A stretch of DNA of 63,028 nt from Candidatus Paraprevotella stercoravium. Lineage in GTDB: Bacteria > Bacteroidota > Bacteroidia > Bacteroidales > Bacteroidaceae. A program made the position numbers and the translations under genes. Where the stretch lies: the NCBI GenBank assembly GCA_944320795.1, contig CALUIU010000017.1, positions 1 through 63,028 on the forward strand, given 5' to 3'. Positions 1 to 63,028 of the stretch are shown in pieces. The stretch's first letter is position 1. Each line of letters begins with the position of its first letter. The notes beneath the pieces are model-generated. The model did no database searches and was not told where the DNA came from. It saw only the letters and a program-made list of their open reading frames with translations.

Positions 1-22
1 TGGGAGAGTAGGTAGCCGCCAC
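1..22 (+). rRNA. 5S ribosomal RNA, 3' end only (partial)
   Basis: The first bases of the window (TGGGAGAGTAGGT then GCCGCC) match the conserved 3' arm of bacterial 5S rRNA. The gene is cut by the window edge, so an rRNA operon transcribed on the plus strand must lie immediately upstream. The exact 3' end is approximate. The intrinsic terminator that follows about 12 bases later supports the call. Confidence 0.8.
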
Positions 23-33
23 TTTTACAGATG

Positions 34-72
34 AATCCCTTCAGAGAGCAATCTCCGGAGGGATTCTTTTTT
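34..72 (+). terminator. Intrinsic terminator of the rRNA operon
   Basis: AATCCCT...AGGGATT form the base of a roughly 14-bp hairpin with a GCAA tetraloop at about 48-51, containing one wobble pair and one mismatch. A run of T follows at 67-72. It directly follows the 5S 3' end. Confidence 0.85.
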
Positions 73-470
73 GTATTCCTTTCTTTCTGATTCCTAGGGT
101 GTACGGTTTCGGATCAGGGGGCTCACCCGATATTTAGTGGGGGAAAACTAATGGCGCATAAATGTTACCAGAGTTATTTCCTTTCTCGAGACGTTCAGTT
201 GTCTTTACTTTTGTAACCTCAGCATTTTCCTTTCTTCAGTTTCTTTTATTTCGTGGTTTTATTTGAATCACTCCATCTAATATTTAATTAGGTAAAAGAA
301 AAATGTTATACAAAGTTAAAAACAGAGAAACTAAAAGATTCTCCAAAAAGAAAATTGTTTTTTAGAGAAAAATTTATGAATTTTAGGGTACAGGTTCTCC
401 TTATATAAACAATACGAAGCAATCTGTTACCGGAAAAACAATTCATTTAATCTAATCAGGAGGAGCGAAT
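73..470. other. Intergenic region after the rRNA operon
   Basis: About 400 bases without a credible gene. The stretch from 230 on is strongly A+T rich. A plus-strand TACTTTTG at 206-213 fits the Bacteroidales -7 consensus but has no good upstream TTG. A minus-strand match (CAAAGTTA, 311-318) has no gene to serve. I see no tRNA or other structured RNA here. An AGGAGG-like site at 459-465 belongs to the next gene. Confidence 0.5.
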
Positions 471-1235
471 ATGAAGAAAAGAATCTTTTTAGCTTTAGTA
501 TTGGGGATTTGCCTTCCTTTTCTGTCTTGCCAGATGATGGCCGAGAATGACGCTAAGAGCTAAGTAGTGTTGTTGGATACAGCCCGTTATGATTATCAGG
601 TTGAGTTTTCTCGTAAGTTTCATTACCTGTTCTTGGATAAGGTACAATGGCCTCAGGGAGTAGCCGATACTCATAAGGTGGTGCAATGTGATGCAACGAT
701 TTCTTCTGAAGGGAAATTTACGGATGTCCGTATTACGGGTAGTGGAGGAGAAGCCTTTGATGCGGAAGTACAACGCGTCTTGAAGGAATTTCCACCCATT
801 CTTCCTGCTTGGAAGGACGGACAACCTGCCGCATCTGCCTGCAAGCTGACCCTGGTTTTTGACAAGGCTGAATGGGAAAAGCATGAAGCTGATGAAAAGG
901 TTGAGCAGGAAATGATAGATTCAGGTAAACTCCGTATTCATCCTTTTGAAAATCCAGAGTTTCCCGGTGGTATAGAAGCCTTGAAAAAATTTATGTATTC
1001 CTCTTTTGATGCCAATATGCCGAAAGGTTCGGTTATTTATACTTTCAGTATCGGTACCGACGGAAAGATGAGCAATATAGAGTGCGTTCGTTCTCCGGAA
1101 ACCTATACAGAAGCACAGCTACAGCAGGTTCATGATGTGATGGACAGGATGAGTAAAGAGATAAGATGGACCCCTGGTAAGGAATATGGGGCCTATCAGG
1201 AAATAAAATATTCTTTGCCTTTCCGTTTTAAGTAA
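471..1235 (+). pseudogene. TonB C-terminal-domain lipoprotein interrupted by an in-frame stop
   Basis: An ATG at 471, preceded by AGGAGG, opens a frame encoding a clear lipoprotein signal peptide (MKKRIFLALVLG... with lipobox LSC, Cys20). After 30 codons the frame hits TAA at 561-563. The same frame continues open for 222 more codons to the stop at 1235. The downstream part carries two TonB-C-like modules. The first covers about residues 40-140 of the conceptual protein. The second begins with an EFPGGIEAL motif, the usual entry to Bacteroidetes TonB-C domains. Such lipoproteins would sit in the cell envelope; their role is unknown. A GTG at 567 could restart translation but would give a protein without an export signal. 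I call a nonsense-disrupted gene. Alternatives are a base-call error or stop readthrough. Confidence 0.75.
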
Positions 1236-1296
1236 AAGAATCAGTAATATCTGCCGATATAGGAGCAGAGGGTGCTGAAGAGTAAAAAGATAAAAC

Positions 1297-1352
1297 GAAG
1301 GAGTACCTGACATCTGCTTTCCTGATGAGGAAGCAGAATCAGGCACTCCTTC
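1297..1352. terminator. Bidirectional terminator between convergent genes
   Basis: A long hairpin: GAAGGAGT...ACTCCTTC outside, CCTGA...TCAGG next, and CTGCTT...AAGCAG inside, with small internal bulges. It has A-rich sequence on the left and T-rich on the right. It separates the disrupted TonB-domain gene (plus) from the efflux operon (minus), whose last gene ends at 1386. Confidence 0.8.
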
Positions 1353-1385
1353 TTTATGTTGTCAATCTGTTAGCCCAGATTTTGT

Positions 1386-2594
1386 TTAGAGCTCAAATGC
1401 ATGCAAATCTGCAAGAGCTGTCTGATAATCTTTTTCCGTCTGAAGCAGATTCTTCCGGAAATCATAATAACGGGCCATCTCGTTCAGATAATCCATCAGA
1501 TTGATTTCTCCTTTCAGAAGAGCTTCTTTCATCAGCGGTATGGTGTTCAGGCTGCCTAAAGCCTCTTGTTGCATCTGTAGAGACTTTTTCAATTCAACGG
1601 ACTGCACATACTGTGCTTTCAGGTTGTTGTACACTCTCTGGCGTGCATCTGAAACCGTACTCTGGGCTGCTTCTACATCGAGCTTGCTTTTCTTTACCTT
1701 GTTTTTGTTTTCCCACAGAGGGATGCTCATGCCGATGGCAAAGCCCTGCATCCGCTCTGTTTCTGTAAATTCGCCCGTATAGCCGACAGATAATGATGGA
1801 ATCATCTCGCTTTTGGTAGCTCGTACGCTTTTCTTTTTCAACTCCAGATCTTTCTGATAATAGTTCAGTTCCGGTACTGATGCTTCCATCTGTTGAAACC
1901 AGTTGTCGAAATTTTCGGGCAGCGCTAAAGGAGATAGACTCCATTCCGGCGACAGGCTGACGGTGTTTCCTCCGTTCAGTCCGTATAAGTCCTGAAGAAG
2001 CACTTCCTTTTGAGCGTTTGTATTCCGGATTTCGGTAGCGATAGCCGCACGGTTCAGTTTGCTTCGGTTCACGTCCAGCACATTTCCGCTTCCGTTGCGG
2101 AGCAGTGTTTCGTAAATACTTACCAAAGAATCCGCGTCGGTCAGTTGTGTGTTCAGCTCTTGCAGCATTCGGTTGCAGAAAGAAATCTCAATCAGCTTTT
2201 TCTGTGCTTCCAGCAGAACGGCATTGCGCGTTTGGCGGAAACTGATTTCAGCCAGTTCGTTTTTGGTGCGTGCCAGCTGTTTTTTCTGTCCGCTGATGAC
2301 GCTCCATTCCAGTTCCTGTGTCACGCTGACTTCTTTTCCTTTCTCTCCCGGCTTACGTGTGTTCCATTTATGTTCGAACTCCACTTCCGGGTTTTTCAGA
2401 TTCAACCCAGTCTTGTTGTCCATTATGGTGGCTGACAGAGTTTTCTGTGCGGCAATGATCTGCGTGTTGTTCTGTTCGATCAGATCCAGAACCTCGTCCG
2501 AGCTGTTCTGTCCGTAAGCCATTCCCGAACAGAGCAGGCAACCGGAGATCAGGGTGCGCAACACATTCTTATAAGATATATATAATGTGGTCAT
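1386..2594 (-). CDS. TolC-family outer-membrane channel of a metal efflux pump
   Basis: This 402-residue protein has an N-terminal signal peptide (cleavage probably after SGMAYG, about residue 28) and long alternating helical, Gln/Glu/Lys-rich stretches. It shows the internal duplication typical of outer-membrane efflux proteins of the CusC/CzcC type. A PSLSVGYTGEF segment resembles the family's beta-barrel strands. It would form the exit duct of a tripartite pump in the outer membrane. It starts 11 bases after the pump gene and is the last gene of the operon. The metal exported cannot be read from this subunit. Confidence 0.88.
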   Translation of the reverse strand: MTTLYISYKNVLRTLISGCLLCSGMAYGQNSSDEVLDLIEQNNTQIIAAQKTLSATIMDNKTGLNLKNPEVEFEHKWNTRKPGEKGKEVSVTQELEWSVISGQKKQLARTKNELAEISFRQTRNAVLLEAQKKLIEISFCNRMLQELNTQLTDADSLVSIYETLLRNGSGNVLDVNRSKLNRAAIATEIRNTNAQKEVLLQDLYGLNGGNTVSLSPEWSLSPLALPENFDNWFQQMEASVPELNYYQKDLELKKKSVRATKSEMIPSLSVGYTGEFTETERMQGFAIGMSIPLWENKNKVKKSKLDVEAAQSTVSDARQRVYNNLKAQYVQSVELKKSLQMQQEALGSLNTIPLMKEALLKGEINLMDYLNEMARYYDFRKNLLQTEKDYQTALADLHAFEL

Positions 2595-2605
2595 AACTAA
2601 ATGTC

Positions 2606-5600
2606 TTATTGTTTCTTTTCATTTTTGGAGATCAGCAGATAAACCACCGGTATGACGAACGCGTTCAGCAAGGTACTGCTGAGCAGACCGCCGAGCATCA
2701 CCTTGGCCATCGGACTTTGGATTTCATTTCCCGGCAGGTCGCTTCCGATCACCAGCGGGATCAGGGCCAGTGCAGAAGTCAGAGCCGTCATCAGAATCGG
2801 GTTCAGACGGTCGAGCGATCCTTTCACAATGCTTTCATGCAGGGAAAGTCCTTCGTGGCGCAGTTCATTGTAGCGGTCGATCAGCAAGATACCGTTACGG
2901 GTAGCGATACCGAACAGAGAGATGAATCCGATAATGGCCGGAATGCTGATAATGCCATCCGTACATTTTACCGCTACAATACCACCAATCAGAGCCAGCG
3001 GCAAGTTAATCAGTACCACAGCCGACTGCTTGACATGATGGAACTGGTTATACAGCAGCATGAAGATGATCAGGATAGACAGTAAAGAGGTGATACCCAG
3101 GATTCGGCTGGCTGCCTGTTCGCTTTCAAACTGACCGCCATATTCAATGTGGTATCCTTCGGGCAGTGCGATCTTCTCGTCAATGGTCTTCTGAATATCT
3201 GAAACCACACTGTGCAGGTCGCGGTCGGCCACGTTGGCAGATACGACAATCTTTCGGGCCACATTCTCACGGTTGATGGTATTCGGACCGGAAGCGGAAC
3301 GTACTTCGGCCAAGGCTTCCAAGGGTACCTTGCCGTTTGGAGTATCCAATACCAGGTCACGGATGTTGTCAATGGTGTGGCGACTCTCCTCTCCAGCCTT
3401 TACGGTCAGGTCGAAAGCCTTGTTGCCCTCATAAACCTGTGACACGACCACACCGTTGAGCAATACCTCAATGCTGCGGGCAAATTCAGCAGGAGACACT
3501 CCGTAGCGGGCCAGCATTTCGCGTTTCGGCAGAATCTGCAACTGCGGACGTTCGATCTGCTGTTCCACATTCAAGTCAACGACTCCTTCCACACCGGCAA
3601 TCTCCTCTTTGATCTGGTTACCGAGACGGAACATGGTGTTCAGATCCGTACCGAACAGTTTGATGGCGATGTTTGACTGCGTACCGCTGAGCATGGCGTC
3701 GATACGATGCGAGATGGGTTGTCCGATTTCGATGTTCACTCCGGAGAGTTCACCCAATTTATGGCGCACTTCTTCCAGGAACTCCGACTTGCTTCGGTCT
3801 TTCAGTTCAAACGGAGCTTCGATTTCCGAGGTATTGACACCCAGAGCATGTTCGTCCAGTTCGGCGCGTCCGGTCTTTCGGGCCACATTCTTGATTTCAG
3901 GAACAGTCAGCAGCAGTTTTTCCGCTTGCAGTCCGATGCGGTTGCTTTCTTCCAAGGAAACGCCCGGAAGGGTGCTGACGTTGATGGTGAGTGAACCTTC
4001 GTTAAATGCCGGAAGGAAGCTGCGTCCCAAGGTAAAGAACAGGGCAATGGCTATAATCAGACAGGCACCGGTGCATCCCAATACCCAATTCTTGTGTCGG
4101 ATAGCCTGTTCCAGAGCACGGTGATAACCGCTCTTCAGTTTTTGCACGACCCAAGGTTCCTTGTTTTCTTTTTCGTCCAGTTTCTTGTTCTTATCGTTCA
4201 GCAGATAGCTGCAGAGCACTGGAGTAAGCGTCAGTGCTACGGCGGTGCTGGCAAACAAAGAGATGACGAAAGAGATACCCAGCGGTACCAGCATACGTCC
4301 CTCCATACCGCTCAGGAAGAACAGAGGCAGGAAGCTGGCAACGATAATCAGGGTACTGTTCAGAATCGGGATACGCACCTCTTTTGAAGCATCGAACACA
4401 ATCTGTTTGATCGGTTTGCGTTCCTCTGGAGGCAGCATACGGTTTTCGCGCAGATGGCGGAACACATTCTCCACATCTACAATGGCATCGTCCACCAGCG
4501 AACCGATGGCAATGGCCATACCTCCGATACTCATTGTATTGATGGTCAGTCCCAGCAGATGCATCACTAAAATTGTGATGAGCAGGGAAATCGGGATGGT
4601 CACCAGAGAAATGATGGTGGTACGTGCATTCATCAGGAAGATAAAGAGCACGATGACTACGAAGATGGCTCCTTCAATCAGAGAGCGTTGGATGTTTCCA
4701 ATGGAATTGTTGATAAAAGAGCTCTGACGGAAAATCTGACTGTCCATACGCACGTCGGCCGGAAGTTCTTTTTTCAGGTTTTCCAGAGAACGGTCCAGTT
4801 GGTCGGTCAGTTCCAGTGTGCTGACATTCGGCTGTTTGGTTACGGTAACCAGTACTGCCGGATTGGCCCGGTTGGAGGCCATACCCGTTTTGGGAGATTT
4901 GGCACCGATTTTCAGTTCGGCAATGTCCTGCAACAGGATCGGAGAGCCGTTGATGTTTTTAATCACGGTCTGCGCCAGCTCTTCGGTCTGATTCGTCTGC
5001 ACCACACCGCGCACGATATATTCATTTCCATATTCATAATGAATGCCGCCGCTGACATTGGTATTGACATTCTCCAGCTGTTCCATGACTTCGGATAAGG
5101 TGATTCTATAGTGTTTCATCTTTTCCGGTTGGAGCAGAATCTGATATTCTTTGGCATCACCTCCGATGACAGCCACCTGTGCCACACCTCCGGTAGAAAG
5201 CAGACGTGGACGGATGGTCCAGTCGGCAAAGGTGCGCAACTCTTCCAGTGATGTAGAGTCGGCGGTAAGACCGATGATCATCATTTCGCCCAGGATGGAA
5301 GACTGCGGACCCAGTACCGGTTCGCTGACTCCTTCGGGCAACTGATCGCCCAGTACGGCCAGCTTCTCGGACACAATCTGACGCGCACGGTAGATTTCGG
5401 TATCCCAGTCAAATTCCACCCAAACGATGGAGAAACCTGTAGTACTCTGTGAGCGTACGCGGCGCACGCCGGTAGCTCCGTTCACGGCAGTTTCCACCGG
5501 AAAGGTAACCAGTTTCTCCACTTCTTCGGGCGCCATACCTCCGGCTTCGGTCATCACAACGACGGTGGGCGCATTCAGATCCGGAAAGACGTCCACTTCC

Positions 5601-5701
5601 ATTTTCTGAACGACAAAAATGCCGCTCAGCACAACCAACACTCCGACAATCAGAACCGCCAGACGGTTGTGCAGTGCTGTTTGAATGATTTTATTCAGCA
5701 T
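2606..5701 (-). CDS. Heavy-metal efflux RND pump, CusA/CzcA family
   Basis: At 1031 residues this is the normal RND length, with one membrane helix at about residues 12-32, a large periplasmic loop, a helix block at about 345-500, a second loop and a C-terminal helix block. The HME-type transmembrane motif VDDAIVDVEN (about 403-412) supplies acidic residues for proton relay. EVDVFPDLNAPTV and GMAPEEVEKLVTFPVE near the N-terminus are signatures of metal-exporting RND proteins. It would drive proton-coupled export of metal cations from the periplasm or cytoplasm through the adaptor and TolC-like partners on either side. The relay motif does not clearly match either the monovalent (Cu/Ag) or the CzcA-type version, so substrate remains open. 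Confidence 0.93.
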   Translation of the reverse strand: MLNKIIQTALHNRLAVLIVGVLVVLSGIFVVQKMEVDVFPDLNAPTVVVMTEAGGMAPEEVEKLVTFPVETAVNGATGVRRVRSQSTTGFSIVWVEFDWDTEIYRARQIVSEKLAVLGDQLPEGVSEPVLGPQSSILGEMMIIGLTADSTSLEELRTFADWTIRPRLLSTGGVAQVAVIGGDAKEYQILLQPEKMKHYRITLSEVMEQLENVNTNVSGGIHYEYGNEYIVRGVVQTNQTEELAQTVIKNINGSPILLQDIAELKIGAKSPKTGMASNRANPAVLVTVTKQPNVSTLELTDQLDRSLENLKKELPADVRMDSQIFRQSSFINNSIGNIQRSLIEGAIFVVIVLFIFLMNARTTIISLVTIPISLLITILVMHLLGLTINTMSIGGMAIAIGSLVDDAIVDVENVFRHLRENRMLPPEERKPIKQIVFDASKEVRIPILNSTLIIVASFLPLFFLSGMEGRMLVPLGISFVISLFASTAVALTLTPVLCSYLLNDKNKKLDEKENKEPWVVQKLKSGYHRALEQAIRHKNWVLGCTGACLIIAIALFFTLGRSFLPAFNEGSLTINVSTLPGVSLEESNRIGLQAEKLLLTVPEIKNVARKTGRAELDEHALGVNTSEIEAPFELKDRSKSEFLEEVRHKLGELSGVNIEIGQPISHRIDAMLSGTQSNIAIKLFGTDLNTMFRLGNQIKEEIAGVEGVVDLNVEQQIERPQLQILPKREMLARYGVSPAEFARSIEVLLNGVVVSQVYEGNKAFDLTVKAGEESRHTIDNIRDLVLDTPNGKVPLEALAEVRSASGPNTINRENVARKIVVSANVADRDLHSVVSDIQKTIDEKIALPEGYHIEYGGQFESEQAASRILGITSLLSILIIFMLLYNQFHHVKQSAVVLINLPLALIGGIVAVKCTDGIISIPAIIGFISLFGIATRNGILLIDRYNELRHEGLSLHESIVKGSLDRLNPILMTALTSALALIPLVIGSDLPGNEIQSPMAKVMLGGLLSSTLLNAFVIPVVYLLISKNEKKQ

Positions 5702-5731
5702 AATTCGTTTTTGTCAAGGTTAGTAAATGGA

Positions 5732-6874
5732 TTAGTGATTATGATTGTGACCTTCTGGGATGGTTCCGCTCTGTGAAGCCAGCTTCACGTGGATGGCTCC
5801 CTGAGTCACGACTTTCTCATTGGGCTGAATACCTTTCAGAATTTCGATGCGTACTCCGTCCTGTCCGCCGGTTTTTACTTCTCTTTTCTCGTAGTGTTCT
5901 TTATCCTTCTGTACGTATACAAAGAATACTCCCTGCTCTTCGGTCAGTGCGGTGAGCGGAACAGTCAGTGCTTCACGCTGCTCATTGCCCAAAAGCCATA
6001 TTTCCGCAAAACTTCCGGGCAGGATGTTGCCTACATTATTACATTCAAAGATAACCGGTACATAGAAAGTACCTTCCGGCATGCTCTTGCCCGAAGACAG
6101 CAGGCGTCCGCCGATGCTGTCCAGACACATGGTCTGCTGTGAGGCTTCCGTACGGAAGTTGGCGCTGCGTACCTGGTTCAGGAAGGCATAATGACGCTCG
6201 CTGACTTCGGCACGGATTTGAAGTTTCTGATTTTGTGTGATGATGGCCAGCGGTTGTCCTACGGTAACATAATCTCCCGGCCGCACCAGAATCTGTTTGA
6301 TGAATCCGCTCTGGTTGGCGGCTACGCTCATTCCGCTTCCGCTCTTCTTCAGTCCCATTCCTGAGAGACTTTCGCGGGCCAGATCGCGGCGCAGTTTGAT
6401 CTGTTCAAATTCCTTTTGGCTGATAATCTGTTTTTGTACCAGCTCTTCGGCACGCTTCAGTTCACTTTCCGCATTGGCCAGATCCAGACGGGCCTTTTCA
6501 ATCGGGTCACCGTTTTCCACTCCTTTGGAGGATATGCTGAAAAGCGTTTGTCCGGCTCTTACGGCATTGCCTTCATACAGGTTACCGCTGTAAGTAACCA
6601 ATCCGTTGGTCGTAGCGGCAACGGTCTTTTCGTTTCCGTTGGCAGCCAGAACCTTTCCTCCTACCTTGATGGCAGGGCTGAAGCTGCTTTTTACAACCGT
6701 TTCTGTTTTCAGACCGATTTTTTCTGCCTGGTGCGGATCCAGAACAATCACCCCTTCATGGTCATGTTCTTCGTGTTTTTCTTCTTCCGCGGCATGATTG
6801 TGCGAACAACTCAAGGTTGTTCCGGCGGCCAGCAGGAAAGCCAGTCGCAAGATGTTTTTAGATAAATGATTCAT
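5732..6874 (-). CDS. Periplasmic adaptor (membrane-fusion) lipoprotein of the metal RND pump
   Basis: The 380-residue protein begins with a lipoprotein signal ending LSC (Cys23), followed by a His/Glu-rich segment (SHNHAAEEEKHEEHDHEG). It ends in another His-rich tail (GHNHNH). Between these lie an HlyD/CusB-like core with a biotinyl-lipoyl half motif (about 70-105), a coiled-coil hairpin rich in Glu/Lys (about 125-180) and beta domains. It links the RND pump to the TolC-like channel and may pick up metal in the periplasm. The two His-rich ends suit Zn, Cu, Ni or Co. The pump gene starts 30 bases after its stop. Confidence 0.9.
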   Translation of the reverse strand: MNHLSKNILRLAFLLAAGTTLSCSHNHAAEEEKHEEHDHEGVIVLDPHQAEKIGLKTETVVKSSFSPAIKVGGKVLAANGNEKTVAATTNGLVTYSGNLYEGNAVRAGQTLFSISSKGVENGDPIEKARLDLANAESELKRAEELVQKQIISQKEFEQIKLRRDLARESLSGMGLKKSGSGMSVAANQSGFIKQILVRPGDYVTVGQPLAIITQNQKLQIRAEVSERHYAFLNQVRSANFRTEASQQTMCLDSIGGRLLSSGKSMPEGTFYVPVIFECNNVGNILPGSFAEIWLLGNEQREALTVPLTALTEEQGVFFVYVQKDKEHYEKREVKTGGQDGVRIEILKGIQPNEKVVTQGAIHVKLASQSGTIPEGHNHNH

Positions 6875-6928
6875 ATATTGTATTTTAAGATATTATTCTT
6901 GAACTTTTCTGATGCGTTATGAGCATCC

Positions 6929-6953
6929 TTGTATACCGGAAACGGGTATACAA
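6929..6953. promoter_or_regulatory. Perfect 9-bp inverted repeat between the first two efflux genes
   Basis: TTGTATACC and GGTATACAA are exact reverse complements separated by GGAAACG. The hairpin lies 54 bases upstream of the adaptor start and has no T-run, so it is not a standard terminator. It could be an operator for a dimeric regulator, or an RNA stem affecting relative expression of the two genes. Confidence 0.5.
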
Positions 6954-7007
6954 AGTCTTTTCTGTCTATACATTGCATACGAACAGACAGAAAAATAGAT
7001 GGAAAAC

Positions 7008-7430
7008 TTAAAATACAAGAGAAGGAGGGGCCCTCAGGCCATGATCGGGAAAGAGGCCGGAACATGGGCCGCGCGGAGTGTTATCCGCCAGAAAACGCTT
7101 TTTGCGGTTTTCCGCAAAAAAGAAAGAATATTCAAAGGGTGCCCGACAGACATCTTTGACAAGACGGATATCCTGTTGCAACACCGTTTTCTTTATAGAT
7201 TTTTCCACTCCCAGAACTTTGCCCGAATGACAATGGCAAGGTGTGTCCTGACTGTTGGCATCCGTCGGGTGGCAAGTCGTTCCTTTGTGGCAATGGTTGT
7301 GCAGCATCAGATGCTCCCAGCCCAGACAGATATGCGTGGACTGATGATGGTGGTATCCTGCCAGAGAGAACACCATCACGGCCCAAAGAGCTATGCGGAG
7401 ACAAAGTTTATGAAATAATGATTGCTGCAT
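7008..7430 (-). CDS. Small His/Cys-rich exported protein heading the metal efflux operon
   Basis: This is a 140-residue protein if translation starts at the ATG at 7430. An upstream in-frame ATG at 7499 lies above the promoter, so it is unlikely. A signal peptide-like segment (LCLRIALWAVMVFSLAG) is followed by a dense metal-ligand cluster: YHHHQSTHICLGWEHL, LHNHCHKGTTCHP, then PCHCHSGK. The C-terminal half has few ligands and is basic. The product is probably periplasmic. Its position as first gene of the efflux operon suggests a metal-binding chaperone or sensor. It may belong to a Bacteroidales DUF family (I considered DUF6769), but I cannot verify that. A 133-base gap containing an inverted repeat separates it from the adaptor gene. 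Confidence 0.65.
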   Translation of the reverse strand: MQQSLFHKLCLRIALWAVMVFSLAGYHHHQSTHICLGWEHLMLHNHCHKGTTCHPTDANSQDTPCHCHSGKVLGVEKSIKKTVLQQDIRLVKDVCRAPFEYSFFFAENRKKRFLADNTPRGPCSGLFPDHGLRAPPSLVF

Positions 7431-7448
7431 GATTTTATTTTTCTGTTG

Positions 7449-7480
7449 CAAAAATACGATAAAATCCCGGAGCATACAAC
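7449..7480 (-). promoter_or_regulatory. Promoter of the metal efflux operon
   Basis: On the minus strand, TATTTTTG (7456-7449) is an exact match to the Bacteroidales -7 box. A TTG (7479-7477) lies 20 bases upstream as the -33 element. The predicted start of transcription is a few bases above the ATG at 7430, so the leader is very short. Confidence 0.65.
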
Positions 7481-7540
7481 AGGGAAACATCTTTTGCAAC
7501 CAGATTGCATTACTTTCCTTGTCAGGTCAGGGAAAGCGGT

Positions 7541-7900
7541 TTATTTCAAGGTCTTATAAGAAAGAATGTGCCAGGAAATGGCTGCGGCCAGCAAGAGCAG
7601 TCCGATGCGTATCCAGAGATAGGGTACTACCCCGAAGGCGGCAATGAGCATGGTAATCCAGACCATGCTCACCGAGATGATCTTCGCTTTCAGAGGAATG
7701 GCCTTGTGTTCTCTGAAGTTACGGATATAGGGCCCCATCTGTTTATGATTGATAAGCCATTGATAGAGTCGGGGAGAGCTTCGGAAAAAGCAGGCTGCTG
7801 CCAACAGCAGGAATGGAGTTGTGGGCAGCAGAGGTAGAAAAATCCCCATAATACCCAGAATCATGGCCATACAGCCGCATACAATCAGCAATACTCTCAT
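7541..7900 (-). CDS. DUF454 (YbaN-like) inner-membrane protein
   Basis: The 119-residue protein has an N-terminal membrane helix pair (about residues 3-38, including LGIMGIFLPLLPTTPFLLLAAACFFRSSP), a short soluble linker with the PRLYQWLINHKQMGPYI segment, and two more helices (about 72-112). The G-x-F-LPLLPTTPF-L-AA-CF-RSSP pattern is the DUF454/YbaN signature. Function is not known. It starts 6 bases after the recQ stop and is the last gene of the recJ-recQ transcript. Confidence 0.85.
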   Translation of the reverse strand: MRVLLIVCGCMAMILGIMGIFLPLLPTTPFLLLAAACFFRSSPRLYQWLINHKQMGPYIRNFREHKAIPLKAKIISVSMVWITMLIAAFGVVPYLWIRIGLLLLAAAISWHILSYKTLK

Positions 7901-7906
7901 ATTCGT

Positions 7907-9847
7907 TTAGGAGACTGTTTTGTTTTCAGGAGCGGTTTCCGGTGGCAGACTGATTATACCGTCTTCCAGCCGGATCTTTTCTTCGAGTACCATCTGATGC
8001 AGGATAATTCCTGTTGTTTCTCTGCTGATGCCCGGAAAATCTATGTCGTGGATCGGCATTTCCGTATGTTCCAGTAATATTTTCCTGATTCTTTTTTCTA
8101 TATTCTCAGCCAGTCCCTGACTGATTCCGGCACTGTTTTTTTTCAGGCATACGTCGCAGCTCTGGCAGTTTTCTTCGCTGTCTTCTCCAAAATAAGCCAG
8201 CAGCATACGGCTTCGGCAACGGTCATCACGAGTGGCATAATCGATCATAGCCTGTATGCGTGCCTCATATTTTTCTTTCCGGTCCTCGTATATTTCTTTG
8301 GAGATGACGATGCGTGCCGTTTCTACTCTCTTTTGGGCAAAGCGAATGTATGGAGTCTTTTTATAAGGGATGTAGCTGATGATTCTTCTTTTGCTCAAGG
8401 CAATCAGTCCCCGATATATAGATTCCCGGTCCATACCGGTTTGTTTGCCCAGCAGTGCTTCGTCAATGGTGATATAGTCACTGAATATCCCCCCATAGCT
8501 TCGCAGCACAGCCTGGATCAACGATTCGTATTCCGGTTCCAGTCCGTCCAGATGATATAATTCGTCGCGGCGCACCAGGAATATCAGTCGGGATTCGTTT
8601 TCCTGTTCGTCGATGTATTCCAGATAACCCGCCCGGGTAAGAATTCTCAAGGCGCTGTCTGTGGGCACCGGAAAATGCTTGAAGTTCCGGCAGAACTCGT
8701 TCAGGTTGAATTCGCGGACCACATTCAGTCCGTCGCCCATTGCCATCTGGTAATAGTAACAGATATGCTCGTAGATTTCCTTGATGAAATCCCGGTCGGG
8801 AAATGTATCCGGTATGCGTTTCATCAGTTTGGTCTTGTCGCTGGCATTATAGAGCAGTACCGCATAAGCCTTTTTTCCGTCACGTCCGGCGCGTCCGGCC
8901 TCCTGAAAATAGGCTTCGGGAGAGTCGGGCACATCCATATGCACAACCAGTCGCACGTCTGGTTTGTCGATGCCCATGCCGAAGGCGTTGGTGGCTACCA
9001 TGATCCGGCATTGGTCTGTCTGCCACAGTTTCTGGCGCTCGTCTTTTTCGCTGTTGCTCAGTCCGGCATGATAAAAGGTAGCGGTCAGTCCCTGTTCTTT
9101 CAGTTGTGCAGCCAGCTCCTTGCATCCTTTTCGGCTGCGGCAGTATACAATCACTGTTCCTGGTATGCTGCTGATGATATGCTTCAGCTCGGTTTCCTTG
9201 TCTTCGGTGTGGCGCACTACATAAGCCAGGTTCTTTCGGGCAAAGCTCATCTTGAAGACATTTTCTTCCCGGAAATGCAGCTTATCCTGGATATCCTTCA
9301 CGACCTCGGGGGTAGCGGTGGCGGTAAGCGCCAGCACGGGAGCTTCGGGAATTACTTTCCGGAGATCTGCGATTTTAATATACGACGGACGGAAGTCATA
9401 GCCCCATTGTGAGATGCAGTGCGCTTCGTCAACCGTGATGAAACTTACCCGCATCCGTTTCAGTTTGATGAGAAACAGTTCGGACGACAGGCGTTCGGGC
9501 GATACGTACAGAAACTTGTAGTCGCCGAAGATGCAGTTTTCCAGGGTGACCAGTATTTCATTGTGCGTCAGGCCGGAATAGATGGCGGCAGCTTTGATGC
9601 CCCGTTTTTTCAGGTTGTCCACCTGATCTTTCATCAGGGCTATCAGGGGAGTGATCACGATACAGATCCCTTCCTGAGCCAATGCCGGAACCTGAAAGGC
9701 TATGGATTTTCCTCCTCCGGTAGGCATCAGTCCCAGGGTGTCTTTTCCGCTACCGATGCTATGGATGATTTCCTGCTGAATGCCCCGGAAATCATCATAG
9801 CCCCAGTATTGTTTCAGTATTATGTGATATTTGTCTTCCGTCATCAT
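7907..9847 (-). CDS. recQ: ATP-dependent DNA helicase RecQ
   Basis: The 646-residue protein is a 3'-5' DNA helicase of recombination and repair. Visible motifs are MPTGGGKSIAFQVPA (Walker A), VDEAHCISQWGYDFRPSY (DEAH and the RecQ aromatic loop), ALTATATPEV and the motif VI region QEAGRAGRDG. A Zn-binding cluster follows (Cys residues in DDRCRSRMLLAYFGED and NCQSCDVC, about 575-600). The C-terminus after the winged-helix region is short and I see no clear HRDC domain. It follows recJ by 17 bases, a functional pairing since RecJ degrades strands that RecQ unwinds. Confidence 0.96.
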   Translation of the reverse strand: MMTEDKYHIILKQYWGYDDFRGIQQEIIHSIGSGKDTLGLMPTGGGKSIAFQVPALAQEGICIVITPLIALMKDQVDNLKKRGIKAAAIYSGLTHNEILVTLENCIFGDYKFLYVSPERLSSELFLIKLKRMRVSFITVDEAHCISQWGYDFRPSYIKIADLRKVIPEAPVLALTATATPEVVKDIQDKLHFREENVFKMSFARKNLAYVVRHTEDKETELKHIISSIPGTVIVYCRSRKGCKELAAQLKEQGLTATFYHAGLSNSEKDERQKLWQTDQCRIMVATNAFGMGIDKPDVRLVVHMDVPDSPEAYFQEAGRAGRDGKKAYAVLLYNASDKTKLMKRIPDTFPDRDFIKEIYEHICYYYQMAMGDGLNVVREFNLNEFCRNFKHFPVPTDSALRILTRAGYLEYIDEQENESRLIFLVRRDELYHLDGLEPEYESLIQAVLRSYGGIFSDYITIDEALLGKQTGMDRESIYRGLIALSKRRIISYIPYKKTPYIRFAQKRVETARIVISKEIYEDRKEKYEARIQAMIDYATRDDRCRSRMLLAYFGEDSEENCQSCDVCLKKNSAGISQGLAENIEKRIRKILLEHTEMPIHDIDFPGISRETTGIILHQMVLEEKIRLEDGIISLPPETAPENKTVS

Positions 9848-9864
9848 GTTTCAGCTATCGGGCG

Positions 9865-11589
9865 TTAGTCCATGCCGGTGGGACGTATGTCTTCGATCTG
9901 TAATTGCACTTCGCCCCGTTTGTGGGTATTTTCTTCTACGGTGTAGCAGATGTCAAACGAGCGTTTCGTTTTGATGTAACGGGCCTGTGAACTTTGTCCG
10001 AAAGCGATTCCGTTCATCACATTGTTGCTTTTGTTGTCCACCAGTTCCAGTTTGATATGCTCCTGTTCGCGGCCCACCACCTTGCTGGTACCGTAATCAT
10101 ACACGTGGAAGGTGCTGAATATCGGTTTCGGATTGTCCGGTCCGAAGGGGTTGAACTTTTTCAGGTCATGAAGGAACTTGTGTGTGATTTCCCGGAAATC
10201 GAGCACACCGTCAATATCCAGAATGGCGTGAGTCTGTTCCGGTTCGATATGTTGTTCCACATAGTGTTCAAACCGGCGGCTGAACTCTTCCACATGCTCC
10301 ACTTTCATCGACAGTCCGGCTGCGTAGGTATGCCCGCCGAAATTCTCCAGCAGGTCCCGGCAGCTTTCAATGGCTTTATACACGTCAAAGCCCGATACCG
10401 AGCGGGCGGATCCGGTAGCCAGATCGTCGGTGCGTGTCAGCACCACTGAAGGGCGGTAATATATTTCGGTCAGTCGGGAAGCCACGATGCCGATCACTCC
10501 TTTGTGCCATTCCTCGTTGTAGATCACGATGGCCTTCTTTTCGTTTTTGTCATTGAGGTTCTCCACAATGCGGTTGGCCTCTTCGGTCATTGATTTGTCC
10601 AGATCCTTACGCTGTTCGTTGTATTGGTTGATCTGGTTGGCCTTTTCCAATGCGGCTTTGTAATCCTTTTCAACCAGTAGTTCCACGGCTTCCTTTCCGT
10701 TCTGCATTCTTCCGGAAGCATTGATGCGCGGTCCGATCTTGAAAATGATGTCGGCCATCATCAGTTCCTTTTCTCCCAGTCCGCAGATGTCGATAATGGC
10801 TTTCAGGCCGATGCTCGGGTTGGAGTTCAGCTGCTTCAGTCCATGATAGGCCAGAATACGGTTTTCGCCCATAATCGGTACGATGTCCGATGCGATGCTT
10901 ACGGCACAGAAATCCAACAGCGGGATGAGCTGGCTGAATTCGATGCCGTTGCTCAGGGCAAAAGCCTGCATGAATTTGAATCCCACACCGCATCCCGACA
11001 GATGAGGATAAGGATAGGTCGAATCCGTCCGTTTGGGATTCAGGATAGCATATGCCGGAGGCAGGATCTCGTCCGGTACATGGTGGTCGCAGATGATGAA
11101 GTCAATGCCTTTTTCCTTGGCATAGGCGATTTCTTCAACCGCCTTGATACCGCAGTCCAGCACGATGATGAGTTTCACTCCGGTGCTGTGTGCATAGTCT
11201 ACACCTTTGATCGATACTCCATATCCCTCGTCATAGCGGTCGGGGATATAGTAATCGATGTTAGAATAGAATTGCTGTAGGAATTTGTAGACCAGTGCTA
11301 CGGCAGTACATCCGTCCACATCGTAATCTCCATATACCATGATGCGTTCTTTTTCTCCGAGCGCCTTGTTCAGCCGTTTGACAGCCACGTCCATATCATT
11401 CATCAGAAAAGGGTCGTGCAGGCCGGTGAGCTGAGGCCGGAAGAATTTCCGGGCTTCCTTAGCCGTATGGATATTCCGCTGTAGGAGCAGTTTTCCGAAT
11501 ATCGGATGGATTCCCAACTCCTTAGCCAGAAGTTTGGCTTCTTCCGCTTCTTCGGGTGTTTGTGATTTGAATTTCCATTCGTAGTTCAT
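9865..11589 (-). CDS. recJ: Single-stranded-DNA-specific exonuclease RecJ
   Basis: At 574 residues this is a normal RecJ. The DHH-family metal motifs are present: VYGDYDVDGCTA, LDCGIKA, ICDHHVPDE and a later SIASDIVP. The DHHA1 motif GGHTYAAGL follows, and a C-terminal OB-like domain closes the protein. It degrades single-stranded DNA 5' to 3' in mismatch repair and RecF-pathway recombination. It is the first gene of a recJ-recQ-DUF454 operon. The 320-base region upstream contains one copy of the palindromic repeat described separately and a T-rich stretch, but no perfect promoter match. Confidence 0.96.
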   Translation of the reverse strand: MNYEWKFKSQTPEEAEEAKLLAKELGIHPIFGKLLLQRNIHTAKEARKFFRPQLTGLHDPFLMNDMDVAVKRLNKALGEKERIMVYGDYDVDGCTAVALVYKFLQQFYSNIDYYIPDRYDEGYGVSIKGVDYAHSTGVKLIIVLDCGIKAVEEIAYAKEKGIDFIICDHHVPDEILPPAYAILNPKRTDSTYPYPHLSGCGVGFKFMQAFALSNGIEFSQLIPLLDFCAVSIASDIVPIMGENRILAYHGLKQLNSNPSIGLKAIIDICGLGEKELMMADIIFKIGPRINASGRMQNGKEAVELLVEKDYKAALEKANQINQYNEQRKDLDKSMTEEANRIVENLNDKNEKKAIVIYNEEWHKGVIGIVASRLTEIYYRPSVVLTRTDDLATGSARSVSGFDVYKAIESCRDLLENFGGHTYAAGLSMKVEHVEEFSRRFEHYVEQHIEPEQTHAILDIDGVLDFREITHKFLHDLKKFNPFGPDNPKPIFSTFHVYDYGTSKVVGREQEHIKLELVDNKSNNVMNGIAFGQSSQARYIKTKRSFDICYTVEENTHKRGEVQLQIEDIRPTGMD

Positions 11590-11784
11590 TATATATTGTT
11601 TTTTTCTTTTTCTTCACAGTCAGATGGCATTCGGGCAAAATGCGCATATGCCAATTTAATCTGTAAAAATAGTAAAAAAAAACAAGACTTTGGTGGGTCT
11701 CTATGTTTTTTTTGCAGATGATACTTCTTTTTAATAATGGACTGGTAGCATGTCGGTTTTCTGTTTCTTGAACATCCGAACAAC

Positions 11785-11877
11785 AAAGAAAGGGTCGTAT
11801 CATTACTCCATATAGAGCTTGATACGACCCTTCCAAGTATTATCGTTACAATCTGTAACTTTGGGGAATAGTCATTC
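11785..11877 (+). repeat. Palindromic dispersed repeat, copy A
   Basis: A perfect 13-bp inverted repeat (AAGGGTCGTATCA at 11790-11802, its complement at 11820-11832) encloses a 17-base loop. It is followed by GTTACAATCTGTAAC (11845-11859), itself an inverted repeat, and by a tail ending TAGTCATT. The same arrangement recurs at 27964-28110 (opposite strand) and 60997-61145. This copy matches only the right two thirds of those longer copies. It lies between the C1 peptidase and recJ. Confidence 0.85.
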
Positions 11878-11909
11878 TGGTCTTTTCCCCTCTGTTAGGC
11901 TTGATTGTA

Positions 11910-13115
11910 TTATTTCAAACCGAGTTTCTTCAGGATAGCCTTAGGCACTGCATCCTTGTGAACGACGATGTTCATGGTCTTGTAAGCTACGAAAGCCTTG
12001 GATGCATACCATACACCCTTGTACTTGCCGGCGTTACCCCATGAGTTCTTCACCATGTAGTATTCCTTGCCGGTCTGATCCTTGGCAATACCATAGATCT
12101 GCATACCGTGGTCGTCGGTAGTTTCCCAATTGTCGTAAGCCTCCTGACGCATCTCCTGAGTGATCTTCATTTCAGGAGCAGGCTTGTTGATAGCCTCGCT
12201 GTAACGCTGTGATGGAGTCAGGCCCAACCAACGGGCAGCGTCAGAACCGGTCAGGTCTTCAGCCTTGATGTTTGGCATAACGGCAACACCGTCGCGAGTG
12301 AATCCGCCTTCGCTTACGTCAGAACCCCATGCAATGGTATAACCGTTGTTGATAGCGTTGTCAAATACTTCCATCAACTCATCGATCGGCAGGTTGTATG
12401 ACAAAGCCCAACGCCAGTTGTCTGGTACTTCGATTACGAACGGCTTGTAGAATGGATGATGAGTGAATGAAGTCAGTGAGATGTAATCCTCCATGTTCAG
12501 ACCCAGACTCTCCATATAGCTCTTCGGAGTGTACTCTTTACCCTGGTAAGTGAACTTCTCCGGACACTCGCCCAGATAAGCGTCATAGATGGCGCTGAAA
12601 GCCTTGGTCCATACCGGAGACAGTTTTTTCATGTTGCTCTTAGCCAATGCTTTTACGAAGGCGCTGGCAACCAGATCCACTTCGTTGTGGTTTGGCAGAG
12701 TATCACCGTAGAGAGTTCCCGGCTGAGGCATAGCCTCTTGAGGAACGATACCGTATTTGTCCATGCAATAGATTACATCGTAGAAGCTACCGCCCTGAGA
12801 GTAAGAAACATCGCCATGAGTACGTACAGCCTGCTTTGCACGGTCTTCCATAGTCTTGTGTACTACGAACATCTCGCACAGATCCTGCTCGCCCTTACCC
12901 ATACGGAGCAACTCTGACTCGAAGAATGCCAATGAGCTGAAGCACCAGCAAGTACCGCTCTGGTTCTGATTCCTGATAGAAGTGATCGGATTCTCCTTTA
13001 CGGTTGTAAATACAAATCCTTCATCCTTCTTCTCTTCTTTGTTTTCATTCTTGTCCTGCGCAAATGCTCCTACAGAGCAGATGGCCAATGCAAAAAGTAA
13101 TAAATGCTTTTTCAT
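11910..13115 (-). CDS. Exported C1-family cysteine peptidase (aminopeptidase C/bleomycin hydrolase-like)
   Basis: The 401-residue protein starts with a signal peptide (MKKHLLLFALAICSVGAFAQ) and a charged linker. The papain-fold catalytic triad is visible: Cys56 in NQSGTCWCFSS, His in DDHGMQIYGI near residue 346, and Asn in KNSWGNAGKYKG. Overall layout resembles PepC/bleomycin hydrolase, which trims peptides from the N-terminus, but the signal peptide places this one in the periplasm or envelope. It lies 68 bases downstream of an aminopeptidase P gene on the same strand, so the two may share a role in peptide use. Confidence 0.9.
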   Translation of the reverse strand: MKKHLLLFALAICSVGAFAQDKNENKEEKKDEGFVFTTVKENPITSIRNQNQSGTCWCFSSLAFFESELLRMGKGEQDLCEMFVVHKTMEDRAKQAVRTHGDVSYSQGGSFYDVIYCMDKYGIVPQEAMPQPGTLYGDTLPNHNEVDLVASAFVKALAKSNMKKLSPVWTKAFSAIYDAYLGECPEKFTYQGKEYTPKSYMESLGLNMEDYISLTSFTHHPFYKPFVIEVPDNWRWALSYNLPIDELMEVFDNAINNGYTIAWGSDVSEGGFTRDGVAVMPNIKAEDLTGSDAARWLGLTPSQRYSEAINKPAPEMKITQEMRQEAYDNWETTDDHGMQIYGIAKDQTGKEYYMVKNSWGNAGKYKGVWYASKAFVAYKTMNIVVHKDAVPKAILKKLGLK

Positions 13116-13183
13116 TTAAAGATTTGATAGTGATTAATAAATGTATTTATTGATAAACTCTGATTCTATTCTTAGGAGGATGT

Positions 13184-14587
13184 TTATCCTCTGTTTTTGG
13201 CCAGATATTCTTCCACGTCGGCTGCGTGATAAGGGATTCTGTCCTTGCCCAGGAAGCGGCAGCCGTCTTCGGTAATCAGCAGATCGTCTTCAATGCGGAT
13301 GCCACCGAAATCCTTATAGCTTTCCAAAGCCTCAAAGTTGATGAAGTCTTTGTTGATGCCTTTGCTCTTCCAGTCGTCAATCAAATCCGGAATGAAATAG
13401 ATGCCCGGTTCGTCGGTCATGACCCAACCCTTCTGCAAGCGACGTCCGCAGCGCAGGCTGGCCAGTCCGAACTGAGAAGATGGACGCACCTCGTCGTCAT
13501 AACCTACATACTGCTGTCCCAGACCTTCCATGTCGTGCACGTCCATACCCATCATGTGTCCCAGTCCGTGCGGCATGAACAGGGCATGTGCTCCGTTGGC
13601 TACGGCTTCGTCTACATTACCTTTCATCAATCCCAGGGCTTTGAGGCGCTCGGTCATGATGGTAGCGATGCTCAAGTGCACGTCTAACCATTTCACTCCC
13701 GGCTTGGCAACCTGGATAGCATGATCGTGACATTCCACTACAATGTCGTAGATGTCGCGCTGCTTCTGAGTGAACTTACCACTGATCGGAGTGGTACGGG
13801 TATGGTCAGAGCAATAGTTCTCGTTTGTTTCGGCTCCGGCATCGCAAAGCATCAGACGGCCTTCTTCCAACGGGCGTGGATAAGGATAGCCGTGCAGAAT
13901 CTCGCCGTGCATAGACAAAATGGAAGGGAAGCTTACCATGCAACCTTTTGAAGCGGCAATACCGCTGATGGTGCCGGCGATTTCCTGTTCGGTAATTCCC
14001 GGACGGCAGAGCTTCATGGCTGTGGTGTGCATTTCATAACCGATGGCGCAGGCACGCTCTATTTCCGCGATTTCCGCATCCGACTTTACGGCTCTCTGGT
14101 CAATCACCGCCTTGATGAGTGGCAGAGAAGCTTCTTCGCGCTGGCGTGAAGGGTGAATGCCCAGCAGGTCCATGATCTGAATCTGTATGTCGTGGCGGTA
14201 AGGGGGCAGGAAGTGGATTTTCTGTCCTTTGGCCTTGGCCTGATCCACCAGTTTTTGCAGGTCGCTCATTGGAGCGGTATATTCCACACCGCATTCATCG
14301 GCCATGTCGCGTACACTGTTTACAGAACCATACCACACAATGTCTTCAATATCGATGTCGTTACCGATCAGATATTCGTGGTTGTTGTCTATATCAATGA
14401 TTCCGGCCAGACCGTCACGATGCTGTCCGAAATAATACAGAAAGCAGCTGTCTTGTCTGAATTTATAAACATTTGCCGGATAATTATATGGAGCGTCATT
14501 GTTACCGAAAATAAGGATTAATCCGCTACCGACCGCTTTCTTTAGATTGTTTCTGCGGTCTACATAGGTTTGTTTTTCAAATAACAT
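13184..14587 (-). CDS. Aminopeptidase P-family (Xaa-Pro) metallopeptidase
   Basis: The product is 467 residues from the ATG at 14587 (MLFEKQTYVDRR...), which matches the usual family N-terminus. An ATG 36 bases further upstream would add an atypical hydrophobic stretch. The creatinase/aminopeptidase N-terminal domain covers about 1-170, and the pita-bread catalytic domain follows. Metal ligands are seen in CDAGAETNENYCSDHTR, HGLGHMMGMDVHD, TDEPGIYF and GGIRIEDDLLIT. It removes N-terminal residues ahead of proline, probably in the cytoplasm as no signal peptide is present. A minus-strand -7 box (TAATTTTG, 14632-14625) lies just upstream. Confidence 0.93.
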   Translation of the reverse strand: MLFEKQTYVDRRNNLKKAVGSGLILIFGNNDAPYNYPANVYKFRQDSCFLYYFGQHRDGLAGIIDIDNNHEYLIGNDIDIEDIVWYGSVNSVRDMADECGVEYTAPMSDLQKLVDQAKAKGQKIHFLPPYRHDIQIQIMDLLGIHPSRQREEASLPLIKAVIDQRAVKSDAEIAEIERACAIGYEMHTTAMKLCRPGITEQEIAGTISGIAASKGCMVSFPSILSMHGEILHGYPYPRPLEEGRLMLCDAGAETNENYCSDHTRTTPISGKFTQKQRDIYDIVVECHDHAIQVAKPGVKWLDVHLSIATIMTERLKALGLMKGNVDEAVANGAHALFMPHGLGHMMGMDVHDMEGLGQQYVGYDDEVRPSSQFGLASLRCGRRLQKGWVMTDEPGIYFIPDLIDDWKSKGINKDFINFEALESYKDFGGIRIEDDLLITEDGCRFLGKDRIPYHAADVEEYLAKNRG

Positions 14588-14624
14588 GATTGTAACAATT
14601 TTAGTTAATAAATAATTTATCAAG

Positions 14625-14632
14625 CAAAATTA
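14625..14632 (-). promoter_or_regulatory. Candidate -7 box for the aminopeptidase P gene
   Basis: CAAAATTA on the plus strand reads TAATTTTG on the minus strand and fits TAnnTTTG. It is 38 bases from the start codon. No convincing -33 TTG was found. Confidence 0.4.
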
Positions 14633-14655
14633 ATCATTTTCTTTTTGAAAATCAC

Positions 14656-14663
14656 TATCTTTG
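14656..14663 (+). promoter_or_regulatory. Candidate -7 box for the patatin operon
   Basis: TATCTTTG on the plus strand is the most common form of the Bacteroidales -7 box. It is divergent from, and within 31 bases of, the aminopeptidase P box. A second match (TATATTTG, 14719-14726) lies closer to the patatin start at 14796. Neither has a clear TTG at the right spacing. Confidence 0.4.
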
Positions 14664-14795
14664 TATGAAATTAAATTTTATTATAAACAATCTGTCCGGA
14701 AAACTCCTCAAACCGTTATATATTTGATGCTTAAACAGCAAAATTTCCGGATAAATTGTTTTTTATAGTTTATATAGAACACAAGGTAAAAAGAA

Positions 14796-15626
14796 ATGAA
14801 AATGGACAAGACAGGTTTGGTATTGGAAGGTGGAGGCATGCGCGGAGTATTTACCTGCGGGGTACTTGATTATTTTTTGGATCAGGGGATTACCTTTCCT
14901 TATGCAGTTGGGGTTTCGGCCGGAGCCTGCAACGGTTTGTCGTATATGAGCGGACAGCGTGGCCGCGCCAAGTACAGCAATATTGATATGATGGAAAAAT
15001 ATCAGTTCATCGGTATGAAGTACCTGTGGACCCAGCATAGTATTCTGGATCAGAAGCTGCTCTATCAGGATTTCCCCGAGCGTCTCGTACCTTATGATTT
15101 TGAGGCTTACCGCAACAATCCGGGAGTGTTTGAGATGGTCACTACAAATTGCCTTACCGGAAAGGCTTGTTATTTGTCAGAAAAAAATGATTGGGACCGT
15201 ATGATTGCCATTGCCCGTGCTTCGAGCAGCCTTCCCTATGTTTGTCCGATAGCTTATGTCGATGGCATTCCGATGCTCGATGGCGGCATTGTTGATTCCA
15301 TTCCTGTGGAGCGTGCCCGTGCTTTGGGATATGAAAAGAATGTGGTGGTGCTTACCCGAAACAAGGGATACCGCAAGAAAAGCCAGGATTTGCGCATTCC
15401 ACATTTTATATATAAGAAATACCCTCGTCTGCGTGTCGTGCTCAGTCGCCGTTGTGCCTGTTACAACGAACAGCTGGAACTGGTAGAACGGCTGGAGGAA
15501 GAAGGCAAGATTATTGTGATCCGTCCGGAGAAGCCTGTTGTGGTTGATCGCATTGAGAAGAATATCAAGAAGTTGGAGGACCTCTATCAGGAGGGATACG
15601 AGTGTGCCCAAAAGGTGATGGGATAA
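14796..15626 (+). CDS. Patatin-like phospholipase family protein
   Basis: The 276-residue protein shows the patatin elements in order: the oxyanion Gly-rich motif GGGMRGVFTCG (about residues 10-20), the nucleophile elbow GVSAGA (Ser near 43) and the catalytic Asp in MLDGGIVDSIPV (about 165). Length and motifs fit the YjjU-like cytosolic branch, whose members are predicted acyl hydrolases with largely unknown substrates. There is no signal peptide. It is followed at 36 and 56 base gaps by a small conserved protein and an FKBP isomerase, probably one transcript. Confidence 0.9.
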   Translation: MKMDKTGLVLEGGGMRGVFTCGVLDYFLDQGITFPYAVGVSAGACNGLSYMSGQRGRAKYSNIDMMEKYQFIGMKYLWTQHSILDQKLLYQDFPERLVPYDFEAYRNNPGVFEMVTTNCLTGKACYLSEKNDWDRMIAIARASSSLPYVCPIAYVDGIPMLDGGIVDSIPVERARALGYEKNVVVLTRNKGYRKKSQDLRIPHFIYKKYPRLRVVLSRRCACYNEQLELVERLEEEGKIIVIRPEKPVVVDRIEKNIKKLEDLYQEGYECAQKVMG

Positions 15627-15662
15627 ACAGATTATTGTAGTGGTAGTGTATTTTTTGCATTT

Positions 15663-15929
15663 ATGGAAAAGAAAGAAGATATCTATACATTTAAGCCCGA
15701 CTTTACGAAAGCGGAAGTCAATGAGCTGATTGATTGGTTTGAGAAACGGATGGACCAGCTTCCCGAAGAGATGCAGATCAATAAGTCCAGTTATACCAAG
15801 AATCTGCGTTTTACTGTAGCCAAACTGATTTCCATGCTGAAGGATCGCGACGTTACGGTTACTCTTTGCGGATATATTGCGCATCTGGCACTGATCAAGG
15901 AACGGCTGATTCGGGACGGAATGGAGTAA
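15663..15929 (+). CDS. Small conserved hypothetical protein
   Basis: The 88-residue acidic-to-neutral protein is predicted to be helical, with no signal peptide or membrane segment. The segment LPEEMQINKSSYTKN followed by a C-terminal YIAHLALIKERL helix recalls a small Bacteroidales DUF (DUF6965-like), but I cannot confirm this. It sits between the patatin-like and FKBP genes in the same orientation with short gaps, so it is likely cotranscribed. No function can be assigned. Confidence 0.65.
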   Translation: MEKKEDIYTFKPDFTKAEVNELIDWFEKRMDQLPEEMQINKSSYTKNLRFTVAKLISMLKDRDVTVTLCGYIAHLALIKERLIRDGME

Positions 15930-15985
15930 TTCCGAAAAGAGAAGTTACAGAAAAGAGTTTTTTCAGAAATGCAGCATTAAGAAAT

Positions 15986-16387
15986 ATGGGAAAAGCAGCA
16001 GAATACAAAGCCCGCAACGAGGCTTTTTTAGCGGAGAAAAGAGGGCAGGAGGGTGTGCACGAACTGCCCGGAGGGGTTCTCTATCGTGTGTTGGAAACCG
16101 GAGAAGGCACCGTTTCGCCTAATCTGAACAGTGTGGTCACGGTGCACTATCGTGGTGTGCTGGTGGGCGGCAAGGAGTTCGACAACTCCTGGAAGCGTAC
16201 CTGTCCCGAGGCCTTTCGTCTGAAAGATGTCATCGAAGGCTGGCAGATCGCTTTGCAGCAGATGCATGTAGGCGACAAGTGGATTGTGTATATCCCTCAG
16301 GAGAAAGGATATGGCCGTCGTGCCTGTGGTCCCATTCCGGGAGCATCAACCCTGATTTTTGAGATCAAACTGTTGTCGATTGTTTAA
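15986..16387 (+). CDS. FKBP-type peptidyl-prolyl cis-trans isomerase
   Basis: The 133-residue protein starts at the ATG at 15986 (MGKAAEYKARNE...). The longer open frame overlaps the preceding gene and has no family match. A short helical N-terminus leads into the FKBP fold: VVTVHYRGVLVGGKEFDNSW, the core EGWQIALQQMHVGDKW with the rotamase Trp, IPQEKGYGRR, and TLIFEIKLLSI. It accelerates proline isomerisation and may act as a folding helper. It has no signal peptide, unlike the exported FkpA-type forms common in this group. Confidence 0.93.
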   Translation: MGKAAEYKARNEAFLAEKRGQEGVHELPGGVLYRVLETGEGTVSPNLNSVVTVHYRGVLVGGKEFDNSWKRTCPEAFRLKDVIEGWQIALQQMHVGDKWIVYIPQEKGYGRRACGPIPGASTLIFEIKLLSIV

Positions 16388-16456
16388 AATGACTGCATCC
16401 TCTTAAAAATGTGGTTTTCTGATAATATTTTCCAATAAAAACTTTTTCTATTTGGA

Positions 16457-16473
16457 ATAAGTACTTATCTTTG
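16457..16473 (+). promoter_or_regulatory. MarR-gene promoter -7 box overlapped by a 12-bp palindrome
   Basis: ATAAGTACTTAT (16457-16468) is a perfect palindrome. It overlaps the -7 box TATCTTTG (16466-16473), 20 bases upstream of the MarR-family start codon. Its size, symmetry and position are those expected of an autoregulatory MarR operator. The -33 element is not obvious. Confidence 0.55.
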
Positions 16474-16493
16474 CGACAAGAAAATCAGAAAAT

Positions 16494-16859
16494 ATGGAAT
16501 CGATTTGTGTCATAAAAGACTTGTATAAGGTTCTTTATCAGTTTGAGAAGGACTTTGCTGAGGCTCATTCCATGACCATCAACGAGGCGATGCTGCTTTG
16601 TTGCATGAAGGACGGAAAGCCCCGTACGGCGGGAGCCATCTGCGAATACATCGGTCTGTCCAACTCTCGTGTGTCTAAGGTTATTACGGCTGTGGAGCAG
16701 AAAGGATACATCGAGCGTGAGATCAATAAGGAAGACAAGCGCCAGATGATTTTTTCGCTTACCGAAGCCGGTTGGCAGACGGTGAAAGCCATGCAGAGCA
16801 AGGATCTTCAGTTGGAGCGTTTGTTCCAGCAGCTGAATGAAGTGCTGAAAAAGGAGTAA
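16494..16859 (+). CDS. MarR-family transcriptional regulator
   Basis: The 121-residue protein has the MarR winged helix-turn-helix: AEAHSMTINEAMLLCCMKDG, then the recognition helix region GLSNSRVSKVITAVEQKGYI and the wing EREINKEDKRQMIFSLTEAG. Cysteines at about 36-37 and 49 could allow redox sensing, as in OhrR-type members, though this is inference. It lies directly upstream of the sulfur-handling fusion protein and probably controls it and itself through the palindrome in its own promoter. Confidence 0.88.
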   Translation: MESICVIKDLYKVLYQFEKDFAEAHSMTINEAMLLCCMKDGKPRTAGAICEYIGLSNSRVSKVITAVEQKGYIEREINKEDKRQMIFSLTEAGWQTVKAMQSKDLQLERLFQQLNEVLKKE

Positions 16860-16873
16860 TCTCCTTTTTTTTT
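16848..16873 (+). terminator. Compact hairpin with the marR stop codon in its loop
   Basis: AAAAAGGAG and CTCCTTTTT pair as a 9-bp stem around a TAAT loop. The T-run continues to 16873. The regulator's stop codon TAA (16857-16859) is in the loop, so terminating ribosomes would cover the hairpin. Only 57 bases then separate it from the next start codon, and they hold no good promoter. It is therefore more likely a leaky attenuator than a full stop. Confidence 0.6.
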
Positions 16874-16930
16874 ACCCAAATAGTGTTTAGTAGGAAATAT
16901 ATTATATAGAAATAAATAACAAAAGAAATA

Positions 16931-19366
16931 ATGAAGTATATAGTTATTGGCGGTGTTGCCGGTGGAGCTACGGTTGCCGCACGATTGAGAAGAATGGACG
17001 AGCAGGCGGAAATCATTCTGCTGGAGCGTGGAGCCTATGTGTCGTATGCCAATTGTGGTCTGCCTTATTATATAGGTGGGGAGATTTCTGAGCGCGATCA
17101 TCTTTTCGTGCAGACGGTGAAAGGATTTCAGGACCGTTTTGCGATAGACATCCGTGTGCGTCAGGAGGCTGTGGAGATTCTGCGCGATCAGAAAGCCGTG
17201 CGCATCAAGAATCTGGAAACCGGTGCCGAGTACACCGAAAGCTATGACAAACTGGTGCTTTCGCCCGGAGCGGCTCCGATCCGTCCGAACCTCGAGGGCA
17301 TCAATCTGCCCAACATCTTCACGTTGCGCAATGTGCCCGATACCGATGCCATCAAGAACTATATTACCGCTAACCGTCCTCGCCGTGCCGTTGTCGTAGG
17401 CGGCGGATTCATCGGACTGGAGATGGCCGAGAACCTGCACCGCCAGGGACTGGAAGTGCACGTGGTGGAGATGGGGCGTCAGGTGATGGCTCCGATAGAC
17501 TATTCCATGGCTTCCATTGTGCACCATCACATGGTGGAGCAGGGCATTCACCTGCATCTGGAGCGTGGCGTCACCCGTTTTGCATCCTTAGCTTCCGGTG
17601 CACTGGAAGTGGTGCTTTCCGACGAGCGGAAAATCGAAACCGATATGGTGATTCTCAGCATCGGCGTGCGTCCCGAAACCACGCTGGCCAAGGATAGCGG
17701 ACTGGCTATCGGCGCTCTGGGAGGAATCTCGGTCAATGAATATATGCAGACTTCCGATCCGGACATTTATGCGTTGGGCGATGCCGTTGAGGTGGTTCAC
17801 GGTGTGACCGGCAAACCGGCACTGATTCCGCTGGCCGGCCCGGCCAACAAGCAGGGACGCATTGTGGCCGACAATATCGTGTATGGCAACGTGTCTGTCT
17901 ATTCCGGCACCATCGGAACTTCCATTGCTCAGGTGTTCGATCTGACGGTGGCCGCAGCCGGAGCCAATTCCAAGTTGCTCGATCGTGAAAAGATTCCTTA
18001 TCTCAGTTCGTTCACCCATTCGCAGTCGCATGCCGGCTACTATCCCGGTGCCGTATCCATGTCCGTAAAGATTCTCTTCTCGCCCGAAAACGGTCGTCTG
18101 CTGGGTGCCCAGATTGTGGGCTTCGACGGAGTGGACAAGCGCATCGAGATGCTGGCCCAGGTCATCCAGAATCAGGGAACCGTGGCCGATCTGATGGAGC
18201 TGGAGCATGCCTATGCCCCTCCTTATTCTTCCGCAAAAGATCCTGTAAACATGGCGGGTTTCGTGGCCGACAATATTCTGAAAAAGCGGGTGGAAACTAT
18301 TCTTTGGAGCGATGTGGCCTCTCTGCCGACCGATGCGGTAAAGATAGATGTGCGCACTCCGGCCGAGTATGAGCTGGGTACTATTCCGGGCTTTGTGAAC
18401 ATTCCCGTGGATGAGTTGCGCGGTCGTCTGGCAGAATTGCCGAAAGACCGTCTGATTGTCGTTACCTGTGCCATTGGTCTGCGCGGTTATCTGGCCTACC
18501 GGATTTTGAAGCAGCACGGTTTTACCAACGTAAAGAATCTTTCCGGAGGTTACAAGACCTGGAGTGCGGCCACCATGCCGCTCGGTCAGCCGGACTCGTC
18601 TTGCGGCAGCTGTTGCGGCGATGAGCCTTGCAGTACGAAAAATATTGTAGAAGTCAATGCCTGCGGACTGATGTGTCCCGGTCCGATTATGAAGCTCAAG
18701 AGCACTTACGAGCAGTTGGATAACGATGCCATGCTCTGCATCACCGCCACCGACCAGGCTTTTGCCAAGGACGTGCAGTCATGGTGCAAGATGACCGGAG
18801 CCGACCTGGTGTCGCTCGACAAGCAGGGCGGACAAGTCAAGGCATTGGTGCGCAAGCAGCAGCCTAAAGCCTGTGCTCCGGCACAGCAGGGCGGGGCGGA
18901 GAACAAGACCATCGTGGTGTTCAGCGACGATCTGGACAAGGCACTGGCATCGTTTGTCATTGCCAACGGAGCCGCCTCTACGGGTAAGAAAGTGTCCATG
19001 TTCTTCACCTTCTGGGGACTGAATATCATCAAGAAGAGTCAGAAGCCGGCAGTGGAAAAAGACATCTGGGGCCGTATGTTCTCTTGGATGCTACCTTCCG
19101 ACAGCAAGGCGCTGAAGCTGTCGCAGATGAACATGATGGGTATCGGCAGCAAGATGATGCGCTTCCTGATGAAGAAAAAGAAGATTGACAGTCTGGAGTC
19201 GCTCATTGCCCAGGCCCGTGAGCAGGGGGTGGAATTTATCGCCTGCACCATGAGTATGGATGTGATGGGTGTGAAGCAAGAAGAGCTGCTCGACGATGTG
19301 ACCCTTGGCGGTGTGGCTACTTATCTGGAGCGTACCGAGGAGGCCAATCTGAACCTGTTCATCTGA
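16931..19366 (+). CDS. CoA-disulfide-reductase-like flavoprotein fused to rhodanese, TusA and DsrE-like domains
   Basis: The 811-residue protein has four modules. Residues 1-445 form an FAD/NAD(P) disulfide reductase with GGVAGG (7-12), the single-cysteine active site SYANCGLPY (Cys42) typical of CoA-disulfide or persulfide reductases, a second dinucleotide motif VVGGGFIGLEMAE and a dimerisation domain. Residues about 455-545 form a rhodanese with Cys513 (VTCAIGLRGY). Then comes a Cys-rich linker (SSCGSCCGDEPC) and a TusA-like domain with GLMCPGP (Cys582). The last 150 or so residues are DsrE-like (FSDDLDKALASFVIANGAA). The chain could pass sulfane sulfur from persulfides to carriers in the cytoplasm. 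Exact substrate (CoA, glutathione-like thiol or polysulfide) is not readable. Confidence 0.92.
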   Translation: MKYIVIGGVAGGATVAARLRRMDEQAEIILLERGAYVSYANCGLPYYIGGEISERDHLFVQTVKGFQDRFAIDIRVRQEAVEILRDQKAVRIKNLETGAEYTESYDKLVLSPGAAPIRPNLEGINLPNIFTLRNVPDTDAIKNYITANRPRRAVVVGGGFIGLEMAENLHRQGLEVHVVEMGRQVMAPIDYSMASIVHHHMVEQGIHLHLERGVTRFASLASGALEVVLSDERKIETDMVILSIGVRPETTLAKDSGLAIGALGGISVNEYMQTSDPDIYALGDAVEVVHGVTGKPALIPLAGPANKQGRIVADNIVYGNVSVYSGTIGTSIAQVFDLTVAAAGANSKLLDREKIPYLSSFTHSQSHAGYYPGAVSMSVKILFSPENGRLLGAQIVGFDGVDKRIEMLAQVIQNQGTVADLMELEHAYAPPYSSAKDPVNMAGFVADNILKKRVETILWSDVASLPTDAVKIDVRTPAEYELGTIPGFVNIPVDELRGRLAELPKDRLIVVTCAIGLRGYLAYRILKQHGFTNVKNLSGGYKTWSAATMPLGQPDSSCGSCCGDEPCSTKNIVEVNACGLMCPGPIMKLKSTYEQLDNDAMLCITATDQAFAKDVQSWCKMTGADLVSLDKQGGQVKALVRKQQPKACAPAQQGGAENKTIVVFSDDLDKALASFVIANGAASTGKKVSMFFTFWGLNIIKKSQKPAVEKDIWGRMFSWMLPSDSKALKLSQMNMMGIGSKMMRFLMKKKKIDSLESLIAQAREQGVEFIACTMSMDVMGVKQEELLDDVTLGGVATYLERTEEANLNLFI

Positions 19367-19415
19367 TGGAGAATGGAAATGATTCATTAAAACAATAAGT
19401 TTTCGAAGTAAAAAT

Positions 19416-19465
19416 CACCTGTGGGAAAGATACTTTTAACTCATCTTTTCCACAGGTGTTTTTTT
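19416..19465 (+). terminator. Intrinsic terminator of the sulfur-handling flavoprotein gene
   Basis: CACCTGTGGAAA-type arms (CACCTGTGG at 19416-19424, CCACAGGTG at 19450-19458) form a stem of about 16 pairs, followed by seven T. It lies 50 bases after the stop codon. Confidence 0.9.
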
Positions 19466-19697
19466 GTAGATGCGGTCAGCTCTTAGGTGGATTGTATTTT
19501 TCATTTTGATCCGTTTGTTTGCTGAGAGTGCAGATTTTCAGATCAAGATACTAGGCGTCTTGAAATTTTAAATTCTCAAGAGGTTAAAAACATCTTATGT
19601 GGTTGGTAAATAGGTATTTATGTTTGATTTTTCTGTTTGTATTTTTAGTGTAACCAGTGAAAAAGGAAACAAAAAATACTCTATTTTAGGTGTTTTT

Positions 19698-19763
19698 CAA
19701 TTCGTCCTGACGATTTGAAAAAGTTGTCCCGACGATTTGTTTCAGTCGTCGGGACAACTTTTT
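19698..19763. repeat. Three-unit 22-bp tandem repeat with internal hairpin
   Basis: Three consecutive 22-base units share the core TYGTCCYGACGATTTG. The third unit is partly inverted, so that units two and three also form a perfect 18-bp hairpin (AAAAAGTTGTCCCGACGA, 19718-19735, with its complement at 19746-19763) ending in a T-run. The hairpin may act as a terminator for the convergent genes. A related array lies at 48891-48978. Confidence 0.7.
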
Positions 19764-19933
19764 TATGCCAAGGCTGATTCTTTTTGAAAGGGCCTCTTGT
19801 TTTTTTTGTATAAAAACTGCATATATGCGTTTTTTATACGGTTTTTAGATGTATGTTTATTCGTTATTTCTTCTGGAATACCATTCTTTAACGGCCGTAT
19901 ACACACCGGTTTTTCGTTTTGGGAACTATATGT

Positions 19934-20563
19934 TTATGGAATATGGATTCGGTCCTCGTCTGTTATCGGTCGTATCGGGCGGCATGGATTACCAACAGCC
20001 AGCATTCGGGGTGGGATGGATTTGGTCACCACACTTCCGGCACCGATGACAGCCCCTTCGCCGATCTCCACACCGGGCAGGATGACTACATTGGCAGCGA
20101 TCCAGGCATGGTTTCCGATCTTTATGGGGCGGGCCGCCATCAGTCCTTCCTGGCGCTGATTTTCCTGCAAGGCATGGGTTATGGTAATCAGCGAGCAGTT
20201 GGGGCCTATCATGACATGATCTCCAATCGTCACTTCGGCTTCATCCAGAATGCTCAGATTGAAATTCCCGACGAAGTGATCTCCAATCCGGATATTAAAT
20301 CCGAAGTCGCAGCGGAAAGGACTGTGAATCACACTGTCTTTACCGAACTTTCCGAGCAGGTTCTGGAAAGCCTGCCGGCGTTCCTCTTTGCGGGATGGGC
20401 GCATATTGTTGATGTCGAAACAGGCATCGGCACAGCGGGTCAGCATGTCGCTGACCTCCGGTGAGTCGGCTGCCGCGGCACTGACCCATTGTCCGGCGCG
20501 CAGCATATCCAGTATTTCGTCAATAGACGAACTGGAAGTTTCTTTATTTGTGGTTGGTATCAT
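19934..20563 (-). CDS. Maltose/galactoside O-acetyltransferase-like hexapeptide acetyltransferase
   Basis: The 209-residue protein has an N-terminal helical MAT-type segment (EILDMLRAGQWVSAAAADSPEV) and then left-handed beta-helix repeats: FRCDFGFNIRIGDHFVGNFNLSILDEAEVTIGDH is followed by IKIGNHAWIAANVVILPGV and VIGAGSVVTKSIPP. The catalytic His in the TITHALQ segment and the GNPC-R-IRPI ending are typical. It would transfer acetyl from acetyl-CoA to a sugar hydroxyl in the cytoplasm. Acceptor identity is unknown. It has an unusual Ser-rich N-terminus. The antiporter gene ends 34 bases upstream on the same strand. Confidence 0.9.
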   Translation of the reverse strand: MIPTTNKETSSSSIDEILDMLRAGQWVSAAAADSPEVSDMLTRCADACFDINNMRPSRKEERRQAFQNLLGKFGKDSVIHSPFRCDFGFNIRIGDHFVGNFNLSILDEAEVTIGDHVMIGPNCSLITITHALQENQRQEGLMAARPIKIGNHAWIAANVVILPGVEIGEGAVIGAGSVVTKSIPPRMLAVGNPCRPIRPITDEDRIHIP

Positions 20564-20596
20564 ATTAGTCTGTCGTACTTTTCTATTTCCTCCCTC

Positions 20597-22738
20597 TTAC
20601 TTCTTCGGCTTTTCCTGTTTCTTTTTATGAATCATCCAGCGGAACAGAGAAGCGGGGATGGTATGGCTGAACGAGTTCACCTCGTCAATCCGCTTGTTGA
20701 TGCTCTCCATGTGCTTCTCGGCATCCTTGTCCGACAAGATACCCTCGTAGGTCAGTTGGTTTACGGTGCGCCGTTCGTCACTCAGCAGCATACGGATAGA
20801 CTTTTGGGTGAGCGCATGATGATATGCACGCGGGAACTCCTGCGCCAGCTTCTGAATCACTTCGTTCATCTTGTTGATGTTCTCCGTAATCTCCTCTTTC
20901 AGTTGGGCCAACAGGCGTTTCTGTTCTTCGGAAACCAGGTCCGATGAGGCCAGATCATCCAGGAATTTCAGATCCTCGCGTTGCAGGATGATGAAACCGC
21001 GGCCCAAATCATAGATGATCATGATGCGTTCGCGGAAGTAGAAGCTGATCCAGTCGCGCATGAATCCCAGACTGCGCAGGTAATGCAACAAGGCGGCCTG
21101 CTCGCAGAAGTTGAAGATAGACTGGCGGAAGCTCAGGGCATATTCGCCGTCGTGGTCATACATCTCGTCGAGCGAAGCCATCAGGCGCACGAACGAATCT
21201 TTCGAAATAATACCTTCTTGATAGATCATGCGGCAACTGGATTTCTCCTTGTCCAGCACACGCAGACGGATTTCTGCCAAAAAGTCCTTGGAGCGAGGAT
21301 CTTTTACCGGCTCTTCCGGCATTTCGGGCAGATAGTTACGCACATGATCCCAGTTGGCATCCGCCAGCTGTTCGCGCGTGGTCAGTTTGTTGAAATACTT
21401 CTCCGAACTCTCGTAGATGTGTTCCTGAATGCGGTATTCCATCTGGCAACGCGCTGTTGACACATGGATCAGTCCCAGGCGTTTGAGCAGCCAGCGCATG
21501 GTCGTAGCGTTGACCGACAGGGTGAGCGTTACAATTCCCGCCGTGAAGAACAGCACCTGTTTGCGGATCTCTTCCGGAATTTCCGGAGTGTAGGACACCA
21601 TTAGAGCCAGCGTCATACCCAAAGCACCGCGCAGTCCGCCCCACGTCAGAATCACCGACTCGCGTTTGGTCAGTCCGTAACCCAAATGCTTCATCAGCGG
21701 ATACAGCATCATGATCATGACAAAACGGATCAGATTCAGTCCGATATACAACAGAATCAGAATACCGATATTGGTCCAGGTCACATCCACCTTTTCGGCA
21801 ATGACGATACCCACAATGATAAACACCAGAGTATTGGCGATATGGGCCAGCAGTTCCCAGAACTTTTCCATAAACTCATTGACCTGCGGCTTCAGACGTG
21901 GGCGACCTTTGTAGGAGATGGTCAGACCGAAAGCCACCAGGGCAATCACTCCCGATACACCCAGATAGAACTGTGACAGGATAAAGGTGGTATAGGCCGC
22001 CAGAATGATCACACTGTTCTGAATCACCTCTTCGGAATTGATGCGGGTGATGAACCACAGGGCGGCCCGTGCCAGAATGAAGCCCAGCAAGGCACCGCCG
22101 GCTACAACTATTGTGAACTCCGCCAGAGGAGACGCACCGGACTGCATGCCGCCCACATAGGCGCCGAAAAACAGCATGAAGCACACGATACCCGTTCCGT
22201 CGTTCAGCAGCGACTCGCCGTCCACCAGAGTGGAAAACCGCTTGCTGGTGTTCAGTTCGTGCAGTAAGGCCACTACGGCCACCGGGTCGGTGGCACTGAT
22301 CAGGGCACCGAACATCAGCGCGAACGACCACGACCACGAAGCATATTCCGGAGCAATCCAGCGGAAGCCCATCACCAGAGCGGCGGTGAGCAGCATGCCG
22401 ATAATCAGTCCCGGACCGGCCAGCAGCGTGGCGTTCGACAGCGTTTTCTTGAAGATGTGCATATTCATTTCATAAGCCGCATCGAAAATCAGGATGGGCA
22501 GAAACACATACAGAATGAAGTCGGGGTTCATGTCGCCCACCGATTGTATGGTCTGGCTGATCTTGGGCAGTGTGGCAAAGCAGTCAAAGCGTTCCAGCAC
22601 ACCGATGAGCAGACCGAAGGCAAAGAGTCCCACGGTATAAGGGATATTCCGCGGTTGCAGTATTGATTTCAGAATAGCTCCGATCATGAGTCCGCTCACG
22701 GCCAGAAGCAGGGGAGAGAGTAGGTTAAATTCTTCCAT
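20597..22738 (-). CDS. CPA1-family Na+/H+ antiporter with long cytosolic tail
   Basis: The product is 713 residues from the ATG at 22738 (MEEFNLLSPLLLAVSGLMIG...). An in-frame ATG at 22870 is excluded because the glnN terminator lies inside that extension. About twelve membrane helices fill residues 1-420, with ALMFGALISATDPVAVVALL carrying the ion-binding Asp of NhaP/NHE exchangers, GESLLNDGTGIV, and TWGGLRGALGMTLAL. The last 290 residues are soluble, helical and charged, probably regulatory. It would exchange Na+ or K+ for H+ in the inner membrane. Confidence 0.92.
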   Translation of the reverse strand: MEEFNLLSPLLLAVSGLMIGAILKSILQPRNIPYTVGLFAFGLLIGVLERFDCFATLPKISQTIQSVGDMNPDFILYVFLPILIFDAAYEMNMHIFKKTLSNATLLAGPGLIIGMLLTAALVMGFRWIAPEYASWSWSFALMFGALISATDPVAVVALLHELNTSKRFSTLVDGESLLNDGTGIVCFMLFFGAYVGGMQSGASPLAEFTIVVAGGALLGFILARAALWFITRINSEEVIQNSVIILAAYTTFILSQFYLGVSGVIALVAFGLTISYKGRPRLKPQVNEFMEKFWELLAHIANTLVFIIVGIVIAEKVDVTWTNIGILILLYIGLNLIRFVMIMMLYPLMKHLGYGLTKRESVILTWGGLRGALGMTLALMVSYTPEIPEEIRKQVLFFTAGIVTLTLSVNATTMRWLLKRLGLIHVSTARCQMEYRIQEHIYESSEKYFNKLTTREQLADANWDHVRNYLPEMPEEPVKDPRSKDFLAEIRLRVLDKEKSSCRMIYQEGIISKDSFVRLMASLDEMYDHDGEYALSFRQSIFNFCEQAALLHYLRSLGFMRDWISFYFRERIMIIYDLGRGFIILQREDLKFLDDLASSDLVSEEQKRLLAQLKEEITENINKMNEVIQKLAQEFPRAYHHALTQKSIRMLLSDERRTVNQLTYEGILSDKDAEKHMESINKRIDEVNSFSHTIPASLFRWMIHKKKQEKPKK

Positions 22739-22814
22739 AACAGATTTAATCTTTAAAAAACTTTGGCTACTAAGGTCGCGATAAATGTTGATATATGCAA
22801 GGTAATTTAATAAA

Positions 22815-22866
22815 AAATAAAAAAATGACATCCGCCGGATTCTGATCTCCGGCAAGATGCCATTTC
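22815..22866 (-). terminator. Terminator downstream of glnN
   Basis: On the minus strand, AATGGCATC then TGCCGGA pair with TCCGGC and GATGTCATT around a short loop, with a small internal irregularity. A long T-rich tract follows. It lies about 60 bases after the glnN stop and terminates the dapF-dapL-glnN operon. Confidence 0.75.
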
Positions 22867-22924
22867 CCATTAATCATCAATGAAACAAAAGTCGCTTTTG
22901 TTTGCTTTTCCTATGAATTGATAT

Positions 22925-25111
22925 TTATCTGATGAACAGTAATTCGCGGTATTTCGGCAGTGTCCACATCTGGTCGTCTACAATCAGTTCCAGTTTGTCG
23001 ATGTGGTAACGGATTTCGTCCAGAGCAGGCACTACGGTGTCGTGGTAGGCGATAGCCTTCTCACGCTCGCTGGTGATCTTGTTGGCCACCTTGCGCGCTT
23101 CGATCATGCTGTCCACATGTTCCTTAATAAAGGCCGTGTGCTTTGAAATCTCTTCAATCAGTTCCAGATTCTTTCCGCAGAGTTCTTCGGCCTTGTCTGC
23201 TGCAAACAACTGGCGCATCTTGAACACATTGTCAATCAGTTCGCTCTGATATTTGGTGGCAACCGGTACAATATGATTCATGGCCAGATCGCCCAATACG
23301 CGGGCCTCGATCTGAATCTTCTTGGTGTAGGTTTCCCATTTCACCTCGTTGCGGGCCTCCAGTTCCTTGCGAGTCATCACGCCGGTTTTTTCAAACATTG
23401 CCACACTGCTTTCAGACAGATAGTTGTCGAAGATGAGCGGCACACTGGTTTCGCAGTCCAGTCCGCGGCGCGCTGCCTCTGCCTTCCACTCGTCGCTGTA
23501 TCCGTTTCCGTCGAAGTGGATCGGTTTGCAGATCTTGATATACTTGCGGATTACGGACAGAATGGCCGAAGTCTGCTCCTCTCCCTTGGCTATACGGCTG
23601 TCCACTTCCTGCTTGAATTCGGTGAGCTGTTCGGCCACGGCCGTGTTCAACGCAATCATCGCGCTGCCGCAGTTGGCTTCAGAACCCACGGCACGGAACT
23701 CAAAGCGGTTGCCGGTAAAGGCGAACGGAGAGGTACGGTTGCGGTCGGTATTGTCGATCATCAGTTCCGGAATCTGTGGAATATCGAGTTTCATGCCCTG
23801 TTTGCCGCTCAGAATCAAAGCATCCTGATCACTTTCCTCGATGTGGGTCAGCAAATCGGACAGCTGTTTGCCCAAGAAGCTGGAGATGATGGCTGGAGGT
23901 GCCTCGTTGGCGCCCAGACGGTGGGCGTTGGTAGCACTCGAGATGGAAGCCTTGATCAGTCCGTTATGACGGTAAACGGCCATCAGGGTGTTCACCACGA
24001 AGGTGACAAAGCGCAGGTTGTCGGCCGGAGTCTTTCCCGGAGCCATGAGCAGCACGCCGGTGTCAGTACCCAAGGACCAGTTGTTGTGCTTTCCGCTTCC
24101 GTTCACGCCCTTGAACGGCTTTTCGTGCAGCAGCACGCGGAATCCGTGGTTACGGGCTATTTTGCGCATGAGTGACATGATCAGCATATTGTGGTCGTTG
24201 GCCAGATTACATTCCTCGTAAATCGGAGCTAATTCGAACTGGTTCGGGGCAACCTCGTTGTGTCGGGTCTTGACCGGGATACCCAGTTTCAGCGCCTCAA
24301 TTTCCAGTTCTTTCATAAAGGCGGCCACGCGGGTAGGGATGGCACCGAAGTAGTGGTCCTCCAGCTGCTGGTTCTTGGCAGAGTCATGTCCCATCAGGGT
24401 GCGTCCGGTGAGCAGCAGGTCGGGACGGGCGGCATACAGCCCTTCGTCTACCAGAAAGTATTCCTGCTCCCAGCCCAGATAAGTGATTACCTTTTTCACT
24501 TCCGGATCAAAGTAATGGCACACGTCGGTTGCCGCCTTGTTTACGGCACGCAGGGCCTTGAGCAACGGGGCCTTATAGTCCAGTGACTCGCCGGTGTAGG
24601 CAATGAAGATGGTCGGGATACACAGCGTGTCGTCTACGATGAATGCCGGAGATGAAGGGTCCCAGGCCGAATATCCGCGTGCTTCGAAGGTGTTGCGGAT
24701 ACCGCCGTTCGGGAAGGAAGAAGCGTCCGGTTCCTGCTGTACCAGCAGTTTTCCGCTGAACTCCTCGATCATACCTCCCTTACCGTCGTGCTCCACAAAA
24801 GAGTCATGCTTCTCGGCTGTGCCTTCGGTCAGTGGGGCAAACCAGTGTGTGTAGTGGGTTACGTGCATTTCCGTAGCCCATTTTTTCATACCTTCGGCCA
24901 CGGCGTCGGCAATGCTGCGGTCCAGCGGGCTGCCGTTGTCAATCACGTCAATCAGTTTGCGGTAAACCGGTTCGGAAAGATATTTGAACATCTTTTCCTT
25001 GTTGAACACATATTTGCCGAAATATTCCGAAGGTCTTTCGGCGGGAACCTCTACGTGGGCCGGTTTCTTGAGAAACGCGCTTTCCACCACTCTGAATCTC
25101 AGTGTAGACAT
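22925..25111 (-). CDS. glnN: Glutamine synthetase, type III
   Basis: At 728 residues this is the long GSIII form that is standard in Bacteroides. The N-terminal GSIII domain has THYTHWFAPLTEGTAEKHDSF. The catalytic domain shows GGIRNTFEARGYSAWDPSSPAF, the metal-binding EVAPNQFELAPIYEECNLA with the following HNMLIM, the Gly-rich KGVNGSGKHNNWSLGTD and NRTSPFAFTGNRFEFR. A helical C-terminal extension of about 150 residues follows. It condenses ammonia with glutamate using ATP in the cytoplasm. It is third in an operon behind dapF and dapL (49-base gap to dapL) and close to the gltBD-asnB operon. Confidence 0.97.
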   Translation of the reverse strand: MSTLRFRVVESAFLKKPAHVEVPAERPSEYFGKYVFNKEKMFKYLSEPVYRKLIDVIDNGSPLDRSIADAVAEGMKKWATEMHVTHYTHWFAPLTEGTAEKHDSFVEHDGKGGMIEEFSGKLLVQQEPDASSFPNGGIRNTFEARGYSAWDPSSPAFIVDDTLCIPTIFIAYTGESLDYKAPLLKALRAVNKAATDVCHYFDPEVKKVITYLGWEQEYFLVDEGLYAARPDLLLTGRTLMGHDSAKNQQLEDHYFGAIPTRVAAFMKELEIEALKLGIPVKTRHNEVAPNQFELAPIYEECNLANDHNMLIMSLMRKIARNHGFRVLLHEKPFKGVNGSGKHNNWSLGTDTGVLLMAPGKTPADNLRFVTFVVNTLMAVYRHNGLIKASISSATNAHRLGANEAPPAIISSFLGKQLSDLLTHIEESDQDALILSGKQGMKLDIPQIPELMIDNTDRNRTSPFAFTGNRFEFRAVGSEANCGSAMIALNTAVAEQLTEFKQEVDSRIAKGEEQTSAILSVIRKYIKICKPIHFDGNGYSDEWKAEAARRGLDCETSVPLIFDNYLSESSVAMFEKTGVMTRKELEARNEVKWETYTKKIQIEARVLGDLAMNHIVPVATKYQSELIDNVFKMRQLFAADKAEELCGKNLELIEEISKHTAFIKEHVDSMIEARKVANKITSEREKAIAYHDTVVPALDEIRYHIDKLELIVDDQMWTLPKYRELLFIR

Positions 25112-25160
25112 AGTGAATCTTGTGTTATGGTTGTTGTTTTCGTTTTGTGATTTCCTTTTT

Positions 25161-26390
25161 TCAAATTCTGTTCTTGATGCGCTTCATGGCTTCGATGCAG
25201 TCCTCCCGGTTGCCAAAGGCGGTAAGGCGCAGATAACCTTCTCCGCTGGGGCCAAAGCCTGATCCCGGAGTGCCCACTACATGAGCCTGATGCAGCAGCC
25301 GGTCGAAGAACTCCCAGGAAGTGACGCCCTGCGGTGTCTGGAGCCACAGATAAGGCGAATTGACTCCTCCGTAAACGGTCAGCCCGGCTTCGGTCAGTCC
25401 TTCGCGCATGATGCGGGCATTCTCCAGATAGAAGTCGATGGTGGCCTTCACCTGCTGTTTGCCTTCCGGACTGTAGACAGCCTCGGCGGCGCGCTGGGTG
25501 ATGTAGCTGGTGCCGTTGAACTTGGTACACTGGCGCCGGTTCCAGATCGGGTTCAGCTTTTCTCTCCGTCCGTCTTGGGTGCGTCCGCAAACATCCTGCG
25601 GCACCACGGTGTATCCGCAGCGTACCCCCGTAAATCCGGCGGTCTTGGAGAAACTTCGGAACTCGATGGCACATTGGCGCGCTCCCTCGATTTCATAGAT
25701 GGAGTGGGGCACTTCCTCTTCGCGGATAAACGCCTCGTAGGCGGCATCAAACAGGATGAGGCAGTCGTGCTCCAAAGCATAGTCCACCCACCGTTTCAGC
25801 TGTTTGCGGGTCAGTGCCGTACCGGTGGGATTGTTGGGGCTGCACAGGTAAATCAGGTCTACCGGCTGCTCCGGCAGTTCCGGCACAAACCGGTTTTCTG
25901 CGGTGCAGGGCATGTAGGTGATACGGCTCCACCGTCCCTGTTCGTCCAGTGTTCCGGCTCTTCCGGCCATGACATTGCTGTCGATATATACCGGATAGAT
26001 CGGATCTGTGACGCATACCCGATTGTCGGTGTGCAGGATGTCACCGATGTTGCCCGTATCGCTTTTGGCTCCGTCGCTGACAAATATTTCAGAAGCATCG
26101 ATATGGATGCCATATGGTTCAAAGTCGTTGCGGATGATCGCCTCGATCAGGAAGTCATATCCCCGTTCCGGTCCGTATCCGCGGAAAGTAGCACTGTCGG
26201 CCATCTCATCCACGGCGCGATGCATGGCCTGAATGCAGGCTTCGGGCAGTGGACGGGTCACATCTCCGATACCCAGTCGGATGAGTTGGGTTTCTGGATG
26301 TTCCTCTTTGAAGGTGTTTACTTTGCGGGCAATCTCCGAGAACAGATAGCTTCCCGGTAATTCCAAAAAATGATCATTGATGCGTAGCAT
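25161..26390 (-). CDS. dapL: LL-diaminopimelate aminotransferase
   Basis: The 409-residue PLP-dependent fold-type I aminotransferase starts [24 protein letters not shown], the DapL N-terminus. Key segments are [14 protein letters not shown], the [14 protein letters not shown] motif, [10 protein letters not shown] with its PLP-binding Asp/Tyr, and [15 protein letters not shown] with the PLP lysine. It converts tetrahydrodipicolinate directly to LL-diaminopimelate using glutamate, bypassing the succinylase and acetylase routes. The adjoining dapF supplies the next step, and the glutamate requirement fits cotranscription with glnN. Confidence 0.97.
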
Positions 26391-26437
26391 AATTTTTGCT
26401 TTATATATTAGGTAATGTGTTTGCGTTGTTGTTATCC

Positions 26438-27247
26438 CTACTCGTCAATCTCTATTTCTCCGTCGAACACCCGTGTGGCCGGTCCGGTCATGCGGATTTG
26501 TCCGTCTTCTTCATTCCATTCAATGGTCAGTGTACCGCCGTCCATGGTAATCTTTGATGTCCGGCCGCATCGACCGCTGAATGCGGCAGCCACAGCGGTG
26601 GCACAGGCGCCGGTACCGCAAGCCATCGTGATGCCCGAGCCTCGTTCCCACACTCTCATCCGGATGTGTCCGTCCTCCAGTATCTGTGCGAACTCTACAT
26701 TCACACGGTCCGGAAATTCCGGATGATGTTCTAATTGAGGACCGATTTCTTCAAGCTTTACCGTCGAGATGTCATCTACAAAGACAACCAGATGCGGATT
26801 GCCTACCGACAAGGCGATGCCTTTTCCCGGAAATATTCCGCAGAGATCGGTTTCACGGATATTTTGCGGATAGCCCATTTCGACAGTGACTGATTCCACT
26901 TGTCCTTCCTTTACATTCAGATGCAGATGCTTGATACCGGAAAGCGTTTCCAGCCGGATGTCTTTCCGGTCGGTAAGCCCGTATTCGTATACATACTTTC
27001 CGATGCACCGGCTGGCATTGCCACACATCAGAGCTTCCGAACCGTCGGCATTGAAAATCCTCATGCTGAAGTCTGCGGTTTCCGATGGTCCGATCAGTAC
27101 CAGTCCGTCGCTTCCTATTCCTGTATGAGGCCGGCTCCATGCTATGGCCCATTTTTCGGGATGGGGTAACGGAAACAGCTGTGTGTTTACATAAATGTAG
27201 TCATTACCCGCTCCGTGCATTTTGGTAAAGTTGATGACTCTTTTCAT
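26438..27247 (-). CDS. dapF: Diaminopimelate epimerase
   Basis: The 269-residue protein has both active-site cysteines: [17 protein letters not shown] (proton shuttle Cys in MCGN, about residue 75) and [15 protein letters not shown] (second Cys near 212). [12 protein letters not shown] at the N-terminus is diagnostic. It converts LL- to meso-diaminopimelate for lysine and peptidoglycan synthesis. It is first in the dapF-dapL-glnN transcript, with dapL 47 bases downstream. A minus-strand -7 box TAACTTTG (27296-27289) lies 42 bases upstream of the start codon. Confidence 0.97.
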
Positions 27248-27288
27248 GTTTTATTGGTTTAATGCTGTCTTTTTGCTTTTCTTTAATG

Positions 27289-27296
27289 CAAAGTTA
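27289..27296 (-). promoter_or_regulatory. -7 box of the dapF-dapL-glnN operon
   Basis: CAAAGTTA on the plus strand reads TAACTTTG on the minus strand, an exact TAnnTTTG match. It is 42 bases upstream of the dapF ATG. No clear -33 TTG at 19-21 bases. Confidence 0.5.
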
Positions 27297-27660
27297 TTTC
27301 TTTTTGTTTTGAATAAGCTTGAAAGATACATCTTTCTGAAAAGAAATTTGTTTTGCTTACGTTTTGAGTTTATTTATGCTTGGGATGTTTGATTTTGATG
27401 GTTTGGGGAAGGTGTATGTTTCAAATTGAAACTTTCTCTGAAAATAACCGGAGAAAGCAAATGCCGATTTTAATTTTTTTTGATGAGACCGTAAACCGTC
27501 GGGTTGGATCCCGATATTGGGTTGTATTGGCAGTTATTGAAAAGTGAGATAAGAGAATAAAAATAGGAGCCTTCAGCAGTGCCAGGGGCTTCTTGCGTTT
27601 GTATATATAGTGTTTGGAGAATAGAAAAAGGCTATTACTTAAAATACAGAAGTAAAGAAA

Positions 27661-27690
27661 TTGATGGGAAAAGAAATATTTGTATCTTTA
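27661..27690 (+). promoter_or_regulatory. Promoter-like site upstream of a gene remnant
   Basis: TTG (27661-27663) and TATCTTTA (27683-27690, one base off TAnnTTTG) are separated by 19 bases, the expected spacing. It points toward the small open frame at 27782. Confidence 0.35.
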
Positions 27691-27781
27691 CGTATAGGCA
27701 TAAAAAAAAACCGGATTCATCACCAGTAACTGAAAGCTGGGAGAGGAACGCCCGGGACTGCAATACAAAATTGCAAAAGAT

Positions 27782-27970
27782 ATGGAATATAACAAAGCAT
27801 TCTTTGAAAAAGTTTTCTCTACGAAGAGGATGGAAAGATATTTCAGGCTTTTGCAGGATGTGCTTAAAGTATGCCGCTATACTGTAGGTTGCGATACACC
27901 AAAAGATTCAGAACAGTTCGTGCTGATGAAAAAGAGAGTGTGTGTTAAAAAAATAATGACTACTCCCTGA
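27782..27970 (+). pseudogene. Possible N-terminal remnant of an Abi-like protein
   Basis: The 62-codon frame starts MEYNKAFFEKVFSTKRMERYF, which resembles the conserved start of Bacteroidetes Abi-type proteins (pattern M-YN--FE--FS--RM-RYF). The similarity fades within about 40 codons, and the frame ends at 27970 inside the edge of repeat copy B. Full-length relatives are several hundred residues, so this would be a fragment. Family attribution is from memory of the motif and is weak. It might equally be a short orphan gene or noise. Confidence 0.25.
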
Positions 27971-28110
27971 AGTTACAGATTGTAACTATAATATTTAAAA
28001 GGACCGTATCAAACTCTGTATGGAGTCATGATGCGGTCCTTTCTTAAGTCTTTTAAGGTGCCCAAATTTCAATTTATAAGTTCATCTTTTCAAAAAATGA
28101 ATTTTGACAC
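27964..28110 (-). repeat. Palindromic dispersed repeat, copy B (about 147 bp)
   Basis: Read on the minus strand, this matches the element at 60997-61145 along its whole length with about 23 differences by hand alignment. It also matches the right part of copy A. It has the inverted repeat AAGGACCG-ATCA...TGAT-CGGTCCTT (28000-28042) and GTTACAGATTGTAAC (27972-27986). It begins 14 bases after the asnB stop codon and could end that transcript. Confidence 0.85.
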
Positions 28111-28123
28111 ATTTTCTTTTTGT

Positions 28124-29791
28124 TTATTCGTAAGCTTCTTCGTGAACACCCTTCACGGCTCTTCCGCTCGGGTCGTTTTTGCCTTGGAAAGAAGCATCCC
28201 ATGCCAGTGCTTCGGCGGTAGAGCAGGCTACGCTTGGTACACTCGGCACACTGCGTGCGGCGCTTTCGCTCGGGAAGTGTTCTTCAAAAATGCTGCGGTA
28301 ATAGTATTCCTCCTTGTTCTGTGGCGGGTTGATCGGGAAGCGTTCGGCTGCATGGACCATTTCTTCGTCGCTTACCGCCTGAGCTGTCATTTCTTTCAGT
28401 GTGTCAATCCAGGAGTAGCCCACACCGTCGGAGAACTGTTCCTTCTGTCGCCAAGCCACGGATGCCGGAAGCATGTCGGCAAAGGCTTCGCGCAGCACGC
28501 GCTTTTCGATTTCCTGACCGGGACACATTTTGGATGCCGGATTCAGGCGCATGGCCACGTCCAGGAACTCTTTGTCAAGGAAGGGGACACGGCCTTCGAC
28601 ACCCCAGGCCGAGAGTGATTTGTTGGCGCGCAGACAGTCGTAAAGATGCAGTTTGGAGAGCTTGCGCACGGTTTCTTCGTGAAAGGCCTGTGCGTTTGGC
28701 GCTTTGTGGAAGTAGAGATAACCGCCGAAAACCTCATCGGCACCCTCGCCGCTGAGCACCATCTTGATGCCCATGCTCTTGATGACGCGGGCCAGCAGGT
28801 ACATCGGCGTAGAGGCACGCACGGTGGTCACATCATAGGTTTCTATGTAATAGATCACATCGCGGATGGCGTCGAGTCCCTCCTGAATGGTGTAGTTGAT
28901 TTCATGATGCACGGTTCCGATATGATCGGCCACCTCGCGGGCCTTGGCCAGATCGGGGGCTCCCTTCAGACCCACAGCGAACGAATGGAGTTGCGGCCAC
29001 CAGGCTTCGTTCCGGCTGTCGCTTTCAATGCGGCGTGAAGCGAATTTCTTGGCCACGGCCGAGATGATGGAACTGTCCAGACCGCCTGAAAGCAGCACGC
29101 CATAAGGCACATCGCTCATCAGCTGGCGCTTGACGGCTTCTTCGAGTGATTCCTTCAGTGCCGGAACACTGGTGGGCGCATCCTTTACGGCGGCATAGTC
29201 AAACCAGTCGCGTTCGTACCAGCGGGTCATCTTGCCTTCGCGGCTCCAGTAGTAATGTCCCGGAAGGAAAGGCTCATAACGCTCGCAGAATCCTTCAAGC
29301 GCTTTCAGTTCGCTGGCGCAGTACACGGTGCCGTCTGCATCATACCCGATATACAGTGGAATGACTCCGATCGGGTCGCGCGCAATCAGAAATTCGTCTT
29401 TCTCCTCGTCATACAGGGCAAAGGCAAATATTCCGCTCAGGTCTTCCAGAAAGCGGATACCTTTTTCGCGGTAGAGGGCCAGTACCACCTCGCAGTCGGA
29501 GCCCGTCTGGAAAGGATATTTCCCTTCGTAGCGGTTGCGTATGTCGCGATGGTTGTAAATCTCGCCGTTCACGGCCAGAATCTGTTTCCGATCGGGCGAG
29601 AACAGGGGTTGCCCGCCGCTTTGCGGGTCCACGATCGAGAGGCGCTCGTGCGCCAGAATGGCGCTTTTGCCACAGTAAATGCCACTCCAGTCCGGACCGC
29701 GGTGACGGATCTTGGCCGACATCCGCAGCGCCTTGTCGCGTAAGGCTTTGGACTGCTCCTTGATATTGAATATTGCTACGATTCCACACAT
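28124..29791 (-). CDS. asnB: Asparagine synthase B (glutamine-hydrolysing)
   Basis: The 555-residue protein begins MCGIVAIFNI, so Cys2 becomes the N-terminal nucleophile of the class II glutaminase domain (about 1-200, with RHRGPDWSGIY, LAHERLSIVDP and NGEIYNH). The synthetase domain has the PP-loop LLSGGLDSSIISA near residue 235, then GEGADEVFGGYLYF. It makes asparagine from aspartate, ATP and glutamine-derived ammonia. It follows gltD by 24 bases and is last in gltB-gltD-asnB, which fits joint control by nitrogen supply. Confidence 0.97.
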   Translation of the reverse strand: MCGIVAIFNIKEQSKALRDKALRMSAKIRHRGPDWSGIYCGKSAILAHERLSIVDPQSGGQPLFSPDRKQILAVNGEIYNHRDIRNRYEGKYPFQTGSDCEVVLALYREKGIRFLEDLSGIFAFALYDEEKDEFLIARDPIGVIPLYIGYDADGTVYCASELKALEGFCERYEPFLPGHYYWSREGKMTRWYERDWFDYAAVKDAPTSVPALKESLEEAVKRQLMSDVPYGVLLSGGLDSSIISAVAKKFASRRIESDSRNEAWWPQLHSFAVGLKGAPDLAKAREVADHIGTVHHEINYTIQEGLDAIRDVIYYIETYDVTTVRASTPMYLLARVIKSMGIKMVLSGEGADEVFGGYLYFHKAPNAQAFHEETVRKLSKLHLYDCLRANKSLSAWGVEGRVPFLDKEFLDVAMRLNPASKMCPGQEIEKRVLREAFADMLPASVAWRQKEQFSDGVGYSWIDTLKEMTAQAVSDEEMVHAAERFPINPPQNKEEYYYRSIFEEHFPSESAARSVPSVPSVACSTAEALAWDASFQGKNDPSGRAVKGVHEEAYE

Positions 29792-29815
29792 AGTTGTTCG
29801 TGTTTATGTTGTTGG

Positions 29816-31183
29816 TTATAAGATGCGTGTTTGTGTTGTTTGTTTCTTGAGATAAGCGTCGATATCGCGTGCGGCCTTGCGTCCGCCGGCAATACATTTC
29901 ACGACCAGACTGGCACCGGTGGCGGCATCGCCTGCCACGAACACGTTTTCCGGTAGTTCCGGAAGGTTGTTCTTCAGGAAGCCCATGGCCAGCAGAACGA
30001 GGTCGGCCTTGAGTATCTCTTTCTTTCCGGTAGGCTGCATGGTGGGGCGCCCGCCGGGTTCTGCAGAAGGTATCCATTCCACTTCTTCCACTTCCATGCC
30101 GGTGACATGTCCGTTCTCGCCCAGAAAACGGTTGGTGGTCAGTGACCAGCGACGGGTACAGCCTTCTTCGTGGCTGGAGCTGGTCTTGAGCACTACGGGC
30201 CATTGTGGCCACGGGGTGGCCGGATTGTGGCCAACGGGCGGTTTGGGCATGATCTCGATCTGGGTTACGCTGGCGGCTCCGTGGCGGTTGCTGGTACCGA
30301 TGCAGTCGCTTCCCGTATCGCCACCGCCGATGACAACGACATGCTTGCCGCGTGCCTGGATGCGTTCCTCGTCGCTGAAATGCTGTCCGGCCAGTACGCG
30401 GTTCTGCTGGGCCAGCATCTCCATGGCCAGATGGATTCCCTTCAGTTCACGGCCCGGCACATTCAGGTCGCGGGCCTGCGGGGTACCGGTACATACGCAG
30501 TAGGCATCGAAGCCTTCGGGCAGACGGGCGAGGTCGATTTCGGTATTTGGCTGGAAACGGATGCCTTCGGCCTCCATGATCTTGAGACGGCGGTCGATCA
30601 CGGCCTTGTTCAGCTTGAAGTTCGGAATACCGAATCGGAGCAGTCCGCCGATATATTCCAGTTTTTCGAATACGGTTACTTCATAGCCCATGTGGTTCAG
30701 CTGGTTGGCGGCGGCAAGTCCGGCCGGTCCGGAGCCGATGACAGCCACTTTCTTTCCGTTGCGGGCATAGGTCTTGGGCTGCACATATCCTTCGCGGAAG
30801 GCCGCCTCGATGATGGCGCACTCGTCTTCGCGGATGGTTACGGGAGCGTCCATGCTCAGTTTCAGCACGCAGCTCTTTTCGCAGAGTGCCGGGCAGATGC
30901 GTCCGGTAAACTCCGGAAAGTCGTTGGTGTCGTTCAGTATCTCGTAGGCCTCTTTCCATTTTCCCTTGAACAGGGCATCCTGGAACTCAGGCGGGCGGTT
31001 GCCCAACGGGCAGGCCCAGTTGCAGAACGGCACTCCGCAGTCCATGCATCGGGAAGCCTGTAACTTGCGTTCTCCGGTGTTGAGGGTCTGCTCTACTTCT
31101 GCAAAGTCCGTAAGACGTTCGTGAATGCTGCGATAGCCCGCAGTCTGGCGCGGTATGGTTAAGAATGCTTTTGGATTTCCCAT
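29816..31183 (-). CDS. gltD: Glutamate synthase small (beta) subunit
   Basis: The 455-residue protein has the N-terminal Fe-S segment CMDCGVPFCNWACPLGN and a later CPALCEKSC, then an FAD motif VIGSGPAGLAAANQL (about 147-161) and an NADPH motif VVIGGGDTGSDCIGT (about 285-300). It ends with NVFVAGDAATGASLVVKCIAGGR. It passes electrons from NAD(P)H to the large subunit, which reduces 2-oxoglutarate plus glutamine to two glutamates. The gap to gltB is 66 bases, so the two are cotranscribed. Confidence 0.97.
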   Translation of the reverse strand: MGNPKAFLTIPRQTAGYRSIHERLTDFAEVEQTLNTGERKLQASRCMDCGVPFCNWACPLGNRPPEFQDALFKGKWKEAYEILNDTNDFPEFTGRICPALCEKSCVLKLSMDAPVTIREDECAIIEAAFREGYVQPKTYARNGKKVAVIGSGPAGLAAANQLNHMGYEVTVFEKLEYIGGLLRFGIPNFKLNKAVIDRRLKIMEAEGIRFQPNTEIDLARLPEGFDAYCVCTGTPQARDLNVPGRELKGIHLAMEMLAQQNRVLAGQHFSDEERIQARGKHVVVIGGGDTGSDCIGTSNRHGAASVTQIEIMPKPPVGHNPATPWPQWPVVLKTSSSHEEGCTRRWSLTTNRFLGENGHVTGMEVEEVEWIPSAEPGGRPTMQPTGKKEILKADLVLLAMGFLKNNLPELPENVFVAGDAATGASLVVKCIAGGRKAARDIDAYLKKQTTQTRIL

Positions 31184-31249
31184 GATTCTTGTGATGTTTT
31201 TTTGTGGGTTGATGATTCTTTTTTGAAACTCTCTTGGGGCGGCTGCCGG

Positions 31250-34200
31250 TTAATAGTCGCGCTGAACGGCTTCGATCTTTTCCTTCAGCTTGGCCATTTG
31301 TTCCTCGGCCAGCACACTCTTGTACTCAATCGGGGTGACCTGAATGAACTGGTCGGCATACTGTTCCCAGTGCTCCAGCATATCCTTGGCCAGCGGTGAG
31401 CCGGTGTGTTCGTAATGCTTGCGGAGCAGTTCCTTGACTTCTTTCACCGAAGATTTGTGTTCCAGAAGAGAAAGCTCTACCATTTCCATATTGCAGAAGT
31501 AGTCGAAGTCGCCTTTCTTGTTCCACACATAGGCAATACCGCCACTCATTCCGGCTGCAAAGTTTCTTCCGGTTTCGCCCAGAACGAGCACGCGTCCGCC
31601 GGTCATATACTCACAGCAGTGGTCGCCGGCTCCTTCTACCACGGCGATGGCTCCTGAATTGCGCACGGCAAAACGCTCGCCGGCCTGTCCGTTGATGTAG
31701 ACCTCGCCACTGATGGCACCATATAACAAGGTGTTTCCGGCAATGATGTTCTGCTCGGGAGCAAAATCGCTCTGGCGGTCCGGATAAACGGAGATGACAC
31801 CTCCGCTCAGTCCCTTGCCCAGATAGTCGTTGGCCTCGCCTTCGAGCTTGAAGTGGATGCCGTGGGCCAGGAAGGCTCCGAAGCTTTGTCCGGCTGAGCC
31901 GCGGAAGGTGACACGGATGGTTTCGTCGGGCAGTCCGGCATGACCGTACTGCTTGCATACGGCTCCCGACAGCATGGTTCCGGCCGAACGGTCGGTGTTC
32001 CGGATCGGGTATTCCAACTCTATTGGGGTTTGTCCGTCGATGGCAGGCTGCGCGTCGGCCAGAATGCGGCGGTCCAGCACTGTGTCGATTTCATGTTCCT
32101 GCTCGGTGCAGTGGCAGATGGCGGCATCGGTATCCACACGGTGCAGCAGACGGCTGAAGTCCACCAAAGCCGCCTTGCTTCCTTCCTCTCGCGGTTTGAT
32201 TTCGATCAGGTCGGTGCGTCCCACAATGTCCTCCAGACGGGTGAATCCCATCTCGGCCAGATATTCGCGCACTTCCTGAGCCAGGAATTCAAAATAGTTC
32301 ACCAGATACTGATAGTGTCCGCGGAAGCGTTCACGCAGTTTCGGGTCTTGGGTGGCCACACCCACCGGGCAGGTGTTGGCGTGGCATTTGCGCATCATGA
32401 CGCAACCCAATACAATCAGTACCGTGGTTCCGAAGGCAAACTCTTCGGCACCCAGAAGCGCCATGCTGATGATGTCGCGTCCGGTCTTGATCTGACCGTC
32501 GGTCTGAAGGCGCACCTTGCCGCGCAGTCCGTTCAGGACGAGGGTCTGTTGGGTTTCGCTCAGGCCGATTTCCGGAGAGATTCCGGCATAGCGCATGGAT
32601 GAGGCCGGTGATGCGCCGGTTCCTCCTTCGGCACCCGAGATGACAATCAGGTCGGCCTTGGCTTTGGCCACACCGGCGGCAATGGTACCCACACCGCTTT
32701 CTGCCACCAGCTTGACGCTGATTTTGGCCTGAGGATTTATATTTTTCAAATCGAAGATAAGTTGTGCCAGATCCTCGATAGAGTAGATGTCGTGATGAGG
32801 TGGAGGGGAGATGAGCGAGATGCCCGGGATGGAATGACGGGTCTTGGCAATGACCTCGTTCACCTTGAAACCCGGAAGTTGTCCGCCTTCGCCCGGCTTG
32901 GCTCCCTGGGCCACCTTGATCTGTATTTCTTCGGCATTGACCAGATATTCGGCGGTGACACCGAAACGTCCCGAAGCCACCTGTTTGGTCTTGCTGTTGA
33001 GCGAAATGCCGTCGTAAGTTTCATGGAAGCGGTCGCTGTCTTCGCCACCCTCGCCGGTGTTGCTTCGTCCGCCCAGTTTGTTCATGGCCAGCGCAAGAGC
33101 CTCGTGCGCTTCCTTGCTGATGGCGCCGAAGGACATGGCACCGGTTACAAAGTGCTTCACAATCTCCGAAACGGGCTCAACCTCGTCAATGCTGATCGGG
33201 TTGCGCTTGAAGCTGAAGAAGTCACGCAGGAATATCGGGTGTTCCTTCTCGTTGGCCAGCTGGGTGAATTCCTTGAACTTCTTGTAGCTGCCCAGACGGG
33301 TGGCCAGTTGCAGGCTGGCGATGGTTTCCGGATTCCAGGCGTGCTGCTCGCCCCCCTTACGGTAAGAGAACTGACCGATGTAAGGCAACAGGTCTTCCTG
33401 TTCGTGGGTGTGGCAGAAGCCGTCATCATGGAAGAACAGATAGTCTTTGGCAATCTCTTTCAGTCCGGCTCCGCCGATGGTGGAGATTTCGGTGCCGAAA
33501 TAATTCTTCAGGACGCTCTCGCTGAGGCCCACAGCCTCGAATATCTTGGCGCCGCGGTAAGAACGGATGGTGCTGATACCCATTTTGCTCATCACCTTAT
33601 ACAGGCCCTTGCAGATGGCCTTGATATAGTTCTTCTCGGCGGTTTCGTAGTTCATCTGTACTTCGCCTTTCTTCACCAGATCGTCCAGCACGGCAAAGGC
33701 CATGTATGGATTTATGGCGCTGGCACCATAGCCCAACAACAGGGCGGCATGCATCACTTCGCGCACTTCGCCGCTCTCAACAATCAGGGCGGTTTGCAGG
33801 CGCTTCTGCGCCCGGATGAGGTGATGGTGCACGGCACTCAGGGCGAGCAGTGACGGAATGGCGGCGTGCTGTTCGTCCACGCCGCGGTCGGACAGGATGA
33901 TGTAGTTGGCGCCGCCGGCAATGGCTTCCTCAGCTTCGTGGCAGAGTTCCTGCAGGCGCTGTTCCAGTCCGTCGGTACCCAATGCGGTGTCGAACACCAT
34001 TTGCAGTTTGGTGCACTGGAAGCCTTTGTAACGGATGTTGCAGAGGATGTCCAGTTGCGTGTTGGTCAGTATCGGGTGGGGCAGGCGTACCATTTTGCAG
34101 TGTGTGCCGCTTGGAGTCAGAATGTCCTGACCGATGGCCCCCACATATTCGGTGAGCGACATGACCAGTTCCTCGCGAATCGGGTCGATGGCCGGGTTGG

Positions 34201-35791
34201 TTACCTGGGCAAACTGCTGACGGAAATAGTTGAACAGCAGTTGAGGCTGCTCGGACAGAACGGCCAGCGGGGTGTCGTTACCCATAGAGGCTGTCGGTTC
34301 CGAACCGGTGCTGCACATCGGAGCGATGGTGCGCTCGATGTCCTCGCGGGTATATCCGAAACTGCGCAAGCGGCGGTTCAGGTCGTCCACCTTGTTTTCT
34401 GCCTTGCGTCCGCTGCGCAGCTGGTCCAGCTCGATGCGGTTGGTAGAGAGCCACTGGCGGTAAGGATGAGCGGCTGCCAGTTCGGCTTTCAGTTCGCCGT
34501 CGTAGTGAATCTGTCCGCTCTCGGTATCGATCAGCAGGATCTTGCCCGGTTGCAGGCGTCCTTTTTCCTGAACGCGCTCCGGAGCCACGGGAATCACTCC
34601 CGCTTCGCTGGCCACTACCATCATGCCGTCTTTGGTGATGAGGTAGCGTGCCGGACGCAGTCCGTTGCGGTCGAGCATACCGCCGGCATACCGTCCGTCG
34701 CAGAACATCAGGGCGGCCGGACCGTCCCACGGCTCCATCAGGATAGAGTGGTATTCATAGAAAGCCTTCAGCTCTTCGCTGATGGGGTTCTTGTCGTTGA
34801 ATGATTCCGGTACGAGCATGGCCATGGCATGTGGCAGGCTCAGACCGGAGCGTACGAGAAACTCCAGTACGTTGTCGAGCGAAGCACTGTCGCTCATGCC
34901 CGGTTGGATGATGGGACGCAGGGGGGTGATGTCGCCCAAGGTAGGGCTGGACAGCACACTTTCGCGCGCTTCCATCCAGGTGCGGTTGCCGCGGATGGTG
35001 TTGATTTCTCCGTTGTGGGCCAGCAGGCGGAATGGCTGTGCCAGGCTCCAGCGTGGGAAGGTGTTGGTGCTGAAGCGGGAGTGCACCACGGCCATACCGC
35101 TGGTAAAGTATGGCTGCTCCAAGTCCAGAAAGTATGTACGTACCTGAGTGGAAGAGAGCATACCTTTATAAATAATGGTCTTTGCAGAAAGAGAAACGAC
35201 ATAGAATTCCGGATCGGAAATAAGCCGTTCCATTTCCTTTCTGACGATATATAAGGTCTGTTCGGAAATTTCGCTTCCGTCTTGTGCCGTAACGAAAAGC
35301 TGTTTGATGTCCGGCTCCACAGCCAAGGCATCCTTGCCCAGTACCAAAGAGTCGACAGGCACTTGGCGTACGTGCATCAGTTCCAGACCGTTGTCGGTTA
35401 AAGTCGTGCGGATAATATTCAGATAATCAGCCTGCTTCTGCTCGTCTTTCGGGAAGAAGAACATACCGGTTCCGTATTTTCCCTTTTCGGGAACGGGAAT
35501 ACCCTGCAGCAGGATGAACTCGTGGGGAATCTGCAATAAGATGCCCGCACCATCACCCGTCTTGTTGTCGGCTCCTTCGGCACCGCGGTGCTTCATATTC
35601 TCCAGCAGTTTCAAGGCAGAGTCTACCAGTTCGTGTGATTTTCCGCCCTGAATGTTCACCAGCATGCCCACACCGCAGGCATCGTGTTCGTAAGAAGCGT
35701 CATACAAACCCTTACCCTGCAACTGTTGCTGTGCACTTGATAAGCGGCTGCTTCTGTCAAAAAGACTTTCATTGATGATGTTTGCTTTCAT
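31250..35791 (-). CDS. gltB: Glutamate synthase large (alpha) subunit
   Basis: At 1513 residues this is a full-length GOGAT. A propeptide of about 38 residues precedes the glutaminase nucleophile Cys39 (YEHDACGVGMLVN). The class II glutaminase domain extends to about 430 and holds RFSTNTFPRW and AHNGEINT. The central domain follows, then the FMN-binding synthase domain with GEGGEDSDRF and KPGEGGQLPG. Fe-S cysteines lie in GCVMMRKCHANTCPVGVAT. The C-terminal beta-helix has GGxVxVxG repeats. It takes the amide of glutamine to 2-oxoglutarate. A divergent PurF-like gene lies 341 bases away. Confidence 0.98.
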   Translation of the reverse strand: MKANIINESLFDRSSRLSSAQQQLQGKGLYDASYEHDACGVGMLVNIQGGKSHELVDSALKLLENMKHRGAEGADNKTGDGAGILLQIPHEFILLQGIPVPEKGKYGTGMFFFPKDEQKQADYLNIIRTTLTDNGLELMHVRQVPVDSLVLGKDALAVEPDIKQLFVTAQDGSEISEQTLYIVRKEMERLISDPEFYVVSLSAKTIIYKGMLSSTQVRTYFLDLEQPYFTSGMAVVHSRFSTNTFPRWSLAQPFRLLAHNGEINTIRGNRTWMEARESVLSSPTLGDITPLRPIIQPGMSDSASLDNVLEFLVRSGLSLPHAMAMLVPESFNDKNPISEELKAFYEYHSILMEPWDGPAALMFCDGRYAGGMLDRNGLRPARYLITKDGMMVVASEAGVIPVAPERVQEKGRLQPGKILLIDTESGQIHYDGELKAELAAAHPYRQWLSTNRIELDQLRSGRKAENKVDDLNRRLRSFGYTREDIERTIAPMCSTGSEPTASMGNDTPLAVLSEQPQLLFNYFRQQFAQVTNPAIDPIREELVMSLTEYVGAIGQDILTPSGTHCKMVRLPHPILTNTQLDILCNIRYKGFQCTKLQMVFDTALGTDGLEQRLQELCHEAEEAIAGGANYIILSDRGVDEQHAAIPSLLALSAVHHHLIRAQKRLQTALIVESGEVREVMHAALLLGYGASAINPYMAFAVLDDLVKKGEVQMNYETAEKNYIKAICKGLYKVMSKMGISTIRSYRGAKIFEAVGLSESVLKNYFGTEISTIGGAGLKEIAKDYLFFHDDGFCHTHEQEDLLPYIGQFSYRKGGEQHAWNPETIASLQLATRLGSYKKFKEFTQLANEKEHPIFLRDFFSFKRNPISIDEVEPVSEIVKHFVTGAMSFGAISKEAHEALALAMNKLGGRSNTGEGGEDSDRFHETYDGISLNSKTKQVASGRFGVTAEYLVNAEEIQIKVAQGAKPGEGGQLPGFKVNEVIAKTRHSIPGISLISPPPHHDIYSIEDLAQLIFDLKNINPQAKISVKLVAESGVGTIAAGVAKAKADLIVISGAEGGTGASPASSMRYAGISPEIGLSETQQTLVLNGLRGKVRLQTDGQIKTGRDIISMALLGAEEFAFGTTVLIVLGCVMMRKCHANTCPVGVATQDPKLRERFRGHYQYLVNYFEFLAQEVREYLAEMGFTRLEDIVGRTDLIEIKPREEGSKAALVDFSRLLHRVDTDAAICHCTEQEHEIDTVLDRRILADAQPAIDGQTPIELEYPIRNTDRSAGTMLSGAVCKQYGHAGLPDETIRVTFRGSAGQSFGAFLAHGIHFKLEGEANDYLGKGLSGGVISVYPDRQSDFAPEQNIIAGNTLLYGAISGEVYINGQAGERFAVRNSGAIAVVEGAGDHCCEYMTGGRVLVLGETGRNFAAGMSGGIAYVWNKKGDFDYFCNMEMVELSLLEHKSSVKEVKELLRKHYEHTGSPLAKDMLEHWEQYADQFIQVTPIEYKSVLAEEQMAKLKEKIEAVQRDY

Positions 35792-35832
35792 ATTATCATG
35801 TGTTTGTTTATTATCCTGTCTAAATGTCTTTG

Positions 35833-35840
35833 CAAAGATA
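35833..35840 (-). promoter_or_regulatory. -7 box of the gltB-gltD-asnB operon
   Basis: CAAAGATA on the plus strand reads TATCTTTG on the minus strand, an exact and common form of the Bacteroidales -7 box. It is 42 bases upstream of the gltB ATG. The -33 region has GTTTAAT rather than a clean TTG. Confidence 0.55.
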
Positions 35841-36095
35841 ACGGATGACAGTCGATTAAACGGTTTTACGTCTCAAATAAATGTTACATTCAGGAACAAG
35901 GTTACTGTTTGTAATCAAACGGGCATTATCTATAAGAAATTATTGTCTGTTTGCCTTGGTTGACTTATATTCCTTAACTTTCTTTTTTCCGCTTTTTGAT
36001 TTGTTGTGCTGAATCTTGGTTATCTAAAAAATGATTTTTCTGAAAAATAGTTCGTAAAAAATTGTTTTTGCTGTCTTTATGAATGGAATAATCCG

Positions 36096-36103
36096 TATCT
36101 TTG
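36096..36103 (+). promoter_or_regulatory. -7 box of the PurF-like gene
   Basis: TATCTTTG is an exact -7 match. It places the transcript start near 36110 and so rules out the in-frame ATG at 36079 in favour of that at 36133. The -33 element is not clear. Confidence 0.55.
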
Positions 36104-36132
36104 TGGCAAAATATAAAACATTTATAGACGAT

Positions 36133-38016
36133 ATGGAACCTTTGAAGCATGAATGTGGTGTGGCAATGATCCGCCTCTTGAAACCTTTGGAATATTATCA
36201 GGAAAAGTATGGTACCTGGATGTATGGTCTGAACAAACTCTATCTGCTGATGGAGAAACAGCACAACCGCGGACAGGAAGCTGCCGGACTGGCTTGTGTG
36301 AAGTTGCAGGCCGACCCCGGAGAGGAATACATGTTCCGTGAGCGTGCTTTGGGAGCGGGAGCCATTACGGAGATTTTCAGCAATGTGCATCAGAACTTCC
36401 GTGACCTGACACCGGAACAGTTGGCCGATGCCACTTATGCCAAGACCTGTCTGCCCTTTGCCGGCGAACTTTATATGGGACACTTGCGTTATTCCACCAC
36501 CGGTAAGAGCGGCATCTCTTATGTGCATCCGTTTTTGCGCCGGAATAACTGGCGGGCCAAGAATCTGGCGCTCTGCGGTAACTTCAACCTGACCAACGTG
36601 GATGAGATTTTTGCTTCCATTACGGCTATCGGACAGCATCCGCGCAAATATGCCGATACCTATATTATGCTGGAACAGGTAGGCCATCGCCTGGACCGCG
36701 AGGTGGAGCGTCTGTTCCTGCAGTGTAAGGATGAAGGGCTGGACGGTATGGACATCACGCATGCCATTGAAGACCGTATTGATCTGGCCAACGTGCTGCG
36801 CACTTCGAGCCCGCAATGGGACGGCGGCTATGTGATCTGCGGTATGACGGGTAGCGGAGAAACCTTCGCCGTGCGCGACCCGTGGGGTATCCGTCCGGGA
36901 TTCTGGTATATGGATGACGAAATCATGGTGCTGGCCTCAGAGCGCCCGGTGATCCAGACCGCGCTGAATGTTCCTTCAGACGCCATTCACGAGCTGTTGC
37001 CCGGTCAGGCCATTATGCTGAACAAGAAAGGCGAGATGCGTCTTTCTCAGATCAACGAGCCGAAGGTGCAGAAATCCTGCTCTTTCGAGCGTATCTATTT
37101 TTCAAGAGGAAGTGATGTAGACATCTACCGCGAGCGCAAAATGCTGGGAAAACTGTTGGTAGACCCGATCCTGAAGGCGGTGAACAACGATGTGGTGCAT
37201 ACCGTATTCTCCTTTATTCCGAATACGGCAGAAGTGGCTTTCTACGGTATGCTTGAAGGATTCGACAATTATCTGAACAAACTGAAGATACAGCGCATTG
37301 AGGCTTTGGGACACAAACCCAGTCATAACGAGTTGCAGGCGATCCTGTCGCAGCGCATCCGCAGCGAGAAGGTGGCTATCAAGGATATCAAGCTCCGCAC
37401 CTTCATTGCCGAGGGAAATACCCGTAATGACCTGGCCACTCATGTGTATGACATTACCTATGGCAGTCTGGTGCCGTATGAGGATAATCTGGTGATCATT
37501 GACGACAGTATTGTGCGCGGAACGACGCTGAAGCAGAGCATCATCAGTATTCTGGACCGTCTGCATCCCAAGAAGATTGTCATTGTATCTTCTTCGCCTC
37601 AGGTGCGCTATCCGGACTATTACGGTATCGACATGGCCAGTCTGGAGCAGTTTATCGCTTTCCGTGCGGCCATTGCCCTGTTGTTTGAACGGGGTATGGA
37701 AGGCAGAATCCGTGAGGTGTACGAACAGTGCCAGCAACAGCTGACGCTGCCTAAGGAGCAGATGGTCAATGCCGTGAAGGGTATTTACGAACTGTTTACG
37801 GACGAAGAAGTAGCTGCCAAAATGGTGGATCTGCTCAAACCGAAGAATGTTCAGGCGCAGGTGGAGATTGTTTACCAGACGATTGAAGGGCTGCACGAGG
37901 CATGCCCCGATCACGAAGGGGACTGGTACTTCAGCGGCGACTATCCGACACCGGGTGGCGTCAAGCTGGTGAATCAGGCATTCGTGCGTTTCTATGAAAC
38001 GAACTTCACGAAATAA
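36133..38016 (+). CDS. PurF-like class II amidotransferase/phosphoribosyltransferase, divergent long form
   Basis: The product is 627 residues from the ATG at 36133 (MEPLKHECGVAMIRL). Cys8 would be exposed after processing as glutaminase nucleophile, followed by EKQHNRGQEAAGLA, MGHLRYSTTG and LCGNFNLTN. The second half keeps the PRPP-binding motif VIIDDSIVRGTTL (near residue 475). It is about 130 residues longer than ordinary PurF, however, and the catalytic loop region is altered: KLRTFIAEGNTRNDLATHVYDITYG where PurF has a Q-x-R-x-x-V-R-x-K-type loop. A Bacteroidetes PurF paralogue is likely. It may catalyse the first purine step or a different amination. A terminator follows at 38127. Confidence 0.85.
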   Translation: MEPLKHECGVAMIRLLKPLEYYQEKYGTWMYGLNKLYLLMEKQHNRGQEAAGLACVKLQADPGEEYMFRERALGAGAITEIFSNVHQNFRDLTPEQLADATYAKTCLPFAGELYMGHLRYSTTGKSGISYVHPFLRRNNWRAKNLALCGNFNLTNVDEIFASITAIGQHPRKYADTYIMLEQVGHRLDREVERLFLQCKDEGLDGMDITHAIEDRIDLANVLRTSSPQWDGGYVICGMTGSGETFAVRDPWGIRPGFWYMDDEIMVLASERPVIQTALNVPSDAIHELLPGQAIMLNKKGEMRLSQINEPKVQKSCSFERIYFSRGSDVDIYRERKMLGKLLVDPILKAVNNDVVHTVFSFIPNTAEVAFYGMLEGFDNYLNKLKIQRIEALGHKPSHNELQAILSQRIRSEKVAIKDIKLRTFIAEGNTRNDLATHVYDITYGSLVPYEDNLVIIDDSIVRGTTLKQSIISILDRLHPKKIVIVSSSPQVRYPDYYGIDMASLEQFIAFRAAIALLFERGMEGRIREVYEQCQQQLTLPKEQMVNAVKGIYELFTDEEVAAKMVDLLKPKNVQAQVEIVYQTIEGLHEACPDHEGDWYFSGDYPTPGGVKLVNQAFVRFYETNFTK

Positions 38017-38079
38017 GTTTATGAAGACAGCAAGTCATGTAATGATTTTTGTTTTCTTTTTTGTGTAGACATAATAAAA

Positions 38080-38109
38080 CCCCGAAAGTTTTTTGTCTGA
38101 CTTTCGGGA
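38080..38109 (-). terminator. Terminator of the MG2-domain protein gene
   Basis: CCCGAAAGT (38081-38089) pairs with ACTTTCGGG (38100-38108). On the minus strand it is followed by GTTTTATTATG. It lies between convergent genes and serves the minus-strand gene that ends at 38265. Confidence 0.65.
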
Positions 38110-38126
38110 GGCATATCAAATCAAGA

Positions 38127-38169
38127 CCGCCCCTTTGTCTGGATGGAACCGGACAAAGGGGCGGATTTT
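38127..38169 (+). terminator. Terminator of the PurF-like gene
   Basis: CCGCCCCTTTGTC (38127-38139) pairs perfectly with GACAAAGGGGCGG (38152-38164), a 13-bp G+C-rich stem followed by ATTTTG. Confidence 0.85.
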
Positions 38170-38264
38170 GTTGGTGCCTTCTGTTTTTTGTATTTTTATC
38201 TGAACAGAAGCTTATTGCTTTTCCGGTATTGCGACCGGATTATAAGGAACTCGGAAACTTTGGG

Positions 38265-40991
38265 TTATTTCTTTCCGATTTGTTTGCTCAGGAGTGTACC
38301 GTCCTGACCCAGTCCCTCCGCATCAACCGAGAGTCGGGTCTTTTTGCTGTTGTTGTAGAAGGTGATGGTTTTCTTTTCACCCGGTTTGAGACGGATGTCC
38401 GGGTTCCAGTAAAGGGTACGCCGGTAGTCCTTGGTATCGGAGAGCGGTTTGTTGCTGTAGTCCGGACTGTAGAACGCGTCACATTCGGCAAATCCCGACA
38501 GGATGATGTAGCGGTCGCGGTAAGTTTGCCGTTCGGTGCTTTCATCATATTGGATGGCGTTGAATACAATTTCCGGAGTATTGGCACCCGCATAGCGTTC
38601 GTTTCCACGTTCACGGGGGGCAAAATCCGTATAGAGTTTAAACTGGCGGGTATATTTCAGATAGCGGTAGGTCTCCAGTTTTCCTTCGCCGCCCCATCCC
38701 ATAGATTTGCTCCGGTCATTGAATTCCACCCGGATTTTGGGCATCTCGTTGGTGCCGTAGTCACCCGTATAGGCCAGTGGAAAACGGTTGAGCATACTCA
38801 CGGTTTCCGACAGTCCCTCCTGATAGTAGCGGGGAGTGGTGACCAGTCCCAAATCCAGCGCGTCATTGAACACCCGATAGGCATCCAGAGTCAGTGCCGG
38901 TTTGCTTCGGTTGATTTTTCGCAATCCTCCCTTGTCGGAACGGACGCTGATTTCGGGCAGTTTGTAAATATTGGCTACGGATTCCGTTTCGTATGGCTGG
39001 AAGGTTTCGTCAGCCAGATTGTCCTGATAGTAAGAATACGGTTTGCAGCTCAGCGGGAAGAACAGATCGCGCTTGACGTAGTATTCCGGAAAAGCCTCTT
39101 CATTGGCAAATCCGTTCATACGTTCCATTTTGTTCTTGATCCAGCGTTGCAGCCCGTTTTTCGACTTGCTTTCCGCTTTCTGGCTATTGGTTGAGTCATT
39201 GGCCGACAGAAACAGTACACACTGTCCGAAGAAGCGTGGAGTGGGCATGTAGAAATAACCGTTCTCGGTGACCTGTTCCGTTTCTACCACCAGGGTGTCC
39301 TGCGCATAATCGGCATGCACTACGGCCGGCTTGCTGATGGTGCTGTAATTCCGGTTGTAATAATTCTGTGCCTTTTGCGGATCGGAATCTTTCAGAGACA
39401 GATATTTCTCCAGAATATTTCTCCGGTCGTAGCTTTGGTTTCTGATGTCGCCATAATCTTTGTACAGGCGTCCGGAAAGAGTCTGGTATTTTTCGGGCAG
39501 ATAGTTCAGCTTAAAGGAACCGATGCCGGACAGGTCCGTCCATTTATACCGGCGCCATCCCTGCACCATCATTAGCAAATCCAGATCGGCGCGGTGCGTG
39601 CTGTCGTCCACTTCAAAATAATATCCCGGATTCTCGATAAATCCTTTCAGTTCGCTACTTAACAGCATCTCCGTCAGAATGTTTCCGTTGTCGTAGTTGG
39701 AGGTCATGGTCGATGCGTCGCGTACGGCCAGTGAGATGTGGGCATCGGCCGGTGCCGTCTGCGACAACGTGAGCCGAATGGGAGCAAAAGCACCGTATTC
39801 CTGTTCCATTCCTTCAATGTGCAGTTGCTCTTTCAGCATATCCTCATGGCGCACAAAGAACAGGCGCTCGGCATAGATCCGTCCTTCCGTGTCGAAGAGG
39901 GTCACCTGCTGGACACCGGCCGGCAGATCATTGAGGGAAACGGATATTTGGGTTGGCTGGCTGTTATGGACCTGACAGACGGTGTCTTTACGCAGGATTC
40001 CGCTGTTCAGAATATGCAGTCCCAGCTCTTTGCCCTCCGGCAATCCGACAGCCTGAAGGGTGATTTCCGCTTGTTTTCCATTTTGGACCAGGCTCAGGGC
40101 GCATCCTTGCTCTTCCGCTTTCGGCAATTCAAATTTATATTCATAACCCTCGTACTTCAGTTCGGCTGTGTAAGTCTGTCCTTTTTCCGGTCGAGAGAGT
40201 AGAAAAGACCCGCGCCCCGAGGCATTGGGGGTGGTCTGGGCTACAACCGTTCCCTGTCTGTTTCGAACAGTTATGGGAGTGCTGATCTTTTTCAGTTGTT
40301 CGTCGGTCAGTTCGTAAGCCACGCGCCCTTCTGCTCCGGCAATCAGATATCCTCCTTCCGGATAAAAGGATAGTTGGAGTTTCGGTTTTTCTTTCTTTGT
40401 CTTGAAATAACGCATCATGGGTCTGACGGTCATGTTCTGCTCATATATGCCCTTTTCCTGCGGTTTGTCGTAGACGGGAAACACGCGGGAGTACAGTTTA
40501 TCGTAGTCTACGAAGAAATCCTTCATGGCGTCTGTATTGAAGAAATAATCCTGATAGCCGATTTCCTGTGGTATTTTTTCCGGTTCGATGCGTCCGAAAT
40601 TAAGCATCCACCGGGTGTAGGCTCTCAATTCATAAAAACCGCCATAAAGTGAGTCGGTGAGCACAAAGTTGCCGTAACCGGTGGTGTCGTTTTCCAACGG
40701 GATCTGCTGCCGCTCTACCAGAAAACCGTCGGGGGTGAGCAGTTCCACATAAAGAATCTTGCTCAGGTCGGTCGGTTTCCGGGTGTCAGTACGGGTTACA
40801 TAGGCTTTGTACCAGATGGTGTCGCCCAAGAAATAGCACGTGTTGTCCATGTGTAGAAACACCTTTTCCTGCGGAAAGCTCTTTCCGCTCTTTTCCACAC
40901 GTTCGGTCCAGTCGGTCAGGCTCTGTGCTTGCGTTCCTAAGGTGCCGGCCGTGATCAGTGCGGCTATGGTCCATATTCTTTTTACCTTCAT
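38265..40991 (-). CDS. Large exported protein with N-terminal MG2 (macroglobulin-type) domain
   Basis: The 908-residue protein has a signal peptide (ending GTQAQ, about residue 23). An MG2-like domain follows at about 40-140: FPQEKVFLHMDNTCYFLGDTIWYKAYV, then GFYELRAYTRWMLNFG. Further beta-sandwich segments follow (SFYPEGGYLIAGAEGRVAYEL is typical of the family). In this Bacteroidetes family the C-terminal half can carry a TonB-plug-like region, here around KLPEISVRSDKGG, but no barrel follows. It is probably in the periplasm or outer membrane; function unknown. It lies 84 bases after the NlpE-like gene with a terminator-like hairpin between. Confidence 0.75.
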   Translation of the reverse strand: MKVKRIWTIAALITAGTLGTQAQSLTDWTERVEKSGKSFPQEKVFLHMDNTCYFLGDTIWYKAYVTRTDTRKPTDLSKILYVELLTPDGFLVERQQIPLENDTTGYGNFVLTDSLYGGFYELRAYTRWMLNFGRIEPEKIPQEIGYQDYFFNTDAMKDFFVDYDKLYSRVFPVYDKPQEKGIYEQNMTVRPMMRYFKTKKEKPKLQLSFYPEGGYLIAGAEGRVAYELTDEQLKKISTPITVRNRQGTVVAQTTPNASGRGSFLLSRPEKGQTYTAELKYEGYEYKFELPKAEEQGCALSLVQNGKQAEITLQAVGLPEGKELGLHILNSGILRKDTVCQVHNSQPTQISVSLNDLPAGVQQVTLFDTEGRIYAERLFFVRHEDMLKEQLHIEGMEQEYGAFAPIRLTLSQTAPADAHISLAVRDASTMTSNYDNGNILTEMLLSSELKGFIENPGYYFEVDDSTHRADLDLLMMVQGWRRYKWTDLSGIGSFKLNYLPEKYQTLSGRLYKDYGDIRNQSYDRRNILEKYLSLKDSDPQKAQNYYNRNYSTISKPAVVHADYAQDTLVVETEQVTENGYFYMPTPRFFGQCVLFLSANDSTNSQKAESKSKNGLQRWIKNKMERMNGFANEEAFPEYYVKRDLFFPLSCKPYSYYQDNLADETFQPYETESVANIYKLPEISVRSDKGGLRKINRSKPALTLDAYRVFNDALDLGLVTTPRYYQEGLSETVSMLNRFPLAYTGDYGTNEMPKIRVEFNDRSKSMGWGGEGKLETYRYLKYTRQFKLYTDFAPRERGNERYAGANTPEIVFNAIQYDESTERQTYRDRYIILSGFAECDAFYSPDYSNKPLSDTKDYRRTLYWNPDIRLKPGEKKTITFYNNSKKTRLSVDAEGLGQDGTLLSKQIGKK

Positions 40992-41015
40992 ACGCTTTGT
41001 TCTTAGTCAATAAAA

Positions 41016-41059
41016 AAGCCATTCGTTCTGCCTTCATTCGAAAGCAGGCGGAATGGCTT
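41016..41059 (-). terminator. Terminator-like hairpin after the NlpE-like gene
   Basis: AAGCCATTC (41016-41024) pairs with GAATGGCTT (41051-41059), with an inner CTGC...GCAG pair. On the minus strand it ends in TTTTTTATTG. Only 24 bases then remain before the MG2-domain gene, too few for a separate promoter, so partial readthrough is likely. Confidence 0.7.
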
Positions 41060-41075
41060 GTTGTTTTTCGGATGA

Positions 41076-41528
41076 TTACATTTTTTTGTTCAGAATGTAT
41101 TGGTCGGCCAGAGCACCGGTGATGACCTGCTGCTTTTTATCCAGCATCTTCAGGCGGTTTTCCTCTACCTTATAATAAGTCGTGTCGCCGTCTTCTGTTA
41201 CGGTATACAGAATGTTCTTGTCGATGACATACGCTCCTTTTGAAGTGAATTTCTCGCGGTCGATATAATCCTGAGTCAGATCAAAGGTCTTGTCCTCGTT
41301 CAGGGTTAGGGAAACTTTGATACCCGGGCAGTCGGCAGCCGGGAGGGTTCCTTCATAGGTGCCCCAATAGTCGAGCGCGTTTTCCGCGTTGTGCATATCG
41401 GGCACTTGAGTCGTATCGCAAGCCACACTGTCTGCAGCCGTTTGATTTTTTTCTGTCTGTTTGTTATTGGAACAGCCGCATACGGTTGCTCCCAACAAGA
41501 ATAAGATTCCTCCAAATATTTTTTTCAT
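41076..41528 (-). CDS. NlpE-like lipoprotein
   Basis: The 150-residue protein has a lipoprotein signal (ILFLLGATVCGC, lipid Cys19) and an NlpE N-terminal type domain: LDYWGTYEGTLPAADCPGIK, SLTLNEDKTFDL and, later, GAYVIDKNILYTV with ENRLKMLD. The Cys in ADCPGI is where NlpE has its CxxC motif, but only one Cys is present here. In enterobacteria NlpE signals surface contact and copper stress; in Bacteroidales the role is not established. A good minus-strand promoter (41554-41584) precedes it. Confidence 0.85.
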   Translation of the reverse strand: MKKIFGGILFLLGATVCGCSNNKQTEKNQTAADSVACDTTQVPDMHNAENALDYWGTYEGTLPAADCPGIKVSLTLNEDKTFDLTQDYIDREKFTSKGAYVIDKNILYTVTEDGDTTYYKVEENRLKMLDKKQQVITGALADQYILNKKM

Positions 41529-41553
41529 GATCTCAAATTTAGTTGGTTCTTGG

Positions 41554-41584
41554 CAAAGGTAATTTTAATTTGGAAATTTATCAA
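41554..41584 (-). promoter_or_regulatory. Promoter of the NlpE-like gene
   Basis: Read on the minus strand: TTG (41584-41582), 20-base spacer, TACCTTTG (41561-41554). Both elements and the spacing fit the Bacteroidales consensus. The start codon is 26 bases downstream. Confidence 0.65.
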
Positions 41585-41762
41585 GTAACATCGTGTTTTT
41601 CACTGGCGGGTGTGTGAGTGTTACATATCTGAAAAATAAAACAAGTTTTTGTTTTTTTAGGAAAAACTTGTTTTGGGAGTATGATAATAATAATTTTTGT
41701 TTCTTTGCTACAGAGAACTTTTTCTATGATTTGTCTGAATCTAGATGAACAAATAAAAAACG

Positions 41763-43381
41763 ATGCCTATGAAACTGAAAAACATGTTACCGCTATTTGC
41801 ATTGATGCTTTTGGCATCTTGTGGTGAGAAGAAGGAAATACATATTCCGGTCCAGGCAGAGCAGGAAGGACGTTGGGGTATGGTCACAACAGACGGAGAG
41901 GTGGTTTTGAAGGAAAATTCGAGAACGAGCCTTGTATCGCGCACAATGAACGGTTTTTGGTACAGAACAAGGAGGAACTCTATGAATTCTTTACAGTGGA
42001 AAAGGAGCCTCGGAAAATAGGAACGACCTATCGTACGGCGATGGACTTTATCAATGAGGTGACGGCTGTAGCCGAACCGGACAGTATCATCAAACTGATT
42101 GATAAGGAAGGGGAAGTCGTGTTGCGTCTGGACCAGATCAACGGCAAGGACGTAGAGCGGATACCCGAAGCCTGTGACGGAGCTTTTCTTTATGTGGATG
42201 AAACTGAAGCTTATGGTTGTATCGATACGGAAGGTAAAGTGTTGATTCCCGCAGAATATGAGTTTCTGAGCTTTTTGGGTGATGGTTATGTTCTGGGTAA
42301 ACCCAAGACTGTGTTGCCCGAAGGAGAACGACGGAATCCTTATTGGATCATGAATCTTCAGGGGGAGAAACTCGGTGAGGTAAATATGATGAAATATGAC
42401 GGAAGCGGGTTTGAACTCATTGACGGAAAATATCTGCAAGTGCATCATTATGAAGGTGATGAGCCCAGATATGGATTGATAGCCCTGGATGGTACGGAAA
42501 AGATTCCTTTGACTGCTTCCATTTCCGGTATACAGGGAGGCTGCAAGGATATGTTTGTCTTTTCGAAAGGTGAATTGTTTGGAGTCATGAACGTGGAAGG
42601 CAAGGAACTGATTCCCGCCAAATACAAGAACCTTTATTTTATGTCGGCGGACCGGTTGATGGCTTTTGATGAAGAAGGCAAGGGAAAAATCATAGATGTG
42701 GAAGACAAGCAGATCGGAACTTACGGAAACTATGCGCACTTGTATCCGGAAGCCAAATATTATGGTGATAAGGCGGTGGTGCCGTTAACGGATACGGAGT
42801 GGGTGTTTATTGATAAAGAGGGAAAGGAAGCCGGAGAAAAACATTGGTATCGGGTAGGAGGACAATGTTCTCAGGTAAGTGTGGAAAACGATTATTGTGA
42901 TCCGAAAGAACTTTTTGAATGGCTGAAAGTGACGGCAAATGGAGTGGACGGATTGACATTCTCTTCTACATCAGAAGAAGTACAGGCACGTGAAACGGAT
43001 ATCTTTTATGACAATATCGGAAAGAATACTGGTTTTCGAAAGACATATCGCAATCGGGATATTTGGGTGAATATTTATATGTCCGGTAATCTGAAGGCCC
43101 GTCGTGGCGGAGTATGGAAGCATACAAATGCTACTCCGATTTGTTTTGAAGTGTCTTTTACAGACGATCGTATTGATATGACATCTTGTTGGATGGCCGC
43201 TCTTGAAATGTTAGAGAAACTGGGAAAAAAGAGAATTGATGTCCGTGCACCGTTTGAGGCTTATCAGGTTGACGAGGATATCTGTGCCGTGGCAAAACGT
43301 AATGCGGAGTCAGTCGATTTTTATTTGTGTAAAGCTTCTGCTTTGAAGAGAGTTTTGGAAGATGACTTGTATGAAGAATAA
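41763..43381 (+). pseudogene. WG-repeat lipoprotein split by a frameshift
   Basis: The first frame encodes a lipoprotein signal (MKLKNMLPLFALMLLASCG) and the first WG repeat (GRWGMVTTDGEVVLKEN), then loses sense. The protein continues in the -1 frame from about 41918 as FENEPCIAHNERFLVQNKEE. Further WG-type repeats follow: AYGCIDTEGKVLIPAEY, RYGLIALDGTEKIPL, LFGVMNVEGKELIPAKY and EWVFIDKEGKEA. A C-terminal region of about 180 residues has no repeats. The break falls in GAAAATTC (41913-41920) and fits loss of one T. There is no canonical X-XXY-YYZ slippery site. The repaired protein would be about 540 residues, envelope-anchored, function unknown. A terminator follows at 43397. Confidence 0.75.
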
Positions 43382-43396
43382 ATAATATAATTCACC

Positions 43397-43439
43397 ATCC
43401 GTTTTTGGAGATTTTATGCTTCAAAAACGGATTTTTTTA
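43397..43439 (+). terminator. Intrinsic terminator of the WG-repeat gene
   Basis: ATCCGTTTTTG (43397-43407) pairs perfectly with CAAAAACGGAT (43422-43432), followed by a run of T. Confidence 0.85.
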
Positions 43440-43491
43440 TTTGCGTCATAGTGGTTTTCTCTTTCTCTTGCGTTTCCCTAAAAAAGGAAGT

Positions 43492-43761
43492 ATGAAAAAA
43501 GAGTTTAAGGAAAAGCTTATGCGTGGTTTTGCTTGTGGGAGCAGCAGGAATATCATGGAACAGCATGCATCAGTTTCTGGTTTTTGGACCGTACGCCATG
43601 GAGTGAATCATCCTTTGATGTTCCGTCTGTTGTTGGTGCGTTATATCATTGTCTTCTTTCTTCTGCTGGCTTTGTGCATTACAATAGCCTTTTATGTGGG
43701 GAGGGGGCGTCATTTGCATATTTCTCCTCAGGCTGATATATCGGAGTGTGGTTCTGTATAA
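43492..43761 (+). CDS. Small hypothetical membrane protein
   Basis: The product is 89 residues from the ATG at 43492, which follows an AAGGAAG site. The longer frame from 43405 overlaps the preceding terminator. The N-terminal half is basic and soluble. A single hydrophobic helix (LLVRYIIVFFLLLALCITIAF) lies at about residues 48-70, followed by a short basic tail. The arrangement suggests a bitopic inner-membrane protein. I do not recognise the family. No promoter match and no neighbour partner is evident, so it may not be a real gene. Confidence 0.45.
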   Translation: MKKEFKEKLMRGFACGSSRNIMEQHASVSGFWTVRHGVNHPLMFRLLLVRYIIVFFLLLALCITIAFYVGRGRHLHISPQADISECGSV

Positions 43762-43816
43762 ACAGTACGTCTGGAAATTTAAATTCCGGTTTTACGTGAA
43801 TATCCAAAAAAATATT

Positions 43817-43879
43817 TATTTTTGCATTTGACAGAAGGCTTCGGAATACAAGGATGAATAATCTTTCTTCCGGAGCCTT
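43817..43879 (+). promoter_or_regulatory. -7 box and 5'-UTR hairpin of the SEC-C gene
   Basis: TATTTTTG (43817-43824) fits the -7 box. Just downstream, AAGGCTTCGGAA (43835-43846) pairs with TTCCGGAGCCTT (43868-43879), a 12-bp stem with one T-G wobble around a 21-base loop. The transcript would begin almost at the base of this hairpin, and the start codon at 43928 lies 48 bases beyond it. Confidence 0.45.
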
Positions 43880-43927
43880 ATATGAATAGCGGAATTTTTA
43901 TACTTTACTGATCAAAGAAAAATAAAT

Positions 43928-45067
43928 ATGAAACGGAACGGAACATCAGAACGCACATCTTTTATTTCAATGCCTTTGCGTGATCAACTCGCAAAACAAA
44001 CTGTAAACGAATTGAAAGGGCTGGCTCAGTGGATAAACCTGACGCTGAATTCCCGTTGGCGCAAAGACGAGATTGTGGATTGTCTGTATCATTTCTTTAT
44101 GGACGATGTTTTGGTGTGGATACGCCGTTTACCGATGCATGAGGTGAATCTGCTTCGTGCTCTTGCGAACTCTGATGACTCTTGTACCGTAGAGGAATAT
44201 AATTTTTTCGGCATAACCTGTCTGGAAGATCTTTATCTGGTTTCTTCCGAATATTCAGAAGAAGATCTGAAGGTCTGTTTCGTGATCAGTGAAGAGTTGA
44301 AGCGGGTATTGCAAACGGTTGACTGGGAGAATATCTTGACGGATCCGATACAAATCCGAAAATATGAAATGGAGCGCTATGCGTACGGACTGCTCAATCT
44401 TTACGGACTGCTGTTGATGAAGGATACCTTGGAAACCGTGTATGAACTGATGGATCAAAAATCTACGATGGATGAGATTCTGGATTGGTTTGAAGATTCA
44501 TTGGGACTACGCAATCTGATTTGTATCTTTCCCCAGCGGGAATCACAGAAGGATATCTGGCTCCGTTCATTCTATATGGATGATGCGGAAGAGATTTTAT
44601 ATCATCTCAGTGAGAATGTCCAAATGATGGGGACTGCTTCTTTTTCACAGGAAGAAATTGCGGCGGCCGGTGTCATGCCCCGAATGGATTTCTCGAGATG
44701 GATTACTCCTGACCTGAAATACTGGATGGAGGAGAAGATGAACTATACCTCGGAACAGATGCATGCCGTGTTGCTGTATTTATGGTTCTCGAATCAATAT
44801 GAATGCAATCTTTCATCATTGCTGGCCACAGCGGTTAATGCCCGTTTGAAGTCTGCCGCTGATATGAAGGCTGCGATGGAATGTCTGATTACGTTCCTGA
44901 ATGAAACCCCGAAATGGATTCTTTTGGGAAATTCGTCAGAAGAGATCGCCCGACAGGAAGAAGCGGCCCGACAGCCTTATGTGGCTCAGCCAAAAGTGGG
45001 GCGTAATGATCCTTGCCCATGCGGCAGTGGCAAGAAATACAAACAGTGCTGCGGAAGAAAAAACTGA
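43928..45067 (+). CDS. SEC-C metal-binding-motif protein
   Basis: The 379-residue protein ends with [17 protein letters not shown] (about 360-376), the zinc-binding SEC-C motif also found at the end of SecA and in many proteins of unknown role. The preceding 340 residues are acidic and helix-rich, with no signal peptide. The N-terminal segment around [30 protein letters not shown] resembles a SAP/Rho-N-like helix-extended-helix, which could bind nucleic acid (inference). The AraC-type regulator starts 33 bases later and is probably cotranscribed. Confidence 0.8.
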
Positions 45068-45100
45068 TTCATGGCTTATTGATCATAGTGGGACAGGATT

Positions 45101-46189
45101 ATGGGAGTGCTTTATCTTTCGGTAGAACTTGCGCTGGATCTGATTACTGCTCTTCTAGGAGTGATCCTTATGAAACGAGCGCATGATAACGGACCTAAAT
45201 TCTGGTGGGGATGTATTGCGCTGGCTATTGGCGCTGTGTTTGCCTGGGAGAATATCGGTTGGCTTTTGATTGTGACGGAGGAACCCGAATACTGCTTCAC
45301 GGATCTGTTGAACATGGAAAAGATGCTCAAATGGTATCCGATGGCCAGTCTGGTGGCACTATTCCCCTTGGCTTCTCTTTTTCCGGGGTACCTGACCGCA
45401 AGACGCACTCTGTTGTATTGTTTACCTGCTTTGATACTGACTTTGACGGGAATCTGTTATCTGGCTTTTGACGGATATCTGACTCCTGTGTGTTCTATGA
45501 CAGATGTATTTCTGTATTGGAACTGTTGGGATGTCAAGTTACGGTGCTTGATTTTTATCTTTTCCATAGTCACTCCCTTGGCATTTTTCCTTTATCCGCT
45601 GCTTACCCGTAAAGGCTATCGTCAGGCCAATGGCATGATGTATGTTTTTATCGGGTTTATGTTTGTTTTTTTGGTGATCTATATTTTGTTTACGCTGGAT
45701 ATCAGTTACTTTATTTTTAATTTGTTCGGAGCTACTGCCATTGTTTTCACTTTGTTTTTTTCTTTGCAGTATCTGAAACGAGAGAATCCTTTTTCAGTCT
45801 GTTTGTACGATCCGGAGAAAGTTGCTGCACCAGTGTTGGTACCATCTACCTTACCTCTGTTTCTGAAAATTGATGAGTTGTTTCAGGAAAAGCCCTTATA
45901 TGCGTCTCCTCACTATACGATCAAAGATCTGTCAGAGCAGCTTCAGGTTTGTGAACGTTGTCTTTCAGAGGCAATCAAATCGGCAGGATACAGTAGTTTT
46001 CGTGAGTATATGAATCATCTTAGATTAGACTACTTTAGGCAGTTGGTTGTGAAATATCCGGATAAAAATATAAAGGAGCTTATTTTCCTTTCTGGTTTTA
46101 ATTCCCGGGCAACCTTTTATCGTAACTTTTCGGATAAATACGGTATGTCTCCTTTACATTTCCAAAATCAGGAGAAGAAAAAGATGTAA
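45101..46189 (+). CDS. Membrane-anchored AraC-type transcriptional regulator
   Basis: The 362-residue protein has about six to seven hydrophobic helices over residues 1-225, a linker, and an AraC HTH domain at about 260-358: YTIKDLSEQLQVCERCLSEAI and DKNIKELIFLSGFNSRATFYRNF, with the ending KYGMSPLHF. Binding DNA while anchored in the inner membrane implies that it senses a membrane or envelope signal. The start is the ATG at 45101 with no strong ribosome site. The large exported protein downstream has its own promoter and might be a target. Confidence 0.85.
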   Translation: MGVLYLSVELALDLITALLGVILMKRAHDNGPKFWWGCIALAIGAVFAWENIGWLLIVTEEPEYCFTDLLNMEKMLKWYPMASLVALFPLASLFPGYLTARRTLLYCLPALILTLTGICYLAFDGYLTPVCSMTDVFLYWNCWDVKLRCLIFIFSIVTPLAFFLYPLLTRKGYRQANGMMYVFIGFMFVFLVIYILFTLDISYFIFNLFGATAIVFTLFFSLQYLKRENPFSVCLYDPEKVAAPVLVPSTLPLFLKIDELFQEKPLYASPHYTIKDLSEQLQVCERCLSEAIKSAGYSSFREYMNHLRLDYFRQLVVKYPDKNIKELIFLSGFNSRATFYRNFSDKYGMSPLHFQNQEKKKM

Positions 46190-46282
46190 AAATAAAGACA
46201 AATGTTATTGGATTATGATAATTGAGCGATTTGAAAAATGTAATAAATATGCTCTTTTTTTAAAAAAACAAAGTTATATCTC

Positions 46283-46311
46283 TTGTTGGAATTTTAAATT
46301 TTATATATTTG
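46283..46311 (+). promoter_or_regulatory. Promoter of the large exported protein gene
   Basis: TTG (46283-46285) and TATATTTG (46304-46311) are separated by 18 bases, close to the consensus spacing. The start codon at 46340 is 29 bases downstream. Confidence 0.65.
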
Positions 46312-46339
46312 CATCTGTAGTGTCTTACATTTAAACTTA

Positions 46340-48814
46340 ATGCCTATGAAAACAAAATTTTTACTTTTTGCATTACTGATGTTATTACCATGGTGTGCAA
46401 AGGCGCAGGATCAGGGAACCATATACCGAGTATCGCTTACCGATTTACCGGAAGGTATAGAAAAAGGACAGATATCTGTCGTGATGATCAAGTATCAAGA
46501 TGGAGATTTCGGTGAAGCTTTTTCGATGTTTTATGATCCGGAATCGGATTCGTATATCCGATATGATAATTCCCAAATTCTGAAAGATTGTTCTCAGGTG
46601 AAGGTGGGAGTAGATATGTATAATTTTTTATCAAGTGAAGTATGGGACTGGACATTTGATGCTCAGGCGGAAGAACAACAGAAAAGCATTTCCTTGAAGG
46701 ACTACCGAAAAGTCCGTTTTGATGTCGAGGACGGATGGAATTTCTTGGAGAAAGAAGGAGAAAGTCTTTATCGCACTGTTGGTTTTAGAGTTGGATGCCC
46801 TGATGGCCTTTGGAAAAAAGAGGAATACGTCGCAGGTTCGGGTAATGTTGTCAATGCTCCCGAAATGGAGGAATATTATATTTATGCTAAGCCCGGAGTG
46901 TATTATTGGCAAGGTAACATTAAGCGAGTTTCCGATAACAGTGACCTGGATGTTTATCATCATTCCTTTACTATACCTGAAGCAGGAAACGCTTCAATAA
47001 AGGTGGATTTCGAACAAAATTCTTTGGCCACCTTTAAACTGAAAAATGTAGACTCGGATCTTTTTTCATTTCATGTAGATATCTACAATGGTGAAGATGA
47101 TAACTTATATTATCCGATATGGTCACTTGACACAAATAACGGAATAGCATCTGTCTTGATGCCTAGGGATAAGACCTTCCGATGGAAATGTGAGACAGCA
47201 GGTTCTACTTCGTATTATTATCCTCAAACAGGATCTTGTAAAACAGATGCAGCGGAAGTGACAGTGGATGCTGACTATTCGGATTATGTAATGCATCATG
47301 TCCTTTTAAAAGGAATGGATACTTGGATTTCAGGAAGAATATTTGCAACTTTTAAAGGCAATGGTGAAGATTGGGATTGTGAATTGTCGTGTGGTGTTGA
47401 AAACCAGAAAGTCTATCTGCCTCGGGATAATTATCGGATAGATGCTAGTATCTCGGATATTTATATAGATAATAATAAAGAATACTACTCAGCCTTTCCA
47501 ATCATTCAGTATATTTCTGCCAATCAGGAAAAAGATCTTGTTTTTGATGTCACTTCCTATCATCGTGTAAAAGTTTTGTACGACGGAGAACCATTCGAAG
47601 TAGATTTGAGTCGTAAAGATATACCGGCCATGGAGGGTATTTATGGAAGTCATTTCCTTCTGCCTGACGGAAAATATCGTGTTTACACTTCTAATTATGA
47701 TGAAGAAGTTTCTTTGGAGCAGTATTTCAATGTATCCGGAGCCGATAAGGACGTTATCATGGAATATAATCCGGCCGATTATACTTCCCTTACGGTCAAT
47801 ATCAAGAATATAAACTCAACGTTGCTTCCGAATGTTCTTGAACGAGAGTTGTATTTTGACTTATATCAGGACGGTGAGGAGATTGATGGGAGGATGTATT
47901 TTGATTTGGCTTCTGGCAAAAGTTCTCGTACGTGGAAATATAAAAAGGGAACTTATACTTACAGGATTAATTCCTGGTCTGATTCGCCACAGGAATATTT
48001 TATTCCGATGACAGGAACCCTGGAACTTTCTGATCAGGAGCAAGTTCTGGATATTGATTTGAACGATTTGTGCTATGTTCCGATCGAAATTACTGGTGAT
48101 AAGCAGGAAGTAATCGAGTCGGTGAATATTTTGGTTGACAATGATTTGTACAATCTTGATAATATAGAGCAACCGGATGCTAAGGTGATTGGTTGGCCGG
48201 GAAAATATAAAATTACTTTCTTTACAGGCGGTTATGCAACGAAAACGCAGGAATTCTCTATCGGAAAAGAGACAGAGAAACTGGAGGTTACCATGACTCC
48301 TGCTGAGGTATATCCTCTGTTTATCTATTTGTACGGTATGCATGAATTTGCGTCTGCAACCGTTACCGTAGATGGAGTCGGCTCCTATCAGATTGTCGAT
48401 GGTTTGGAGTATGCGGGAGATTTAACTCCGTTTTTGGGAGTCAAGACCGGTACTTATAAACTGACGGTAACGGCTCCTGGGTATGAAACCCATACTCAAA
48501 TGATCGATGTGAACGAGGCGAACTATTTCGAAGAAGATGGTGGCGTTGTTTACGAAGTGCGTATGAAGGTCAGCGGAACGTCTGTGGAAAGCATCGAGCA
48601 GGCTGCTAAACCGGAGGTTTCAGTTTTACAGAACAGAATCTGTGTCAAGGCTCAGCAGGAATGCCGTATGATGGTTTATAATCTGAACGGTATTTGCGTT
48701 GCTTCTGTACAAGGAAAGCAGATGATGACCGAAGCATTACCATCCGGTATCTATATCGTCAAGACAGCTTCTTCAGCTGGAGTGAGTGTGAAGAAAGTAG
48801 TAGTAGGTAAATAA
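46340..48814 (+). CDS. Large exported protein with type IX-like C-terminal sorting domain
   Basis: The 824-residue protein has a signal peptide (KFLLFALLMLLPWCAKAQ). A long series of beta-rich modules includes PEGA/carboxypeptidase-regulatory-like pieces (GKYKITFFTGGYATKTQEF, GTYKLTVTAPGYETHTQ). The last 75 residues match the type A C-terminal domain of type IX secretion cargo: RMMVYNLNGICVASVQG, ALPSGIYIVKT, VSVKKVVVGK. No enzyme motif was seen. Gut Bacteroides generally lack a full type IX system, so the domain may be vestigial or used otherwise. The first ATG (46340) or the one two codons later could be the start. Codon use is more A+T-rich than in the metabolic genes. Confidence 0.75.
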   Translation: MPMKTKFLLFALLMLLPWCAKAQDQGTIYRVSLTDLPEGIEKGQISVVMIKYQDGDFGEAFSMFYDPESDSYIRYDNSQILKDCSQVKVGVDMYNFLSSEVWDWTFDAQAEEQQKSISLKDYRKVRFDVEDGWNFLEKEGESLYRTVGFRVGCPDGLWKKEEYVAGSGNVVNAPEMEEYYIYAKPGVYYWQGNIKRVSDNSDLDVYHHSFTIPEAGNASIKVDFEQNSLATFKLKNVDSDLFSFHVDIYNGEDDNLYYPIWSLDTNNGIASVLMPRDKTFRWKCETAGSTSYYYPQTGSCKTDAAEVTVDADYSDYVMHHVLLKGMDTWISGRIFATFKGNGEDWDCELSCGVENQKVYLPRDNYRIDASISDIYIDNNKEYYSAFPIIQYISANQEKDLVFDVTSYHRVKVLYDGEPFEVDLSRKDIPAMEGIYGSHFLLPDGKYRVYTSNYDEEVSLEQYFNVSGADKDVIMEYNPADYTSLTVNIKNINSTLLPNVLERELYFDLYQDGEEIDGRMYFDLASGKSSRTWKYKKGTYTYRINSWSDSPQEYFIPMTGTLELSDQEQVLDIDLNDLCYVPIEITGDKQEVIESVNILVDNDLYNLDNIEQPDAKVIGWPGKYKITFFTGGYATKTQEFSIGKETEKLEVTMTPAEVYPLFIYLYGMHEFASATVTVDGVGSYQIVDGLEYAGDLTPFLGVKTGTYKLTVTAPGYETHTQMIDVNEANYFEEDGGVVYEVRMKVSGTSVESIEQAAKPEVSVLQNRICVKAQQECRMMVYNLNGICVASVQGKQMMTEALPSGIYIVKTASSAGVSVKKVVVGK

Positions 48815-48820
48815 ACTTTC

Positions 48821-48870
48821 AGAAAAGAACCATAGTCAGTCTCGGACTTGAATATGGTTCTTTTCTTTTT
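48821..48870 (+). terminator. Intrinsic terminator of the large exported protein gene
   Basis: AGAAAAGAACCATA (48821-48834) pairs perfectly with TATGGTTCTTTTCT (48853-48866), followed by TTTT. Confidence 0.85.
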
Positions 48871-48890
48871 GTGTTCCCATTCTATGGTAA

Positions 48891-48978
48891 AATCTTTCCC
48901 GTTAAATGAATATTATCTTCCCGTCGGTAATGAATTACTTTCCTGACGGTAAAGTTTTACTCTGCCGTCAGTAATTTG
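48891..48978. repeat. Four-unit degenerate 22-bp tandem repeat
   Basis: Four consecutive units of exactly 22 bases start at 48891, 48913, 48935 and 48957, with an approximate core TTACTTTCCCGTCGGTAA. The third unit has CCTGACGG and the fourth GCCGTCAG. A fifth, very degenerate unit may precede them in phase. The core CCYGACGR relates these to the array at 19698-19763. It lies in the 403-base gap between the exported protein and GH20 genes. The rest of that gap (48979-49217) has a weak -7-like TATCTTTA at 49173-49180 and nothing else clear. Confidence 0.65.
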
Positions 48979-49217
48979 AAAAACACATGTTGCCTAGAAA
49001 GTTTTTTATATTTCACTGAAACGTAGAAACCGATAATTTGCATATGTTTCATGCAGTTCATGTATGGAGATTTTTTGTAGTTTCTGAGGAGAGATTTCTT
49101 ATGGTTCGCAGTGCTTTTAGTGGTTTAAAGTAATTTAGTATCTTAAAAACGGTTTCTTCTCGCTGTTTGTTATATCTTTATCTTCCGAAACCTTTATTAC
49201 TAAATATATTGCTTTAA

Positions 49218-51425
49218 ATGATGAGTCGAAAAAAGTTTTTCAGACGTTTGGCTTGTGTGTCGCTACTTCTGGCAGCTTCGGCTGGTGCCGGCGCACAGCA
49301 AAATATCTCCATAGTTCCCAAACCTTTGCATCTGGCAGAAACGGGTGAGCAGTTTGTCTTGAAGTCCGGAATGACCATTGCCTGTGAGGATGGCTTGCAG
49401 GAACAGGCTGAATATTTAAGTCAGATGCTGCGTCAGGCTACGGGATGGGAGATCAGGATACGTCCCGATTCCCGAAAAGGAAATATCGTTTTGGCATTGG
49501 ATACCGTGGCGAATAAACATTCCGAAGGATATTCTCTGGAGGTGGATAAGAAAAGCATCCGGATTTCCGGTGCCGATGAGGCCGGAGTATTTTATGGTTT
49601 GCAGACTCTGTTACAACTGTTGCCCGAAGAAGTCTATCGGAATCGTCTGGCCGGTCAGATAAAGTGGGTCGTTCCCGGAGTGCAGATCGTGGATCATCCA
49701 GAGCGCCCCTGGCGAGGTATGATGCTCGATGTGGCCCGTTATTTCTATGATAAGGAGTTTGTCAAGAAGTTTATCGACATGATGGCCATGTACAAACTCA
49801 ACAAACTTCAGTTTCATTTGATCGATGATTCCGGATGGCGTCTGGAAATCAAGAAATATCTCCGCTTGACAGAGGTGGGAGCATGGGCTGGTCCCGACAG
49901 TCGCCGTTTGGGAGGTTATTATACTCAGGACGATATCCGTGAGATTCTGGAATACGCCCGTTTGCGTCAGGTGGAGGTAATTCCCGAGATAGAGTTTCCG
50001 GCCCACATGCTTTCGGCCGTAGTGGCTTATCCCTGGCTGGGCTGTACGGGCAAGCAGCACGAAGTGCCCGATCAGCATTTTATCAGCCGCGATCTGCTTT
50101 GTGTCGGTAAGGAAAGTTCCTATCAGTTTTTGAAGGATGTGCTCGATGAAACGGTGGCACTCTTCCCGTCTCAATATATCAATATCGGTGGCGATGAGGC
50201 TGTTTATACGAATTGGGAGCAGTGTCCGCGCTGTCAAGAAGTCATGAAGCGAGAGGGATTGAGCAAGGCTTCTGAATTGCAGGGATATCTCACCAACGTG
50301 GTGGCCGATATGATGAAGAAAAAGAACCGTACCGTTATCGGTTGGGAAGAGATTATCCAGCGCGGAAAACTGAATGAGCAGGTTGTGGCTCTGATGTGGC
50401 ATAACGTCGGAGATACGATTCAGGCTACACGTACGGGTCATAAAGCTATATTGACTCCAGCAACACACTTGTATTTTGATTTTCCCGAAAGCCGTACTCC
50501 CGGTGAGGTGAAGGCTGCAACCTGGATGCCACCAATCTCTTTAGAAAAGTGCTATGGAATGGAAGTCAACGATTACAGTCCGTCATCTACGGTGATGGGA
50601 GTGCAAGGATGCTTCTGGAGCGATCAGTTTATTCATGGTACCGTGCTTCAGGAGATTACTCCGTTGAACGAAAACCGTTCGGAGCAGTATGCCGAATATC
50701 TGATATTTCCACGTATGTTGGCGCTGGCTGAGCTGGCTTGGCTGCCTAAGGCGGAACGCAAGTATGCCGATTTTGCGGAGCGCATGACGCTTCAGTATGC
50801 CAAACTGGATGCCAAGGGATGTAACTATCGTGTACCCGAGCCGAAAATTCTGTCAATGACTCAGGAGGGAGACAGCCTGTGCTTTACACTGGCTCCTACG
50901 GTGGCGGGTGCTCCGATACGCTATACTACAGACGGCAGTTATCCGACCATCCACTCTGCTGTGTATAACGGTCCGCTGCGGGTAAAGAATAAGTCCGACT
51001 TTCATGCCATGACTGTGGTGAATGACCGCCATTATTCTCTACCGATTTATTTTGCTCCTGATTATTCGGCTTATAAGCAATATGGTGAGTTTACAACAGA
51101 ATGGAAGCCACTTCAAGTGCAGACTTCTCCTTCAAAATGGCGCTTTGAATGTACTGGAAAGATTTCCGGAAACGGAGAATATGAAATTGCTTTCATTCAG
51201 ACCGGCGGACAGAATGTATTGAAGCTGGGCAATCTGTCTTTGCTGAAACGCGATGAGAAACTGGCAGAAATCTCAATAAACCGGTCATCGCAGTGCGGTA
51301 ATCCGATTCTCGGTTCGCTTAAAGTAGATGCCTTTGAGGCCGGAACGCCTTTCTATATTGAGGTTGAAGCAAACGGTATAAATGGTAACGATACTCGTGG
51401 CCTTGTCTTCATCCGGAAAAAATAA
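49218..51425 (+). CDS. GH20 beta-N-acetylhexosaminidase
   Basis: The 735-residue protein has a signal peptide (ending GAGAQ, about residue 26), a GH20b N-terminal domain (about 30-150) and the catalytic barrel. The polarising Asp and acid Glu are Asp326-Glu327 in INIGGDEAVYTNWEQCP. Other GH20 marks are RPWRGMMLDVARYFY, KLNKLQFHLIDDSGWRLEIKK and EIEFPAHMLSAV. A chitobiase-type C-terminal domain (IRYTTDGSYPT, about 575) and a final beta domain follow. It releases terminal GlcNAc or GalNAc from host glycans or glycosphingolipids in the periplasm. It stands alone, without SusC/D partners in this window. Confidence 0.95.
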   Translation: MMSRKKFFRRLACVSLLLAASAGAGAQQNISIVPKPLHLAETGEQFVLKSGMTIACEDGLQEQAEYLSQMLRQATGWEIRIRPDSRKGNIVLALDTVANKHSEGYSLEVDKKSIRISGADEAGVFYGLQTLLQLLPEEVYRNRLAGQIKWVVPGVQIVDHPERPWRGMMLDVARYFYDKEFVKKFIDMMAMYKLNKLQFHLIDDSGWRLEIKKYLRLTEVGAWAGPDSRRLGGYYTQDDIREILEYARLRQVEVIPEIEFPAHMLSAVVAYPWLGCTGKQHEVPDQHFISRDLLCVGKESSYQFLKDVLDETVALFPSQYINIGGDEAVYTNWEQCPRCQEVMKREGLSKASELQGYLTNVVADMMKKKNRTVIGWEEIIQRGKLNEQVVALMWHNVGDTIQATRTGHKAILTPATHLYFDFPESRTPGEVKAATWMPPISLEKCYGMEVNDYSPSSTVMGVQGCFWSDQFIHGTVLQEITPLNENRSEQYAEYLIFPRMLALAELAWLPKAERKYADFAERMTLQYAKLDAKGCNYRVPEPKILSMTQEGDSLCFTLAPTVAGAPIRYTTDGSYPTIHSAVYNGPLRVKNKSDFHAMTVVNDRHYSLPIYFAPDYSAYKQYGEFTTEWKPLQVQTSPSKWRFECTGKISGNGEYEIAFIQTGGQNVLKLGNLSLLKRDEKLAEISINRSSQCGNPILGSLKVDAFEAGTPFYIEVEANGINGNDTRGLVFIRKK

Positions 51426-51806
51426 TGCTTCTGAATATAAAGACTTGTATAACCATAAAGCAGGCGGAAATCGTATATCGGGTTCCGCCTGCTTTGCTTA
51501 TGTTCGGCTACATTCTTCTTTCTTTGGAACAAGAGCGGCCTGTGTTTTACGTTCCTTTCTGACTGAAGCTGTTACTTTACGGATACACAGTCTTTAATAT
51601 AGGATATTGGCGTTTTGGGCTGGCTATTTGTTGCCGATATTTAAAAATATAGTTGCAGGTTGCTCCAATTAGATTCATAGATTTATTTAAACCGGTAATT
51701 AAACCAAACTTTATTTTTGTGGTCTAATTATTAAAATCATCCTTACGATAAGGGTGATTGCCGGATTGCGTATATATTTATGGATAAACTTTAATATGAA
51801 AAAATC
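51426..51806. other. Intergenic region between the hexosaminidase and the small basic protein
   Basis: After the terminator, about 310 bases hold no credible gene. A -7-like TATTTTTG at 51712-51719 points at the gene starting at 51807, about 88 bases downstream. No -33 TTG was seen. Confidence 0.4.
51457..51495 (+). terminator. Terminator of the hexosaminidase gene
   Basis: AAAGCAGGCGGAA (51457-51469) pairs perfectly with TTCCGCCTGCTTT (51483-51495). The following T content is modest. Confidence 0.75.
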
Positions 51807-52253
51807 ATGAGAATCAGAATTTGTATGTTAGGAATGGCCCTTTTCTTTGGGGGAGTAAGTGAAGGAGGACTATTGTCTCTTTCTGCGGCAGAAACAGCTC
51901 AGGTGGTAACGCGCGGTAAACCGGGACGACCGGATAGAGATCGCTATGATCATCACCGCAAAGAGTATAAGAAAAGGAAAGATCATCACATCAAGAAAAT
52001 TCCTCCGCACTATACCAAAGTGTACCATGGAAAGAAATGCTATTACTATCATGACGGCTTCTATTATCGTCCGTGTTCCGGAGGTTATTATGAACGCTTC
52101 CGCCCCTTTATCGGTATGATAGTACCTGTATTGCCCCGAAGGGTACACGTGGTGCATCGTCATGGACAAGAGTACCTGGTTTGTGAAAGAATACTCTATA
52201 AAAGAATTTATACCCGCAATGGTTTCCGTTATAAAATTATAGGATTTGTGTAA
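51807..52253 (+). CDS. Small exported basic His/Tyr-rich protein (DUF6515-like)
   Basis: The 148-residue protein has a signal peptide (about 1-28) and a charged linker rich in Arg, Lys, His and Asp. The core YYYHDGFYYRPCSGGYYERFRP, then GMIVPVLPRRVHVV and GQEYLVCERILYKRI, resembles a Bacteroidetes DUF6515 type of periplasmic domain, though I cannot confirm it. The pI should be strongly basic. It may bind an anionic polymer or metal (inference). It is followed by a strong bidirectional terminator. Confidence 0.65.
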   Translation: MRIRICMLGMALFFGGVSEGGLLSLSAAETAQVVTRGKPGRPDRDRYDHHRKEYKKRKDHHIKKIPPHYTKVYHGKKCYYYHDGFYYRPCSGGYYERFRPFIGMIVPVLPRRVHVVHRHGQEYLVCERILYKRIYTRNGFRYKIIGFV

Positions 52254-52261
52254 AAAGAAAA

Positions 52262-52300
52262 GAAGATGCCCCGAAGTCAGTTGACTTTCGGGGCATCTTC
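52262..52300. terminator. Bidirectional terminator between convergent genes
   Basis: GAAGATGCCCCGAA (52262-52275) and TTCGGGGCATCTTC (52287-52300) are perfect complements, extended inward by GTCA...TGAC with one bulged base. It separates the small basic protein from PFOR. Confidence 0.9.
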
Positions 52301-52325
52301 ATTATTTGAGTTATGTGAATTCTAA

Positions 52326-55300
52326 TTATTCAGCAACCTTCTCGTCGCTCCAGTCCATGGCAGCCATACGCTTGTATGAAGCGTAGCGCTTCTTAGCCAT
52401 ATCCTCGCAAGCGTTGAACAGGTCAGCAGCCTCAGTAGGATACTGTTTCATTACAGAAGCGAAACGAACCTCGCCCTTCAGATAATCCTGGAATGCCTCC
52501 CATTTCGGCTCCTTAGAGTCGAGTGAGAACGGATTCTTGCCTTCATCTTCCAGAGTTGGGTTGAAGCGCCACAAGTGCCAGTAACCGCACTCAACAGCAG
52601 CAGCCTCTTCAGCCTGAGATTTACCCATACCCTTCTTCAAACCGTGGTTGATACATGGAGCATAAGCAATGATGATAGATGGTCCAGGATAAGCCTCTGC
52701 CTCACGGATAGCCTTCAAGCACTGAGCCTGGTCAGCACCCATAGCGATCTGAGCTACGTAAACATAACCGTAAGTTGTGGCAATCATACCCAGGTCTTTC
52801 TTGCGTACGCGCTTACCAGAAGCAGCGAACTTAGCGATAGCACCCAGAGGAGTAGCCTTAGATGACTGACCACCGGTGTTAGAGTAAACCTCAGTATCCA
52901 GAACCAGGATGTTTACATCCTCACCAGAAGCGATTACGTGATCCAAACCACCGTAGCCGATATCGTAAGAAGCACCGTCACCACCGATAATCCACTGTGA
53001 GCGTTTTACCAAGTAGTGGCTCAACTCTGACAGCTTAGCGCATGATGGGCATCCGGCAGCCTTGCCAGCCTCGATCTGTGGAACCAGCTTCTCTGCAGCA
53101 GCCTTGCTTGCGTCTGCATCGTCCTTACCGTCGATCCATGCCTGTGCAGCTTCCTTGAACTCTGCTGGAGTGTGCTCAGAAGCGATAGCCTCGTTCAGGA
53201 TAGCCTCGATGCGGGCACGCATCTTCTTGTTGGCCAATACCATACCCAAACCGAACTCGCAGAAGTCCTCGAACAAAGAGTTAGCCCAAGCCGGACCCTG
53301 ACCCTTAGCGTTGGTAGTGTAAGGAGTTGATGGGATAGAACCAGAGTAGATAGAAGAACATCCGGTAGCGTTGGCGATGATCTCACGGTCACCGAACAAC
53401 TGAGAAATCAACTTCACGTATGGAGTTTCACCACAACCAGAGCAAGCTCCTGAGAACTCGAACAATGGCTGAGCGAACTGAGAGTTCTTCACGTTAGACT
53501 TGATGTCTACCAGATCCTGCTTGCTGGTTACGTTCTTCACGCAGTATTCCCAGTTTGGAGCCTCGTCCAATTCCTGCTCCAGAGGAACCATAGTCAGAGC
53601 CTTGCCCAACTTCGGATTACCCGGACAAACATCGGCACAGTTACCGCAACCCAAGCAGTCCATAACGCTTACCTGAATACGGAAGTTCATGCCCTTCATA
53701 GCGGCAGGAGCCTTCATTTCCAGAGTATCAGCGCTGAAGTCAGCCTTCTCGTCTGCATTCAGAACGAATGGACGGATAGCAGCGTGAGGACAAACGTAAG
53801 CACACTTGTTACACTGGATACAGTTTTCTGCATTCCAAGTCGGAACGAATGCAGCTACACCACGCTTCTCATAAGCGGCAGTTCCCTGTGGCCAAGTACC
53901 GTCTTCGATACCCTTGAATGCTGAAACCTTCAACAGGTCACCATCCTGAGCATTGATAGGACGAACTACTTCGTTGATGAATGCAGGATCGTCGTTTGCT
54001 GCAGCAGCGTCAGCCTCCAGAGAAGCCCATGCCGGATCAACAACCAGTTCCTTGTACTCACCACCGCGGTCAACAGCAGCGTAGTTCTTGTTTACAACGT
54101 CTTCACCCTTCTTACCGTAAGACTTCACGATGAACTTCTTCATCTGCTCAACAGCCAAGTCTACTGGAATGACACCAGTGATACGGAAGAATGCAGACTG
54201 CAGGATGGTGTTGGTACGGTTACCCAAACCGATTTCCTGAGCGATCTTGGTTGCGTTGATATAGTAAACCTTGATATTGTTCTTTGCAAAGTAAGCCTTA
54301 ACCTTGTTAGGCAGGTTGTTTGCCAATTCCTCGCCTTCCCAGATTGTGTTCAGCAAGAAAGTACCGTTCTTCTTCAAACCGCGAGTTACATCGTACATGT
54401 TCAAATAAGCCTGTACGTGGCAAGCTACGAAGTTCGGAGTATTTACCAAGTAAGTAGAACGGATAGGATCATCACCGAAACGCAGGTGAGAGCAAGTGAA
54501 ACCACCAGACTTCTTAGAGTCGTAAGAGAAGTAAGCCTGACAGTGCTTGTTGGTGTTGTCACCGATGATCTTCACTGAGTTCTTGTTGGCACCTACAGTA
54601 CCGTCAGCACCCAAACCGTAGAACTTAGCCTCGAACATACCTTCGCCGCCAACTGCGATCTCTTCGCCCTGAGGCAGAGAAGTGAAGGTTACGTCGTCTA
54701 CGATACCCAGAGTGAAGTGGTTCTTTGGTTCTGGCAAGGCCAAGTTCTCGTATACAGCCAGAATCTGAGCTGGAGTAGTATCGTTTGATCCCAGACCATA
54801 GCGTCCGCCCACGATAACAGGAGCATTCTCCTTGCCATAGAAAGCTTCCTTGATATCCAGGTACAGAGGCTCTCCGTGAGCACCCGGCTCCTTGGTACGA
54901 TCCAATACGGCGATCTTCTTCGCAGTAGCAGGAACAGCATCCAGGAAGTGTTTAACAGAGAATGGACGATACAAGTGTACGGCAACCAAACCGACTTTCT
55001 GTCCCTGAGCATTCAGGTAGTCGATAGTTTCGCGGATAGCTTCGGTTACAGAACCCATAGCGATGATGACGCGGTCTGCATCCTCTGCTCCGTAGTAAGT
55101 AAACAAACCGTACTTACGGCCAGTGATTTCAGAAATCTTGTTCATGTAATCCTCAACGATTGCAGGAACTGCGTCATAGTAAGGATTGCAAGACTCACGG
55201 TGAGTGAAGAATGTATCCGGGTTCTCGGCCATACCGCGAGCAACTGGATGCTCTGGAGACAGGGCACGGTTGCGGAATTCGCTCAGAGCCTCCTGGTCAA

Positions 55301-55889
55301 CCAGTGGAGCCAAGTCGTCGTTCTCCAACATTTCGATCTTCTGGATCTCGTGTGAAGTACGGAAACCGTCGAAGAAGTTCAGGAATGGAACGCGGCTCTT
55401 GATAGTAGACAAGTGAGCTACACCGGCCAAGTCCATAACTTCCTGTACGGAACCCTCGCACAACATAGCGAAGCCAGTCTGACGGCAAGACATCACATCC
55501 TGATGGTCACCGAAGATACACAGAGAGTGAGAAGCCAGAGTACGGGCAGATACATGGAATACGCATGGCAACAATTCACCAGCAATCTTATACATGTTCG
55601 GGATCATCAGCAACAAACCCTGAGAAGCAGTGTAAGTTGTGGTCAAAGCACCTGCCTGCAAAGAACCGTGAACAGCACCGGCTGCACCGCCTTCTGATTG
55701 CATTTCCTGAACCAATACAGTTTCGCCAAAGATGTTCTTACGTCCCTGAGCGGCCCATTCGTCAACATATTCAGCCATTGTTGAAGATGGGGTGATCGGA
55801 TAGATCGCTGCTACTTCTGAGAACATATATGAAATATGTGCAGCAGCCTGATTACCATCACAAGTGATGAATTTTTTTTCTTTTGCCAT
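52326..55889 (-). CDS. nifJ: Pyruvate:ferredoxin (flavodoxin) oxidoreductase
   Basis: The product is 1187 residues from the ATG at 55889 (MAKEKKFITCDGNQAAAHISYMF), the typical start. The upstream ATG adds an implausible hydrophobic leader. Domains in order: pyrimidine-binding (IYPITPSSTMAEYVDEW), transketolase C-like, gamma domain, two 4Fe-4S clusters (CIQCNKCAYVCPHA and CLGCGNCADVCPGNP), then the TPP domain (SGACSGCGETPYVKL, ATGCSSIYSGS, GDGASYDIGYGGLDH). It oxidises pyruvate and CoA to acetyl-CoA, CO2 and reduced ferredoxin, a central fermentative step. It is a single-chain form of normal length, 53 bases downstream of the AAA ATPase gene. Confidence 0.98.
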   Translation of the reverse strand: MAKEKKFITCDGNQAAAHISYMFSEVAAIYPITPSSTMAEYVDEWAAQGRKNIFGETVLVQEMQSEGGAAGAVHGSLQAGALTTTYTASQGLLLMIPNMYKIAGELLPCVFHVSARTLASHSLCIFGDHQDVMSCRQTGFAMLCEGSVQEVMDLAGVAHLSTIKSRVPFLNFFDGFRTSHEIQKIEMLENDDLAPLVDQEALSEFRNRALSPEHPVARGMAENPDTFFTHRESCNPYYDAVPAIVEDYMNKISEITGRKYGLFTYYGAEDADRVIIAMGSVTEAIRETIDYLNAQGQKVGLVAVHLYRPFSVKHFLDAVPATAKKIAVLDRTKEPGAHGEPLYLDIKEAFYGKENAPVIVGGRYGLGSNDTTPAQILAVYENLALPEPKNHFTLGIVDDVTFTSLPQGEEIAVGGEGMFEAKFYGLGADGTVGANKNSVKIIGDNTNKHCQAYFSYDSKKSGGFTCSHLRFGDDPIRSTYLVNTPNFVACHVQAYLNMYDVTRGLKKNGTFLLNTIWEGEELANNLPNKVKAYFAKNNIKVYYINATKIAQEIGLGNRTNTILQSAFFRITGVIPVDLAVEQMKKFIVKSYGKKGEDVVNKNYAAVDRGGEYKELVVDPAWASLEADAAAANDDPAFINEVVRPINAQDGDLLKVSAFKGIEDGTWPQGTAAYEKRGVAAFVPTWNAENCIQCNKCAYVCPHAAIRPFVLNADEKADFSADTLEMKAPAAMKGMNFRIQVSVMDCLGCGNCADVCPGNPKLGKALTMVPLEQELDEAPNWEYCVKNVTSKQDLVDIKSNVKNSQFAQPLFEFSGACSGCGETPYVKLISQLFGDREIIANATGCSSIYSGSIPSTPYTTNAKGQGPAWANSLFEDFCEFGLGMVLANKKMRARIEAILNEAIASEHTPAEFKEAAQAWIDGKDDADASKAAAEKLVPQIEAGKAAGCPSCAKLSELSHYLVKRSQWIIGGDGASYDIGYGGLDHVIASGEDVNILVLDTEVYSNTGGQSSKATPLGAIAKFAASGKRVRKKDLGMIATTYGYVYVAQIAMGADQAQCLKAIREAEAYPGPSIIIAYAPCINHGLKKGMGKSQAEEAAAVECGYWHLWRFNPTLEDEGKNPFSLDSKEPKWEAFQDYLKGEVRFASVMKQYPTEAADLFNACEDMAKKRYASYKRMAAMDWSDEKVAE

Positions 55890-55942
55890 AATATTAAATA
55901 TTATTAGATAGTATAGTAGTTGTCTGTAACTTCTTGGTTTGA

Positions 55943-57121
55943 TTAGTACAAGAATCCGAAGAGCCAAAGCGGAATCTGTTTTCCGTGACCGATTTCCATT
56001 TGGTGGCAGGCATAGATGACATCGTTCTTTTTCTTCTTGACATCATCGGCGCAAACCTTGATGCGGAGTGAGCCGTCCACCAGAAAAGAGCAGTCTTTGT
56101 CTCCCTTGTTCACCTTGTGGTCTTTCCACAGGGTGTTCTGCAGGAATGTTTCCAGAATGTCTTTCAGTTCCATCCGGTTGGGGTAGATGGCATAAATCAG
56201 ATTCGGATTATGCATCATGATCTTGGCCGGTTTTTTGGGGAACGCCTGATTCTTGGGATAGATCATATTGATGAGCCGTGCATCAGCCAGATATTTCAGG
56301 TAATTCATGACTGTGGCCCGCGAAGTCTGTATCTCGGAAGCCAGCTGACTGACGTTGGGTGTCACCGGGCTGTCTATCGCGAGCAAATATAGTAACTTTT
56401 TGATTTTGGCCAAATATTTCAGCTCAATTTGTTTGATTAATAAAATATCCACTTCCAGCATCATGTTCATGGTCTTGAGCAGATTCTCTGAAAAGTTGCG
56501 CTTTTCCAAAAAGAACGGATAGAAACCGTGATGGATATAGTGCTGAAAATGAGTGAGCGGACTGGCTTTCGACAGGATGTGTCGGGCTATCTGCTCGTGG
56601 TCTTCGAGAATTTCCTTCAAGGTGTAGGAGCGGAACTCATTGCCGGTTTGCAGATTCAGAAACTCACGGAAAGAGAAGCCGCGCAGGTTGTAGGTCTTGA
56701 CCAGACCGTTCAGCTCCGGATTTTCTTCTTTCAGGCGCATGACCGAAGAACCGGTGAACACGATTTTCAGATTGGGGAGTTCGTCGTAGCATTTGCGGAG
56801 CTCGCTGCTCCAGTTCGGCTGTTTGAACACCTGGTCAATCAGCAGTACCCGTCCGCCGGATTCGTAGAATTCACGGGCGAAGTCGGCGATGCCACGTCCT
56901 TGGAAGTAGAAGTTGTTCATGTTGACAAACAGACACTTGCGGTCGGAAAGGCGGAAGTGCTCTTTGGCATATTGAAGCAGGAAGGTGGTTTTGCCCACAC
57001 CTCGTGTGCCTTTGATACCAATGAGACGGTCATTCCAGTCTATTTCGTCCATCAAAGCTCTCCGTACGGGCACATTCAAGTGCTCTACCAGATAAGCATG
57101 TGTTCTGAAAAATGTCTCCAT
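55943..57121 (-). CDS. AAA_14-type ATPase with altered Walker B
   Basis: The 392-residue protein starts with an ATPase core: Walker A GTRGVGKTT (38-46), then Walker B VLLIDQVFKQPNW (Asp96-Gln97) and sensor-like IVFTGSSVMRL. RGFSFREFLNLQTGN marks this Bacteroidetes ATPase family, usually with a DUF4143-like C-terminal part. The usual catalytic Glu after the Walker B Asp is Gln here. A winged-helix-like segment around VSQLASEIQTSRATVMNYLKYLADA (about 258-282) suggests DNA or partner binding. Function is unknown. A good promoter precedes it. Confidence 0.85.
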   Translation of the reverse strand: METFFRTHAYLVEHLNVPVRRALMDEIDWNDRLIGIKGTRGVGKTTFLLQYAKEHFRLSDRKCLFVNMNNFYFQGRGIADFAREFYESGGRVLLIDQVFKQPNWSSELRKCYDELPNLKIVFTGSSVMRLKEENPELNGLVKTYNLRGFSFREFLNLQTGNEFRSYTLKEILEDHEQIARHILSKASPLTHFQHYIHHGFYPFFLEKRNFSENLLKTMNMMLEVDILLIKQIELKYLAKIKKLLYLLAIDSPVTPNVSQLASEIQTSRATVMNYLKYLADARLINMIYPKNQAFPKKPAKIMMHNPNLIYAIYPNRMELKDILETFLQNTLWKDHKVNKGDKDCSFLVDGSLRIKVCADDVKKKKNDVIYACHQMEIGHGKQIPLWLFGFLY

Positions 57122-57144
57122 AAATTTTTGTTTCTTACATCATG

Positions 57145-57175
57145 CAAAGATAGTGTAAAACTACAAAAATGCAAA
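57145..57175 (-). promoter_or_regulatory. Promoter of the AAA_14 ATPase gene
   Basis: Minus strand: TTTG (57175-57172), 19-base spacer, TATCTTTG (57152-57145). This is one of the best consensus matches in the window. The start codon is 24 bases downstream. It overlaps closely with, and faces away from, the plus-strand promoter at 57182-57213. Confidence 0.75.
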
Positions 57176-57181
57176 GTAGAG

Positions 57182-57213
57182 TTGGCAAAATATTTATGTT
57201 TTTTCTAAATTTG
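57182..57213 (+). promoter_or_regulatory. Promoter placed directly on the ATP-grasp start codon
   Basis: TTG (57182-57184), 21-base spacer, TAAATTTG (57206-57213). The -7 box ends 5 bases before the ATG at 57219, so transcription should start at or within a base or two of the start codon. This predicts a leaderless mRNA. Confidence 0.65.
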
Positions 57214-57218
57214 CACTT

Positions 57219-58409
57219 ATGAAGCTATTTGTATTTAATCCCGAGAATGATTTGGCGTTGGCCAACAATCAGTGGAACTTTATCGCTCCGGCTTCGGCGC
57301 GCAAAATGCGTCTGGATCTGGAGATATTGCCCGTGTGGTGGACGTCCGCTTTGGATCGGGTGTGGGTGAGCCGTTATCCGGTTCATCAACCGTTGGAGTT
57401 CCTGTCTTTGAATGATCGCTTTGTCGTTCATCCCGGCGACTGTCCGCTAGGTTCTGTAGAGCCTTGGGGATGGAGCCCGCTTATCAAATCTCAGTTGCAA
57501 CGAGGAGGCGTGGACGATTCGTTGTTACCCGATGAGGAACAGTTGCGTATTTTCCGGGAATATTCCGGCAGAGGATTTGCCGTAACCGTTTTGCAGAAAC
57601 TCCGTTCGGCAGCCGCAGCTCATGCCTGTTGGGACGATGCGTTGTGTGGTCGTTCGTACTATTGCACTACGACAGAGCAGATTGATGCTTTGTTCCGGCA
57701 ATATCCGCGTACCATTTTGAAGGCTCCATGGTCGGGTAGCGGTAAGGGACTACGCCTCGGACAACCGCAGTTGCAACCGCCTCTTACCGGATGGTGCACT
57801 CGTCTGATCCGCGAGCAGAGAGGGGTTGTAGTGGAACCACTATATAATAAGGTGTGCGATTTTGCCTGTGAGTTCCGTTCCGATGGTCAGGGGCATGTCT
57901 GTTATGAGGGACTTTCGCTCTTTACCACGACTCATCAGGGAGCTTATGCCGGAAATGTGGTGGCTCCGGAAAGCGAAAAAGAAAAGATTCTGGCCCAGTG
58001 GCTCGACCTCAGACTTCTGGATTGGGTGTGCTGCGAATTGAGCCGTCTTTTGAGCGACACTTTGGGAACGGCCTATAGCGGTCCGTTGGGAGTGGATATG
58101 ATGGTCTGTCGGTCGGACGACGGGCGCTTTCTGCTGCATCCGTGTGTGGAGATCAATTTGCGCATGACCATGGGAATGGTAGCCTTGGAGCTACAGCGCT
58201 GGCTGGCTGAAGGTGTACAGGCCCGTTACTATATAAATTATTCCTCCAATGGCGAAGAACTGAAGAAACGGGCTCTGGAAGATGCCGAATGCAGACCGCC
58301 GCGTTTTCTTGACGGAAAGTTGGTTGACGGGTGTCTGTCGCTCACTCCGGTTTATTCCGATACCAATTACCGGGCTTGTCTTGTCGTGGAGTCTGCCGAA
58401 AGCGAGTGA
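57219..58409 (+). CDS. Unrecognised ATP-grasp-like protein
   Basis: I do not recognise the exact family of this 396-residue soluble protein. Visible ATP-grasp-like elements are ILKAPWSGSGKGLRLG (about 166-181, a nucleotide-binding Gly-rich loop after a Lys), VVVEPLYNKVCDFACEF (about 205-221), GPLGVDMMV (about 288-296) and HPCVEINLRMTMGMV (about 306-320), with the E-x-N-x-R pattern that binds Mg-ATP. ATP-grasp enzymes join carboxylates to amines or thiols. The N-terminal 160 residues (MKLFVFNPENDLALANN...) would bind the partner substrate. The N-terminus is firm because the promoter abuts the ATG. No peptide-precursor gene was seen nearby. Confidence 0.75.
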   Translation: MKLFVFNPENDLALANNQWNFIAPASARKMRLDLEILPVWWTSALDRVWVSRYPVHQPLEFLSLNDRFVVHPGDCPLGSVEPWGWSPLIKSQLQRGGVDDSLLPDEEQLRIFREYSGRGFAVTVLQKLRSAAAAHACWDDALCGRSYYCTTTEQIDALFRQYPRTILKAPWSGSGKGLRLGQPQLQPPLTGWCTRLIREQRGVVVEPLYNKVCDFACEFRSDGQGHVCYEGLSLFTTTHQGAYAGNVVAPESEKEKILAQWLDLRLLDWVCCELSRLLSDTLGTAYSGPLGVDMMVCRSDDGRFLLHPCVEINLRMTMGMVALELQRWLAEGVQARYYINYSSNGEELKKRALEDAECRPPRFLDGKLVDGCLSLTPVYSDTNYRACLVVESAESE

Positions 58410-58450
58410 AGTGCTGTTCTTGAGTGCGGGAGATAAAAATATCGCATTGC

Positions 58451-58482
58451 TTTTTGCTTCTGTGCAGAAAAGCATATCTTTG
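58451..58482 (+). promoter_or_regulatory. Promoter of msrA
   Basis: TTTTTG (58451-58456) and TATCTTTG (58475-58482) are separated by 18 bases. The msrA ATG is 26 bases downstream. Confidence 0.6.
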
Positions 58483-58508
58483 CAGACTGGAAGATAAAAA
58501 CTAGATTA

Positions 58509-59003
58509 ATGGAAAATGAAAGATTGGAAACAGCCATCTTTGCAGGAGGCTGTTTTTGGGGAATGGAGCATATGATGCGTAAGTTTCCGGGAGTAAAATC
58601 CGTGATGCCGGGATATATCGGTGGACATAAAGACCATCCTCGCTATGAGGAAGTAAAGGCACACACTACCGGTCATGCCGAGGCGGTGCGTGTACAGTTT
58701 GATCCTTCGGTAGTCAGTTTTGAGGAACTGGCCCGCTATTTCTTTGAGATTCACGATCCGACACAGACCGACGGTCAGGGTCCAGACCTGGGTCCGCAGT
58801 ATCGTTCGGAGATTTTCTATACCAGTGAGGAGCAGAAACAGGTTTCTGAGAAACTCATTGCCATTCTGAAGGAAAAGGGATATGATGTCGTCACCCGTCT
58901 GACTCCGGCTACAGAGTTCTGGACAGCTGAAGAGTATCACCAGAACTATTATGCCAAGACCGGTGAGGAGCCTTATTGCCATATTTACAAAAAGCGTTTT
59001 TAA
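58509..59003 (+). CDS. msrA: Peptide-methionine (S)-S-oxide reductase
   Basis: The 164-residue protein has the MsrA active site AGGCFWGMEHMM with nucleophile Cys15. GYIGGHKDHPRYEEV, GHAEAVRVQFDP, FFEIHDPTQTDGQGPDLGPQYRS and the E-x-YHQNYY motif complete the family. It repairs oxidised methionine in proteins, using thioredoxin. It has no signal peptide and no MsrB fusion. A resolving Cys near the C-terminus may be the one in EEPYCHIY. The GlsB-like gene follows by 12 bases, probably cotranscribed. Confidence 0.96.
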   Translation: MENERLETAIFAGGCFWGMEHMMRKFPGVKSVMPGYIGGHKDHPRYEEVKAHTTGHAEAVRVQFDPSVVSFEELARYFFEIHDPTQTDGQGPDLGPQYRSEIFYTSEEQKQVSEKLIAILKEKGYDVVTRLTPATEFWTAEEYHQNYYAKTGEEPYCHIYKKRF

Positions 59004-59015
59004 AGATACAAGGAT

Positions 59016-59240
59016 ATGATTACCGGAATTATCAGCGGCATTCTGGCCGGATATGTGGCCAGCCGTATTCATAAGGGACAGGGCAGCGGTTGCCTCACCA
59101 ACTTGTTCTTGGGACTGATTGGCGGTCTGATTGGAGGATGGCTGTTCAGTCTGGTAGGTCTGGAAGCCTACAGCTGGTTGGGCGAGATGGTTACCGCCAT
59201 TGTCGGCGCTGTCATTCTGCTTTGGATTTTTTCAAAATAG
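59016..59240 (+). CDS. GlsB/YeaQ/YmgE-family small membrane protein
   Basis: The 74-residue protein shows the family's three hydrophobic segments: MITGIISGILAGYVASRIHKG, GCLTNLFLGLIGGLIGGWLFSLVG and MVTAIVGAVILLWIF. Members are inner-membrane proteins linked to general stress, without a defined biochemical role. Pairing with msrA suggests an oxidative or envelope stress context. Confidence 0.9.
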   Translation: MITGIISGILAGYVASRIHKGQGSGCLTNLFLGLIGGLIGGWLFSLVGLEAYSWLGEMVTAIVGAVILLWIFSK

Positions 59241-59334
59241 ACACTGGAAATAGTTTTGAATAAAAGAAATATTTTTTCTGTATGAAAACGAAGAGTTTCT
59301 AAAAGAAATATATTTTTAATGAATGGAAGAATAA

Positions 59335-59384
59335 GGGCCGCATCAAACTTGTAACTTCACGGCAAGTTTGATGCGGTTCTTTTT
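59335..59384 (+). terminator. Terminator related to the palindromic repeat family (variant D)
   Basis: AAGGGCCGCATCAAACTTG pairs with CAAGTTTGATGCGGTTCTT, a 19-bp stem with two G-T wobbles around an 11-base loop, followed by TTTTT. The outer half (GGGCCGCATCA...TGATGCGGTTC) matches the stem of repeat copies A-C with paired changes, but the flanks do not match those copies. The remaining gap from 59241 to the MATE gene has only the -7 box at 59552-59559. Confidence 0.7.
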
Positions 59385-59551
59385 TATGATAGCCGTTCCT
59401 TCGCCGAATCTTCAAAACAGAATATTGGGGATTGGGATTTTCATGCTTTTGAGGTTTGTCTTTTCATATTCCTGTTCGACATTAGAAAAAATGAATTGCG
59501 AAAAAAACAGAAAATCCAGGCCTTTATTCCTCAGAATCCTTTTTAAACCTG

Positions 59552-59559
59552 TAACTTTG
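59552..59559 (+). promoter_or_regulatory. -7 box of the MATE transporter gene
   Basis: TAACTTTG fits TAnnTTTG. It places the transcript start near 59566, favouring the ATG at 59591 over that at 59570. No clear -33 TTG. Confidence 0.5.
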
Positions 59560-59590
59560 CCGAAATTTTATGGTAAAAACAGGTAAGAAG

Positions 59591-60967
59591 ATGAGTCAGG
59601 ATGTAAGCGTGAAGCGCTCTCAGAGCAATGAGATCGATATGCTTCACGGACCTTTGTTGAAGAAAATACTGCTTTTTGCCCTTCCTTTGGCGGCAAGCAG
59701 TTTGTTACAGGAGTTGTTTAATTCGGTTGATGTGGCTGTGGTGGGCCATTTTGTTGGTAGCAATGCTTTGGCCGCTGTGGGTAGCAATGCGCCGGTCATC
59801 GGTTTGCTGATCAATCTGTTTGTCGGCGTATCGATGGGAGCCTGTGCCGTATTGTCGCATCATATCGGTACGCAGAATGTGGAGCGCATCCGCCGTACGG
59901 TCAATACCGTTGGCCTGGTTGCCCTGATCAGCGGAATCTTTCTGCTCTTTTTGGGATGGGTAGGCGCTCGTCCGATTCTCACCTGGATGGGTACTCCGCC
60001 CGATGTGCTTCCGGATGCCGTGATGTATCTGCGCGTGTATTTCTTGGGTATGCCGTTTATTATGATCTTCAATTTCGGCTCTGCCATCTTGCGCAGTGTG
60101 GGGGATACACGCCGTCCACTTTATATTCTGGTGGCTGCCGGAGTACTGAATACGGTTCTGAATCTGATTTTTGTGGTGTTCTTTCAGTTAGGAGTGTTGG
60201 GAGTGGCCATTGCCACTGGCTTTGCGAATCTGCTGAGTGCTTTGCTTATTATCCGTGTCTTGCGCCATGAAGACGAGCCTTACCGACTTCATTTTGATCA
60301 GATGCGTATCCATACACGGGAGTTGGCTCATATGCTCCGTATCGGTCTTCCGGCCGGAGTGCAGGGAGTTATCTTCTCCATTTCCAATGTCGTGGTGCAG
60401 TCATCCATCAACGGTTTTGGTTCCGATGCCATTGCCGGATCGGCTGCGGCGCTTAATTTTGAATACTATTGCTACTTCATTATTCAGGGATTCAATGGAG
60501 CTGCCATCAGTTTTATTGCCCAAAACTACGGTGCCGGAAAGTTGGACCGCGTGCATCGTGTATTCTGGATCTGCATGGGACTGAGTGTCCTGTTCTGCGG
60601 AACTTTCAATATCATCTTTGCCACTTGGAGCGATTTTTTCCTGAATTTCTTTTCAGAGACTTCTGGTGTACACCAGTATGGCCGTATTCGTATGCATATT
60701 GTATTGGCCTTGCAGTTTTTGGCTTGCAGCTATGAGATTGCCGGTTCCAGCATGCGTGGTATGGGATGGTCGCTCACTCCGGCGGTACTGACCATATTCG
60801 GTACTTGTCTGCTTCGTATCGTGTGGGTGTATTTCATGACGCCACAGTGGGGCAGCTTCAATGCGCTGATGCTGGTTTATCCGGTATCGTGGTTGCTGAC
60901 CGGTTCGATGGTTGTAATCGCCTACTGGCTGGTGGTGCGAAGAAAGAGAAAACCAATGACTGCTTGA
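59591..60967 (+). CDS. MATE-family multidrug efflux transporter
   Basis: The product is 458 residues from the ATG at 59591 (MSQDVSVKRSQS...), which follows AGGTAAGAAG. An ATG seven codons upstream would leave almost no leader. Twelve membrane helices form two similar halves. The MATE features are LLKKILLFALPLAASSLLQELFNSVDVAVVGHFVG at the start of half one, GVSMGACAVLSHHIGTQN, and, in half two, IGLPAGVQGVIFSISNVVVQ with AAISFIAQNYGAG. It would export cationic compounds using Na+ or H+. Repeat copy C follows its stop codon. Confidence 0.94.
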   Translation: MSQDVSVKRSQSNEIDMLHGPLLKKILLFALPLAASSLLQELFNSVDVAVVGHFVGSNALAAVGSNAPVIGLLINLFVGVSMGACAVLSHHIGTQNVERIRRTVNTVGLVALISGIFLLFLGWVGARPILTWMGTPPDVLPDAVMYLRVYFLGMPFIMIFNFGSAILRSVGDTRRPLYILVAAGVLNTVLNLIFVVFFQLGVLGVAIATGFANLLSALLIIRVLRHEDEPYRLHFDQMRIHTRELAHMLRIGLPAGVQGVIFSISNVVVQSSINGFGSDAIAGSAAALNFEYYCYFIIQGFNGAAISFIAQNYGAGKLDRVHRVFWICMGLSVLFCGTFNIIFATWSDFFLNFFSETSGVHQYGRIRMHIVLALQFLACSYEIAGSSMRGMGWSLTPAVLTIFGTCLLRIVWVYFMTPQWGSFNALMLVYPVSWLLTGSMVVIAYWLVVRRKRKPMTA

Positions 60968-60996
60968 TGTGGTCTGCTGATAAATACTCGAGGGCA

Positions 60997-61145
60997 TGTC
61001 AAAACTTATTTTTTGAGAAGATGAACTTTTAATTTAAAATTTGGGCATCTTAAAGACTAAAGAAAGGGTCATATCATTACTCAATATAGAGTTTGATACG
61101 ACCCTTTAAATATTATAGTTACAATCTGAAACTTTGAGGATTTGT
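60997..61145 (+). repeat. Palindromic dispersed repeat, copy C (about 149 bp)
   Basis: This full-length copy lies between the convergent MATE and GH10-like genes. It holds TGTCAAAA at the left end, the segment ATTTTTTGAGAAGATGAACTT and ATTTGGGCATCTT. The inverted repeat AAGGGTC-TATCA...TGATACGACCCTT follows at about 61064-61106, then GTTACAATCTG-AAC near the right end. It is about 84 percent identical to copy B by hand count. It is the only candidate terminator between the two genes. Confidence 0.85.
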
Positions 61146-61189
61146 TATTTTAGTTTTGGTACATCCTCTTGTTCGTTAAATGTAATCTT

Positions 61190-62923
61190 TTATTTGATAA
61201 ATTCGCCCAGTGTGCGTGAATAACCTTTCTTTTCCAGTGTGCGTACCTGATATACTCCTTTTTTCAGTCCGTCGGTGTCATATTGCCGCTGATAGGGTTC
61301 TGTGCGGATCAGGCGGCCTTGCATATCCTGAATGATGAAAAATTCCGCGTTGCTTTCCGGAAGCCGTAGGGTAGTGCCGTCTTCGTCCAGAGTAACCTGA
61401 CCATGCGGGCAAAGGGCTGCACGCTCTTGCTGTTCCAATATTTCCTGAGGGGCGGCAACCACACTTTCATTACCCGAACGGTCGGTGGCTGTCACGGCAA
61501 AGTGATAACCATAGAGGCCCACATACATCGGGTTGAATTCGAATACGGTGTCGCGCATGGCAGTGCGGATCAGATTGCGTGCTTGTGTCACATCCACAGG
61601 ATAGGTACGTGAGGCATATACATTATAACGCACATCGTGTCCGTTTACCGCATCATAGGAACGGTTCCATGACAAGGCAGCATGGTATTGCGACATGCTG
61701 ATTTTCGGATTGCCCGGAGCCGAAGGGGCTACAGAGTCGCAACTGTTGCATACCGGAGTCAGTGCCGGATACGGGTAGTAGAAAGTTTTCAGATAATCAT
61801 ACAGTCCCTTCACATTGTCCAGCAGGAATTGGGCACGGAAATAAGCCTGTCCCGGAATCTCTTCCTTGCGGATGAACTGCAATTCGCGTTCAATGACTTC
61901 CAAATCCCAGTTCTTTTCACGTTCGCTCAGGAAGTAGATACCCAGTCCCGGCACCACCGGCTTGCCCCCCGAGTCCTCTTTCCAGTCGGCTGCAAAGGGA
62001 TAAAAGTGGTTTCCCTGAAAATACATCATCGGGAAGAGCATGTCGTGAATACCTTCCTTCATCCATTTCTGGGCGTCCTGATACACGGCGTCGTAGGCAT
62101 TCCATCCATAAGAAGAAAAGCGCGTCAGATCACGGTATTTGCCGATGGGCGAACTGCTCACCTTGACCCACGGCTTGAGCGTTTTCACCGTGCGATACAT
62201 CTGTTCCACACAGCGCGTGATGTTGTCGCGGCGCCAGATGGCTTTGTCCTTTCCCTTGCCATATTTTCGGTAAGTGGCTTGATCGGGAAAACTGCGTGCG
62301 TTTTCGGGATAACGGATATAGTCAAAGTGGATACCGTCTACATCATAATTGCGGACAATCTCTTCGCACAGTGAACTCAGATAGTCGGCTGTGCCCGGCA
62401 TGCCCGGATCCAGATACCAGGTGTCATTATGCCTTTTGCATAGTGACGGATGTTTTTTCAGCACAGATTTACTGCCCAGTGCTTTGGCCGCAGAGGTTTT
62501 GAAGCACGGCATGGTCACCATCCAGGCGTGCAGTTCCATGCCTCGCTCGTGACAGGCCTCAATGGCAAAGGCCAATGGGTCGTAGCCCGGGTCGCGCCCC
62601 ACGGTGCCGCTCATGCTGCCGTCCCACGGTTCAATAGCTGAGGGATAGATCACGGTGCCTCGTACACGGGTTTGCAGCAGTACGGTATTGATACGGATTT
62701 TTTTCAGACTGTCCAGTATGTCGTACAGTTCCTGTTGCTGTTTTCGGCGCGATGCCTCGTCGGTCGCTTTGGTCTTCGGCCAGTCCAGACCGCTCAGTGT
62801 AGTGAGCCATACGGCACGGCTTTCGCGTTTGGGGGAGTCTGTGGGGCCTACATAATTCGCAGCTTTTGCCGGCAGCACACATAAGAGCGCCAGAAAAAGG
62901 CTATATATTGTTCTTATCTTCAT
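61190..62923 (-). CDS. Exported GH10-like (GHL10/DUF187) glycoside hydrolase
   Basis: The product is 577 residues from the ATG at 62923 (MKIRTIYSLFLALLCVLPAKA, a signal peptide). The upstream in-frame ATG adds a non-typical extension. The family core has ESRAVWLTTLSGLDWP, INTVLLQTRVRGTVIYPS, DPLAFAIEACHERGMELHAWM, YDVDGIHFDYIRYPE and GIHDMLFPMMYFQGNHF. A fibronectin-III-like domain (about 420-510) and a C-terminal domain resembling a sorting tail (FFIIQDMQGRLIRTEP, then GLKKGVYQVRTL) follow. Relatives act on cell-wall or related glycans. Substrate here is not known. Confidence 0.9.
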   Translation of the reverse strand: MKIRTIYSLFLALLCVLPAKAANYVGPTDSPKRESRAVWLTTLSGLDWPKTKATDEASRRKQQQELYDILDSLKKIRINTVLLQTRVRGTVIYPSAIEPWDGSMSGTVGRDPGYDPLAFAIEACHERGMELHAWMVTMPCFKTSAAKALGSKSVLKKHPSLCKRHNDTWYLDPGMPGTADYLSSLCEEIVRNYDVDGIHFDYIRYPENARSFPDQATYRKYGKGKDKAIWRRDNITRCVEQMYRTVKTLKPWVKVSSSPIGKYRDLTRFSSYGWNAYDAVYQDAQKWMKEGIHDMLFPMMYFQGNHFYPFAADWKEDSGGKPVVPGLGIYFLSEREKNWDLEVIERELQFIRKEEIPGQAYFRAQFLLDNVKGLYDYLKTFYYPYPALTPVCNSCDSVAPSAPGNPKISMSQYHAALSWNRSYDAVNGHDVRYNVYASRTYPVDVTQARNLIRTAMRDTVFEFNPMYVGLYGYHFAVTATDRSGNESVVAAPQEILEQQERAALCPHGQVTLDEDGTTLRLPESNAEFFIIQDMQGRLIRTEPYQRQYDTDGLKKGVYQVRTLEKKGYSRTLGEFIK

Positions 62924-62956
62924 ATGATCGCCTGCTTGTTTGATAAATCTCAATTA

Positions 62957-62964
62957 CAAAAGTA
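62957..62964 (-). promoter_or_regulatory. Candidate -7 box of the GH10-like gene
   Basis: CAAAAGTA on the plus strand reads TACTTTTG on the minus strand, fitting TAnnTTTG, 34 bases upstream of the ATG. The window ends before more context can be seen, and no -33 TTG is obvious. Confidence 0.4.
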
Positions 62965-63028
62965 CGAATAAAAAGTGATAAACAGAAAAATGTAGCAAAG
63001 TTATTGGCAGATAGGCGTTTTAGGAAGA

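Follow-up and report, generated by a model that had tools for sequence, protein, structure and literature searches.

The window, a stretch of 63,028 nucleotides of Candidatus Paraprevotella stercoravium DNA, carries three copies of a dispersed, gene-less repeat of about 181 bp. The repeat is probably a MITE that IS1182-family elements mobilise and that takes the place of terminator stem-loops, contributing a hairpin itself. Its sequence places it among the MITEs, not among the REP elements.

Extent and ends of the repeat

Alignment of the copies delimited a unit of about 181 bp with 16–17-bp terminal inverted repeats (TIRs; GAGGGTGTGTCAAAAC), and comparison among copies displayed matched ends, GAGGRTGTGTCAAAAY on one side and its complement on the other. 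The initial annotation had reported a dispersed repeat at three places in the window, and both the alignment and a genome search confirmed it. Its boundaries of about 147 bp (27964–28110, 60997–61145 and 11785–11877) were rejected as too short, because the aligned copies reach the TIRs further out on both sides. The right-hand GTTACAnnnTGTAAC palindrome, formerly regarded as an end part, is internal and forms no element end. The TIRs, an insertion sequence (IS) with the same ends and the different hairpin at the element's position in relatives had all gone unnoticed.

Positions of the element copies and their central hairpins in the window
Feature	Position	Strand	Remarks
Copy A	about 11747..11892	+	decayed; left part has lost sequence, left edge estimated
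Copy B	27934..28116	-	full-length, 183 bp; orientation opposite to copy C
Copy C	60990..61168	+	essentially full-length, 179 bp; TIRs 60990-61006 and 61152-61168
Central hairpin, copy A	11789..11833	+	pattern match and hairpin scan
Central hairpin, copy B	27998..28042	-	pairing/hairpin analysis
Central hairpin, copy C	61063..61107	+	AAAGGGTCATATCA...TGATACGACCCTTT; candidate two-way terminator

Copies B and C run in opposite orientations and share 86% identity over positions 8–145 of the 161-nt query. Copy A matched the query at 87% over positions 70–160, as had been claimed for its right part, and its central hairpin and right half are still recognisable. With up to three mismatches allowed, a gapped 45-nt pattern built on the central palindrome of copies A and C found these two copies, missed copy B, and had no match in 100 shuffled sequences. 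Copy C lies between convergent genes, a MATE-type efflux gene (named from its translation without a family search; stop codon ending at 60967) and a gene at 61190–62953 (minus strand). Copy B adjoins the 3′ end of an asparagine-synthase-like gene (28124–29791, minus strand; name likewise read from the translation), and copy A directly follows the 3′ end of a C1-type peptidase gene (11910–13115, minus strand).

Copies in the genome and in relatives

In the whole genome (G000; 2.84 Mb in 61 contigs, the window being contig C17) the 181-nt consensus detected 16 distinct places at E≤0.001, far from the handful of copies that would have spoken against a dispersed element. Three further places (C38:10355, C2:75660 and C36:25926) reached E≤0.001 with copy C as query, mainly via the hairpin. 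Segmental duplication including the flanks, the other objection considered earlier, was rejected because the sequences beyond the element ends are unrelated and fail to align between copies. Relatives carry near-identical copies at unrelated sites. Two 181-bp copies of G015 are identical and lie at different sites, two copies of G003 are 98% alike, and 25 fetched copies of a 180-bp sister family in G015 comprise only two distinct sequences. The element is short, multi-copy, devoid of a transposase gene, bounded by TIRs and present at unrelated sites, as is typical of MITEs. Related stretches were found on plasmids of Bacteroides, Parabacteroides and Phocaeicola and in three phage records, suggesting a possible route of spread between genera; the cultured Bacteroides caecigallinarum ET21 carries one copy. 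In viral contigs, exact-pattern searches for two IS-like ends and for the hairpin each gave no match.

By simple ORF calling, a gene 3′ end lies no more than 39 nt away from each of the 18 G000 sites inspected, and no site is placed between divergent genes, which bears out the proposed position at gene ends. Among 35 sites, 23 are convergent, nine codirectional, two divergent and one unclassified. Two of the three copies in G017 lie between divergent genes and count against a gene-3′-end rule. Near-identical copies at unrelated sites and the positions at gene 3′ ends support the former idea of a mobile terminator.

An IS1182-family partner with the same ends

G014 contains a complete IS1182-family element (coordinates 635–2478) with an NF033551 transposase scoring 460 bits (cut-off 270) and the ends GAAGTTGTGTCAAAAC and GAGGTTGTGTCAAAAC. 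The transposase is 96–97% identical to those of three Bacteroides plasmids, two of them annotated as ISBf3, and the two ISBf3-annotated elements, when fetched, displayed the same ends. G015 harbors IS1182-family fragments with GAGGTTGTGTCAAAAC ends, and its 181-bp copies have GAGGTTGTGTCAAAAC on their left; in G000, G003 and G004, contigs start or break off within or close to IS-like ends containing GAGGGTGTGTCAAAAT. A full-length partner with matching ends thus exists within the genus, complete in G014 and as fragments in G015. The NF033551 profile had matches in six of 18 genomes, above the cut-off in one, and the G014 transposase as query in three of 18. Neither search matched in G000, where no IS1182 transposase and only IS-like ends at contig ends were found. 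G014, the genome of the sole complete transposase, showed no match to the 181-bp element; IS pieces with these ends and the element were seen together in G015 only. An IS1182 transposase may mobilise the element in trans, the link being the common 16–17-bp ends only.

Conservation of the central hairpin

From 49 listed element matches 42 were used; the seven dropped were four opposite-strand palindrome matches, the G004 orthologues L240 and L243, and L016. The pairing analysis comprised 32 of the 42, ten sequences (L034, L127, L326, L071, L057, L070, L328, L332, L036 and L333) being excluded for indels or low scores, an exclusion that favours the pairing counts. In this alignment 92.1% of the cells were paired and 9 of 18 pairs showed double changes. 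The 27 double-change cells compare with 9.3 ± 3.0 in shuffles and at most 5 in slid controls, although such counts overstate independent events because the copies are related. The observed number of further pair types was reached by 8 of 500 shuffles.

These paired changes suggest that the central hairpin may act as a terminator. An element equally mobile, whose hairpin is not a selected terminator and whose paired changes stem from template-switch correction of imperfect palindromes or from a few inherited subfamily changes, seems rather unlikely, even though it can draw on several observations. The shuffles ignore the relatedness of the copies, two of 27 copies (L041 and L064) had no strong internal hairpin scored, and in the nine G000 copies the stem arms (86–88%) are conserved little more than certain other parts (83–88%). 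Moreover, a simple scan (GC-containing stem, loop of 3–8, then at least five T in eight bases) flagged none of copies A, B and C and only one site, 28155–28176, outside copy B; a simple T-run terminator was rejected on this ground. Against this explanation stand the number and distribution of the double changes, far above the slid controls, and the conservation of the hairpin loop (93%) in the same nine copies, whose TIRs are least conserved (82%). Furthermore, hairpin-only remnants persist at some gene ends. A known structured RNA was likewise rejected, since Rfam 15 gave no match at gathering score in the window; in five loci nine matches at E≤1 were obtained, none of them inside the element or at gathering score.

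Most empty sites in relatives hold unrelated hairpins

The check for empty sites in relatives proposed at the outset was informative: in G004, ten sites retain both flanks and lack the element, and nine of them display an ordinary, unrelated hairpin. In this comparison G004 offered no counterpart to L059 and L061 and only a single matching flank for L041, L063 and copy C, and L019 and L022 were outside the query. No hairpin was found in G004 at site L016, which is a hairpin-only match in G000, and at L047 two of three relatives are without a strong hairpin. The flanks of L039, L046 and L115 matched in their own genome only, those of L055 gave weak matches elsewhere, and L053 had no usable relative. 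Two further flank comparisons, G017 copies against G009 and the G014 IS against G012, were not counted because the sites are overlaid by other repeats or lack clean orthology. On the 3′ side of the peptidase gene, the position of copy A holds an ordinary hairpin in 12 of 12 displayed relatives (by eye), and no strong hairpin besides the central one was found within 150 nt of copy A. Together with further sites, the two-flank sites of G004 thus exhibit stem-loops without sequence consensus where the element is absent.

Relatives would be expected to have hairpins at gene ends in any case. Across many species the terminator-like hairpins vary in sequence even without the element, so their turnover is fast, and an ordinary MITE that removes no hairpin, and whose insertions persist near gene ends through selection against those elsewhere, could produce the same picture. 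We regard this as improbable. By script, 26 of 27 carrier sites had no strong hairpin within 150 nt outside the element, with or without ORF limits; 3 of 200 random 120-mers scored one. Hairpins nevertheless remain near some copies: L064 is the carrier that keeps one (G004 has two there), L054 has another beside the element, missed by the script because its loop is long, L067 shows a weaker one by eye, and in G015 a strong hairpin lies within 100 nt of 5 of 25 sister copies. The comparison of 50 element edges gave 16 good alignments, 11 of them within 8 nt of the foot of the relative's hairpin and five farther than 8 nt from the strongest hairpin; the other 34 could not be aligned well. The z cut of 2.5 was chosen once the values were known, and the edges of decayed copies are estimates. 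On contig C127 of G015, a sister copy sits exactly in place of an IS-end hairpin with the T run kept, although the assembly is fragmented and this contig continues for only 51 bp beyond the element. The stem-loop is hence lost at filled sites without a consistent target duplication, in comparisons that are between species except for C127, which lies within one assembly.

The ordinary MITE is also disfavoured by the target sites. Target-site duplication, which is usual though not universal for MITEs and had been suggested as a check, was not consistently observed: adjacent direct repeats of at least 3 nt occur in 1 of 24 sister copies of the 180-bp family. Its absence is expected for IS1272-type elements, as far as the consulted parts of two reports describe them (PMC5678879, PMC4923244). 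Over 4 nt the flanks of sister copies show more mutual pairing than permuted flanks do (p=0.0044), a signal that fades by 10–12 nt (p 0.10–0.12).

Discussion

We propose that the non-autonomous MITE of about 181 bp borrows the transposase of ISBf3-related IS1182-family elements via the common ends. It would land on DNA able to form a stem-loop, with no sequence target, as does staphylococcal IS1272; in practice these sites would be terminator hairpins at gene 3′ ends. The target hairpin would be removed on insertion and no target-site duplication made, a cut-and-replace chemistry that we infer. Because the MITE carries a strong central hairpin, neighbouring genes most likely keep a terminator, and insertion should therefore cost little. 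Old copies may be retained as terminators through paired mutations. Removing one terminator and supplying another suggests a simple route to a near-harmless transposon, and points to a testable way in which terminators could turn over and mobile repeats could join gene regulation.

A broader reading can be put forward tentatively. The terminators of this lineage may form a mobile gene pool in which transposon ends, landing sites and the only cargo of the MITE are all terminator hairpins, with units ranging from solo end-hairpins of 25–35 bp via 180-bp MITEs to full IS1182 elements. As each insertion would swap one terminator for another, transposons would be one of the chief drivers of terminator turnover, with old copies becoming domesticated through paired mutation.

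Bare hairpin repeats, or palindromic REP repeats mobilised by a RAYT/Y1 (REP-associated) transposase, would account for a strong central palindrome, intergenic position and many copies, but are highly improbable for a unit of about 181 bp bounded by paired TIRs common to IS1182-family elements. This anatomy alone led us to reject the REP/RAYT class, so that of the initial label "REP- or MITE-like" only the second half survives, upheld by the TIRs, the near-identical copies at unrelated sites and the IS1182-family ends. REP/BIME repeats with RAYTs are intergenic palindromes near gene ends, as is the present element, but are not known to form a TIR-bounded 181-bp unit and involve a different transposase class.

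ISBf3 of Bacteroides, also of the IS1182 family, resembles the element in its outer ends (GAGGTTGTGTCAAAACG). ISBf3-type elements are full ISs of about 1.85 kb, as measured on the G014 copy, whose ends are both themselves palindromes of about 30 bp, unlike the element, and by eye no common sequence extends beyond the 16–17-bp ends. The MITEs BrickBuilt, MITEPgRS and MITE239 of Porphyromonas gingivalis, likewise Bacteroidales, are intergenic and some lie near terminators; in the sections consulted, their TIRs are tabulated beside IS5-family ISPg elements and one site keeps its natural terminator (PMC4596501). According to the available part of a large survey, IS1182 is among the families over-represented between convergent genes; that part covers ISs, not gene-less derivatives with replacement (PMC9208149).

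The closest parallel is IS1272/TnSha1 of staphylococci (IS1182 family). In the consulted parts of the reports, these have 16-bp inverted repeats, produce no target duplication and target stem-loops without sequence consensus, several of them confirmed terminators, which are removed or replaced; four IS1272 copies very close to genes all lie immediately downstream (PMC5678879, PMC4923244). The literature search, which left most subscription papers outside and is thus weak on absence, found this replacement and no IS1182-linked MITE with hairpin replacement. The present element shares the 16-bp inverted repeats, the apparent stem-loop replacement and the lack of a consistent target duplication. 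IS1272 and TnSha1 carry a transposase gene, TnSha1 also fabI, whereas the element has no gene and brings its own hairpin. Stem-loop-replacing transposition, detailed for staphylococcal IS1272/TnSha1, would thereby be extended to a gene-less element in gut Bacteroidales.

Anatomy, distribution and mobility of the element

Searching with copy C retrieved copy B at 86% identity and gave a partial-length match to copy A at 87%, which confirmed a genuine dispersed repeat. The length of about 147 bp proposed in the initial annotation covers the inner part only. Alignment of the copies in the Candidatus Paraprevotella stercoravium genome (G000; draft, 2.84 Mb in 61 contigs, with the window as one complete contig, C17) and reading of the ends of full copies revealed a unit of about 181 bp, bounded by terminal inverted repeats (TIRs) of 16-17 bp with young-copy ends GAGGGTGTGTCAAAACT...AGTTTTGACACACCCTC. 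The interior contains a strong central hairpin, in which a 14-pair outer stem is followed by a 4-pair ACTC/GAGT inner stem, and a second palindrome, GTTACAATCTGTAAC. The central palindrome pattern matched copies A and C, compared with none in 100 shuffles.

Coordinates of element copies and related features (L-numbers, fetched loci with internal coordinates)
Feature	Position	Source	Remarks
Copy A	about 11747-11892 (+)	window	decayed
Copy B	27934-28116 (-)	window	
Copy C	60990-61168 (+)	window	
Tandem copies	L054:1497-1840	G000:C30:20037-20380	whole and partial copy at one gene end, other hairpin between
Two copies	L127	G016:C41:75510-77665	oppositely oriented, separated by about 1.8 kb, at adjacent gene ends
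Full-length copy	L322:1501-1681	Bacteroides caecigallinarum ET21	single copy
Partial relative	L338:2001-2143	Bacteroides phage BS-TP3	between annotated genes
Related element	L125:365-514	G013	150 bp, TIR GAGGGTGTGTTAAAAT, interior another long palindrome (CATTTCGACAGAGCGAAGCGACGAGAAATCTC)
IS1182-like element	L341:575-2368	Phocaeicola massiliensis plasmid OY726042.1	ends GAGGCTGTCTCAAAA
ISBf3 copy	L340:632-2480 (approximate)	Bacteroides fragilis YCH46 plasmid pBFY46	immediate flanks AAAAATAT / ATATTTTT
Solo TIR hairpin	L092:1501-1533	G006	
Solo TIR hairpin	L095:1501-1525	G012	
Solo TIR hairpin	L103:1487-1516	G005	
Solo TIR hairpin	L107:1501-1533	G013	
Solo TIR hairpin	L135:1335-1364	G006	adjoins IS1182 pseudogene

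With the consensus as query, 16 distinct places were found in G000 (E ≤ 0.001). Matches occurred in 10 of 61 genomes searched, namely G000 and seven more of its genus (G003, G004, G009 with 39 nt only, G013, G015, G016 and G017), G019 from a different genus of the same family and G048 from a different family (32 nt). Two of 12 named genomes tried gave matches, one identical to G003 and the other Bacteroides caecigallinarum ET21, whose copy is 92% identical to a G003 copy and was probably acquired by horizontal transfer into this other genus. Related stretches were present in six plasmid records (Bacteroides, Parabacteroides or Phocaeicola) and three phage records; phage BS-TP3 is a possible vehicle between genera.

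The copies differ in age: nine full G000 copies share 148-161 of 181 positions with the consensus, identity between two G003 copies reaches 98%, and G015 has two identical copies at different sites. G015 also carries a sister family with similar TIRs and a different interior (25 copies fetched, each 180 bp, 2 distinct sequences), and G013 and G017 contain further short elements with related ends and different interiors. GC-rich 'CTCCTCCGCCTTGTAGGGGAGG' repeats, some bounded by related TIRs, were seen at L128, L122 and L123 (G017) and at many G009 places; they are very abundant in both genomes. Allowing at most one mismatch, the TIR pattern matched in 14 of the 18 genomes of the genus, and the reversed control gave three matches altogether. 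Classification of the 181-bp repeat as a MITE has good support.

Hairpins at the corresponding sites in relatives

Empty sites were examined in the close relative G004, in which the products of two genes compared were 95% and 99% identical to their G000 counterparts. For ten G000 sites, G004 has both flanks and no element (A, B, L054, L060, L064, L067, L069, L070, L017 and L016; at copy B, alignment failed over about 450 bp on the left, so that one side was loosely matched). Nine of these G004 sites hold an ordinary long hairpin whose sequence is unrelated. The exception, L016, has no such hairpin in G004 and is a hairpin-only match in G000 itself. The peptidase gene beside copy A was found at cut-off in 15 of 18 genomes; among the 13 loci displayed, G000 carries the element downstream and all 12 relatives an ordinary hairpin, as judged by eye. 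Younger copies at five sites in G003, G015 and G016 likewise correspond to hairpins at the same places in other species; the sixth site, L047, had no above-threshold hairpin in two of the three relatives. A scripted comparison of 50 element edges with relatives aligned 16 at z ≥ 2.5, 11 of them within 8 nt of the foot of the strongest hairpin.

Most carrier sites lack a second hairpin: the script detected a strong one outside the element in 1 of 27 cases (L064, where G004 has two), missing a long-loop hairpin next to L054 and, at L067, a weaker one. The tandem at L054 possibly reflects repeated insertion at a single terminator. For five of 25 sister copies, a strong hairpin lies no more than 100 nt away. 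IS left ends in G015 read GAGGTTGTGTCAAAACGTTGGCACAACC, then TTTTTTCATAG; on contig C127 the IS T run and interior come directly after the end of a sister copy. This G015 example is the cleanest case of replacement. Sister copies displayed no consistent target duplication (at least 3 nt in 1 of 24), and over 4-6 nt their flanks pair with each other above the level of permuted flanks (p 0.004-0.007), an effect that fades by 10-12 nt. Between-species comparison and one within-genome case support a mode in which the element would replace a resident hairpin.

Link to IS1182-family elements

The element's TIRs also bound IS1182-family elements. G014 encodes a complete transposase (460 bits against the IS1182 transposase profile NF033551, cut-off 270) between ends GAAGTTGTGTCAAAAC and GAGGTTGTGTCAAAAC; this genome gave no match to the 181-bp element. 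Transposases from three Bacteroides plasmids, of which two carry the annotation ISBf3, are 96-97% identical to this protein, and both fetched ISBf3-annotated copies have the same ends as the G014 element. In G015, transposase fragments adjoin GAGGTTGTGTCAAAAC ends, and the same sequence forms the left end of the 181-bp copies in that genome. Neither the NF033551 profile nor the G014 protein detected a transposase in G000. IS-like ends with GAGGGTGTGTCAAAAT lie in or near contig starts or stops of G000, G003 and G004; since contigs break there, an unassembled partner is likely. The repeat is a new MITE family linked to IS1182/ISBf3-type elements, with putative trans-mobilisation.

A perfect 13-bp inverted repeat (AAAAATATGAAAA/TTTTCATATTTTT) borders the IS1182-like element of the P. 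massiliensis plasmid on both sides, as expected if just the inner part of a hairpin had been removed and as if the IS had landed inside a terminator hairpin. The flanks of the pBFY46 ISBf3 copy may represent the outer stem of a hairpin that was replaced; the ISBf3 copy of a B. ovatus plasmid (L339) has flanks without anything like this pair. Solo hairpins of 25-33 bp, formed by two TIRs back to back and often with A- and T-rich flanks, included five distinct examples that satisfied a strict pattern among the loci fetched. The one at L135 may be an IS end; the remaining four could be minimal elements, scars or ordinary terminators.

Gene-end position and conservation of the central hairpin

According to simple ORF calling, 23 of 35 sites lie between convergent genes, nine between codirectional and two between divergent ones, with one unclassified; for 18 G000 sites the numbers were 12, six and zero. 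Conservation among nine G000 copies was lowest in the TIRs (82%), followed by other parts (83-88%), stem arms (86-88%) and loop (93%), a range that makes the difference modest. An alignment of 32 copies, 29 of them distinct, shows pairing in 92.1% of the central hairpin cells. Both-side changes affect nine of 18 hairpin pairs (27 cells, compared with 9.3 ± 3.0 in shuffles and at most 5 in slid controls). A simple terminator rule did not recognise window copies A, B and C, so terminator activity is inferred from position, structure and replacement. The element is most likely a terminator-replacing mobile terminator.

Comparison with IS1272 and TnSha1

A literature search that covered few subscription papers yielded no description of a hairpin-replacing, gene-less IS1182-linked MITE. 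The staphylococcal IS1182-family elements IS1272 (PMC5678879) and TnSha1 (PMC4923244) are reported to replace a hairpin on insertion without target duplication, and RNA-seq confirmed that several of the targeted hairpins are terminators (PMC5678879, PMC4923244). Our element probably replaces hairpins in the same manner, and its ends recur in members of the same IS family. In contrast to both, the Paraprevotella element is gene-less and carries its own hairpin.
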